In this document: positions 1 to 38,808 of the stretch, in pieces
Layout: every line of letters begins with the position of its first letter
Position numbering within the stretch: the first letter of the stretch is position 1
Source: Sphingobacterium thalpophilum
GTDB lineage: Bacteria; Bacteroidota; Bacteroidia; B-17B0; Aurantibacillaceae
Reading direction: 5' to 3'
Assembly (NCBI GenBank): GCA_943325195.2
Contig: CALPON020000011.1
Coordinates: 1 to 38,808 of the forward strand
DNA: 38,808 bases
Program-made: the position numbers and the translations under genes
Notes under the pieces: generated by a model
Seen by the model: the letters and a program-made list of their open reading frames with translations, nothing else
Told to the model about the DNA's origin: nothing
Databases searched by the model: none

Positions 1-1590
1 CACCAGTGCAACTGCCTTCGGCTGTTTAACAACATCAACGCTGAGCCTTATTGTAAATCCGACGCCGACGATTAATCTCAGTGCTTCTTCTTCGTCTATC
101 TGTGCAGGAAGTACAGCGAGTCTCACCGCCAGCGGGGCCTCTACTTATACCTGGTTACCAGTTTCACTGAATGGCTCATTGATCGCCGTTACACCGACAA
201 GTACCAGCATCTATACCGCCAATGCTACCAGCAGTCTGGGTTGTGCAGGAACCAACACGATTAACATCGCTGTCGTTCCGAGTATAACACTTACACCACT
301 TGCATCTCCTGCCGCCATCTGTGCGGGCTTCAGCTCAACTTTATCTGCAACAGGTGCAACAAATTATACCTGGACGCCGGGTGCTTCAACAGGCAGTGCC
401 ATTGTTGTTAGTCCTTCTATTACTACCACTTATACGGTGACCGGCAACACCGGTGGTTGCAGCATTACCAATACGGTTCAATTGACCATTAATAACGGTC
501 CAACCTTAACCATAGCTGCGACACCAACCGCTATTTGTCCTGGTGGTACCTCAACGCTCTCTGCTTTAGGTGCAGTCGCTTATACTTGGATGCCAGGTGG
601 AGTTAATACCGCAACAGCGACCGTGAGTCCTACCATCAGTACTATTTATACACTCACCAGCGCAACTGCCTTCGGCTGTTTAACAACATCAACGCTAAGC
701 GTCGATGTAAGTCCGACGCCGACGATTAATCTCAGTGCTTCTTCCCCATCCATCTGTGCAGGAAGTACAGCGAGTCTCACCGCTAGCGGGGCCTCAACTT
801 ATACCTGGCTGCCAGGTCCCCTGAATGGCTCATTGATCGCCGTTACACCGACAAGTACCAGCATCTATACCGCCAATGCTACCAGCAGTCTGGGTTGTGC
901 AGGAACCAACACGATTAACATTGCTGTCGTTCCGAGTATAACACTTACACCACTTGCATCTCCTGCCGCCATCTGTGCGGGCTTCAGCTCAACTTTATCT
1001 GCAACAGGTGCAACAAATTATACCTGGACGCCGGGAGCTTTAACAGGCAGTGCCATTGTTGTTAGTCCATCTATTACCACCGTTTATAGTGTCACCGGCA
1101 ACACCGGCGGTTGCAGCATTACCAGTACGGTACAGCTAATAATTAACAGCGGTGCAAGTTTGACAATCGCCGCAACACCAACTGCTATTTGCCCGGGCGG
1201 CACATCAACGCTTTCTGCTTTAGGAGCAATTGCTTATACCTGGATGCCAGGTGGAGTTAATACCGCCACAGCGACCGTGAGTCCTGCCATCAGCACTATT
1301 TATACATTGACCAGTGTAACAGCCTTTGGCTGTTTAACAACATCAACGCTAAGCGTCGATGTAAGTCCGATTCCGACTATTAATATAAGTGCTTCTTCTT
1401 CGTCTATCTGTGCGGGAAGTACAGCGAGTCTCACCGCCAGCGGGGCCTCTACTTATACCTGGTTACCTGGTTCCCTGAATGGCTCATTGATTGCCGTCAC
1501 ACCGACAAGTACCAGCATCTATACCGCCAATGCTACCAGTAGTGTGGGTTGTGCAGGAACCAACACAATTAACATTGCTGTCGTTCCCAA
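1..1590 (+). repeat. 654-bp higher-order tandem repeat within the adhesin gene
   Basis: A block encoding three Ig-like units repeats with an exact 654-bp period (218 codons). The GCC-TT(C/T)-GGCTGTTTAAC motif lies at 14, 668 and 1322, and the GAT(C/T)GCCGT motif at 181, 835 and 1489. The first two copies are almost identical over long stretches; comparing 181-370 with 835-1024 shows only one or two differences. The third copy matches until about 1590 and then diverges. At least 2.4 copies are visible and more probably lie upstream. Units after 1590 share the fold but little DNA identity, so only this part is recently amplified. Confidence 0.93.
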
Positions 1591-4500
1591 TCCAACAATA
1601 ACGCCGGTGGTGACACCAACAGCGGTTTGTGCTGGAACAAGTGCGACGCTCACTGTTACAGGAGCAACCGATTATACTTGGATGCCAGGTGCATTAACCG
1701 GCAGTGCCGTAACCGTAAACCCCGCTCTAACCACGACATATATGGTGACTGGTAGCACTGCAGGTTGTGCAACGACCAGCACAGTTCAGTTACAGATTAA
1801 TGCATTGCCATCGCTGAGCATTGCAGCAACTAGCACCAACCTTTGTACTGGCGACAGCAGCACGCTGACCGCCGCAGGTGCATTGGCTTACACTTGGTCT
1901 CCCGGTTCAGCCACGACTCTCAGTCTTGGCGTGACACCGCCAATTACCTCGAGCTACACCCTGCAGGGCATGAACGCAGCAGGTTGCACCAATACTGCCC
2001 AGGTCACGCTGAATGTCAGCACTACACCAACAATAACCGTAGCAGCAAGCAACACGTTGATTTGCGCCGGTGAGGTCGCCACCTTAACACTAAACGGAGC
2101 GTTCACATACAGCACAAATCCGGGGGCATTAACAGGAAGCGTTGTTAGTCTCAGTCCACCCAGCACCCAATCATACACGATTACGGGACAAAACGGCTCG
2201 TGTCAGTCCAGTGCCGCAATCACCATCAGTGTTAATGCATTACCAGTGCTTACTGCCACAAGTAATCCCGCCCTATTATGTACTGGTAACACCGCGACAC
2301 TTTCTGCAACAGGAGCTCAAACATACACTTGGTTGCCATCGAGCCTGACTGGCTCCCTGGTCACATTGAATCCAATGACCACGCAAATTTACACAGTCAG
2401 TGGCACCAGCTCACTAAACTGTGTGGGAACAGAGACGATTATACAAAACGTGGCCCCAACACCAACACTGAGCATCATCAGCACGAACACCGCAGTCTGT
2501 GTAGGCTCTTCTGCGACACTCACAGCGACTGGGGCAGTCAACTATACCTGGCTACCATCCCTTTCTACGGGCAGCGCCCTGGTGGTTAGTCCCCTTGTTC
2601 TCAGCTCTTATACTGTCGTGGCCGATAACGGAGGAATATGCACGCAGACTCTAAGTACGAGTATCGGTGTTAATCCGCTCCCTACACTGACACTTAGCAG
2701 CACTGCGACAGTCATATGCAGCGGCGCATCGACTACATTAAATGCAGTTGGCGCCTCGTCCTACACCTGGCTCCCTTCAGGCAGCGGCAGCACCAGTGTT
2801 GAAAGTCCGACACAAACGACTACCTATACCATAACAGGAGAAGATCTCAACCAGTGTCAAAACACGCAGACCGTTTCCATTCTCGTCAATGCAAATCCAA
2901 CTCTGATTGCAGTGGCTGTGCCGACAACAATCTGTGACGGAGGGACGGCATCGCTCAGCGCATCAGGTGCCCTTAGTTATACGTGGTTACCGCTCAGTAA
3001 TTCCGCCAGTTTAGTTGCAGTGACCCCAAGTCTTTCAACAAATTATACGTTGACGGGAACAGATATCAATGGCTGTACTGGCACAAGCACAGTAGATTTG
3101 GAAGTCCTTTCGGTTCCGATTCTCAGCCTAAGTGCAATGAATGCTTCCATTTGTGTGGGACAAAGTAACACGCTCACGGCAGACGGTGGCACATCCTACA
3201 CCTGGCAGCCAGGCTCCGCAACAGGAGTAACTGTTAGTGTGACTCCAACGATTACAACAATCTACACGGTAACGGGTACCAGTACGAATGTTTGTGCAGC
3301 CAGTGCAACACTAGCGGTATTTGTCAATCCACTTCCAGCAAACTTAAGTGCCGGGGCAACGGCTACAATCAGTTGTGCAAGCCCAACCGTTGCGCTCCAA
3401 GCGGCAAGTACAGATACTAATATTGTCTATTACTGGACAGGTCCAAACGCGTATACAAGTGCGGTACAAAATCCTACAGGAATAACAAGCGCCGGGAATT
3501 ACACGGTGGTGATGACCGATAGCGTAACAGGGTGTTCAGATTCCCTTGTTGCCACAGTTATAGATGATAACTCCATTCCTTCGCTGAGTGTAACTATTTC
3601 ACCGAGCATAACCTGTAACGATCCAGCACCAATAATTTTTGCAGCAAATACCACCACTAATCCAGCTTATCAGTGGGCAGGGCCGCAATCCTTCACCAGC
3701 GCAGCAGCGAACCCAAGCGTTAGTGTGGCAGGTGTTTATACCGTTGTGCTGACGGACCTAAGCAGTGGCTGTTCGGATACGACGAACATTGTTGTGGGTA
3801 CCCACACGCGTGTCGTAACGAGTGCTACCATGTCAGCACCAACCTGTTCAGCCGGCTTGAGTAATAACGACGGAAGCATCGGCCTCGTTAATTTTAAACT
3901 GAGCGACCGTTTTGCTTTGGTGGCAGGTACGAGTTATACCGGCTCTATAAATTATGCTGGAGCATCTCCAATACCTACAACTGGTGTTGTCACCTCAACT
4001 ATTGCCAATCCTATTGTCACCGCCTTTTATACCTTGCGGATTTTTGACAGTCTGGGTTGCACAAAAGACAGCACCTTCCTATTTAAAGCTGTGGATTGTG
4101 TCTACAGAACCCTTGGAATATCGAAAGCGGTTTCCACCCCGAGTCTAAACACTGACGGTAGTTACCGTGTGACTTACTCGGTGACGGTCCGCAATTACGA
4201 CCAGACGAATCTTACACAGATTGATGTGAGTGACAACCTCGCTGCCACTTTCCCTCTGCCAACAACTTATACGGTAAGGACTGCTCCGCTGACCTATAGC
4301 GGCAGCGGACTCAGCTTGAACAGCAGTTTTGACGGTAAGACTCAGACTAAGCTTTCCACAGCCGCAAGTAGTTCACTGGCTGCAGGCACGGCCCAGAGTT
4401 TCTGGTTCTCAGTAGATGTGGCGACACCGCTCTTTTATAAGAACTTTAACAATACAATTATTGGTACAGCACGTAATGGTGTCAATGCCAGTGTCATTGA

Positions 4501-5359
4501 TTCTTCAAACGCCGGCTTTAACACTGCACCGCAATTGAATGCACCAACCACCGTGTCCTTTGTTCCGAATGTCCAGCTGGGACTCACCAGTCAAGCTAGC
4601 TACTTGGAAGCAGAGAAAGGTGTGTTTGATATCACCTACACCATCACTGCGTTCAATCTTGGTAATGACACCTTGCGAAACGTAGCGGTGAGTCAAGATT
4701 TCAGCAATGTGATTAAAGCACCAGCTGGTTACACGCATCTCGGGGCTCCCTCAGTTTTTGGCGGACTCGTTGCGAACAGCAGCTATGGTAGCAGCAATCC
4801 ACATTTGCTGGATTCCACTGCGAGTCGTTTAAATCCAGGCGCTTTTGGTAGAATCATTTTCAGTATTCGTGTCGTTCCCGATACCCTTTCGGTGATTGCT
4901 ACGAATGCCTTTGGCTCCGCTATTCACCGCAGTCTTGCTAATCCAACACTCATCACGAGAGTAAGTGATTTCTCAAATGACGGCCCAGAGCCAGACAGTG
5001 ACAATAACCTCATCTGTAATGAAACACTGGATAATATGCCAACTGTGATCGTATTGCCAGTGGGAATCGATCTCTTTATACCAGAAGGTTTCTCACCGGA
5101 TGGCGATGGTATTAATGACGTTTTTGTCATCAAAGGTCTGCCATTGGCTGGAAAGAGCACCCTCACAATCTACAATCGCTGGGGAAATAAAGTCTACAAA
5201 GCCGATAATTACTTTGATGCAGAACCATGGGATGCGGTGCCGACTGTGGGCAGCACCCCAGGCAATGGCAAAGTCACGCAGGGCACCTACTACTATGTGC
5301 TAGAGATTTATGCAGACACGGTAAGGCGGATAACCGGTTATATCATTGTACAGTACTAA
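2..5359 (+). CDS. Giant repeat adhesin with gliding-motility/T9SS type B C-terminal domain (5' partial)
   Basis: The frame is open from base 2, so the gene begins outside the window and the ATG at 179 is internal. The visible part (about 1785 residues) contains about 15 Ig-like units of roughly 73 residues, each with an ICAG-type Cys, a YTW core and a GC motif near its end, up to about position 3330. Two more divergent PKD-like units (YYWTGP, YQWAGP) run to about 3795. Two DUF11-like beta domains follow (about 4110-4960). The end (about 5070-5359) is a gliding-motility C-terminal domain: FSPDGDGINDVF, then YNRWGNKVY, then GTYYYVLEI, the T9SS type B signal used by SprB-like adhesins. It is very rich in Thr, Ser and Ala. 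Role inferred: cell-surface adhesin secreted by T9SS. It is followed by a PorP/SprF gene 4 nt downstream, the usual partner of such adhesins. Confidence 0.93.
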   Translation, partial: TSATAFGCLTTSTLSLIVNPTPTINLSASSSSICAGSTASLTASGASTYTWLPVSLNGSLIAVTPTSTSIYTANATSSLGCAGTNTINIAVVPSITLTPLASPAAICAGFSSTLSATGATNYTWTPGASTGSAIVVSPSITTTYTVTGNTGGCSITNTVQLTINNGPTLTIAATPTAICPGGTSTLSALGAVAYTWMPGGVNTATATVSPTISTIYTLTSATAFGCLTTSTLSVDVSPTPTINLSASSPSICAGSTASLTASGASTYTWLPGPLNGSLIAVTPTSTSIYTANATSSLGCAGTNTINIAVVPSITLTPLASPAAICAGFSSTLSATGATNYTWTPGALTGSAIVVSPSITTVYSVTGNTGGCSITSTVQLIINSGASLTIAATPTAICPGGTSTLSALGAIAYTWMPGGVNTATATVSPAISTIYTLTSVTAFGCLTTSTLSVDVSPIPTINISASSSSICAGSTASLTASGASTYTWLPGSLNGSLIAVTPTSTSIYTANATSSVGCAGTNTINIAVVPNPTITPVVTPTAVCAGTSATLTVTGATDYTWMPGALTGSAVTVNPALTTTYMVTGSTAGCATTSTVQLQINALPSLSIAATSTNLCTGDSSTLTAAGALAYTWSPGSATTLSLGVTPPITSSYTLQGMNAAGCTNTAQVTLNVSTTPTITVAASNTLICAGEVATLTLNGAFTYSTNPGALTGSVVSLSPPSTQSYTITGQNGSCQSSAAITISVNALPVLTATSNPALLCTGNTATLSATGAQTYTWLPSSLTGSLVTLNPMTTQIYTVSGTSSLNCVGTETIIQNVAPTPTLSIISTNTAVCVGSSATLTATGAVNYTWLPSLSTGSALVVSPLVLSSYTVVADNGGICTQTLSTSIGVNPLPTLTLSSTATVICSGASTTLNAVGASSYTWLPSGSGSTSVESPTQTTTYTITGEDLNQCQNTQTVSILVNANPTLIAVAVPTTICDGGTASLSASGALSYTWLPLSNSASLVAVTPSLSTNYTLTGTDINGCTGTSTVDLEVLSVPILSLSAMNASICVGQSNTLTADGGTSYTWQPGSATGVTVSVTPTITTIYTVTGTSTNVCAASATLAVFVNPLPANLSAGATATISCASPTVALQAASTDTNIVYYWTGPNAYTSAVQNPTGITSAGNYTVVMTDSVTGCSDSLVATVIDDNSIPSLSVTISPSITCNDPAPIIFAANTTTNPAYQWAGPQSFTSAAANPSVSVAGVYTVVLTDLSSGCSDTTNIVVGTHTRVVTSATMSAPTCSAGLSNNDGSIGLVNFKLSDRFALVAGTSYTGSINYAGASPIPTTGVVTSTIANPIVTAFYTLRIFDSLGCTKDSTFLFKAVDCVYRTLGISKAVSTPSLNTDGSYRVTYSVTVRNYDQTNLTQIDVSDNLAATFPLPTTYTVRTAPLTYSGSGLSLNSSFDGKTQTKLSTAASSSLAAGTAQSFWFSVDVATPLFYKNFNNTIIGTARNGVNASVIDSSNAGFNTAPQLNAPTTVSFVPNVQLGLTSQASYLEAEKGVFDITYTITAFNLGNDTLRNVAVSQDFSNVIKAPAGYTHLGAPSVFGGLVANSSYGSSNPHLLDSTASRLNPGAFGRIIFSIRVVPDTLSVIATNAFGSAIHRSLANPTLITRVSDFSNDGPEPDSDNNLICNETLDNMPTVIVLPVGIDLFIPEGFSPDGDGINDVFVIKGLPLAGKSTLTIYNRWGNKVYKADNYFDAEPWDAVPTVGSTPGNGKVTQGTYYYVLEIYADTVRRITGYIIVQY

Positions 5360-5363
5360 GACT

Positions 5364-6314
5364 ATGAAAAAGATGAAAATGAGAGCCCTCTTAACCAGCC
5401 TGCTGTTGCTCCCGGCCGCGTTTTTTGCGCAATACGACGGCCTTTTTACACAATACATGTTCAATGAGGTTTTTATTAATCCCGCATACACCGGAAGCAA
5501 GGAGGCCATGAGTGCTACTTTGCTAAACCGTCAGCAGTGGGTGAGCTTCCCGGGGCGCCCGGTAACAACCAGCATGTCACTTCACGGCCCCTTGAAGGAA
5601 GGTAAAATGGGCGTCGGCCTTTCTATCCTTAATGAGAAGATTGGTGTGCTCAACCGCAATTTAATATACGGCACCTATGCCTACCGACTAAAGTTGGATG
5701 AGAAAAGTACACTTGCGATGGGACTAATGGCAGGCATTGACAATCAGCTGAACAGGCTGGGACAGGTTAAGGCAGGTACAGATGGCTCGCCTGCCGATCC
5801 CCAATTTACACAAAACACTCCCAATGTTTTTGCCCCGAACACTGGAGCAGGTGTGTATTATAACAACGAGCAATTTTACGCTGGTGTAAGTGTGCCCCGG
5901 TTGATTGACAACGCCGTGCGGTTCAGTCCAAGCGGTGCGACCATTAAAACCACGCGCGTCAGTCCCTCTAAATTCACCTATTATTTCACCGGCGGGTATT
6001 TATTTCGCCTGCAGGAGGACTTAAAAATGCGCGCTAATGTGATGATCAAAGCGGTAAAAAATTCCCCTGTGCAATTTGATCTGGGGGCAAATTTTCTAAT
6101 TCGTGATATGATTTGGGCTGGTATGTCCTACCGCAGTGCATCTGCCATCAGCGCATTACTTGGTGCCCAAGTCAATAAACAGTTTTTTGTGTGTTATTCT
6201 TATGATTATAGTACCAGCAAGATTCAGAACTATTCACAAGGATCGCATGAAATTGTGTTAAATTATTTATTTTCATTTTCCGGTAGGAAGGTCGTAACAC
6301 CGCGCTACTTCTAG
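5364..6314 (+). CDS. PorP/SprF family type IX secretion system membrane protein
   Basis: A 316-residue protein with a signal peptide (MKKMKMRALL... LLPAAFFAQ) followed by the family hallmark QYMFNEVFINPAYTGS and then RQQWVSFPGRP, which open the outer-membrane barrel domain. PorP/SprF proteins are outer-membrane T9SS accessories. The paralogues encoded beside large adhesins are thought to act in their export or surface attachment, as SprF does for SprB. An in-frame TTG at 5346 overlaps the adhesin stop, but the ATG at 5364 gives a clean signal peptide and I prefer it. It is 4 nt from the adhesin and 8 nt from the PorE-like gene, so the three are probably one operon. Paralogue identity (SprF or another) cannot be decided. 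Confidence 0.9.
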   Translation: MKKMKMRALLTSLLLLPAAFFAQYDGLFTQYMFNEVFINPAYTGSKEAMSATLLNRQQWVSFPGRPVTTSMSLHGPLKEGKMGVGLSILNEKIGVLNRNLIYGTYAYRLKLDEKSTLAMGLMAGIDNQLNRLGQVKAGTDGSPADPQFTQNTPNVFAPNTGAGVYYNNEQFYAGVSVPRLIDNAVRFSPSGATIKTTRVSPSKFTYYFTGGYLFRLQEDLKMRANVMIKAVKNSPVQFDLGANFLIRDMIWAGMSYRSASAISALLGAQVNKQFFVCYSYDYSTSKIQNYSQGSHEIVLNYLFSFSGRKVVTPRYF

Positions 6315-6322
6315 TTTTTCGT

Positions 6323-8635
6323 ATGTTAACACATAAACCCTCCACTTATCTGTCTTTTCTAATGGCTTTCGCCATTTTGTTTTCTCCGCGCACCTACTCG
6401 CAAGAGGAACAGGATTCCGGCATCAAAAAAAATAAAAATCCCCGGACTGAATACGCTCTTCCCAAGGCCAATCCGCAGGATGAAAATGGCAACAATCCGG
6501 TGTCGCATTATTCAACAAAAGCGGATAAACTGTATGCGGACAAATCCTATAAGGCCGCGATCCCCTATTACGAAAAACTACTGAAATTAGATTCTACAAA
6601 TGAGCAGAACCTAAGTCGCCTCGCAGAATGTTACCGACTGACCAGCGATTTACCGGGACAGGTGAGCGTTTATGGCATGCTCGTGCGCCAGACAAAGGCA
6701 ACGCCGATTCAAGTACTTTATTATGGACAGGCTTTGATGCAAAATGGAGAAACAGAAGCGGCGAAAATTCAATTTGAAAAGTACGACGGAGATACTCGCG
6801 GAAAGAACCTCATTGCTTCTTATTCAAAACAGAAAAGCTATACTCGAAATGCGGATGCCTATGCAGTAAAATATGCCTCGTTTAATTCCCCTTTTAATGA
6901 CATGTGCGCCGTACGCTATAATTCTGCCATTGTCTTCGCCTCCACCCGGCCCCATGCCAATTGGATTGCACAGCAGCATAGCTGGACTGGGGGAGCGTAC
7001 ACGAATATTTTTTCAACAGAAAAAGACGAAAAAGGACTGGAGAAGACTCCCAGCTTATTCCTCAAGGACCTTGACACGAGATTTAACACGGGTCCAGTCT
7101 GTTTCAACACAGAAAAACGTCTCATTTATTACACCATTAATAACGCCTCTCACGATGATCGGGCTAGGAATGGTAATTTTAAACTACGTATTCTAGAAGC
7201 AGAACTAGATTTGAAGGGACTCGTCCGGGTTCGCCAACCTTCATTCACTAACAAGGAGTACAATTACGCGCACCCTTCCCTCAGCGCGGACGGCCAGACT
7301 CTTTATTTTGCTTCGGACCAGGACGGGGGAATGGGCGGTATGGACATTTACAAGAGCGAAAAAGATGCAACTGGCAACTGGGGCCCAGCATTAAACATGG
7401 GTGAATTGATAAATACAGCGGGCACGGAAGTGTTTCCTTTTATCGGACCGGAAGGAAATTTGTTCTTTTCATCCAATGGCCATGATGGTCTGGGAGGATT
7501 AGATATTTACGAAGTCAGCATGCGTAATAATAAGCCTATGCGTCTCTACAACATGGGTGAACCAGTGAACAGCCGGTATGATGATTTTGGTATTTTTTTA
7601 GAGGCAGACGGAAAATCTGGCTACATAAGTTCAAGCCGTGAAACAGAGGGAAAGACCGATGATATTTTCGAGCTGCAAATCTTAAGGGAAGTCCGCCGCG
7701 GAAAAGAGCTTCTCATTCGCACTAAAGATAAAAAAACAGGTACTCCTTTACCAAATACGCGTATCCTTTTTGATAGAGATACAATTTTTACAAATGAAGC
7801 GGGAGAATACACAACGATTATCGACGAAGAAGCGGTTGTTAAAATAAAGACACTTAAGGAAGATTGTTTTGAAATCAAAGACACTGTGAGTGCCAAAACC
7901 GCGACAGAAGACCAGATTGTTAAAGATCTTTTACTAGAAAATAATCCAAAGGTCTTTCTGCACGCTATCATCACCGATGCAAAGACCGGTCAACCGCTAA
8001 ATGGTGTGAGTATTCGCATCACGGATATTAACACCGGCAAAGATGTGGACCGCTTTACCACCACACCAAACGGCGATTATATAAAATTCTTGTTTGACGG
8101 ACGCATTGGCGGTCAGCTATCCTACCTCATAAAACTTGAAAAAAATGGGTACCTGAGTCGATCACTAATTTTTAATCATGTGATTGATAAACCAGGGGAG
8201 CTCGACATGAATCGTCTCGTTAACCTGAAACTTGGAAAGGTTGAATTGGGCATGGACCTTGGTAAACTCATTGATCTGCAGCCGATTTATTTTGACGTGG
8301 GTAAAGCCAAAATACGTCCTGATGCTGCCGCTCTGCTAGATAAAATTGTAGACGTCATGACCCTTTACCCCAGCATGTTTATTGAACTGGGGTCTCATAC
8401 GGACTGCCGATCGTCTGCAGAAAGCAATATGAAATTGTCTGCTGCGCGCGCGGCGAGTAGTAGAGATTATATTGTGGCAAAAGGTGTCAACAAACTGCGA
8501 ATTGTCGCCAAGGGCTATGGTGAAACCCAACTGCTCAATGACTGCGGCTGTGAAGCTACTAAACAAAGCAACTGTCCCGAAGAGCTGCATGCAAAAAACC
8601 GTCGTACCGAATTTGTAATTACCCGACTCCAGTAA
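6323..8635 (+). CDS. PorE-like OmpA family protein: TPR, beta-propeller, carboxypeptidase-regulatory-like and OmpA domains
   Basis: 770 residues. After a signal peptide ending near TYSQ come TPR helices (about 55-160), a PD40/TolB-like propeller (about 190-455; blades marked by GGMGGMDIYKS and GGLGGLDIYEVS), one or two carboxypeptidase-regulatory-like beta domains (about 465-630) and an OmpA peptidoglycan-binding domain (about 650-770; IYFDVGKAKIRPDA, ELGSHTDCR, KNRRTEFVI). This order matches PorE of the Porphyromonas T9SS, which is thought to tether the machinery to peptidoglycan, and the OmpA proteins found beside PorP/SprF genes. PorE is a lipoprotein; this signal peptide has no lipobox Cys, so anchoring would differ. 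A locus-specific paralogue is more likely than the core PorE. Confidence 0.88.
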   Translation: MLTHKPSTYLSFLMAFAILFSPRTYSQEEQDSGIKKNKNPRTEYALPKANPQDENGNNPVSHYSTKADKLYADKSYKAAIPYYEKLLKLDSTNEQNLSRLAECYRLTSDLPGQVSVYGMLVRQTKATPIQVLYYGQALMQNGETEAAKIQFEKYDGDTRGKNLIASYSKQKSYTRNADAYAVKYASFNSPFNDMCAVRYNSAIVFASTRPHANWIAQQHSWTGGAYTNIFSTEKDEKGLEKTPSLFLKDLDTRFNTGPVCFNTEKRLIYYTINNASHDDRARNGNFKLRILEAELDLKGLVRVRQPSFTNKEYNYAHPSLSADGQTLYFASDQDGGMGGMDIYKSEKDATGNWGPALNMGELINTAGTEVFPFIGPEGNLFFSSNGHDGLGGLDIYEVSMRNNKPMRLYNMGEPVNSRYDDFGIFLEADGKSGYISSSRETEGKTDDIFELQILREVRRGKELLIRTKDKKTGTPLPNTRILFDRDTIFTNEAGEYTTIIDEEAVVKIKTLKEDCFEIKDTVSAKTATEDQIVKDLLLENNPKVFLHAIITDAKTGQPLNGVSIRITDINTGKDVDRFTTTPNGDYIKFLFDGRIGGQLSYLIKLEKNGYLSRSLIFNHVIDKPGELDMNRLVNLKLGKVELGMDLGKLIDLQPIYFDVGKAKIRPDAAALLDKIVDVMTLYPSMFIELGSHTDCRSSAESNMKLSAARAASSRDYIVAKGVNKLRIVAKGYGETQLLNDCGCEATKQSNCPEELHAKNRRTEFVITRLQ

Positions 8636-8639
8636 GTAC

Positions 8640-9386
8640 ATGTCCTGGATCGGCTATATCCTGCGTCCTCTCTGGAAAATCTGGTTTGCGCTTTGTTTCT
8701 GCATTCCATTTCTTCTTTTGTTTCCCATATTCTACATCGCGCTGGTTTCGAAAAACTTTGGACTAGTGTATCGTCTGAAACGACTGTGGGCGCGTATCAT
8801 CAGCATTTCCAGCGGCGTCATTCCGATCATCATCTACCGCACTAAAAACCATCACTTACCGCGTCCCTGCGTCATTGTCAGTAATCACACGTCCTATCTG
8901 GACATTGTCTTCAGTCCCTTCTACATTGACCACGCAGCTGTATACATGGGTAAATCTGAATTACTAAAAGTGCCGCTTTTGAAATATTTTTTCGTGTACC
9001 TCGATATACCCGTCAATCGCAAAAGTGTCACCGATGCACACAAAGCCTTTACTACCGCTGGGCGTCTTTTAGACCAGGGGCTGAGTCAGGTCATTTATCC
9101 TGAGGGTACAATTAGCTCAGACGGCACTCTGAAGTCCTTTAAAAACGGGGCGTTCAAGCTCGCCATTGAAAAGCAAGTGCCTGTAGTGCCTGTTGTAAAT
9201 CTTAATAATTGGCATTTTTTGCAGAACGGCGGTTTCTTCAAAAGTCATGGAAAACCAGGCATCGCGCGCATTGTGGTGGGAGAGCCCATATCCACGACAG
9301 GCATGACCGAAAAAAACATGTCGGAACTTAAAGAGAAAGTTCATAATTTTATAAAGGAAGAATTGAGTACCTATTATGGCAAATGA
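8640..9386 (+). CDS. 1-acyl-sn-glycerol-3-phosphate acyltransferase (PlsC family)
   Basis: 248 residues with a hydrophobic N-terminal segment (about 15-36) and the lysophospholipid acyltransferase motifs: NHTSYLD (residues 82-88, the HX4D catalytic pair H83/D88) and YPEGT (153-157), which binds the phosphate of the acceptor. The family acylates lysophosphatidic acid at the sn-2 position in phospholipid synthesis at the inner membrane. The ATG follows the PorE-like stop by 4 nt and the 3' end overlaps gatC by 11 nt, so it is translated in a tight unit. The T9SS locus upstream is functionally unrelated. Related acyltransferases (ornithine lipid or lipid A type) cannot be excluded from motifs alone. 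Confidence 0.88.
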   Translation: MSWIGYILRPLWKIWFALCFCIPFLLLFPIFYIALVSKNFGLVYRLKRLWARIISISSGVIPIIIYRTKNHHLPRPCVIVSNHTSYLDIVFSPFYIDHAAVYMGKSELLKVPLLKYFFVYLDIPVNRKSVTDAHKAFTTAGRLLDQGLSQVIYPEGTISSDGTLKSFKNGAFKLAIEKQVPVVPVVNLNNWHFLQNGGFFKSHGKPGIARIVVGEPISTTGMTEKNMSELKEKVHNFIKEELSTYYGK

Positions 9387-9678
9387 AATAGACATTAAAA
9401 CAGTGGATGAGATCGCGCACCTGGCGCGACTTGAATTTGCAGCAGAAGGTAAGGCCGGTATTATGACCGATATGAACAGGATGCTGGCATTTGTAGAGAA
9501 ACTCAATGAGCTGAATACAGACGCAGTTGAACCCTTGATCTACATGACAGATGAGAGAAATGTGCTTCGTGAAGATGAGCCAGAATCAACGGTTTCGCAA
9601 AAGGACGCTTTAAAAAATGCTCCTAAAAAAGATAGCGATTACTTCAAGGCACCCAAAGTAATCAGCCAGAATCGCTAA
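9376..9678 (+). CDS. gatC: Asp-tRNA(Asn)/Glu-tRNA(Gln) amidotransferase subunit C
   Basis: 100 residues, the usual GatC size. The N-terminal helix pair (VDEIAHLARLEF), a second helix (MNRMLAFVEKLNELNTDAVEPL) and the C-terminal LREDEP ... YFKAPKVI segment are characteristic. GatC is the small subunit that stabilises GatA/GatB in the transamidation of misacylated tRNAs in the cytoplasm. The start overlaps the end of the acyltransferase gene by 11 nt. gatA and gatB are not in this window, which is normal in Bacteroidota where gatC is often separate. Confidence 0.93.
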   Translation: MANEIDIKTVDEIAHLARLEFAAEGKAGIMTDMNRMLAFVEKLNELNTDAVEPLIYMTDERNVLREDEPESTVSQKDALKNAPKKDSDYFKAPKVISQNR

Positions 9679-9772
9679 GTTTGCGCGACCATGGCGAAGT
9701 TCTAAAACTCCTGTTAGAGAACTGCGTCTAATGACACACCTCTTTTAAAATCGGATGGATCCTGCGGCTTGT

Positions 9773-10033
9773 TTAGGCACGTGAAAAACGGGCACGGATT
9801 TTCCGCAGGAGTGAGGCCACTTGTTTTCGAAAAATAAAAAGAATGGCAAGATAAGGCACCGCCATCAAATAAAGAATCCCTGCATTTAAACCGCGTGCGA
9901 TAGAACGGGGATTGGACTTCAGAGTACTTTCCGCTGATTGTTTACACATAGCACACTGCGCGGCAAGTTCAGCGGGGAGAAAAAAAGCTAAACAGAAGAG
10001 TAAAATTACAGACCAGTAAGCACTGCGTTTCAT
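9773..10033 (-). CDS. Small membrane protein with a CxxC motif, function unknown
   Basis: 86 residues: a signal peptide or first membrane helix (about 6-25), then QCAMCKQSAES with a CxxC pair just after the predicted cleavage site, a short polar stretch, a second membrane helix (about 51-68, ILYLMAVPYLAILFIF) and a strongly basic tail (FRKQVASLLRKIRARFSRA). I recognise the layout as a recurrent small Bacteroidota protein but know no function for it. The CxxC could bind metal or be redox active; that is inference. The ATG at 10033 lies 4 nt after an exact -7 box. Confidence 0.72.
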   Translation of the reverse strand: MKRSAYWSVILLFCLAFFLPAELAAQCAMCKQSAESTLKSNPRSIARGLNAGILYLMAVPYLAILFIFRKQVASLLRKIRARFSRA

Positions 10034-10037
10034 GACA

Positions 10038-10045
10038 CAAAGGTA
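10038..10045 (-). promoter_or_regulatory. -7 box TACCTTTG abutting the start codon of the CxxC membrane protein
   Basis: On the minus strand TACCTTTG ends 4 nt (TGTC) before the ATG at 10033 and fits the Bacteroidota -7 consensus TAnnTTTG exactly. The position expected for the -33 TTTG, 19 nt upstream, reads ATTA, a weak match. Transcription would start at or next to the start codon. Confidence 0.5.
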
Positions 10046-10119
10046 GGGAATTTCGTGCGCTAAATAATGATTCCGAACTGATTTCGCTCAATCTGGGATT
10101 ATTAAATGCCAGCACATCA

Positions 10120-10908
10120 CTACTCCCCCTGAAAATCGGGTTTGCGTTTCGCTAAGAAAGCGCTTACGCCTTCCTTAAAATCGCGTGTGCCGAATGCTTT
10201 TCCGAACTCTTCAATCTCCACTTCATAGCCATTTAGACTGTTGTTATAGCCGGCGTTAATCACTTTAATCGCTGTTTTAATAGCAGTCGGACTCTTGGAG
10301 GCGATTTTTGCGGTAATTTCAAAACACTTGTTCATCAGTTCTTCCGGAGTTGTGACATAATTGGCCAGCCCCCATTTAAAGGCATCCTGAGCATTAATCA
10401 TATCCGCCGTGACAATCATTTCAAATGCTTTTCCTTTTCCGATTAATTGGGCCAGGCGTTGCGTACCGCCATAACCGGGAATCAGTCCCAAGCTCACTTC
10501 CGGCAATCCCATCTTCGCATTGTCACTGACTACCCGAAGATGACAAGCCATGGCCAGTTCCAGTCCCCCACCCAGCGCAAAACCATTGACCGCTGCAATA
10601 ATTGGCTTCGTGAAATTTTCAATAAAATTAAAGACTTTAAAATGTCCGCTGGAACTCAGTTGCTTTCCTTCAGACACAGAAAAGTTCGCAAACTCTGCAA
10701 TATCCGCTCCTGCGATAAAAGCTTTCTGTCCCGAACCCGTGATAATCACCGCCCGAATCTCATTCTGATTTTCTGCTTCAACAAGGGTTTCATGCAATTC
10801 CTCGATCGTCTGCTTGTTTAATGCATTCATCTTATCAGGTCTGTTAATAGTGATAACAAGCACGCTGTTAACGATCTCACATTTTATAAATTCTCCGGTA
10901 GCCACCAT
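10120..10908 (-). CDS. Enoyl-CoA hydratase/isomerase family protein
   Basis: 262 residues from the ATG at 10908; an upstream in-frame TTG at 10932 would add eight residues but overlaps the promoter. Crotonase fold: AFIAGADIAEF (63-73, first oxyanion-hole segment), NGFALGGGLELAMAC (108-122) and GLPEVSLGLIPGYGGTQRL (134-152). Both catalytic glutamates of true hydratases are present (E117 and E137, 20 residues apart as E144/E164 in the rat enzyme). It therefore probably hydrates trans-2-enoyl-CoA in fatty-acid beta-oxidation or the reverse reaction. It is monocistronic, with its own -7 box. A 3-hydroxybutyryl-CoA dehydratase (crotonase) role is equally possible. Confidence 0.92.
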   Translation of the reverse strand: MVATGEFIKCEIVNSVLVITINRPDKMNALNKQTIEELHETLVEAENQNEIRAVIITGSGQKAFIAGADIAEFANFSVSEGKQLSSSGHFKVFNFIENFTKPIIAAVNGFALGGGLELAMACHLRVVSDNAKMGLPEVSLGLIPGYGGTQRLAQLIGKGKAFEMIVTADMINAQDAFKWGLANYVTTPEELMNKCFEITAKIASKSPTAIKTAIKVINAGYNNSLNGYEVEIEEFGKAFGTRDFKEGVSAFLAKRKPDFQGE

Positions 10909-10929
10909 TTCTATTCTTTTAAAACTGGA

Positions 10930-10937
10930 CAAATATA
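10930..10937 (-). promoter_or_regulatory. -7 box TATATTTG of the enoyl-CoA hydratase gene
   Basis: An exact TAnnTTTG match on the minus strand, 21 nt before the ATG at 10908. A TTT triplet lies about 19 nt further upstream where the -33 TTTG is expected. Unlike most promoters in this window it leaves a short leader of about 15 nt, which contains an A-rich AAAAGAATAGAA. Confidence 0.5.
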
Positions 10938-11102
10938 GAGTAATTGGGTTTAAAATAAAGTGAATTTATACACAGGTGGTTTATAACTTATTTTCTAGTT
11001 AAACTGAGTAAAATCAAGGTGTGCAAGGGAAAAAGATAAATGAATACAAACTAAGTAATTGGAAATCCAGGACGGTCCCTTCTTCTTCCGCCTAATGGTA
11101 TA

Positions 11103-12302
11103 TCAGGACCTCAAATGCTCTGCAAGGTGCATCGCCATTGAAAAGCAGGATTGCAAAAGGTAGCCGCCCGTCGGCGCATCGTAATCAAGCATCTCGCCAA
11201 GCACATAAGTTCCCGGCAGTTGACGTAGTTCAAAATTTTCATCTACTTCTTCCAACACAATACCGCCAACAGTAGAGATGGCCTCTTCCAGTGGACCTAA
11301 ACCTCTAATAGGCAATGGCAATGCCTTCAGCCTCTGCATCAGGGCAGGTCCATCGAGATAGGTTTCCTTACTGCACAACTCCTTCAAAAGCCTCATTGCA
11401 GTGGTGTCCAGACGCAGCGCGGTCCGCACCTTCTCTGTCCAGCTACCAACCTGAGGGGTTTTATTAAGTTGCGTCAGCAATTCGTCCGCCGTATTATGCG
11501 GTTTTAAATCCAGCAAGAGGAAGGCCTCGCCACTTTCCTTCAGTTGGGTGCGAATTAGAGGGCTAAATGCATAACACCCCGACCCTTCAATACCTTGACT
11601 ATTAAAGACGATTTCACCAATGCGTTTTTCGTCTCCCATTTGCAGCCCTATATTTTTTAGCGGTTTGCCTGCGAGAGCGTCAAGGCTTGTGGAACTCATA
11701 GGGCAGATAAACCGGCAATTGCTCGCTTGAAATGGAGCCACCTGAATCCCTCGTTCAGAAAAAAAATGCAACCAGTCCCCCTTACTCCCCGTCACCGGCC
11801 AGCTCGCACCACCCAGAGCAAAAACAGTGGTACTAGAGGGCACATGAATAAAGCCCTGCTGATTCTTAAACAATAGATGACCCGCTTCATCAATTCCCTG
11901 CCACTGGTGTCTGTAATGCACTTGCACGGAAGGAACTTCCAAATAACTCAGCAATTGCGACAATACACGGGCGGGTTTAATTCCCGCCTCTGGAAAAACC
12001 CTAGCGCTGGAGCCCGTAAAGAGAAGGATCTCATGCTGACGGAGCCAGTCCATAAAGTACTGATTATCGAATTTGGTAAAAGCCGCTCTTAAAAATTCAG
12101 AAGGCGTGTAGCGCGCCAAAAATTCGACAGCCGGTTCGCTGTGGGTCAAATTAAGTCCACCTTCCCCTGCCACCAAAAATTTTCGCGCGGCTGCGTTTTG
12201 CTGATCGTAAACATGCACGGTGCGGCCGCAATCGCGGAGTGCCAGGGCGAGGAACAGGCCTGCAGAACCCATGCCGATAATATGTATACTGTCATCCCGC
12301 AT
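11103..12302 (-). CDS. FAD-dependent flavoprotein of the HI0933/PP_4765 family (TIGR03862-like)
   Basis: 399 residues. The N-terminus is a Rossmann dinucleotide-binding motif (IHIIGMGSAGLFLALALRDCG) followed at about residue 40 by KFLVAGEGGLNLTHSEP, the signature of the HI0933/BaiN-like flavoproteins, in the version ending LTHSEP that marks the PP_4765 subfamily. The C-terminus has GTYVLGEMLDYDAPTGGY, the second FAD-contact region. The ATG is the first codon of the Rossmann strand, so the start is well fixed. The physiological substrate of this subfamily is not established. It is divergent from the aldehyde dehydrogenase gene, separated by 79 bp. Confidence 0.9.
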   Translation of the reverse strand: MRDDSIHIIGMGSAGLFLALALRDCGRTVHVYDQQNAAARKFLVAGEGGLNLTHSEPAVEFLARYTPSEFLRAAFTKFDNQYFMDWLRQHEILLFTGSSARVFPEAGIKPARVLSQLLSYLEVPSVQVHYRHQWQGIDEAGHLLFKNQQGFIHVPSSTTVFALGGASWPVTGSKGDWLHFFSERGIQVAPFQASNCRFICPMSSTSLDALAGKPLKNIGLQMGDEKRIGEIVFNSQGIEGSGCYAFSPLIRTQLKESGEAFLLLDLKPHNTADELLTQLNKTPQVGSWTEKVRTALRLDTTAMRLLKELCSKETYLDGPALMQRLKALPLPIRGLGPLEEAISTVGGIVLEEVDENFELRQLPGTYVLGEMLDYDAPTGGYLLQSCFSMAMHLAEHLRS

Positions 12303-12342
12303 TTAAGATTGCAATTTAATGATTTAGCGCTCTGCACTGGCA

Positions 12343-12373
12343 TTGAAATAGTGCCCCGAAAGCTGTAAATTTG
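12343..12373 (+). promoter_or_regulatory. Promoter TTG-N20-TAAATTTG of the aldehyde dehydrogenase unit
   Basis: TTG at 12343-12345 and TAAATTTG at 12366-12373 are separated by 20 nt, close to the Bacteroidota TTTG-N19/20-TAnnTTTG consensus. The ATG at 12382 follows after 8 nt, so the mRNA leader would be only a few nucleotides. No Shine-Dalgarno sequence can fit. Confidence 0.65.
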
Positions 12374-12381
12374 CTCTAATC

Positions 12382-13827
12382 ATGCAGTATATCAGGAATT
12401 ACATTAACGGGCAATTGTCCCAACCCGCATCAAATAACTACCTCGATAATTTTGATCCTTCCGTTGGCAAAGTATACTCGTATATACCAGACAGTGATGA
12501 ACGGGACGTGGAAGCCGCCTATCAGGCTGCCAGCGCTGCCTTTCCAACTTGGAGCAATCTTTCAAAAGATAAGCGGTCGCACTACCTCCTGAAAATAGCA
12601 GACTTGATCGAAAAAAATCTCGATCGTTTGGCTGAAGCGGAAAGTAGGGACAATGGCAAGCCGCTGAAACTTGCAAAAACAGTGGATATTCCACGTGCCG
12701 CTGCCAACTTTCATTTTTACGGGACAGCAATTCTGCACTATGCCTCCCATGCTCACAGCATGGAGGGAATGGCGATTAACTACACCCTTCGTCAGCCCGT
12801 TGGTGTAGCGGGTTGCATTTCTCCCTGGAATTTGCCCCTTTACCTCTTCAGCTGGAAAATTGCGCCAGCACTGGCAGCAGGCTGTACGGTGGTAGCCAAG
12901 CCCTCAGAGATCACGCCCATGACTGCCTTTTTACTTTCTGAAATCTGCATCGAAGCCGGGCTGCCAGCAGGAGTCCTGAATATTGTGCACGGCCTTGGTG
13001 CCAAAGTTGGTAATGCCATTGTTTCGCATACGCACATTCCTCTTATTTCGTTTACAGGGGGCACTGTCACTGGTAAGCACATCGCCTCAGTTGCCGCACC
13101 CATGTTTAAAAAGCTTTCACTCGAATTAGGTGGGAAAAATCCTAACATCATTTTCGCCGATTGTGACTATGATAAAATGTTGCAAACCACCCTTCAATCC
13201 TCTTTTAGTAATCAGGGCCAAATTTGTCTCTGTGGTTCACGCATCTTTATTGAGCGAAGTATTTACAATCGTTTTAAAAATGATTTTGTAAGCCGCACCA
13301 AAGCGCTGACAGTCGGTCGGCCAGGTGATGAAAATACAAAGATTGGTGCTGTGGTTTCTGAATCCCATATGCAAAAAGTACTTTCATACATTCAATTAGC
13401 GAGAGAAGAAGGCGGCTCTGTCTTATGTGGAGGAAAACGTGTGCTGCTAGGGGGCGAAGAAGCAGATGGTTATTATTTGGAGCCGGCAGTAATTGAAGGG
13501 CTGGCCTACACCTGTCGTACCAACCAGGAAGAAATATTTGGACCCGTTGTCACCCTCACCCCCTTCGACACAGAAGAAGAAGCCTTGCTCATGGCAAACA
13601 GCACGGTGTATGGACTGGCGAGTATGGTGTGGACTGAAAATCTTAGTCGTGCCCACCGCATCGCAGAAAAAATACACGCCGGTATTGTTTGGATTAATTG
13701 CTGGCTGTTACGCGATTTGCGCACACCATTTGGTGGCGTGAAAGCCAGTGGCGTAGGCCGCGAAGGCGGATTTGAAGCGCTTGATTTTTTCACTGAACCA
13801 AAAAATGTTTGCATTAAATTGCAGTAA
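12382..13827 (+). CDS. Aldehyde dehydrogenase, 2-aminomuconate/2-hydroxymuconate semialdehyde dehydrogenase-like
   Basis: 481 residues with the complete ALDH core: ISPWNLP (147-152), KPSE (173-176), FTGGTVTGK, catalytic Glu in LELGGKNP (E248) and catalytic Cys in NQGQICLCGSR (C282). The C-terminal NCWLLRDLRTPFGGVKASGVGREGG resembles the ALDH8A1/2-aminomuconic semialdehyde dehydrogenase group of tryptophan (kynurenine) or catechol meta-cleavage degradation. It oxidises an aldehyde to an acid with NAD(P)+. No other kynurenine or catechol gene is visible, so the substrate is inferred from sequence resemblance only. First gene of a plus-strand run with the DnaJ-domain gene 12 nt downstream. Confidence 0.9.
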   Translation: MQYIRNYINGQLSQPASNNYLDNFDPSVGKVYSYIPDSDERDVEAAYQAASAAFPTWSNLSKDKRSHYLLKIADLIEKNLDRLAEAESRDNGKPLKLAKTVDIPRAAANFHFYGTAILHYASHAHSMEGMAINYTLRQPVGVAGCISPWNLPLYLFSWKIAPALAAGCTVVAKPSEITPMTAFLLSEICIEAGLPAGVLNIVHGLGAKVGNAIVSHTHIPLISFTGGTVTGKHIASVAAPMFKKLSLELGGKNPNIIFADCDYDKMLQTTLQSSFSNQGQICLCGSRIFIERSIYNRFKNDFVSRTKALTVGRPGDENTKIGAVVSESHMQKVLSYIQLAREEGGSVLCGGKRVLLGGEEADGYYLEPAVIEGLAYTCRTNQEEIFGPVVTLTPFDTEEEALLMANSTVYGLASMVWTENLSRAHRIAEKIHAGIVWINCWLLRDLRTPFGGVKASGVGREGGFEALDFFTEPKNVCIKLQ

Positions 13828-13839
13828 GGCTGGAATGAC

Positions 13840-14790
13840 TTGCCAAACTATTACGACATATTAGGTTTACCTGCGAGCGCCTCTGTGCCAGAGGTCAAGT
13901 CCGCCTTCCGTCTGCTAGCAAAACGCTTTCACCCGGATCTCAATCCCGCGGGTAAAGATCAATTTACCATAATTCTAAAAGCGTATGAGGTACTCAGCGA
14001 TCCACAGCAAAAGTATGTGTACGATTACCGCCTAAGTCAAAACCAAACAACAGCGGCACAAAAGACACGTACAGCAAAAAACACGGAAAGCGGAACAACA
14101 GAAAAAAACTGGCGCTTCGATGAACGGGAACTTCGCAGGCGGCAATACTATAATGAACACATCAAAAAATATGAAAAAAAAACTGCCCCACCCGTAAAAG
14201 AAAGTGTGGACACGACAACTTATAACGAATTCAAATATATCTTATTTGCAACCCCACTGGCTGTACTTTTATTTGTGGGGATTATGCACTTTGCGAATAA
14301 CCAGGGCGCGCCTTCAGAAAAATCACCAAGACGGCTGCCCCTCGAAACAGAATTTAAATCGCCCACTAACGCCGTAGCCGAAAGTCCCTTTGCCGACTAT
14401 TTTGGTGGGGCTTATTATGTGGCAAACAGTCCAGCTACGCTAACTTTACGCAATCTGACGGGAGCTGATGCCGTCATTTGTCTTTTTGACAGCACCCACT
14501 TTCTTAGAAGTTTTTTGTTGAAGGATGGCTATTCGGCCACCGTACCTGGTCTTCCCCAGCGACACATTCAATTGCGATACAGCAGCGGCAGAAACTTTGA
14601 TGAGGCGAAGGAAATTCCCAGCCAGCCCGTGCGGGGTGGTTTCAGCGAAGCCTATGGCACTTATAAAACGCAATCCACTTTTAATCTGGATGCAATTAAT
14701 CAGTTAACTTTATTGCCCGGCATAAACGATGGATTTGAATCCATCACGCCGGAAGACTTTTTTATAAAACACGATGATCAAAAAAATTGA
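13840..14790 (+). CDS. DnaJ-domain membrane protein
   Basis: 316 residues beginning with a J domain (about 2-66): YYDILGL, helix II, the essential HPD tripeptide at 31-33 (KRFHPDLNP) and YEVLSDPQQKYVYD. A charged linker (about 67-128) leads to one transmembrane helix (about 133-151) and an unrecognised C-terminal domain of about 165 residues. There is no Gly/Phe region or zinc-finger domain, so this is a J-domain (type III) protein that would recruit DnaK to the membrane. The start is TTG at 13840: the upstream stop is in the same frame 12 nt earlier and no ATG lies between it and the J domain. It overlaps the epimerase gene by 17 nt. Confidence 0.87.
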   Translation: MPNYYDILGLPASASVPEVKSAFRLLAKRFHPDLNPAGKDQFTIILKAYEVLSDPQQKYVYDYRLSQNQTTAAQKTRTAKNTESGTTEKNWRFDERELRRRQYYNEHIKKYEKKTAPPVKESVDTTTYNEFKYILFATPLAVLLFVGIMHFANNQGAPSEKSPRRLPLETEFKSPTNAVAESPFADYFGGAYYVANSPATLTLRNLTGADAVICLFDSTHFLRSFLLKDGYSATVPGLPQRHIQLRYSSGRNFDEAKEIPSQPVRGGFSEAYGTYKTQSTFNLDAINQLTLLPGINDGFESITPEDFFIKHDDQKN

Positions 14791-15178
14791 ACACATTGGT
14801 ATTGCAGTGAAAGATCTTTCCGGAAGCAATGAACTCTTTAAAAAGCTCTTCGGCGACTCGCATTATAAAATTGAAGAAGTAAAAAGTGAAGGGGTCCGCA
14901 CTTCTTTTTTTATGCTCGGCGAAACAAAAATAGAATTGGTGGCTTCCGAATCGGAAGACAGTGCGATTGCCCGCTTTATTAATAAAAAAGGCGAAGGCAT
15001 ACACCACATTGCTCTCGATGTGGACAATATCGAAGCGGAAATTGAACGGCTAAAAAACGAAGGATTTGAAATGATTAATGCTGCACCTAAGGATGGAGCC
15101 GATAATAAACGTATTTGCTTTGTTCACCCAAAAAGCAGCAATGGTGTTTTGATTGAACTGTGTGAAGAAAAGAAATAA
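14774..15178 (+). CDS. mce: Methylmalonyl-CoA epimerase
   Basis: 134 residues, the usual size of this vicinal-oxygen-chelate enzyme. It opens KIEHIGIAVKDL with the metal-ligand His7, has the second repeat GEGIHHIALDVDNIEAEI (His77/78) and ends GVLIEL with Glu128. The enzyme interconverts (R)- and (S)-methylmalonyl-CoA, linking propionyl-CoA and succinyl-CoA. The mutase genes are not in this window; the biotin carboxylase at 32854 could belong to the same pathway. The ATG overlaps the 3' end of the DnaJ-domain gene and the ferredoxin follows after 8 nt. Confidence 0.92.
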   Translation: MIKKIEHIGIAVKDLSGSNELFKKLFGDSHYKIEEVKSEGVRTSFFMLGETKIELVASESEDSAIARFINKKGEGIHHIALDVDNIEAEIERLKNEGFEMINAAPKDGADNKRICFVHPKSSNGVLIELCEEKK

Positions 15179-15186
15179 ACAAAAAT

Positions 15187-15513
15187 ATGACTGACATTAC
15201 AATACATGTGGAAGGACCAGATGGTTCGCAACAGAGTCTTCAGGCACCAACAGATATGGGACTCAGTCTCATGGAGTTTTTAAAAGGGAACGAGTACGAC
15301 ATTCTGGCTACCTGCGGCGGCATGGCTTTATGCGCGACCTGTCACGTTGAAATACTCAGTGGCGCTGAGCAATTACCAGAAATTGGGAATGATGAATATG
15401 CCATGCTGGATACGCTTCCAAATATTACCGACACATCCCGCTTGTCCTGCCAACTTCGTCTGACTGATGCGCTAAACAATGTCCGAATCAAAATCATGGG
15501 CGACGGGCTTTGA
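15187..15513 (+). CDS. [2Fe-2S] ferredoxin, adrenodoxin/ISC type
   Basis: 108 residues. Cluster ligands are C43, C49 and C52 (TCGGMALCATC) plus C88 (RLSCQL), the C-X5-C-X2-C...C pattern of the adrenodoxin and ISC ferredoxins, with the typical LPEIGNDEYAMLD and RLSCQLRL segments. It carries electrons in the cytoplasm, for example to iron-sulfur assembly or an oxygenase. No hscA/hscB/isc genes adjoin it, so its partner is unknown; the DnaJ-domain protein two genes upstream is not HscB-like. It is the last gene of the plus-strand run and is followed by an intergenic region with inverted repeats. Confidence 0.93.
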   Translation: MTDITIHVEGPDGSQQSLQAPTDMGLSLMEFLKGNEYDILATCGGMALCATCHVEILSGAEQLPEIGNDEYAMLDTLPNITDTSRLSCQLRLTDALNNVRIKIMGDGL

Positions 15514-15633
15514 GTAAAAGTTAAGCCAGAAATAAATTCGTCGATTAGTCCTATTAAAAAGGTTTCGGGAGTTTGGCACTCCACCTGCTAATTCATGTAA
15601 AAAGGGAAATTTCTGATGCGCTTTTTTTCTAAT

Positions 15634-15717
15634 AAGGGAATAAGGGAGTTTAGAGCATGAATTATCCCTTATTACATTAGTGATGAACGATATTGTTTTC
15701 TTCTACCTTATTCCCTT
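15634..15717. repeat. Nested inverted repeats between convergent genes
   Basis: Two mutually exclusive pairings share one arm. TAATAAGGGA (15630-15639) pairs with TCCCTTATTA (15665-15674). AAGGGAATAAGG (15634-15645) pairs with CCTTATTCCCTT (15706-15717). Both are perfect. The region lies between the ferredoxin and the convergent 15795 gene (281 bp without a gene). A smaller hairpin GGAGT/ACTCC is at 15568-15582. No clear T-tract follows, so simple intrinsic termination is not obvious. Confidence 0.55.
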
Positions 15718-15794
15718 CTCTGGTTAGCCTCTATAATTTGACTCGTTTTTTTGCAGTGCAGTGTGGTTACCCTTTCCAGGAAGTGCCTTTTTTA

Positions 15795-16520
15795 TTAGTC
15801 AAAAGGTCGGAGGCGATCCCATACCGTAGTACTAAGACGAATGCCGAAAGCCATGGTCAGGTAGACGGTGAAGCCTGTGAAAAAAAACAGGAGATGAAAA
15901 AGGGTCCCGCCTCTGTAGCCACTCCAATAGGTCGCTTCCGAATCCAGAGTAATCAGCTCCGTAGGCAAGATCAACGTCACAAAGAGGGTTAGTAAGAAAA
16001 CGAATCCGGCTATGGTTTCAAAAGTTCTCAGCGGCCAGTATCGCAGTGGTCGGAGGCGACTAAGGGATTTACCCCAAGAATGAATTAGTAGAAAATTACC
16101 ATCGCTTGTTTTAACAAAGAGGGAACAGGCCTCGGTTGTATCGACTTTTCCAAAGGCAGCAGGATGTGCCAGCACCTTAAAAGCTTTTAGATCGCGGCGG
16201 TAGAGGCTGTTCAGGTCTTTGATTTTAAGAATGGCCTCAAAGGGAAAATCATTCTTAAAGGCTGCACTGTCCAAGAATTTAAGACGATATCGAATAGCCA
16301 GGTCTTTTATTTCGTTAAAGGTATACACCAGCTTTTCGGGACAATCTTCGCGATCCATCAGGTCAAAGGAGCGACTGTATTCCCGTAAATTTTTCAGGAC
16401 ATTTTGCTCGGAGAACAAATTCTGCTGCAACAGATCATTCGCCTGTGCAACTAACTGATCTTCGGCCCGTCTTTGTTTTTTCCTGGTCCGCTCCAGTAAC
16501 CGTTCAATTTCTGCGCCCAT
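15795..16520 (-). CDS. Unknown membrane protein with N-terminal coiled coil and two C-terminal helices
   Basis: 241 residues, not recognised. The N-terminal 60 residues are highly charged and helical (ERLLERTRKKQRRAEDQ...), likely coiled coil. The middle (about 60-160) is a soluble domain of mixed character. Two hydrophobic helices (about 168-189 and 206-227) sit at the C-terminus with a short basic tail. The ATG at 16520 is 22 nt downstream of the radical-SAM remnant. I see no signal peptide, so the N-terminus is probably cytoplasmic. No function can be assigned. Confidence 0.68.
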   Translation of the reverse strand: MGAEIERLLERTRKKQRRAEDQLVAQANDLLQQNLFSEQNVLKNLREYSRSFDLMDREDCPEKLVYTFNEIKDLAIRYRLKFLDSAAFKNDFPFEAILKIKDLNSLYRRDLKAFKVLAHPAAFGKVDTTEACSLFVKTSDGNFLLIHSWGKSLSRLRPLRYWPLRTFETIAGFVFLLTLFVTLILPTELITLDSEATYWSGYRGGTLFHLLFFFTGFTVYLTMAFGIRLSTTVWDRLRPFD

Positions 16521-16541
16521 ACTCGTTCTGATTAATTGACA

Positions 16542-16862
16542 TCATGCTTCTATATCCGTCTCCATTACTTTAACAATCATCTCCCTTACATTGTTTACAT
16601 CTACCCGCCGGTCCATCCCATCAATGATTTTTTGTGAACCACTCTCAGTCCCAATCCATAAAAGAAAACAACCACTGTCTTTCAGCAGCTGAATCAGCTC
16701 CTCCTTTATGCGGTCCCCGCGGGTAATTATTTCGTAAGGTAAGTGCATGCCCTGCTTTTTCACTTCTATGTAAAGGCCCCTCAGGCAGCGATGACAGATC
16801 GTAAACACATCGTCTACAAACCAGAGTCGCTCGGCAATGGATTGCCTAGCAGGGATGTTCAT
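16542..16862 (-). pseudogene. Remnant of a B12-binding-domain/radical SAM protein
   Basis: The 106-codon frame encodes only an internal piece of the B12-dependent radical SAM family. RLWFVDDVFTI, then PYEIITRGDRIKEELIQLLKDSGCFLLWIGTESGSQKIIDGMDRR, then VREMIVKVMETDIEA follow the barrel region downstream of the [4Fe-4S] CxxxCxxC motif. That motif, the B12-binding domain and the C-terminus are all absent. The frame is closed by TAA four codons before the first ATG and by TGA where homologues would continue GMFIMLGYPGE-like. It is therefore most likely decayed debris of a gene lost by deletion. Expression as a small protein is possible but has no support. Confidence 0.72.
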
Positions 16863-16943
16863 TTCGCTCGCAATTTATTCACCCGTTTTTCTATTCTAGC
16901 TGATTACGGGAATCTTGTTTGCTTGGTACTGCGCAAAAAATAA

Positions 16944-19355
16944 TCATTGTGCTACAAAGTTTCGTGTTCCCAGTACCTGCCCTTTATCTTGAACCACGGA
17001 CAAACTGTAAGTCCCTTTTGCAAGTTCACGGATATCTATAAGTGTGGTTGGCTCCGAATAGACTTTGGTTAGAATAACCTTTCCTTCCATGTTTTGAATA
17101 CGAATGCTGCACTGTGCAAACGGCCTCTGCATTAATTCTACTGTGAGTTGCTGGGAGGCGGGATTCGGAAACACCTTAAGTTCTTGCTTCACCGTGCTGC
17201 CGGTTTTTATCCCCAACTCAAAGTTAGAAAGCGATGCAAAGCAATATTCGCCAGCTTTGAGTGTGTCAACAGTGAAGTAACCGGACTTCTGATTAAGAAT
17301 AGTTTTAGTGAGGGCCGTTTCCCGGCGCCAGTCTGATCCCGCGTTCCTGCGGTAAAATAAAGCAACAGAGTCCCCATTCACCGGCGTCAGTAAAGTGTCC
17401 AAATAGCCAAACTCGGTTCCGGTGGATTTGAAACCGTTATAATTAAACTGCGCCTTTGTATGAAATCCAGCTGAAAAAATACCATCCACTTGCCAGAAAT
17501 GCTGATTGCTGATGCGTGCTCCTGTATTAACCTTGAAAGGCGCAGGCGCTACAAAATGATGCACAATGCGAAGCAGACTGGAATCCGCGCCGGCACTTTG
17601 CACCTGCAGACTTACTTTACCAAAAGGAAAATTCTGATAACCACTGCTCTTAATTGTTCTGTATTCGTGTGAACTGGCATCATTTAATACCCCGTCAAAA
17701 TTAAGTGCAGTGTATACTGGCGTAAAAGGAATACTGACAGTGAAAGCCTGCGAAGCGCCATTCATGATAACACGGCGAACGACGCGGTTCCAAGCCGCAT
17801 CAAAAAAACTAAGTTCAAGTGGCACATTACTATGAAGTGATCCCGGTCCAAATTTTTTCTGACGAATAAAAAAAGTAGCCGAGGTAGTTACACCAGAAGA
17901 ATTTAAGCGGAGGGAATCGACAGAAAAATCAGACCATCCCGGTGAAAATACCCAATTACTAAAGAAGTCACTTAAATTCTGTCCCGAAGCAGTTTGTAGT
18001 AGATCTCTGAATTCATTACTGTTCATGTTCCCATATGCTTTTTGCTGAAGCACACTTTTGCAAGCAGAAAAGAAGGCTGCATCGCCCATGTATGCGCGTA
18101 GGCTATGTGCAATATCCGCGCCTTTCTCGTAAACATGAGAGCCATAGGTTAAATTAGCAGGGACACCAGAAACCGAACGCCAGCCCTCTTTCTTAAACAA
18201 ATAGTGTAATAAATTTTCGTGATTACGCATGATTCGTTCGTTGGCGCTCTTCTTTCCGTATTGGCATTCATAAAATAAATCCGCGCAATAGGAAGCCATA
18301 CCTTCATTGATCCACATATCTTCAGGTGTTTCACAGGTCACCAGATTTCCCCACCAATGATGGGATAATTCGTGTGCCATCAGGTACTCATTACTCAGAC
18401 TGCCAATTGCATTTCTCGGATACGTGATATTTGTGGCATGTTCCATCGCTCCTCCCCCGAAAGGCACCAGACTGTAACCGAATTTGTTCCAGCGGTAGGG
18501 GCCGAAAAAATTTTCAAAACAAGAAATGCAATTCTTCAGATTGACAAAGCCACTCTTCATAGCTGCCGTATCGGCCGCAACCCCCACCAGAGTTATCGGT
18601 TTGATGCCACTCAGAGTGGGCACTGTCCAGTTAACTTGCGCATAGTTAGCCGCATTTACTTCCGCGAGATAAGTCGGAATTTCCTCATTTAGTTTCCAGT
18701 GGCGCACACGTTTGTTATTGATAATTTGATCAGACAGTAATTGACCATTGCAATGCGCCCGGCGGCTAGTATCTGTTGTTATGAGAAATTCATACTGACT
18801 CTTTTCGACAAAATTATCAAAGCAGGGGAACCACACCCTTCCGTAGCAATTTGGACGCGCTGCAAAACCGACACCTAGATTGTAAGCATACTGGGCGCCC
18901 TGTGTATTGTTAAAATAAAAGCCACCGAAGCCCGATGGGTCGAGCTGTGGTGTTCCCCGATAGTACACGGTAATCAGACTGGTATCCAAGATGTTTTTTG
19001 TCGCCTGAAAATTAATGCGCAAAATCGTATCGTTATATACGTAGGAAAGAGCGGCGGTGCCTTCCTTAACCGAATCCACCAACAAACGCAATAAATCGAG
19101 GCGAATAAAGTTCCGGTTATTGATCTTAGGAACAAACCGCACCGCGGTGTTGCCGGCAATCTGTGGTAGTTGTGTACTGCCGAGTTCCAGACGAATGGTG
19201 TATTTTAAAATATTAAAGGTATCGCTGCGTTTATTTTCAGAATTGTAATACAAAGCTGCCTGAGCACTTTTGCCAAGCTGGCATGGGTTTTGTCCTAGTC
19301 CTTTGTAAAACCAAGCACCCAAAAATAAAATGAAAAGTAGTCGGCGTTTTTGCAT
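16944..19355 (-). CDS. Secreted M1 family metallopeptidase with T9SS type A sorting domain
   Basis: 803 residues from the ATG at 19355, which gives a clean signal peptide (MQKRRLLFILFLGAWFYKGLGQ); an upstream start at 19400 is less likely. Gluzincin motif HELSHH (328-333) with the third zinc ligand Glu351 in INEGMASYCADLF. The substrate-binding GAMEN motif is present as GAMEH (302-306), with Asn replaced by His. The C-terminal 75 residues (KVFPNPASQQLTVEL ... GKVILTKVY ... LAKGTYSLSVV) are a type A T9SS sorting domain, so the enzyme is probably exported to the surface or medium. It cleaves N-terminal residues from peptides. It is 52 bp from hldD, which lies upstream on the same strand. Confidence 0.92.
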   Translation of the reverse strand: MQKRRLLFILFLGAWFYKGLGQNPCQLGKSAQAALYYNSENKRSDTFNILKYTIRLELGSTQLPQIAGNTAVRFVPKINNRNFIRLDLLRLLVDSVKEGTAALSYVYNDTILRINFQATKNILDTSLITVYYRGTPQLDPSGFGGFYFNNTQGAQYAYNLGVGFAARPNCYGRVWFPCFDNFVEKSQYEFLITTDTSRRAHCNGQLLSDQIINNKRVRHWKLNEEIPTYLAEVNAANYAQVNWTVPTLSGIKPITLVGVAADTAAMKSGFVNLKNCISCFENFFGPYRWNKFGYSLVPFGGGAMEHATNITYPRNAIGSLSNEYLMAHELSHHWWGNLVTCETPEDMWINEGMASYCADLFYECQYGKKSANERIMRNHENLLHYLFKKEGWRSVSGVPANLTYGSHVYEKGADIAHSLRAYMGDAAFFSACKSVLQQKAYGNMNSNEFRDLLQTASGQNLSDFFSNWVFSPGWSDFSVDSLRLNSSGVTTSATFFIRQKKFGPGSLHSNVPLELSFFDAAWNRVVRRVIMNGASQAFTVSIPFTPVYTALNFDGVLNDASSHEYRTIKSSGYQNFPFGKVSLQVQSAGADSSLLRIVHHFVAPAPFKVNTGARISNQHFWQVDGIFSAGFHTKAQFNYNGFKSTGTEFGYLDTLLTPVNGDSVALFYRRNAGSDWRRETALTKTILNQKSGYFTVDTLKAGEYCFASLSNFELGIKTGSTVKQELKVFPNPASQQLTVELMQRPFAQCSIRIQNMEGKVILTKVYSEPTTLIDIRELAKGTYSLSVVQDKGQVLGTRNFVAQ

Positions 19356-19407
19356 ACTTAAAAATACTAAAAACGTTTGGCATAGAGGCAGGCTCTCCAC
19401 CAGGATT

Positions 19408-20382
19408 TTATAAAAAACGTGCAGGCTGCAGATAGTGCTTCACATAATCCGCGACACCATCTTCAAGACTGCTGAAGGGGTGTGGATAGCCGGTAGCGAT
19501 TAATTTGCGCATATCCGCTTCAGTAAAGTATTGGTAGTTGTCGCGAATATCTGCCGGCGTATCAATAAACTGGATGTCCGCCGGTTTTTCAAGTGCTGTA
19601 AAAACCGCGCGCGCCAGGTCAGCGAAACTTCTTGCCTTGCCACTACCCAAATTATAAATGCCGCTGGCGGGATGATGAGTATAAAGGTACCAGATCACTT
19701 CGACAACATCTTTTACATACACAAAGTCACGTAACTGCCCTCCATCCGCATAATCGGGCCGGTGCGAACGAAACAGGTTTACTTTACCGTTTTGATTGAT
19801 CTGATTAAAAGAGTGAAAAATGACAGAAGCCATTCGCTTTTTATGATACTCGTTTGGACCATAGACATTAAAAAATTTAAGCCCTTGCCATTGCGGTGGC
19901 TGCTCTGTTTGTGTGAGTGCCCATTTATCAAAATCCTGTTTACTATCCCCATAGGGATTCAAGGGTTTTAGCAAAGGGATGAGTGCTTCATCATCGCTGT
20001 AACCGTGTTCACCGAGTCCGTAAGTGGCCGCAGACGATGCATAGATAAAAGGAACACCGGCCTTGCTACAAATTTGCCAGAGTGCCTTTGAGTAATTAAG
20101 ATTAAGTTCATCGAAAATCCGAGTATCAAATTCTGTTGTATCGGTGCGCGCACCAATATGAATGACCGCGTCTATTTCTGCGCTGTGTTCCCTGAGCCAC
20201 TGAATGAAATTACTGCGTTCTATTTTCTGGAAGAATTGCTTACCGACCAGGTTTCCTTCCTTCTCCTGTTTAGAAAAATCGTCTACCAGCACTAAGTCCG
20301 TTCGGCCCTCGGAATTAAAACGCGCCACAACACAGGAGGCAATAAATCCAGCTGCTCCGGTGATTACAGTCTTTTTTGTCAT
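19408..20382 (-). CDS. hldD: ADP-glyceromanno-heptose 6-epimerase
   Basis: 324 residues of the extended SDR family: NAD(P)-binding GAAGFIAS (9-16), the HIGARTDTT segment typical of HldD (75-83), catalytic Tyr144/Lys148 in NPYGDSKQDFD, and RDFVYVKDVVEV. It converts ADP-D-glycero-D-manno-heptose to ADP-L-glycero-D-manno-heptose, the inner-core LPS precursor, in the cytoplasm. Slightly longer than the E. coli enzyme (310). It is divergent from the acyl-CoA synthetase gene, and an exact -7 box lies 7 nt before the ATG. Other heptose genes (hldE, gmhB) are not in the window. Confidence 0.92.
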   Translation of the reverse strand: MTKKTVITGAAGFIASCVVARFNSEGRTDLVLVDDFSKQEKEGNLVGKQFFQKIERSNFIQWLREHSAEIDAVIHIGARTDTTEFDTRIFDELNLNYSKALWQICSKAGVPFIYASSAATYGLGEHGYSDDEALIPLLKPLNPYGDSKQDFDKWALTQTEQPPQWQGLKFFNVYGPNEYHKKRMASVIFHSFNQINQNGKVNLFRSHRPDYADGGQLRDFVYVKDVVEVIWYLYTHHPASGIYNLGSGKARSFADLARAVFTALEKPADIQFIDTPADIRDNYQYFTEADMRKLIATGYPHPFSSLEDGVADYVKHYLQPARFL

Positions 20383-20389
20383 ACTGAAA

Positions 20390-20397
20390 CAAAATTA
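20390..20397 (-). promoter_or_regulatory. -7 box TAATTTTG of hldD
   Basis: Minus-strand TAATTTTG is an exact TAnnTTTG match ending 7 nt before the hldD ATG at 20382. No convincing -33 TTTG is found at the standard spacing. It lies in the 69-bp divergent interval shared with the acyl-CoA synthetase gene. Confidence 0.45.
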
Positions 20398-20416
20398 ATC
20401 ATTTTTAAAAGAGAAT

Positions 20417-20447
20417 TTTGTATATCCATAAAAATCCAAGACATTCG
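20417..20447 (+). promoter_or_regulatory. Candidate promoter TTTG-N19-GACATTCG of the acyl-CoA synthetase gene
   Basis: TTTG at 20417-20420 and GACATTCG at 20440-20447 (four of six conserved -7 positions) are 19 nt apart, the standard spacing. The ATG at 20452 follows after 4 nt. The -7 match is weak, so confidence rests mainly on spacing and position. Confidence 0.33.
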
Positions 20448-20451
20448 GAGC

Positions 20452-22221
20452 ATGGAAGTAAAAAGGACATTTGATATCCTGGAGCGGCTAAAAACAATTG
20501 CGCCTAAATCGGATATTCTCAATGCAAAAGAAAACAAAAAGTGGGTCAGCTACAGTCTAGAAGATTTTATCACCCATACCAATCTTGTTGCCTCAGCCTT
20601 GCTTCAGCTTGGCTTAAAACCTGGAGACAACATCGCCCTTATGGCGGGCAATATGCCGAGCTGGAATTTTGTCGATTACGGAAGCCAGCAAGTGGCAATG
20701 CCGACCTGTCCAATTTACCCGACCATCAACAATGATGATCTCAAGTACATTCTCAATCACTGTGAAGCAAAGATTATTTTTATTTCGGACCGTGCGGTAT
20801 ATGCCAAACTGGTTGCTTTGCAAAATGACTTACCCTTTTTAAAGTACGTTTTTAGCTTTGCTCCTGTGGACGGTGTTAAACCGTTTACCGAATTTCTAGA
20901 ACTCGGTCGCGCGCATTACGATCAGCAGCGGATTGATTCTATTAAAGACGGCATTTCAGAAGATCACCTCTTAACTATTTTATATACCTCGGGAACCACT
21001 GGTAAGCCCAAGGGGGTGATGATTTCCCATAAAAACCTAATGAGCAATGTCATGATCACCCGCGACATTGCGCCTTTCCAGAGCAGCTGGCGAGCGCTCA
21101 GTTTTTTGCCTCTTAATCATGTTTACGAACGGTTCGTAAACACGCTTTATCTTTACCACGGGCTCAGTATTTATTATGCAGAGAGTTTTGAGACGATTGG
21201 GGACAATTGCCGGGAGATTCACCCCGAAGTTTTTGTAGCGGTGCCGCGCGTATTGGAGCGTGTTCTGGAACGCATTAGTTCTGCAGGTGAAAAACTTGGA
21301 GGGTTTAAGAAAAGAATCTTCGACTGGAGCATGTCCCTAGCGGAGCGTTATGAACTATACGGCAACTCGCCTTGGTATGAACTTCAACGTAAGCTGGCGG
21401 ACAGACTTGTGTACAAGAAATGGCGCGATGCGATCGGCGGCAAGATTACAGCCATTGTCAGCGGAGGTGCGGCTTTAAATCCACGCCTCGAACGTATTTT
21501 TTATTGTGCGGGTCTAAATCTCCTGCAGGGTTATGGCCTGACTGAAACCTGTGTGGTTGTATCGGTCAATCGTTTTGAGCGTGACCGCCGTATGTTTGGC
21601 ACCGTTGGTATTCCCGTGGAAAACAGTTCTGTGCGAATTGCTGAGGAAGACGGGGAGATTCTGATGAAAGGTCCAAGTCTGATGTTAGGGTATTATAAGG
21701 ATCCGGAAGCAACCCGCGAAGTCATCGATTCAGAAGGCTGGTTTCATACTGGTGATATCGGAAAAATAATTGACGGTAAATTCCTGAAGATCACCGACCG
21801 CAAAAAAGAGATTTTTAAAAACAGCGGGGGTAAATATATTTCGCCCATGGCGATCGAAAATAAACTCAAGGAGTGCAGATATATTGAACAATGCATGGTG
21901 GTAGGCGAAGGCCAGAAATTTGTGAGCGCCATCATCATTCCGTCCTTGTCGGCGTTTAAAGAATATTGTGAGCAGCGACAGGTGGAGTGGAAAGACCGCG
22001 AACAAATGTTGACACACGATGATTTGAAACGCCTAATTGCCGATCATGTAAAAAAAATGAACACCACGCTTGCTGCTTTTGAACAGGTAAAACGCTACCA
22101 GCTCATTAATGCCAACTGGGGAGTGGAGACAGGAGAAATTACACCAAAGTTGAGTCTGAGAAGAAAGGTCATTGTCTCCCAAAACAAAGAGGTAATTCAG
22201 AAAATTTTCGGCGCAGATTAA
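20452..22221 (+). CDS. Long-chain fatty acid-CoA ligase (AMP-forming acyl-CoA synthetase)
   Basis: 589 residues of the ANL superfamily: P-loop YTSGTTGKPKGVM (178-190), the LPLNHVYER segment typical of long-chain synthetases, GYGLTET (the A4/A5 motif), GWFHTGDIG and DRKKEIFKNSGGKYISP near the C-terminal hinge. It activates long-chain fatty acids to acyl-CoA through an acyl-adenylate, at the inner face of the membrane. The length and motifs fit the eukaryote-like FadD15/ACSL branch common in Bacteroidota. The stop codon overlaps that of the convergent radical SAM gene at TTAA (22218-22221). Confidence 0.93.
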   Translation: MEVKRTFDILERLKTIAPKSDILNAKENKKWVSYSLEDFITHTNLVASALLQLGLKPGDNIALMAGNMPSWNFVDYGSQQVAMPTCPIYPTINNDDLKYILNHCEAKIIFISDRAVYAKLVALQNDLPFLKYVFSFAPVDGVKPFTEFLELGRAHYDQQRIDSIKDGISEDHLLTILYTSGTTGKPKGVMISHKNLMSNVMITRDIAPFQSSWRALSFLPLNHVYERFVNTLYLYHGLSIYYAESFETIGDNCREIHPEVFVAVPRVLERVLERISSAGEKLGGFKKRIFDWSMSLAERYELYGNSPWYELQRKLADRLVYKKWRDAIGGKITAIVSGGAALNPRLERIFYCAGLNLLQGYGLTETCVVVSVNRFERDRRMFGTVGIPVENSSVRIAEEDGEILMKGPSLMLGYYKDPEATREVIDSEGWFHTGDIGKIIDGKFLKITDRKKEIFKNSGGKYISPMAIENKLKECRYIEQCMVVGEGQKFVSAIIIPSLSAFKEYCEQRQVEWKDREQMLTHDDLKRLIADHVKKMNTTLAAFEQVKRYQLINANWGVETGEITPKLSLRRKVIVSQNKEVIQKIFGAD

Positions 22222-23201
22222 TCTGTAAAGATGGTAGTGCCTTCCGAACAGTTGGCACAAATGTCAATTTCTTTCCGGCTAATGAGGACTGCCTGCCGAA
22301 AACTTTGATATTCGGGCGAATGCCAGGCCTCCTGAAAAGACTGTGTGCGTAAATCCCCTACCTGATGACTAGCATCTTTATCAAAACAGCAGGGGACCAT
22401 GCGGCCGTCCCAAGTAATCACGCAGCTTTGCCACATTCTCCAGCACTGATTCAGTAATTTATTTTTTAGTTGGTATTTTCCCGCGGCGTTCTTAAAATAA
22501 CGGGCATACTTGCCGGTCTCAGGAATCAGATCGTTGCCTTTTTCATAATCATAGACCTGCGCAGTTTTAATAGCTACCTCATCCACGCCCATTTCTTTGG
22601 CCATCTTTTTTATCTCGTCAATCTGGTTTTCATTGTGACGAAAAACAACAAACTGCCAAACCACATGTGGAACGCGACTCCGCATTCTTTTTTTTTGCTT
22701 GATGATTTCTTTTGTTCCGGCAAGAACCTTTTCAAAATCGCCGCCGATCCGGTAACGCGCATAACTCTCCTGATTACTGCCATCAATTGAAATAATGAGC
22801 TTATCCAATCCGCTATCTACCGTCTGAATCGCATTTTCGGTAGAAAGATAATGTGCATTGGTACTAGTAATTGTAAAAATATTTCTCTTTGCCGCTTTCT
22901 TCACTAAATCGGTAAAAGCGGGATTCAAGTAAGGTTCTCCCTGAAAATAAAATGTCAGACTGTGCAATTGTCTGCCTGTTTGCTGAAGGACCGATTCAAA
23001 AAAAAGAGGGTCTAGCATGCCGGTTGGCCGGGTGAATTTTCTCAAACCACTGGGACACTCGGGGCACCGTAGATTACAACTGGTAGTGGGTTCAATACTT
23101 GCGAAAGCCGGTCCCGCCATCACAACAGGCCGTTTCAGCCAGCGGGAAAGATAAAAACTCAGGGCCAGCAGAAATAGATTCCAGAGCCGAACCGGACTCA
23201 T
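22218..23201 (-). CDS. Radical SAM protein with SPASM/twitch-like C-terminal cysteines
   Basis: 327 residues from the ATG at 23201; an in-frame GTG at 23234 would add 11 residues. Radical SAM cluster motif CNLRCPEC (C42, C46, C49) preceded by IEPTTSCN; the central barrel has FYFQGEPYLNP and SIDGSNQESYARYR. The C-terminal cysteines (NQCWRMWQSC, GRMVPCCFD, ICANC) are typical of a SPASM auxiliary cluster, as in peptide-modifying or glycan-linked radical SAM enzymes. The hydrophobic N-terminus (about 6-22) suggests membrane association. No precursor peptide gene is visible nearby, so the substrate is unknown. Confidence 0.88.
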   Translation of the reverse strand: MSPVRLWNLFLLALSFYLSRWLKRPVVMAGPAFASIEPTTSCNLRCPECPSGLRKFTRPTGMLDPLFFESVLQQTGRQLHSLTFYFQGEPYLNPAFTDLVKKAAKRNIFTITSTNAHYLSTENAIQTVDSGLDKLIISIDGSNQESYARYRIGGDFEKVLAGTKEIIKQKKRMRSRVPHVVWQFVVFRHNENQIDEIKKMAKEMGVDEVAIKTAQVYDYEKGNDLIPETGKYARYFKNAAGKYQLKNKLLNQCWRMWQSCVITWDGRMVPCCFDKDASHQVGDLRTQSFQEAWHSPEYQSFRQAVLISRKEIDICANCSEGTTIFTD

Positions 23202-23286
23202 CTTTGAAAGGATATTGAAGTAATAATATAACACCTTTATAAAGATACAAGGAAAAGACCTTACTGCGTCTACTTTATAATTTGTT

Positions 23287-23294
23287 TACTTTTG
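23287..23294 (+). promoter_or_regulatory. -7 box TACTTTTG upstream of the Ig-like lipoprotein gene
   Basis: An exact TAnnTTTG match ending 9 nt before the ATG at 23304. The upstream -33 position has no clear TTTG. It lies in the divergent interval with the radical SAM gene. Confidence 0.42.
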
Positions 23295-23303
23295 CAGGAC
23301 GTC

Positions 23304-24926
23304 ATGAAAAAACTGATCTCCATAGCAGTCCCTTCCCTCCTCCTGATTTTCTGCCGCTGCGCGCAGGTGGTCAGTCTCTCGGGAGGTCAGCCGGACCGCG
23401 CTGCACCTGTTTTACTGACAGCTAGTCCACCCTTGAGTGCGAACAGTTTTAGTTCGGAAACAATTGTTCTGGAATTCGATGAATACATACAGTTGCTGGA
23501 TCCAACCAATGAAGTCCTGATTTCACCCCTACTTGCTGAATTTCCCGAAATGATCGTTCAAGGGAAAAAATTACTGATCCGGCTTAAGAAAGAAAACCTG
23601 AAACCAAACACCACCTACCGTATTGCCTTTGGCAATGCGATTGGGGATATGAATGAGCGTAACCTACTCAAAAACTTTGAGTACATCTTTTCCACCGGAC
23701 TTACAATTGATACACTGCGAGTAAAGGGACAAATTACCCAGGCAGAAGATAACACAGCCGCTATCGATATGCTAGCCTGCTTATACAACTACCAGTCAGG
23801 CTATGATAGTTTGCCTTACAAAGAGCTCCCATTATATATATGCAAGGCCGACCGCCATGGGGACTTCGAATTTACAAATCTGCCAAAAGGAAAGTATGAA
23901 TTGATGGTGATTGGCGACAAAAATCACAATCTGCTGTATGATATCGAAAAAGAAAGCATTGGTTTTAGTGGACAAGCCTTACAGTTGGCAGCCGATACCA
24001 TGCTTACTTTGAAAGCATTTAAAGAATCGCCTGCAAAAACATTTATCGTCAAGTCCTTCTCTCCCGACTATGGCAGTGCGTTTGTCATCTTGAATCAGCG
24101 GAGCAGCTGGTCAATAAAAGCACTGAATTTAAATCAGACAAAAGATATACTTCTGCCGAAGCTAAACGCAAAGACAGATAGCCTGAAGATTTATTACCGG
24201 AATATAAAGGATACGCTTGCACTCGTATCGATTTCTGAAAGCGGACAAGTCGACACTCTATATATAAGAGTGCCCCCATACAGAAAAAACTCACTGAGCG
24301 CAGCACAGATTCGTTTACCTGAACTTCCACCCACCATCAAAGACAAAGCGGTACTTCAATTCAACCGATGGATGGATACCAACACCGTCGTTCTGCCGGC
24401 ACTGCGCTTATTAAATAGGGTAGACAGCAGTGTCAAAATAATGGCAGTGACGGGACACTGGCAGAGTGTGGACAAATTTGAAATTCACAATCCCCTTTCT
24501 GCAGCTACAAATTATACACTCGAAGCAGACAGCGGTGCATTTGCCGATCAGATGCGGACAAGGAGTGTAGCATTTAATCTGGTCTATAAGACCAAATCGG
24601 TATTAGATTTTGGTAAACTGAAGCTAAAAATCAAATTTAAAACCAAACAATCTTACTTAGTGGAAGTCCTTAATGAACGGCAGCAGATTGTAGAAAGTAG
24701 ACGAATTGCACTTTCGCTATCAGGCAGTAATGCTACAACACTTGAATTTCCAATGCTTCCGCCAGGTACCTTTCAGGTAAGAATTGTGTATGATGACAAT
24801 CAAAATGGTAAGTGGGACAGTGGCAATTTACTGAAGCGGATACAAGCGGAAAAAATTTCAATTCTGCCAAAACAAGTCAAAGTGATACCCGATTGGGAAC
24901 TTGAAGAAGAAATAATTGAAAAATAA
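23304..24926 (+). CDS. Ig-like (SbsA-type) domain lipoprotein
   Basis: 540 residues starting MKKLISIAVPSLLLIFCRCAQV. The signal peptide ends at Cys17 or Cys19, so it is probably a lipoprotein although the lipobox is unusual. GGQPDRAAPVLLTASPP followed by an SbsA Ig-like domain (about 30-130, VLEFDEYIQLLDP ... YRIAFGNAIGDMNERN ... YIFSTG) is a layout recurring in Bacteroidota surface proteins. The C-terminal part contains two EF-hand-like loops (DKNHNLLYDIE and DDNQNGKWDSG) in beta-rich repeats. Role unknown; outer-membrane or surface location inferred. An in-frame TTG at 23292 lies inside the -7 box and is not used here. Confidence 0.85.
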   Translation: MKKLISIAVPSLLLIFCRCAQVVSLSGGQPDRAAPVLLTASPPLSANSFSSETIVLEFDEYIQLLDPTNEVLISPLLAEFPEMIVQGKKLLIRLKKENLKPNTTYRIAFGNAIGDMNERNLLKNFEYIFSTGLTIDTLRVKGQITQAEDNTAAIDMLACLYNYQSGYDSLPYKELPLYICKADRHGDFEFTNLPKGKYELMVIGDKNHNLLYDIEKESIGFSGQALQLAADTMLTLKAFKESPAKTFIVKSFSPDYGSAFVILNQRSSWSIKALNLNQTKDILLPKLNAKTDSLKIYYRNIKDTLALVSISESGQVDTLYIRVPPYRKNSLSAAQIRLPELPPTIKDKAVLQFNRWMDTNTVVLPALRLLNRVDSSVKIMAVTGHWQSVDKFEIHNPLSAATNYTLEADSGAFADQMRTRSVAFNLVYKTKSVLDFGKLKLKIKFKTKQSYLVEVLNERQQIVESRRIALSLSGSNATTLEFPMLPPGTFQVRIVYDDNQNGKWDSGNLLKRIQAEKISILPKQVKVIPDWELEEEIIEK

Positions 24927-25212
24927 TTTCAGACCAGGAAAGTGCTCTTTTTGAAATTAATGCGGCAACGAAAATGAAAATCGTTTTAATGAAAAAATAC
25001 ATTGCCCCGAAACAGCTGTAAAATCAATGCTTACAGCCCGACAAAAAAAATCAGCGCAAATCTCTCTGCAAAATTGAACACGAACTATCAGTATATGTTT
25101 TCACTATTAACAATTTCAACATTTTAGTGTTGAAAAAATAGCGCCCTAATAATTAGATAACTCTGATTAATTTATTTACTTCGTATCAACAAATCTCAAA
25201 AACAGAGAAACC
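24927..25212. other. Intergenic region upstream of the histone-like gene
   Basis: AT-rich, 286 bp, no supported gene. It begins with an inverted repeat TAATTTCA/TGAAATTA (24924-24931 and 24952-24959, 20-nt loop) that includes the upstream stop codon, without a following T-tract. I find no exact TAnnTTTG near 25213. The ATG has an A-rich leader (AAAAACAGAGAAACC), typical of Bacteroidota translation starts that lack a Shine-Dalgarno sequence. Confidence 0.6.
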
Positions 25213-25359
25213 ATGGCAAAAAAAGCAGCTAAAAAAGCAACAAAGAAAGCAGCTCCTAAGAAGGCAGCTAAAAAAGCAACAAAAAAAGCAGCGCCTAAAA
25301 AGGCCGCTAAAAAAGCAGCTCCTAAAAAAGCTGCTAAGAAAGCTGCTAAGAAGAAGTAA
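25213..25359 (+). CDS. 48-residue lysine/alanine-rich histone H1-like protein
   Basis: Complete short frame: 23 Lys, 19 Ala, 3 Pro and 2 Thr after the Met, and nothing else. It is built from AAKKATKKAAPKK repeated twice, then AAKKAAPKK and AAKKAAKKK. This is the composition of the C-terminal tail of eukaryotic histone H1 and of bacterial H1-like proteins (Hc1/AlgP type), which bind DNA through their charge and can condense it. The frame is bounded by an A-rich leader and two stacked terminators, and uses mixed AAA/AAG and GCA/GCT/GCG/GCC codons as a translated gene would. A PUR-domain gene follows about 470 bp downstream. Nucleic-acid binding is inferred from composition. Confidence 0.85.
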   Translation: MAKKAAKKATKKAAPKKAAKKATKKAAPKKAAKKAAPKKAAKKAAKKK

Positions 25360-25367
25360 TAAAAAAA

Positions 25368-25388
25368 CCCGCAGTCGCGGGGATTTTT
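25368..25388 (+). terminator. Intrinsic terminator 1 of the histone-like gene
   Basis: Stem CCCGC/GCGGG with loop AGTC followed by GATTTTT, 8 nt after the stop codon. An A7 tract precedes the stem, so it could work on both strands. Confidence 0.75.
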
Positions 25389-25400
25389 ATGAAAGAATTA

Positions 25401-25427
25401 AGCCCTGTCACTGTGACGGGGCTTTTT
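25401..25427 (+). terminator. Intrinsic terminator 2 of the histone-like gene
   Basis: AGCCCTGTCA pairs with TGACGGGGCT (one G-T pair; 2-nt loop) and is followed by TTTTT. With the hairpin 13 nt upstream it forms a tandem terminator, suggesting strong transcription of the small gene. Confidence 0.8.
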
Positions 25428-25430
25428 GTT

Positions 25431-25825
25431 TGATTGCATCTCACCGCTTTACCAGGTTTCTACTTTATTATCTTTACCTAAAAACCACTTTGATGCCGAT
25501 TGATTTCAAAACCCACTGCAGGCCTTCACACCTCTAGCACAACTACTCGTTTATGCGCCTGAATTTCACTTCTTTCTCAATAAAAAATTAAAAACGCAGA
25601 GTACAACATCTAGGATCGGAAAAGAGGCGAGGTAGAGCCATTTCAAAAAGAAGGGGTTCAAAAAATGCTTGATGCCTGCCAGCGAACTGCGGCTGAAAAA
25701 TAAAGAAAGTGAAAGAACAGGGCCGCCGCTGTTCAAAGTAGCTATTAACAATTTCCTGAATTATCAACAGAGACCGTATACTGCGCAGTTTTTTATAATA
25801 TTTGCTTTATTCAAAAACAGAAGAT
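25431..25825. other. 395-bp intergenic region with an unrecognised short minus-strand frame
   Basis: No recognisable gene. A minus-strand frame at 25566-25751 (61 codons from a TTG) encodes a hydrophobic, basic-tailed stretch (WLYLASFPILDVVLCVFNFLLRKK at the end) that could be the worn C-terminus of a membrane-associated enzyme, but it has no ATG and I match it to nothing. Upstream of the PUR gene, AATATTTG (25797-25804) is a one-mismatch -7 box 21 nt before the ATG at 25826. Confidence 0.4.
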
Positions 25826-26158
25826 ATGTCAGAAGACCTTGATAAAAATGACAGAGGGGATTTGTTCTCAAAATCAGTAAGAGCTGGTAAAAGGACCTAC
25901 TTTTTCGATGTGAAAAGTACACGTCTTAACGATTACTATCTCACGATTACCGAAAGCAAGAAAAGATTTGGTACGGATGGCAAATTCACTTACGAGAAAC
26001 ACAAGATCTTTCTTTATAAAGAAGATTTTGAAAAGTTCATGGAAGGTCTTCACGAAGCCATCGATCATATCCGCGAGAATGCGCCAATAGTGGAGAGCGG
26101 TGATTTCGACTCTGCGGAAAGAACAGAGACCGACATCAGTTTTGAAGATCTCGGGTAA
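25826..26158 (+). CDS. PUR-domain nucleic-acid-binding protein (DUF3276)
   Basis: 110 residues, the usual length of Bacteroidota DUF3276 proteins. The PUR repeat is visible as LFSKSVRAGKRTYFFDVKST, NDYYLTITESKKRF and HKIFLYKEDFEKFMEGLHEAIDHI, followed by an acidic tail (SAERTETDISFEDLG). Homologues of this fold (Pur-alpha, Borrelia BpuR) bind single-stranded DNA and RNA. The ATG at 25826 is preferred over an upstream alternative at 25802 because the family begins with a short acidic N-terminus. Single gene with its own terminator; probable regulator or nucleoid-associated protein. Confidence 0.9.
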   Translation: MSEDLDKNDRGDLFSKSVRAGKRTYFFDVKSTRLNDYYLTITESKKRFGTDGKFTYEKHKIFLYKEDFEKFMEGLHEAIDHIRENAPIVESGDFDSAERTETDISFEDLG

Positions 26159-26172
26159 TACATTACAATGAT

Positions 26173-26200
26173 AAAGGCGGTCTTTCACCGCCTTTTTTTT
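26173..26200 (+). terminator. Intrinsic terminator after the PUR gene
   Basis: AAAGGCGGT, loop CTTTC, ACCGCC and then T8. A strong canonical hairpin 15 nt after the stop codon. Its T-tract overlaps the -33 position of the trpG/pabA promoter. Confidence 0.9.
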
Positions 26201-26223
26201 AGCCGTCAATATGCCTAACTTCG
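26192..26223 (+). promoter_or_regulatory. Candidate promoter of the trpG/pabA-aro unit, overlapping the terminator
   Basis: TAACTTCG (26216-26223; one mismatch to TAnnTTTG) ends 3 nt before the ATG at 26227. The -33 position, 20 nt upstream, falls in the terminator T-tract (TTTT). The mRNA would be leaderless or nearly so. Confidence 0.4.
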
Positions 26224-26226
26224 TGC

Positions 26227-26793
26227 ATGCCAATTCTAGTAATTGATAATTACGACAGTTTTACCTACAACTTGGTGCACCTGATTGGTAAATGCACGGA
26301 GGAAAGCGTGATTGTGCAAAAAAATGATGAGGTCGATTCCGACTCCGTTCCGCAATTCAGAAAACTGCTGTTAAGTCCCGGTCCCGGTTTACCTTCTGAA
26401 GCAGGTGCCATGCCAGAAATTCTACGCCGGCATCATTCCAGTATCTCTATCCTCGGTATTTGTCTGGGCTGGCAAGCAATAGCGGAATGCTTTGATACAC
26501 CCTTGATTAACTTACCGGATGTCTGCCACGGCATCGCAACCCCCGTGCAATTAATAAAAGAAGACTGGCTTTTCCGCGATTGCCCTCCGAGCTTTCAGGT
26601 GGGACGCTATCACTCTTGGGCAGTGGATGCTGAGCACTTATCACCCGAATTAGAAATAACCGCCCTTGATGACCAAAGAACGGTAATGGCAGGAAGGCAT
26701 CGCCACCTCGACATTCGCGGCCTTCAGTTTCATCCCGAATCCATCTTGTCTGAATACGGTGAAACAATCATCCGAAACTGGCTCAACCATTAA
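26227..26793 (+). CDS. Glutamine amidotransferase, anthranilate/aminodeoxychorismate synthase component II
   Basis: 188 residues, class I amidotransferase: DNYDSFTYNL (7-16), LLSPGPG (48-54), nucleophile Cys79 in GICLGWQ, and His169/Glu171 in GLQFHPES. It releases ammonia from glutamine for component I, which makes anthranilate (tryptophan) or aminodeoxychorismate (folate) from chorismate. Component I is not next to it, so TrpG and PabA roles cannot be separated; many bacteria use one subunit for both. It is followed after 15 nt by aroB, consistent with a chorismate-linked operon. Confidence 0.9.
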   Translation: MPILVIDNYDSFTYNLVHLIGKCTEESVIVQKNDEVDSDSVPQFRKLLLSPGPGLPSEAGAMPEILRRHHSSISILGICLGWQAIAECFDTPLINLPDVCHGIATPVQLIKEDWLFRDCPPSFQVGRYHSWAVDAEHLSPELEITALDDQRTVMAGRHRHLDIRGLQFHPESILSEYGETIIRNWLNH

Positions 26794-26808
26794 CTCCTTA
26801 TCATACGA

Positions 26809-27861
26809 ATGAAACCTATTTCCGCGGGATCTTACTCGATTTATTTTGAAAATAAAAAGTTCAGCGCACTGAATCGTTTCCTCAAACAAAAAAAATTCAG
26901 CCACTACTTTATCTTGTGTGATGAAAACACCATTCAAAACTGTGTTCCTCAGCTCATCTCAGCCGTGCCTGCGCTCGCAAAGGCACATCTCATTGAAACA
27001 GAATCGGGCGAAGCTGCTAAATCACTCGAGATTGCCGTCCATATCTGGAATTGCCTGCTGGAAGAACAAGCAGATCGTGAAAGTGTTTTAATCCATGTCG
27101 GTGGCGGCGTCATTTGCGATCTGGGGGGATTTTGTGCTTCTGTTTTTAAGCGGGGCATTCCTTTTATCCACCTGCCGACCACCGTGCTGGCAATGGCCGA
27201 TGCAAGTATCGGCACCAAGACCGCTATTGATTTTGAAGGAATAAAAAATACAATTGGAACCTTCGCCGCACCAGAGGCTGTTTTTATTGCGCCGCACTTC
27301 CTCCATACTTTGCCGCAACGCCACCTCCTCAATGGCTTGGCCGAAATATACAAAATCGCACTCGTGGCCGATCGTCGTTTCTGGTCGCGACTTCAGGGCC
27401 TGCAGATGAACGAACTCATTTACCAAAGTGTTCTACTCAAAACCAAAATTGTAAAGCGCGATCCACTGGAAAAGAATTTACGCAAGGTGCTCAATTTTGG
27501 ACACAGTATCGGACATGCCCTCGAAGCCTTCTTACTGGCTGAGCAACTGGACATTCTTCATGGGGAAGCAGTTGTTGCTGGCATGATCATGGAGACGCAT
27601 GTTGCTTGGCAGAAAAAACTAATCCCCGCTTCATTGCGCGATGAAATTGTTTTTGTTTTAAGTAGCTGGTTCGATTTGCCGGCTTTCGGTTTTGACTTTC
27701 AACAACTAGAACCTTTTCTACGCCACGATAAAAAAAATAAAAATGGTGAACTGAAACTGGCTTTACTGCGGGGTGCTGGCCAAGGTGTGCCGGCGAGCAC
27801 CTGCACACCGACGCAGATAAAGAAAGCAATTGCATTTTATAAAAACTGCCTTGATGCTTAG
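26809..27861 (+). CDS. aroB: 3-dehydroquinate synthase
   Basis: 350 residues. NAD-binding HVGGGVICDLGGF (96-108), LPTTVLAMADASIGTKTAID (122-141) and KNTIGTF, and the zinc ligands Glu179 (LAEIYKIAL), His232 (NFGHSIGHALE) and His251 (LHGEAVVAGM). It converts DAHP to 3-dehydroquinate, step 2 of the shikimate pathway, in the cytoplasm. It lies between the trpG/pabA-type gene and aroA, with an 8-nt overlap into aroA. All catalytic motifs are intact. Confidence 0.94.
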   Translation: MKPISAGSYSIYFENKKFSALNRFLKQKKFSHYFILCDENTIQNCVPQLISAVPALAKAHLIETESGEAAKSLEIAVHIWNCLLEEQADRESVLIHVGGGVICDLGGFCASVFKRGIPFIHLPTTVLAMADASIGTKTAIDFEGIKNTIGTFAAPEAVFIAPHFLHTLPQRHLLNGLAEIYKIALVADRRFWSRLQGLQMNELIYQSVLLKTKIVKRDPLEKNLRKVLNFGHSIGHALEAFLLAEQLDILHGEAVVAGMIMETHVAWQKKLIPASLRDEIVFVLSSWFDLPAFGFDFQQLEPFLRHDKKNKNGELKLALLRGAGQGVPASTCTPTQIKKAIAFYKNCLDA

Positions 27862-29089
27862 TCTGAATGCTGCAACTATTATAAAGGGATCGGTCCTCCT
27901 GCCAGTTTCAAAAAGTCTGGCGAACAGACAATTGATTCTGCAGGCCGCACAGGGCCTTCCATTGTCACCTGCTCAGCACGACGAGCCCGAGGATGTGCAA
28001 ATCATGCGGCAGGCACTTCAATTAGCGGCAGAAAAAACGACGGCTGAAATTAATGTCGGTCCCGCCGGCACAGCGATGCGTTTTCTTTGCGCCTATCTTT
28101 CTACAAAAAAAGGAGAATGGCAGTTGAACGGATCCGAAAGGATGCAACATCGGCCGATTGCGTTACTAGTAGAAGCACTAAGGACCATCGGGGCAGATAT
28201 CCGATACCTCAACCAGGAAGGCTTTCCTCCTTTGTTGATAAAGGGAAAAAAACTAGTGTCACAAAACTTACAAATCTCTTCAGATTTTAGCTCACAATAT
28301 ATTTCTGCTTTATTACTGATGGCCCCGTTTATTGATAAAGGTCTTGAGCTCGAACTAACAGGGACACCTGTCTCTGAACCCTATATAAAGATGAGTTTGG
28401 AGATGCTTCGTCAGGCAGGGGCAATGATCACAACATCGGGAACGCGTATAAAAGTAGAGGAAGGACTGCAAGCTTCGCCAGAGCCTCCAACGACAGAGGC
28501 AGACTGGACTGCCGCCTCTTATTACTTTTCCATTTGCGCTCTTTCTGCCGGTAGTGAAATTTTTTTAAAAGGTCTCCGTAAAAATAGTCTGCAGGGCGAC
28601 GCCATTCTTCCCGATATTTTCTCTCAACTTGGCGTCACTGCGCAATTTACCGCTGATGGTCTATTCATACGCCATATCGGAAACCCTGTCGCTCATTTTA
28701 CCTACAATTGTATCGACTGTCCTGATCTGGCGCAGACACTTGCGCTTACCTGCGCGGGCTTGGGAATATCTGCACGTCTTACAGGACTTTCCACCTTGCG
28801 GATAAAAGAGACTGACCGGCTCCTCGCAATTGACAAAGAACTCAGTAAGTGTGGCCTCAGGGTAAGGCGCGGACCCGATTTTTTAGAAATGGATGCGCAA
28901 AGCGCACTGGTTTTTCCACAGGCGATTGAGACGTATTCAGATCACCGCATGGCCATGGCCTTTGCGCCGCTCAGCATCGTACTTCCCGGCCTTTTGATAA
29001 AAGACGAACAGGTTGTCGGTAAATCGTATCCCGCTTTTTGGGAACATTTGATATCGCTTGGTTTTAATGTAAATTTGCAGCCACACTAA
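27854..29089 (+). CDS. aroA: 3-phosphoshikimate 1-carboxyvinyltransferase (EPSP synthase)
   Basis: 411 residues from ATG 27854 (ATGCTTAG overlaps the aroB stop by 8 nt); an upstream TTG at 27830 is not needed. Motifs: LPVSKSLANRQLIL (phosphate/PEP site, Lys20), VGPAGTAMRFL, SSQYISALL, SEPYIKMSLEML, KETDRL and YSDHRMAMA. It makes EPSP from shikimate-3-phosphate and PEP. The first loop has Val where the common motif has Gly (LPGSKS). It shares one base with tatC (TAATG) and its 3' end contains the tatC promoter. Confidence 0.93.
   Translation: MLSLNAATIIKGSVLLPVSKSLANRQLILQAAQGLPLSPAQHDEPEDVQIMRQALQLAAEKTTAEINVGPAGTAMRFLCAYLSTKKGEWQLNGSERMQHRPIALLVEALRTIGADIRYLNQEGFPPLLIKGKKLVSQNLQISSDFSSQYISALLLMAPFIDKGLELELTGTPVSEPYIKMSLEMLRQAGAMITTSGTRIKVEEGLQASPEPPTTEADWTAASYYFSICALSAGSEIFLKGLRKNSLQGDAILPDIFSQLGVTAQFTADGLFIRHIGNPVAHFTYNCIDCPDLAQTLALTCAGLGISARLTGLSTLRIKETDRLLAIDKELSKCGLRVRRGPDFLEMDAQSALVFPQAIETYSDHRMAMAFAPLSIVLPGLLIKDEQVVGKSYPAFWEHLISLGFNVNLQPH
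29047..29077 (+). promoter_or_regulatory. Consensus promoter TTTG-N19-TAAATTTG inside the aroA 3' end, driving tatC
   Basis: TTTG at 29047-29050 and TAAATTTG at 29070-29077 match the Bacteroidota -33/-7 consensus exactly with 19-nt spacing. The tatC ATG at 29089 follows 11 nt later. The site is within the last codons of aroA, so tatC and the AhpD-like gene can be transcribed independently of the aro genes. Confidence 0.7.
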
Positions 29090-29934
29090 TGGCTTTTTTT
29101 GCAGCAAATAAACAGGGACATGAAACAGGGGAAATGTCTTTTCTCCAGCATCTTGAAGAATTAAGGTGGCATCTTTTCAGAAGTGCGCTGGTCATCGTGG
29201 TGCTGGCAGTTCTTGCGTTTGTCTTCAATGATTTCCTATTTGACGTGGTCATCTTTGGTCCACTTCAACCAGACTTTATTTCCTACCGGGCCCTCTGCAG
29301 CCTCGGTCATCGCATTGGCGCAGGCGATGCGATGTGTCTTGTAGTGAAAGCACAGCACTTGCAAACCCTTAGTGCATCGGAACAGTTTTTTAATCACATG
29401 TGGATTGCCATCATCAGTGGACTCATTATCGGTTTCCCTTTTCTCCTCTGGGAACTTTGGAAGTTTATTCGTCCCGCTTTAAAAAATCAGGAAGTGGGGC
29501 CTGTAAAACTTTTCGCCCTGATCGCCTCCCTACTTTTTCTGATTGGCATCTCCTTCGGCTACTTCCTGCTCTTCCCCATGAGCTATAATTTTCTAATCAA
29601 TTATCAGGTTTCTTCCAGCGGTATTGTGCAGACGCAGAATACCTTTGATGATTATGTTTCGCTCATCAGCACGATGACACTCGTTTCAGGAATTATTTTT
29701 GAAATGCCAATTCTGGTCTATTTTCTGACCCGCTTAAGTATCCTCTCACCCACCTTCATGCGCAAATACCGGAAACATGCTGTTATTATTATTTTGATTG
29801 CAGCCGCTGTCATTACGCCAAGTCCCGATGTCACCTCGCAGATGATTGTCGCCGTGCCCATGTACATTTTATACGAACTAAGTGTCTTTGTGAGTGCCGG
29901 CGTGGTGCGTCGCCAAGCAAAATCAAAACTATGA
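29089..29934 (+). CDS. tatC: Sec-independent (twin-arginine) translocase subunit TatC
   Basis: 281 residues, slightly longer than E. coli TatC (258). The signature MSFLQHLEELRWHLFRSALV lies in the N-terminal helix region, followed by the FNDFLFDVVIFGPL periplasmic entry, LWELWKFIRPAL and the TM helices GPVKLFALIASLLFLIGISFGYFLLFP, VSGIIFEMPILVYFL and AAAVITPSPDVTSQMIVAVPMYILYELSVF. TatC recognises twin-arginine signal peptides in the inner membrane and works with TatA, which is encoded at 38080. The ATG overlaps the aroA stop by one base and the gene has its own promoter. An insertion (about 60-95) in the first periplasmic loop, seen in Bacteroidota TatC, explains the length. Confidence 0.93.
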   Translation: MAFFAANKQGHETGEMSFLQHLEELRWHLFRSALVIVVLAVLAFVFNDFLFDVVIFGPLQPDFISYRALCSLGHRIGAGDAMCLVVKAQHLQTLSASEQFFNHMWIAIISGLIIGFPFLLWELWKFIRPALKNQEVGPVKLFALIASLLFLIGISFGYFLLFPMSYNFLINYQVSSSGIVQTQNTFDDYVSLISTMTLVSGIIFEMPILVYFLTRLSILSPTFMRKYRKHAVIIILIAAAVITPSPDVTSQMIVAVPMYILYELSVFVSAGVVRRQAKSKL

Positions 29935-30272
29935 GTGAATTAGTCAATGAATTCAATGCCTATCGTTCGAAAATGAACGAGGTGATTCTGGGAAAAGAAA
30001 ACCTGGTGATGAAACGCCTTTTTAATCTTGATACTCAAACTTATTCAGAAGGTGCTCTGCCGGTAAAAACCAAAGAGATGCTCGGCCTTGTCGCCAGCAT
30101 GGTCTTGCGTTGCGATGACTGCATTAAATACCATTTAGAGAAATGCCATGCAGAAGCTTGCACAACAGAAGAGATTTATGAAATTTTTGCTGTGGCAAAT
30201 ATTGTGGGTGGCACCATTGTCATTCCCCATACTCGCCGTGCGGCTGAATTCTGGGAAGAACTGAGCAAGTAA
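29931..30272 (+). CDS. Carboxymuconolactone decarboxylase/AhpD-like protein
   Basis: 113 residues with the all-helical AhpD-like core: KTKEMLGLVASMVLRCDDCIKYHLEKC carries the CxxC pair, and EEIYEIFAVANIVGGTIVIPHTRRA is the second signature helix. Members are small thiol-active proteins (alkylhydroperoxidase-type reductases) or decarboxylases; the CxxC argues for a redox role. It overlaps the tatC stop by four bases (ATGA) and is probably translated with it. An intrinsic terminator follows immediately. Confidence 0.85.
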   Translation: MSELVNEFNAYRSKMNEVILGKENLVMKRLFNLDTQTYSEGALPVKTKEMLGLVASMVLRCDDCIKYHLEKCHAEACTTEEIYEIFAVANIVGGTIVIPHTRRAAEFWEELSK

Positions 30273-30275
30273 AAA

Positions 30276-30512
30276 TTAATCCAAGTCCCAAACACTTGGT
30301 CTTTTTTTCTTGTAATAGGGCTTAAAATAATTTTTATGCTCTAGAATAAAAGCCATGATAAAATAAATGATGACAGGGCTTCCGAAAGTAAAAAAGGACA
30401 GGTAGATAAAATACATGCGGACCGTCGTCGAGCGGATGCCGAGTTTCTTGCCCCACCAGGCACAAACACCAAAGGCGCGATGCTCAAACCACTGTATGAT
30501 CCCTTTTACCAT
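30276..30512 (-). CDS. PspC-domain protein
   Basis: 78 residues from ATG 30512 (a 90-residue reading from further upstream lacks support). The PspC core is GVCAWWGKKLGIRSTTVRMYFIYLSFFTFGSPVIIYFIMAFILEH with one long membrane helix, followed by a basic tail. PspC proteins are inner-membrane parts of the phage-shock/envelope-stress response; in Bacteroidota they usually occur as small stand-alone proteins. The DUF2851 stop is 27 nt upstream, but a strong promoter (TTTG-N21-TATCTTTG) abuts the start codon. Confidence 0.85.
   Translation of the reverse strand: MVKGIIQWFEHRAFGVCAWWGKKLGIRSTTVRMYFIYLSFFTFGSPVIIYFIMAFILEHKNYFKPYYKKKRPSVWDLD
30281..30308 (+). terminator. Intrinsic terminator of the aro-tatC unit, located inside the opposing pspC gene
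   Basis: CCAAGT (30281-30286), loop CCCAAAC, ACTTGG (30294-30299), then T7 (30302-30308). It begins 9 nt after the AhpD-like stop codon. On the minus strand the same bases encode the C-terminal KKKRPSVWDL of the PspC-like protein, so the T-tract is the Lys codons. Confidence 0.82.
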
Positions 30513-30516
30513 CACA

Positions 30517-30549
30517 CAAAGATAGCGACAATCAACGTTCAGGCACAAA
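30517..30549 (-). promoter_or_regulatory. Promoter TTTG-N21-TATCTTTG of the pspC gene
   Basis: Minus strand: TTTG (30549-30546) and exact -7 box TATCTTTG (30524-30517), with the ATG at 30512 after only 4 nt (TGTG). The -33 box lies within the end of the DUF2851 gene. Spacing is 1-2 nt longer than the usual 19-20. Confidence 0.6.
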
Positions 30550-31834
30550 TTTTTTCCGTTTTCAGAATGGCGGTGGCCAGACCGCAGCGCAGGCAGGCTT
30601 TTTCATGACAATAGCGCTCGTGTAACTGAATTAAACCCTGAGAATGTGCAGCCGTTTTAATCTGAGTGCTTTTCGACGCATAGGGCCTTGTCTTTGCATT
30701 GTCCTCGGCTTTGCAAACCTGAAGTAACTCCAAAGCATAACTTAGATATGCTCCTTTACCAAACCGTTTTCCATAATAAAAAAGAAAAGGCGCGAAACTG
30801 TTAATCATGAGGTTTTCGCGCGAGGGCCGGCCCAGAAATAATATCTTTTCCGATTCCCTGCCATCCGCCCGGTAATGGTTTCTCCAATAACCTTCTGGCT
30901 GAATGCTCAACACCTGGTCGATTTCAGCATAAGTTGTATAAAGCTGCGGGGCCATGAAGAAGCGGGACTGTCGGTGAATGAGTTGACACAATTGCGCGAG
31001 ACGAACCAAAGGGAAATTTGCAGGCCGCATGCGGGATGTTTTGAATAGCTCTTTTTTCAAAGGCACCAGATTGTATTTTCGGGACAGGAAAGTGAATTCA
31101 TTTTGAAGATCGCGCAGGTAGCCCGCTTCGAAATACTCATCCAAAAAACCTGCACAACCCATCACCAGCGCTTCCAACTGAAACAGCTGATCGGCATGTT
31201 TTAATAGTAATTGAATGGGCAGATGCCGAGCCAGTAATTCAAAGGGCAGGGCATTGGTGCTAAAACCTAGATTGCGGAGAAAAAGGGTATAAAATGTTTG
31301 TGTCAGGTCCTGACCGAAACTGTCTGCAAAACTTCGAATACGATCCAATCTGGACGCTAGACGCTCATGGGTCATTTGATCCAGCCACTTTGTAAACAGA
31401 GCATCCGGCACTGCCTCCAACTGTGAAGCACAGGGCAAACTTGAAAAGCCGGCCATCATTGACTTATAGCGTTCAAATGTGCGGACGTCAATCCAATTTT
31501 TTAATTCTAACACCTCAACCTGGTGCAGGGTGTTTTGCGGAATTTCCCGATCGTGCTCATACACCACATGCAAAATCAGGCGGTCGTAGGCGGGGTCGGA
31601 CTGATGCTGATGCTTCAACCAGTCACTGCTTTTTTTATGTATTTCAATATTTCCAACAAGGGTAGTGGAACCAATTAAGATTTTTCCATTACTAAAATCC
31701 GGACCTGAATGCCTGTTTAATTCCCCCGGCTCCAGCACTCGGATGGCCGCACCACTGCAGGAAATAAGGGTCTCCGGTTTTAGCAAGCGGTGCTGCCAGA
31801 TAAAGTGTAGCAGTTCTTCATTAAATTCAGGCAT
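30539..31834 (-). CDS. DUF2851 family protein
   Basis: 431 residues from ATG 31834, which overlaps the ydcF-like stop by 8 nt; the first 25 codons of a longer reading lie inside that gene and are unlikely. The start MPEFNEELLHFIWQHRLL, the GELNRHSGPDFSNGKILI segment and GNIEIHKKSSDW with HVVYEHD are hallmarks of this Bacteroidota family. The tail (HERYCHEKACLRCGLATAIL) carries three cysteines. Function unknown; the conserved EIH and HVV(Y/W) segments suggest an enzyme but no activity is established. Confidence 0.88.
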   Translation of the reverse strand: MPEFNEELLHFIWQHRLLKPETLISCSGAAIRVLEPGELNRHSGPDFSNGKILIGSTTLVGNIEIHKKSSDWLKHQHQSDPAYDRLILHVVYEHDREIPQNTLHQVEVLELKNWIDVRTFERYKSMMAGFSSLPCASQLEAVPDALFTKWLDQMTHERLASRLDRIRSFADSFGQDLTQTFYTLFLRNLGFSTNALPFELLARHLPIQLLLKHADQLFQLEALVMGCAGFLDEYFEAGYLRDLQNEFTFLSRKYNLVPLKKELFKTSRMRPANFPLVRLAQLCQLIHRQSRFFMAPQLYTTYAEIDQVLSIQPEGYWRNHYRADGRESEKILFLGRPSRENLMINSFAPFLFYYGKRFGKGAYLSYALELLQVCKAEDNAKTRPYASKSTQIKTAAHSQGLIQLHERYCHEKACLRCGLATAILKTEKICA

Positions 31835-32594
31835 ATCCCTTGAGCTTGTAAATGAGGTATCCAACCCATTCATGCAGCAAGAGATCTGTTCCCAGCAGAG
31901 CGCTGGCATTGGGTATGAACAGGTGATCGGGCGTTAAACGTCTGACGCCACTCGATCGGTTGGTGACATACGGAAAGATATTCGAGTAGCCTGCCTTTTC
32001 GAAAATGGCCATACTACGACGCATATGAAACCCACTGGTGACCAACAAAAAAGGACCATGGAGCTGCAAACTATCTACCAACTTTTTAGTAAAAATCGCA
32101 TTCTCAAGCGTATTACGACTCTCGGATTCAATGATCAATGCAGAGTCGGGCACCTGAATCTCGCGGAGGTATTTATGGACATACCTGCCCTCTTTTTTTT
32201 CAGGAAACTCTACGCTGCCTGATCCGCCAGTAAATATTATTTTATTGAGCCGTCCCCTGTGATACAGTCGAAGCGTTTGCAATAGCCTATCAGCACCAGC
32301 ACCAAAATTTATTTTTTGCAGACGAAGGTCCACCTCGCCTATCCCTCCGAGCACGATAGCGGCCTCATAGCGGCCAGACTGCAGGTCCCAGTCCGGCGTC
32401 ACCGGCTCCCATGCACGAAAAGCTTCATCTACCAGAAAAGCATTGGAGCACAGGTAGAGCAGCAGGGCAGCAGACCAGCGTAAACGTTTTGCGCGGCGCT
32501 CAGAGGCCGTGAAAAAAGAATAGATCAGCAAGGTCAACACCCAAACTAGGGGCGAGATTAGAAAAGCAAGAATTTTTGATAACCAGAAAAACAT
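31827..32594 (-). CDS. YdcF/ElyC (DUF218) family membrane protein
   Basis: 255 residues: two N-terminal membrane helices (about 3-27 and 38-54), then the DUF218 domain with AAIVLGGIGEVDLRLQ, GADRLLQTLRLYHRGRLNKIIFTGGSG, ESRNTLENA and LLVTSGFHMRRSMAIFEKAGY. The family (E. coli ElyC, YdcF, SanA) is linked to envelope/peptidoglycan integrity; no precise reaction is established. The ATG at 32594 lies 5 nt after TACTTTCG, a one-mismatch -7 box. First gene of the unit with DUF2851 and pspC, all envelope-type or unknown. Confidence 0.87.
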   Translation of the reverse strand: MFFWLSKILAFLISPLVWVLTLLIYSFFTASERRAKRLRWSAALLLYLCSNAFLVDEAFRAWEPVTPDWDLQSGRYEAAIVLGGIGEVDLRLQKINFGAGADRLLQTLRLYHRGRLNKIIFTGGSGSVEFPEKKEGRYVHKYLREIQVPDSALIIESESRNTLENAIFTKKLVDSLQLHGPFLLVTSGFHMRRSMAIFEKAGYSNIFPYVTNRSSGVRRLTPDHLFIPNASALLGTDLLLHEWVGYLIYKLKGYA

Positions 32595-32853
32595 CAAAAC
32601 GAAAGTAAGAAAACCCTCTCGGGAGATGTTAACAAGAAGTTAACCGCTCACTGCATCGGGTATGCCAAGAATAGCGCGCAATAAAATTTTGATTCGAAGT
32701 CATGCGGGATGCCCAGATGATCCTTTTTGGGATCAACTAGCAGCGCCCCTTCCCACGTCGTCGCAGCACTTAAATGAACGCATTTATTCTGCCATTTTTC
32801 CCCCCTTCAGGGCTTACAAACAATATTTCTTACCTTTATGGCTTAAGACATTT
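32595..32853. other. Divergent interval between ydcF-like and biotin carboxylase genes
   Basis: 259 bp. The frame is open in phase with the carboxylase from 32662, but that extension does not look like the family and is treated as non-coding. A pair of GTTAAC palindromes 5 nt apart (32628-32633 and 32639-32644) sits near the ydcF-like -7 box and could be an operator. TACCTTTA (32831-32838) is a one-mismatch -7 box 15 nt before the carboxylase ATG. Confidence 0.5.
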
Positions 32854-34338
32854 ATGCAAAAAATATTGATTGCTAACCGCGGCGAAATTGCTTTAAGAAT
32901 TATGCGTTCTGCGCGTGAAATGGGTATAAAAACTGTAGCAGTGTATTCGGAAGCCGACCGTAATGCGCTCTTTGTAAGGTATGCGGATGAAGCCGTTTGC
33001 ATCGGACCACCTCCAAGTGCGCAGTCTTACCTTCAGGGTGACAAAATTATTGAAGTGTGCAAAACATTGAACGTAGACGGCATCCATCCGGGCTATGGTT
33101 TTCTAAGTGAAAACGCTGACTTTGCAAGAAAAGTGCGGGAAGCGGGAATAATATTTATCGGTCCGAGTCCTGAAAGCATGGACCTCATGGGAGACAAACT
33201 CTCTGCAAAAGCGACCGCTAAAAAATACAAGGTACCCATGATTCCCGGCTCGGAAGGTGCAATCAGTGATTTGAATCAAGCCATTCGTGTTGCTAAAGAA
33301 GTAGGTTTTCCTCTTCTTATCAAAGCAAGCGCCGGTGGTGGTGGTAAAGGCATGCGACTGGTAGAACGGGAAGAAGAGATTGAAGAGCAAATGAAACTCG
33401 CTGTGAGTGAAGCAATTTCTGCTTTTGGAAATGGAGCGGTTTTTATCGAACGTTATGCCACGGGCCCGCGTCACATCGAAATACAATTGCTTGCAGATAA
33501 TCACGGCAACTGTGTTTACTTATTTGAACGGGAATGCAGCATTCAACGTCGTCACCAAAAACTAATTGAGGAAGCGCCCAGCAGCGTTCTAAGTCCTGAA
33601 CTTCGTGAACGAATGGGCAAATGTGCTGTTGATGTTGCCAAAGCCTGTAATTACAGTGGTGCTGGGACGGTGGAGTTTCTGGTGGATGATCAGCTCAACT
33701 TTTATTTCCTAGAAATGAATACCCGACTGCAGGTGGAACATCCCGTTTCGGAAATGATAACGGGACTCGACCTCGTGAAGGAACAAATTAAAGTGGCAAG
33801 AAATGAAAAATTAAGTTTTACCCAAGAGGATTTGAAAATCAATGGCCACGCGATTGAAGTGCGTGTTTGTGCAGAAGACCCGATGAATAACTTTTTGCCA
33901 GATATTGGTAAATTAACAGTTTATAAAACACCTGCTGGTCCCGGTGTCCGCGTGGACGACAGCTTTGAAGAAGGCATGGAGATTCCTATTTTTTATGATC
34001 CCATGATTTCGAAGCTAGTGGTGCATGGTAAAGACCGGACAGAAGCGATTGCAAAAATGATTCGTGCGATTGACGATTACAAGATTGTTGGGGTGGAGAC
34101 CACACTTGAATTTTGTAAATTCGTTTTAAAGCATGAGGCCTTTGTCACTGGTCAATTTGATACCGGATTTATTGGCCGTTATTTTAAACCGGAAATGCTG
34201 CAGCAGCCTGATGCTGAGCTGGAGCTGGTGGCAGCGATGGCAGGAGCCCTGATTTTTGACCAAACTGCAGCGCATACATTATCTGGCGCCAACGCGCCTG
34301 TTAAACAAAGTAAATGGAAAAGCCAGCGTCTATCCTAG
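32854..34338 (+). CDS. accC: Biotin carboxylase subunit of acetyl-/propionyl-CoA carboxylase
   Basis: 494 residues from ATG 32854 (MQKILIANRGEIALRI, the exact family start). ATP-grasp motifs: Lys157 and GGGGKGM (161-167), EAPSS, and FLEMNTRLQVEHPVSE with E287/N289/R291; RHIEIQ and the C-terminal biotin-carboxylase domain are intact. It carboxylates biotin on a carrier protein using ATP and bicarbonate. It has about 45 extra C-terminal residues over E. coli AccC (449), as in the Bacteroidota forms often paired with propionyl-CoA carboxylase. The biotin carrier and transferase genes are not adjacent, so acetyl- and propionyl-CoA roles cannot be separated. Confidence 0.92.
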   Translation: MQKILIANRGEIALRIMRSAREMGIKTVAVYSEADRNALFVRYADEAVCIGPPPSAQSYLQGDKIIEVCKTLNVDGIHPGYGFLSENADFARKVREAGIIFIGPSPESMDLMGDKLSAKATAKKYKVPMIPGSEGAISDLNQAIRVAKEVGFPLLIKASAGGGGKGMRLVEREEEIEEQMKLAVSEAISAFGNGAVFIERYATGPRHIEIQLLADNHGNCVYLFERECSIQRRHQKLIEEAPSSVLSPELRERMGKCAVDVAKACNYSGAGTVEFLVDDQLNFYFLEMNTRLQVEHPVSEMITGLDLVKEQIKVARNEKLSFTQEDLKINGHAIEVRVCAEDPMNNFLPDIGKLTVYKTPAGPGVRVDDSFEEGMEIPIFYDPMISKLVVHGKDRTEAIAKMIRAIDDYKIVGVETTLEFCKFVLKHEAFVTGQFDTGFIGRYFKPEMLQQPDAELELVAAMAGALIFDQTAAHTLSGANAPVKQSKWKSQRLS

Positions 34339-34346
34339 CACGAAAC

Positions 34347-34378
34347 TTGCAGGTTACTTCCTGCAATAATGCGCATTA
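34347..34378. repeat. Hairpin and 12-bp palindrome between accC and the DUF4294 gene
   Basis: TTGCAGG/CCTGCAA with a 6-nt loop (34347-34366) is followed directly by the perfect palindrome TAATGCGCATTA (34367-34378), ending 7 nt before the DUF4294 ATG. No T-tract follows the hairpin, so RNA processing or an operator is as likely as termination. Confidence 0.55.
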
Positions 34379-34385
34379 AAAGGAA

Positions 34386-35006
34386 ATGACAGGTCAATGC
34401 ATACGAACCCGAATCGTTCAGATCATTTTCCTGCTGCCTATGACTGTGCTCAGAGCGCAGGAACTTCCTGTACCTGAAAGTCCAGCTGCGGGCGGCATAC
34501 GAACCCGGGCAGAAATTGTGAACGGCGACACCATCCCACTTATTCAGCTCAACACAGTAAATATTTATGCACAGTATCAATATAAAACACCGCGGCAAAG
34601 AGAAGAGTGGACGCGGATAAAGTACAATGTCCGCAAGGTCTATCCCTACGCCATTATTGCCGCTGCTAAATTGAAGGAGTATGATTTGGCTCTTTCGAAG
34701 ATTGAAAACAAAAACCTCCGAAAAGCCTTTATAAAGGCTTGTGAAAAGGACTTACGGGATCAGTTTGAAGAAGATTTAAAAGGCTTGACCGTTTCGCAAG
34801 GCCGGGCGCTCATGAAACTCATCGACCGTGAAACAGGCCGCACAACCTACGAGCTAGTCAAAGAATTGCGAGGCGGCTTTCAGGCAGCCATGTGGCAAGC
34901 CGTGGCCTCGCTGTTTGGCAACAGCATGAAGGTGAATTATGATGCTGAACATGAAGATTTGCTCATTGAACGCGCAGTGAAACTGGTTGAAGCCGGTCAG
35001 TTTTAA
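34386..35006 (+). CDS. DUF4294 family secreted protein
   Basis: 206 residues. A signal peptide (about 1-24, ending VLRAQ) precedes the NGDTIPLIQLNTVNIYAQ segment and YNVRKVYPYAIIAAAKLKEYD, which mark this Bacteroidota family, and ends in helical GRALMKLIDRETGRTTYELVKELRGGFQAAMWQAVA. Function unknown; periplasmic location inferred. The gene is preceded by a hairpin and a palindrome and followed after 28 bp by another secreted unknown. Confidence 0.85.
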   Translation: MTGQCIRTRIVQIIFLLPMTVLRAQELPVPESPAAGGIRTRAEIVNGDTIPLIQLNTVNIYAQYQYKTPRQREEWTRIKYNVRKVYPYAIIAAAKLKEYDLALSKIENKNLRKAFIKACEKDLRDQFEEDLKGLTVSQGRALMKLIDRETGRTTYELVKELRGGFQAAMWQAVASLFGNSMKVNYDAEHEDLLIERAVKLVEAGQF

Positions 35007-35034
35007 AAATCTAAATTTTTAGTAATTTAACGGC

Positions 35035-35673
35035 ATGAATAAAGTCTTTGCTATAACGCTTTGTTGCGTCCTTTCACTGGCCGTTACGGCTCAGGTTAAA
35101 AAACCTGTTCCCTCCAAAACACCAACAGCTGAAGGCGCATCCAATGCCTTAGCAGCCGACACCTCTCAGCCTAAAGAACTTGAGCCCGCAATTCCAAAGG
35201 AATTTGCTGTCTATACAAAACGCTATAAAATCATCAAACCTGCCCTGCGCCTTTGTATTAATCTACCGGGTGGTGACAGCACCTTAAATTACTGCATGGT
35301 TGATTCGCTCGTGCGCGACCCGGAAAACTACAAAGTACTTTTTCAGCACAAAGATGCAGATAGCACCTTTGCACTCATCTATGTTTCTGCCTTCACCAAA
35401 GATCCAGAACGCCCGGAATGTGTCGCAGGACGGGAGACCAAACTTTACTTTATTCGCTGGAACACCACCACGAACAAGGCCATTGTGAAACAACGTTATA
35501 TTGAATCCTGCTACCGCACCATCACCCGACTTTCGGACGAAAATTTAATGGAGTACGATGGTACTCGCCCAATCACCATCAGCTACAACAAAGGAGCCTC
35601 CTTTATTGATCTGACCTTTGATCCCGCCAATTACAAAGCCGGCATCCAAAGTAATAAAGAAGCAGAAAAATAA
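35035..35673 (+). CDS. Secreted protein of unknown function
   Basis: 212 residues with a signal peptide (MNKVFAITLCCVLSLAVTAQ), a Pro/Thr/Ser-rich linker (about 21-50) and an unrecognised globular domain containing four Cys (RLCINL, NYCMVD, PECVAG, ESCYRT) that could form two disulfides. Likely periplasmic. Codon use and composition resemble neighbouring genes. It precedes lpxK by 49 bp, but I see no link in function. Confidence 0.75.
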   Translation: MNKVFAITLCCVLSLAVTAQVKKPVPSKTPTAEGASNALAADTSQPKELEPAIPKEFAVYTKRYKIIKPALRLCINLPGGDSTLNYCMVDSLVRDPENYKVLFQHKDADSTFALIYVSAFTKDPERPECVAGRETKLYFIRWNTTTNKAIVKQRYIESCYRTITRLSDENLMEYDGTRPITISYNKGASFIDLTFDPANYKAGIQSNKEAEK

Positions 35674-35722
35674 CACCTCCCTGGTTTTCAACTCTCAGAA
35701 ATAATAGGCATATTGAAGCAGC

Positions 35723-36808
35723 TTGAATAAAGGACTTAAAATACTGCTGCTGCCTTTAGCCTTTCTTTATGGCCTGATTACACTCATTCGTAACCGGCTG
35801 TTTGACTGGAAAATTTTGTCTCAAAAAGAATTCGACATCCCTACAATTGGTGTTGGCAATCTTTCCGTTGGAGGCGCCGGTAAAACCCCGCTGGTAGAGT
35901 ACATGATCCGTTTACTGCAATCAGAAAACATTCCCCCCGCTACTTTAAGCCGCGGCTACAAGCGCAAAACAAAAGGTTTTTTGCTGGCAACAGATCTTTC
36001 CACCGCTGACGACATAGGCGATGAACCCTTACTCTATAAAAGTAAATACCAAGTGCAAGTGGCCGTGGATGGCAACAGACCAAGAGGCGTTCAGACCCTC
36101 ATGAGCCTCAATCCGCCACCAGCTGTGCTTTTGCTGGACGATGTCTTTCAACACCGAGCTATTCGCTGTGGACTCAACGTGGTGGTGAGCGACTTCAATC
36201 ACCTTTATTTTAAAGATCAAATGCTGCCAGCAGGCACCTTACGTGAATTTCCATCTGGTATTAAGCGGGCAGATGTAATCGTGATCAGCAAAACACCGGA
36301 TTACACGAGTCCGGTTGAAATACGGACACTCCTCAAAGACATTGGCGCTAGGGCCCATCAGCAGGTGTTTTTCAGTTATTTAAAGTATGGAGATCTTTAC
36401 TCGGTGCACGACCGTTCGCAGCAGATGGGCACCCTCACTGATTTATTCCGGTACCGCTGCATTTTATTTTCCGGTATTGCGAATCCCGCCCCAATGATAA
36501 CCTATCTGAAAGAATATGCAGCAGAGGTAAAGCACTTACCCTTTCCGGACCACCACGATTTTACTGAAAAAGATCTGAGTGATATGGAACGCTATTATCA
36601 TAGTTTCAGCGGCGGGAATAAAATCATGGTGACGACAGAGAAGGACCTCATGCGTTTAAAAAAGCCCGAGCTCTGGGACCTCGTAAAAACGATGAACATT
36701 TATATACTTCCGGTGGAAGTAAGCTTCAAAGAGAAAGAAGAAGAATTTAATTCCTTGATTTTAAAATATGTCAGATCTTATCGCATCCACCACCACAAGT
36801 ATACGTGA
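35723..36808 (+). CDS. lpxK: Tetraacyldisaccharide 4'-kinase
   Basis: 361 residues. An N-terminal membrane helix (about 5-22) precedes the Walker A GNLSVGGAGKTP (45-56), then LSRGYKR, GDEPLL and LLLDDVFQHR, all typical of LpxK. It phosphorylates the 4' position of the lipid A disaccharide at the inner membrane. The start is TTG at 35723: an in-frame TGA lies just upstream (35714-35716) and the first ATG is inside the nucleotide-binding domain. The 3' end overlaps the nucleoside phosphorylase gene by 41 nt, giving LpxK a His-rich tail (RIHHHKYT). Confidence 0.92.
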   Translation: MNKGLKILLLPLAFLYGLITLIRNRLFDWKILSQKEFDIPTIGVGNLSVGGAGKTPLVEYMIRLLQSENIPPATLSRGYKRKTKGFLLATDLSTADDIGDEPLLYKSKYQVQVAVDGNRPRGVQTLMSLNPPPAVLLLDDVFQHRAIRCGLNVVVSDFNHLYFKDQMLPAGTLREFPSGIKRADVIVISKTPDYTSPVEIRTLLKDIGARAHQQVFFSYLKYGDLYSVHDRSQQMGTLTDLFRYRCILFSGIANPAPMITYLKEYAAEVKHLPFPDHHDFTEKDLSDMERYYHSFSGGNKIMVTTEKDLMRLKKPELWDLVKTMNIYILPVEVSFKEKEEEFNSLILKYVRSYRIHHHKYT

Positions 36809-37583
36809 ACAAACGGGTAATTTTGCGCCGGAAATCGGCATTATCCTCGGCTCCGGACTCGGTAATTTTATTGACGAAATTCAGGTCGCCTACGCGATAC
36901 CTTATTCTGATATTCTGAATTTTCCAGTCAGCACCGTGAAAGGGCATAAGGGCCAATTGATTTTCGGGACCATTGGTCCAAAAAAAGTAATAGCCATGCA
37001 GGGTCGCTTTCATTTTTATGAAGGGTACACCATGCATGAAATTACTTTCCCTGTCAGAGTGATGAAGGCGCTGGGCGTGCACACCCTTTGTGTGAGCAAT
37101 GCGAGCGGGGGCATGAACCCTGATTACAAAGTGGGTGAACTGGTGCTCATTAATGATCATATTAATTTTTTTCCAGACAACCCCCTCATTGGAAAAAATA
37201 ACGATTCCCTCGGTCCACGTTTTGTGGACATGAGTGAAGCCTATAGCAAAAGGCTCATTTTACTGGCCAAAGAAATTGCCGCAGAACAGAAAATTGCCCT
37301 TAGCGAGGGCGTTTATGTGGGTCTGACCGGTCCTTGTTTTGAGACACCAGCTGAATATCGCATGTTTCGCAGGATGGGTGCGGACATCGTGGGCATGAGT
37401 ACCGTGCCCGAAGTCATTGTAGCACGCCACGCAGGGATGGAAGTCTTTGGTATTAGTATCGTCAGCGATCTGGGCATTGAAGGGCATGTGGAGAAAGTCA
37501 GCCACGAAGACGTTCTGCGCGAAGCCAGCCGCAAGGAGCCACTGATTGCGACTATTGTAAAGGAAGTAGTGATCCGCTGCTAG
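36768..37583 (+). CDS. Purine nucleoside phosphorylase (PNP/MTAP family)
   Basis: 271 residues of the trimeric PNP class: GSGLG (28-32), phosphate site GRFHFYEGY (79-87), NASGG (111-115), GPCFETPAEYRMF (188-200) and GMSTVPEVIVARH (209-221). It cleaves purine ribosides with phosphate in nucleoside salvage. In the base-binding region it has SDLG (D234) where mammalian PNP has Asn243, so base preference is uncertain. The ATG lies inside lpxK (41-nt overlap) and the stop overlaps that of the convergent gene at CTAG. Confidence 0.9.
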   Translation: MSDLIASTTTSIREQTGNFAPEIGIILGSGLGNFIDEIQVAYAIPYSDILNFPVSTVKGHKGQLIFGTIGPKKVIAMQGRFHFYEGYTMHEITFPVRVMKALGVHTLCVSNASGGMNPDYKVGELVLINDHINFFPDNPLIGKNNDSLGPRFVDMSEAYSKRLILLAKEIAAEQKIALSEGVYVGLTGPCFETPAEYRMFRRMGADIVGMSTVPEVIVARHAGMEVFGISIVSDLGIEGHVEKVSHEDVLREASRKEPLIATIVKEVVIRC

Positions 37584-38035
37584 TTTTTAGGGCAGAGGAA
37601 TCTGTTTTCAAAAAGCACGGCGTTGTTCCGTTTATCAGTAAACTGAATCAGCACCTCTCCAGGAGCAATGGCAGAAGCTCCGTTAACCCCTGCTTTATAC
37701 CTGAATTTATTCTCCTCATCACGCCGGTAAAAGTGCTCATAGCGCATGCCAGGAAGTAGTTTACAAAGCACAAGGCTATCGTTTTTCTGAAGAATCAGGG
37801 CGGCATTTTCAGAAGAGATTACCAGAAAAGGCTTCAGTGTATCCGGTACCAGCAAATAAAACAAATCATTTTTTCCAGGAACGAGCTGAGAGGAAGCGTT
37901 TTGCTTTTGAAAAAAATAAATGAATTGCGACTCTTTTTTAAAACGGATTTTTTCAAGATCCTGCGCAGAAAGCACAGCGCAAAAGAGAAGGAAAGTAAAA
38001 AGGAAAGCTTCTGCTTTTATCAAGGACCTTTTCAT
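37580..38035 (-). CDS. Secreted protein of unknown function
   Basis: 151 residues with a signal peptide (MKRSLIKAEAFLFTFLLFCAVLSAQ) and a beta-rich domain that I do not recognise, ending RFLCPKN. It is probably periplasmic. The ATG at 38035 is 44 nt below the tatA stop, and TCCATTTG, a one-mismatch -7 box, ends 5 nt before it, so it may have its own promoter as well as read-through from tatA. Confidence 0.72.
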   Translation of the reverse strand: MKRSLIKAEAFLFTFLLFCAVLSAQDLEKIRFKKESQFIYFFQKQNASSQLVPGKNDLFYLLVPDTLKPFLVISSENAALILQKNDSLVLCKLLPGMRYEHFYRRDEENKFRYKAGVNGASAIAPGEVLIQFTDKRNNAVLFENRFLCPKN

Positions 38036-38079
38036 AAAATCAAATGGAACTTTTTGGGATCTTCTGAGAAGGAAACTAC

Positions 38080-38331
38080 TTACTCTTTCTCAATCTCTTT
38101 TTTAATTTCTTTTACCTGCTCATTAACGTGTTCGGTAATGTGGCCTGTACTATCCTGAATATCGCGCTTAATGCCGTCAGTAGCATCTTTAAATTCACGC
38201 AGACCTTTGCCAAGTGTTTTGGCGATACCGGGAATCCCTTTGCCACCAAACATTAAAAGAATGACAAGCAAAATCATAACGACTTCGCCGCCGCCTAGAT
38301 TCAGAAATAAAATATAGGAAGGGAACATCAT
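38080..38331 (-). CDS. tatA: Twin-arginine translocase subunit TatA/TatE
   Basis: 83 residues: a short N-terminal helix with GGGEVVMILLVILLMFGGKGIPGIAKTLGKGLREFKDAT is the classical TatA transmembrane-hinge-amphipathic arrangement, followed by a charged helical tail (about 50-83). TatA oligomerises to form the translocation path with TatC, encoded at 29089. Two ATGs in tandem start it (38331 and 38328); the first overlaps the stop of the 37-residue gene as ATGA, implying translational coupling. Confidence 0.9.
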   Translation of the reverse strand: MMFPSYILFLNLGGGEVVMILLVILLMFGGKGIPGIAKTLGKGLREFKDATDGIKRDIQDSTGHITEHVNEQVKEIKKEIEKE

Positions 38332-38441
38332 TTCTTTTTGCCTGCACGCATGAACTTAAATACACCAATGCAACCGCCAATAAAAACGACCGCCACAAAA
38401 GCAATAATAACAAAATCACTTAAATCTGGTTCATTGTGCAT
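38328..38441 (-). CDS. 37-residue single-pass membrane protein upstream of tatA
   Basis: MHNEPDLSDF, then one hydrophobic helix VIIAFVAVVFIGGCIGVF, then the basic tail KFMRAGKKK: an acidic N-terminus and a positive C-terminal end, predicting N-out/C-in insertion by the positive-inside rule. The stop TGA overlaps the tatA ATG (ATGA). A consensus promoter (TTCG-N20-TAAATTTG) ends 4 nt before its ATG, making this the first gene of the tatA transcript. I know no family for it. Role inferred only from position: a possible Tat accessory or a leader for coupling. Confidence 0.72.
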   Translation of the reverse strand: MHNEPDLSDFVIIAFVAVVFIGGCIGVFKFMRAGKKK

Positions 38442-38445
38442 ACAG

Positions 38446-38477
38446 CAAATTTACGAAAAAGAATGACATCCCCCGAA
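38446..38477 (-). promoter_or_regulatory. Promoter TTCG-N20-TAAATTTG of the small membrane protein/tatA unit
   Basis: Minus strand: TTCG (38477-38474; three of four -33 bases), 20-nt spacer, exact -7 box TAAATTTG (38453-38446). The ATG at 38441 follows 4 nt later, so the transcript is probably leaderless. Confidence 0.6.
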
Positions 38478-38720
38478 GTGCAGCAGGAAGAACAACACTG
38501 TACCTGCGGCCTTTGCAGGGGGCTCGGGCTGATTAATCGTTAAATTATTTTAAATGTCCCTACGAGTAGATTCCTCGCTATTTCAGACAATTAGTGGCGT
38601 ATGAGGAATCAAAGTATTTTTCAGGGCTTGCGGGCATAACGCAGATACTAAACAATGCCTGTGTTTTCAAGGCGAATAACTCTTCCAATATAGCGTTGCA
38701 TTCATTTTTGTAATGACTCC
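38478..38720. other. Intergenic region at the right end
   Basis: No gene found in about 240 bp. It contains an inverted repeat GATTCCTC (38569-38576)/GAGGAATC (38603-38610) with a 26-nt loop; TATTTTT follows closely (38614-38620), so it may be a loose terminator for a plus-strand transcript or a structured RNA, but the evidence is slight. Confidence 0.4.
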
Positions 38721-38808
38721 TCAGTCCTGCTCTTCCACGCCTATATGCACCAGGGCGTCCCCTTGATTGACCACTGGTTGATTATTGATCCCAACGATAT
38801 AACCATCC
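38721..38808 (-). CDS. C-terminal end of a succinylglutamate desuccinylase/aspartoacylase family protein (partial)
   Basis: The last 28 codons of a minus-strand gene whose 5' part lies outside the window. The sequence DGYIVGINNQPVVNQGDALVHIG resembles the C-terminal beta-barrel-like end of AstE/AspA-family zinc deacylases (pattern DGxVIG...PLVNxGDALFHI). The sequence is too short to be certain; a biotin/lipoyl-like barrel of another enzyme is the main alternative. Confidence 0.5.
   Translation of the reverse strand, partial: DGYIVGINNQPVVNQGDALVHIGVEEQD

Follow-up and report, generated by a model that had tools for sequence, protein, structure and literature searches.

A -7 promoter element beside the start codon predicts a minority class of near-leaderless mRNAs in a Bacteroidota genome

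A discrete minority of operon-first genes in the genome of this uncultured Bacteroidota bacterium appears to have the -7 promoter element fused to the start codon, from which near-leaderless mRNAs are predicted, a reading to which we assign a probability of roughly 0.78. It bears on a preliminary description of the window, the whole 38,808-nt stretch of DNA that was analyzed, in which mRNAs were proposed to start at or next to the ATG. What stands of this proposal is that boxes are placed, more often than chance allows and in operon-first rather than internal genes, where transcription would start at the ATG or no more than about 4 nt from it; what does not stand is that such leaderlessness is "systematic", which is too strong since leadered promoters prevail by 1.6 to 2.4 : 1, depending on the cut-off.

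Boxes beside start codons in the window

Seven TAnnTTTG boxes had been reported 4 to 11 nt before an ATG. All are present, on both strands and with the gaps claimed (gap being the number of nucleotides between box and start codon):

10038..10045, minus strand: -7 box TACCTTTG, gap 4 to ATG 10033 of an 86-aa ORF (9773-10033, minus)
12366..12373, plus strand: -7 box TAAATTTG, gap 8 to ATG 12382 of an aldehyde dehydrogenase gene (PF00171), divergent
20390..20397, minus strand: -7 box TAATTTTG, gap 7 to ATG 20382 of an hldD-type epimerase gene (PF01370), divergent
23287..23294, plus strand: -7 box TACTTTTG, gap 9 to ATG 23304 of the gene for an Ig-like (Big_5) protein, divergent
29070..29077, plus strand: TAAATTTG, gap 11 to ATG 29089 of tatC (PF00902), within the coding end of a PF00275 gene
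30517..30524, minus strand: -7 box TATCTTTG, gap 4 to ATG 30512 of pspC (PF04024)
38446..38453, minus strand: -7 box TAAATTTG, gap 4 to ATG 38441 of a 37-codon ORF

The position of these boxes is unusual and their number ordinary, with 32 TAnnTTTG in the window versus 34.2 expected, i.e., no excess. If the near-leaderless class is defined by a gap of 4-8, only three of the called window genes belong to it, the 86- and 37-aa ORFs at gap 4 being uncalled and the gap of 9 in the Ig-like (Big_5) gene lying beyond it. The 86-aa ORF yielded no match in a Pfam search and was not called by the gene finder used, while the 37-codon ORF, the 3' end of which overlaps the tatA start (38331), is shorter than the length limit of that program and hence uncalled. 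Two of the seven are weak cases. The start of tatC reaches 1 nt into the co-directional gene before it (PF00275), so its box sits in the coding sequence of an operon and is perhaps a chance match or an internal promoter. Similarly, the pspC box may be operon-internal because just 26 nt separate pspC from the co-directional upstream gene (30539-31873).

One-mismatch boxes had also been described 3-5 nt before trpG/pabA-type, M1 peptidase, and ydcF-like genes, and all three were found (coordinates derived from measured gaps):

26216..26223, plus strand: variant TAACTTCG, gap 3 to ATG 26227 of a class-I glutamine amidotransferase gene (trpG/pabA type, GATase PF00117)
19359..19366, minus strand: variant TATTTTTA, gap 3 to ATG 19355 of an M1 peptidase gene
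32600..32607, minus strand: variant box TACTTTCG, gap 5 to ATG 32594 of a DUF218 (ydcF-type) gene, divergent

With a gap of 3, TAACTTCG and TATTTTTA fall under the usual distance edge and are weak. As a separate observation, TAAATTGC stands 9 and 8 nt before the ATG of two window genes on the minus strand (11103-12302 and 16542-16862, respectively). A second, TAnnTTGY-type box, which corresponds to SM5 of Flavobacterium psychrophilum (PMC9723704), was considered and dropped because TAnnTTGC shows no clear enrichment at gap 4-11 (3 versus 1.7 in shuffles).

Enrichment and spacing in this and other genomes

The preliminary description implied that TAnnTTTG should be enriched close to the starts of operon-first genes when compared to internal genes and shuffled controls, and this is what we found in 827 kb sampled from the genome (28%), using starts from a home-made gene finder. 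An exact box lies at gap 4-11 in 30/377 operon-first genes, versus 3/198 internal, 6/57 intermediate, and 1/34 edge genes, and 200 dinucleotide shuffles gave a mean of 2.4 with a maximum of 7 (a further comparison with shuffles gave 2.0). At gap 12-40, the box precedes 61 operon-first genes, compared to 9.0 in shuffles. When the variants TTTA, TTAG, and TTCG were added, the count at gap 4-11 rose to 67/377 operon-first genes (40 shuffles: mean 6.3, maximum 12), with 8/198 for internal genes. Neither the control tetramers TTTT, TTTC, and CTTG nor the reversed box showed any excess at gap 4-11 in this sample. The distribution has a left edge, with one exact box at gap 0-3 and 10 at gap 4, in agreement with the 4-5 nt reported between -7 element and start site (PMC6847099). 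The TAnnTTTG (TAHHTTTG) -7 element of the Bacteroidota primary sigma factor (sigma-ABfr) is found upstream of operon-first genes. In part of these it keeps a constant, short spacing to the start codon that internal genes largely lack, as is expected for leaderless mRNAs.

Other sequence features are less informative. G is rare at the two middle positions of the box (3% each). The -33 TTTG-like box described at 19-21 nt finds no support, since TTTG at spacer 17-22 occurs in 1/30 near and 2/61 leadered promoters, without enrichment; TTG at the same spacer (7/30 and 9/61, respectively) is at most a hint. This is not decisive because -33 is weak in Flavobacterium johnsoniae too (PMC6847099). A-richness at position -3 does not distinguish the near from the leadered class, and a missing A at -3 of gap 4-5 genes was rejected as proof that this position is not transcribed (36% for 14 genes versus 39% for 57 leadered ones). 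Shine-Dalgarno (SD) motifs, which SD-led translation would place shortly upstream of starts, are rare there: GGAGG was found before 2/377 first and 3/198 internal genes, and GGAG before 5 and 5. Bacteroidota retain the anti-SD sequence, which is hidden by their ribosomes.

Gaps fall into two modes. Six sampled genomes pooled have 65 exact boxes before called starts at gap 4-7, 10 at gap 9-12, and 54 at gap 15-18 (binomial p of 2.6e-11 and 1.0e-8, with bins picked after inspection of the histogram), and the four variants give 120, 43, and 97. The trough is weaker in the own genome alone, where the corresponding counts are 28, 8, and 17 for the exact box (p of 6e-4 and 0.054) and 65, 26, and 43 for the four variants (p of 2.7e-5 and 0.027). 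There, per-nucleotide occupancy at gap 5-8 almost equals that at gap 15-22. Near-leaderless starts (gap 4-8) have a share of 26-29% among its detectable promoters and of 6-13% among its operon-first genes.

This genome is no exception in showing the pattern: its fold at gap 4 ranks 18/73. We counted the pattern in whole genomes, free of gene calls, taking gap 75-95 of the same pattern as the baseline; a reversed-pattern baseline was abandoned, as its counts were higher than the true ones in several genomes (e.g., G033, G088, and G126). In 37 same-class genomes, including the own one, the excess per gap is 1172 at 4, 140 at 5-11, 122 at 9-14, 683 at 15-22, and 77 at 23-43. The gap-4 spike is present in all 36 evenly drawn same-class genomes. 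Gap 4 is above baseline in 66/73 genomes, with z of 3 or more in 32 of these, and in 29/29 genomes of a second set (z of 3 or more in 14). Among the 64 trinucleotides, ATG has the highest z at gap 4 (55 versus 32.5, z 3.9), with CCT (z 3.4) and AAT (z 3.2) close behind and the absolute excess of AAT slightly above that of ATG. The size of the effect varies between genomes. Same-genus genomes have a gap-4 fold of 1.26 (16 pooled) versus 1.87 in the own genome, and only 6/16 individually reach a z of 3 or near; in one comparison genome (G057), the near-leaderless share is 5-10%. A family outside the class (f23) displays gap-4 folds of 2.4-7.5 in eight genomes but was rejected as support, with too few boxes at gap 4-11 in G144 (2 in 38 operon-first genes).

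Alternative readings and a proposed mechanism

Could the near boxes be secondary promoters, the main transcripts beginning further upstream with normal leaders? Of 17 readable same-genus hldD copies (own included), 6 have their closest box at gap 4-9 and 11, as this explanation would predict, at gap 13-19, and the boxes of tatC and pspC are located within or beside upstream genes. However, 23/30 near-box genes in the own-genome sample are divergent, and just 1/20 near-box genes of a smaller first sample had another exact box within 60 nt (degenerate upstream promoters may escape this count), which makes this explanation unlikely. Less likely still is that the box-adjacent ATG goes unused and a later in-frame codon serves as the translation start, the mRNA having an ordinary leader. 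The hldD ATG at 20382 is indeed three codons upstream of the start in most relatives, yet it is the only in-frame ATG ahead of the conserved motif; and while 9/51 near-leaderless genes have a further ATG within 20 codons, the following in-frame ATG is more than 20 codons off in 42/51. By this distance and by coding quality, near-leaderless start codons look real, the dicodon score of codons 3-13 being 0.088, comparable to leadered (0.082) and internal (0.086) genes, versus -0.10 upstream. Start codons at exact-box near starts are ATG in 28/30 cases, GTG in one, and TTG in one, with a gene finder that itself favors ATG. Finally, that the boxes reflect chance in AT-rich upstream DNA, or a gene finder taking the first ATG after a stop-containing box, is very improbable: although the window has no box excess and an in-frame stop lies within 30 nt upstream in 26/51 near-leaderless genes, leadered genes have an equal share of nearby stops (56/115), shuffles of the same upstream DNA yield 2.4 boxes versus 30 seen, internal genes nearly lack them, and the gap-4 spike persists without gene calls.

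The best reading of these patterns is therefore a leaderless class that would be discrete, lineage-dependent, and recurrent across the phylum. The boxes would be -7 elements of ordinary Bacteroidota primary sigma factor promoters. Since the published box-to-start-site distance is 4-5 nt (PMC6847099), a gap of 4 would correspond to a 5'-terminal AUG, so that genes with a gap of 4-5 are predicted to produce mRNAs beginning at their own AUG and those with a gap of 6-8 to have 1-4 nt leaders. Most other promoters found (gap 13-23) would specify leaders of about 9-18 nt, and leaders of about 5-8 nt are predicted from box positions to be scarce. This scarcity suggests two initiation routes, one in which a 5'-end AUG would be recognized directly, and another in which SD-independent recruitment would require some leader. 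More tentatively, and at slightly less than even odds, both routes might operate phylum-wide, with leaders of either 0-4 nt or at least about 9 nt, selection against 5-8 nt, lineages differing mainly in how genes are split between the two, and orthologous promoters switching, as for hldD within one genus. A discrete leaderless class, larger in some lineages and set apart from short-leader mRNAs by a trough, would make 5'-end AUG recognition a regular route in Bacteroidota. Its predictions on the shortest workable leader can be put to the test, and it could aid in correcting start-codon calls in these genomes.

Comparison with known systems

Leaderless mRNAs in Actinobacteria and Deinococcus-Thermus carry the start codon right at their 5' end or adjacent to it, as predicted here, with a Pribnow-type box, unlike here. 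Leaderless genes in these groups average 19% and 39%, respectively (PMC3160421). The prediction method behind these figures follows the logic used here, a promoter signal that keeps a constant, short spacing to the start codon, but it searched for Pribnow-like boxes and detected leaderless genes in 1/37 Bacteroidetes/Chlorobi genomes, a limit acknowledged by its authors (PMC3160421).

Systematic leaderlessness had been called less well described in this phylum, which needs qualifying in that a minor leaderless fraction is already in print (PMC9723704, PMC7366714, and PMC6847099). Published leaderless or short-leader shares are 3.7-13%, with differing cut-offs, and mRNAs are mostly leadered in the three species (PMC9723704, PMC6847099, and PMC7366714). 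In Bacteroides thetaiotaomicron, which has the same promoter type as the own genome, about 3.7% of the leaders in a dRNA-seq map were shorter than 10 nt, the commonest leader being 23 nt (PMC7366714). In F. johnsoniae, where the -7 element is TAHHTTTG, often 4-5 nt from the start site, with a weak -33 and no SD, 87% of leaders are over 10 nt and 13% have 10 nt or less; the published account of its promoters does not appear to state a two-class leader distribution (PMC6847099). F. psychrophilum has 5.5% leaderless mRNAs (890 genes with high-confidence start sites) and a median leader of 24 nt (PMC9723704). It shares with the own genome the phylum, the -7 consensus TAnnTTTG, and a leaderless minority, which was mapped at 5.5% there and is estimated here, from sequence alone (gap 4-8), at about 26-29% of detectable promoters.

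Position of boxes in the window

The preliminary description had placed seven exact TAnnTTTG boxes (the Bacteroidota -7 promoter element) and three with one mismatch just before start codons. Both sets, and the gaps (nucleotides between box end and start codon) given for the exact ones, were confirmed on the window sequence. Its gene names also matched: aldehyde dehydrogenase (PF00171), an hldD-type epimerase (PF01370), the Ig-like (Big_5) protein, TatC (PF00902), PspC (PF04024), M1 peptidase, GATase (PF00117), DUF218, and TatA (PF02416). The 86-aa open reading frame (ORF) that it called, by its own label, a "CxxC membrane protein" had no match in a Pfam comparison. Three of the seven exact-box genes (aldehyde dehydrogenase, hldD, and the Ig-like protein) are divergent, while the boxes of tatC and pspC are weak cases because these genes, respectively, overlap their upstream neighbor by 1 nt and lie 26 nt downstream of it. 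Since exact boxes in the window number 32, counting the two strands together, vs. 34.2 expected, the signal is one of position only. Further features of the window are listed here.

11103-12302, minus strand: gene with TAAATTGC 9 nt before its ATG
16542-16862, minus strand: gene with TAAATTGC 8 nt before its ATG
38080-38331, minus strand: tatA, its start codon overlapped by the end of the 37-codon ORF
38328-38441, minus strand: 37-codon ORF, partly hydrophobic

The TAAATTGC before the first two genes resembles the SM5 box TAnnTTGY of Flavobacterium psychrophilum, and an SM5-like box shows no clear enrichment across the sample of this genome. Because its end overlaps the tatA start codon (AAATGATG), the 37-codon ORF may be translationally coupled to tatA.

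Predicted near-leaderless promoters in the genome

The source genome, 98.4% complete and 2.91 Mb in 217 contigs, was sampled as 788 kb in stretches plus the window, i.e., 827 kb or 28% of the genome, in which a home-made dicodon gene finder called 666 genes: 377 operon-first (184 divergent and 193 with at least 60 nt to a co-directional neighbor), 198 internal (spacing below 25 nt), 57 intermediate, and 34 at edges. An exact box at gap 4-11 precedes 30 of the 377 (23 divergent, 7 co-directional) vs. 3 of the 198 internal genes and a mean of 2.4 (maximum 7) in 200 shuffles of operon-first upstream DNA; the intermediate and edge genes give 6/57 and 1/34. Three variants are enriched at the same gaps relative to shuffles, namely TAnnTTTA (28 vs. 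4.4), TAnnTTAG (8 vs. 1.4), and TAnnTTCG (5 vs. 0.9), and in the 827-kb sample no excess is seen there for the control endings TTTT, TTTC, and CTTG or for the reversed box. Counting all four variants, with G excluded at the two middle positions, a box lies at gap 4-11 before 67/377 operon-first genes (mean 6.3, maximum 12 in 40 shuffles) and at gap 12-40 before 119 (shuffle mean 22.3). The excess of TAnnTTTA and TAnnTTAG before operon-first genes at gap 4-11 exceeds that in G148, a Crocinitomicaceae metagenome-assembled genome (MAG), or G057, a comparison genome, and the final G of the -7 box may be relaxed in this lineage.

To size the predicted near-leaderless class (gap 4-8), each operon-first gene was given its closest box and shuffle counts were subtracted. 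The class comprises 22/87 promoters (26%; 6.0% of operon-first genes) with the exact box and 48/162 (29%; 12.6%) with the four variants. The positional signal is real, as originally spotted, but the claim of widespread leaderlessness is too broad for this genome. By the same pipeline, the exact and four-variant shares are 25 and 22% in G172 (same genus), 24 and 22% in G148, 43 and 40% in a further genome, G115, and 5 and 10% in G057, differences that are rough because each comparison sample (200-400 kb) contains just 2 to 16 near-leaderless genes after correction.

The start codons appear correctly called. Dicodon scores over codons 3-13 are 0.088 for near-leaderless, 0.082 for leadered (box farther upstream), and 0.086 for internal genes; the same frame upstream of near-leaderless starts scores -0.10, i.e., non-coding, and 42 of 51 near-leaderless genes have no other in-frame ATG within 20 codons. 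Of 80 hldD relatives in other genomes, 19 carry an exact box no farther than 60 nt away, every one at gap 14-44 and none at gap 4-11. In 17 readable same-genus copies, own included (one further copy was unreadable), six have their closest four-variant box at gap 4, 4, 4, 5, 7 (own), and 9, and the other 11 have it at gap 13-19, two of these sharing one upstream sequence; outside the genus, four of nine readable copies have one, at gap 5, 16, 20, and 20. Judged from these positions, the hldD promoter is kept within the genus and its distance to the start shifts between the two classes.

Two predicted classes of leader across the phylum

Six genomes were sampled for the distance of exact boxes from called starts, and together they have 65 at gap 4-7, 10 at 9-12, and 54 at 15-18 (P = 2.6e-11 and 1.0e-8, for bins picked after viewing the histogram), and four-variant boxes 120, 43, and 97. 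The source genome alone gives 28, 8, and 17 (P = 6e-4 and 0.054) and 65, 26, and 43 (P = 2.7e-5 and 0.027). Since these counts separate the bins less strongly, the clean trough is a feature of the pooled genomes and is shallower in this one.

We also counted TAnnTTTG followed by ATG at each gap in whole genomes, which does not depend on gene calling, and took gap 75-95 of this pattern as the baseline. The source genome has 76 at gap 4 vs. 40.6 expected (z = 5.6), its excess being 64 over gap 5-11, 81 over gap 15-22, and -22 over gap 23-43, and it ranks 18 of 73 genomes by gap-4 fold. This fold exceeds 1 in 66/73 (z of at least 3 in 32/73): the source genome and 36/36 same-class genomes from an even draw, 20/24 named genomes, 9/10 picked for high counts, and 0/2 picked as negatives. 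In a second set of 29 (own, 16 of its genus, and 12 from other families), it exceeds 1 in 29/29, with z of at least 3 in 14; the 16 same-genus genomes pooled give 1.26, and the own fold of 1.87 is the highest among the 17, the absolute excess being larger in two others. Pooling 37 same-class genomes gives an excess per gap of 1172 at gap 4, 140 at 5-11, 122 at 9-14, 683 at 15-22, and 77 at 23-43. Family f23, from another class of the phylum (G144, G101, G136, G105, G113, G027, G086, and G059), has gap-4 folds of 2.4-7.5, among the strongest of the 73, with near-zero excess at 15-22 yet an excess at 23-43, and has a different promoter-to-start layout; G144 RpoB shares only 58% identity with that of the source genome.

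A 28-row RpoB tree groups the source genome, with full support, into a clade of 11 that also contains Brumimicrobium, two Crocinitomicaceae MAGs, one Flavobacteriales MAG, and several further families, including that of G057. This tree supports the label Flavobacteriales-like and no finer placement within the clade. With start sites predicted from box position, the signal points to something more general than this genome.

From box position to leader, and known systems

In Flavobacterium johnsoniae, transcription is reported to start 4-5 nt past the box (PMC6847099). Provided that initiation is similar here, a box at gap 4 would yield an mRNA with a 5'-terminal AUG, and this distance agrees with boxes being scarce at gap 0-3 and peaking at gap 4. 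Leaders of 5-8 nt may, judging by the trough, be unsuited both to direct entry at a 5' AUG and to Shine-Dalgarno (SD)-free recruitment on the leader. The SD motif GGAGG is nearly absent (2/377 operon-first and 3/198 internal genes), in agreement with the hidden anti-SD described for the class (PMC9976891).

A search of open-licence papers by title and abstract opening listed none on a two-class leader distribution in the phylum. Reported figures are 5.5% leaderless in F. psychrophilum (PMC9723704), 3.7% of leaders under 10 nt in Bacteroides thetaiotaomicron (PMC7366714), and 13% of 10 nt or less in F. johnsoniae (PMC6847099). A 2011 survey, which used only Pribnow-type boxes, lists leaderless genes in 1/37 Bacteroidetes/Chlorobi genomes (PMC3160421), and a 2024 survey mentions leaderless mRNA for some Flavobacteriia (PMC10783764). 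The promoter type, SD-less translation, and a minor leaderless fraction are already known; what is new, as far as we have seen, is how large the class is in this lineage, that it recurs across the phylum, and that a trough separates the two classes.
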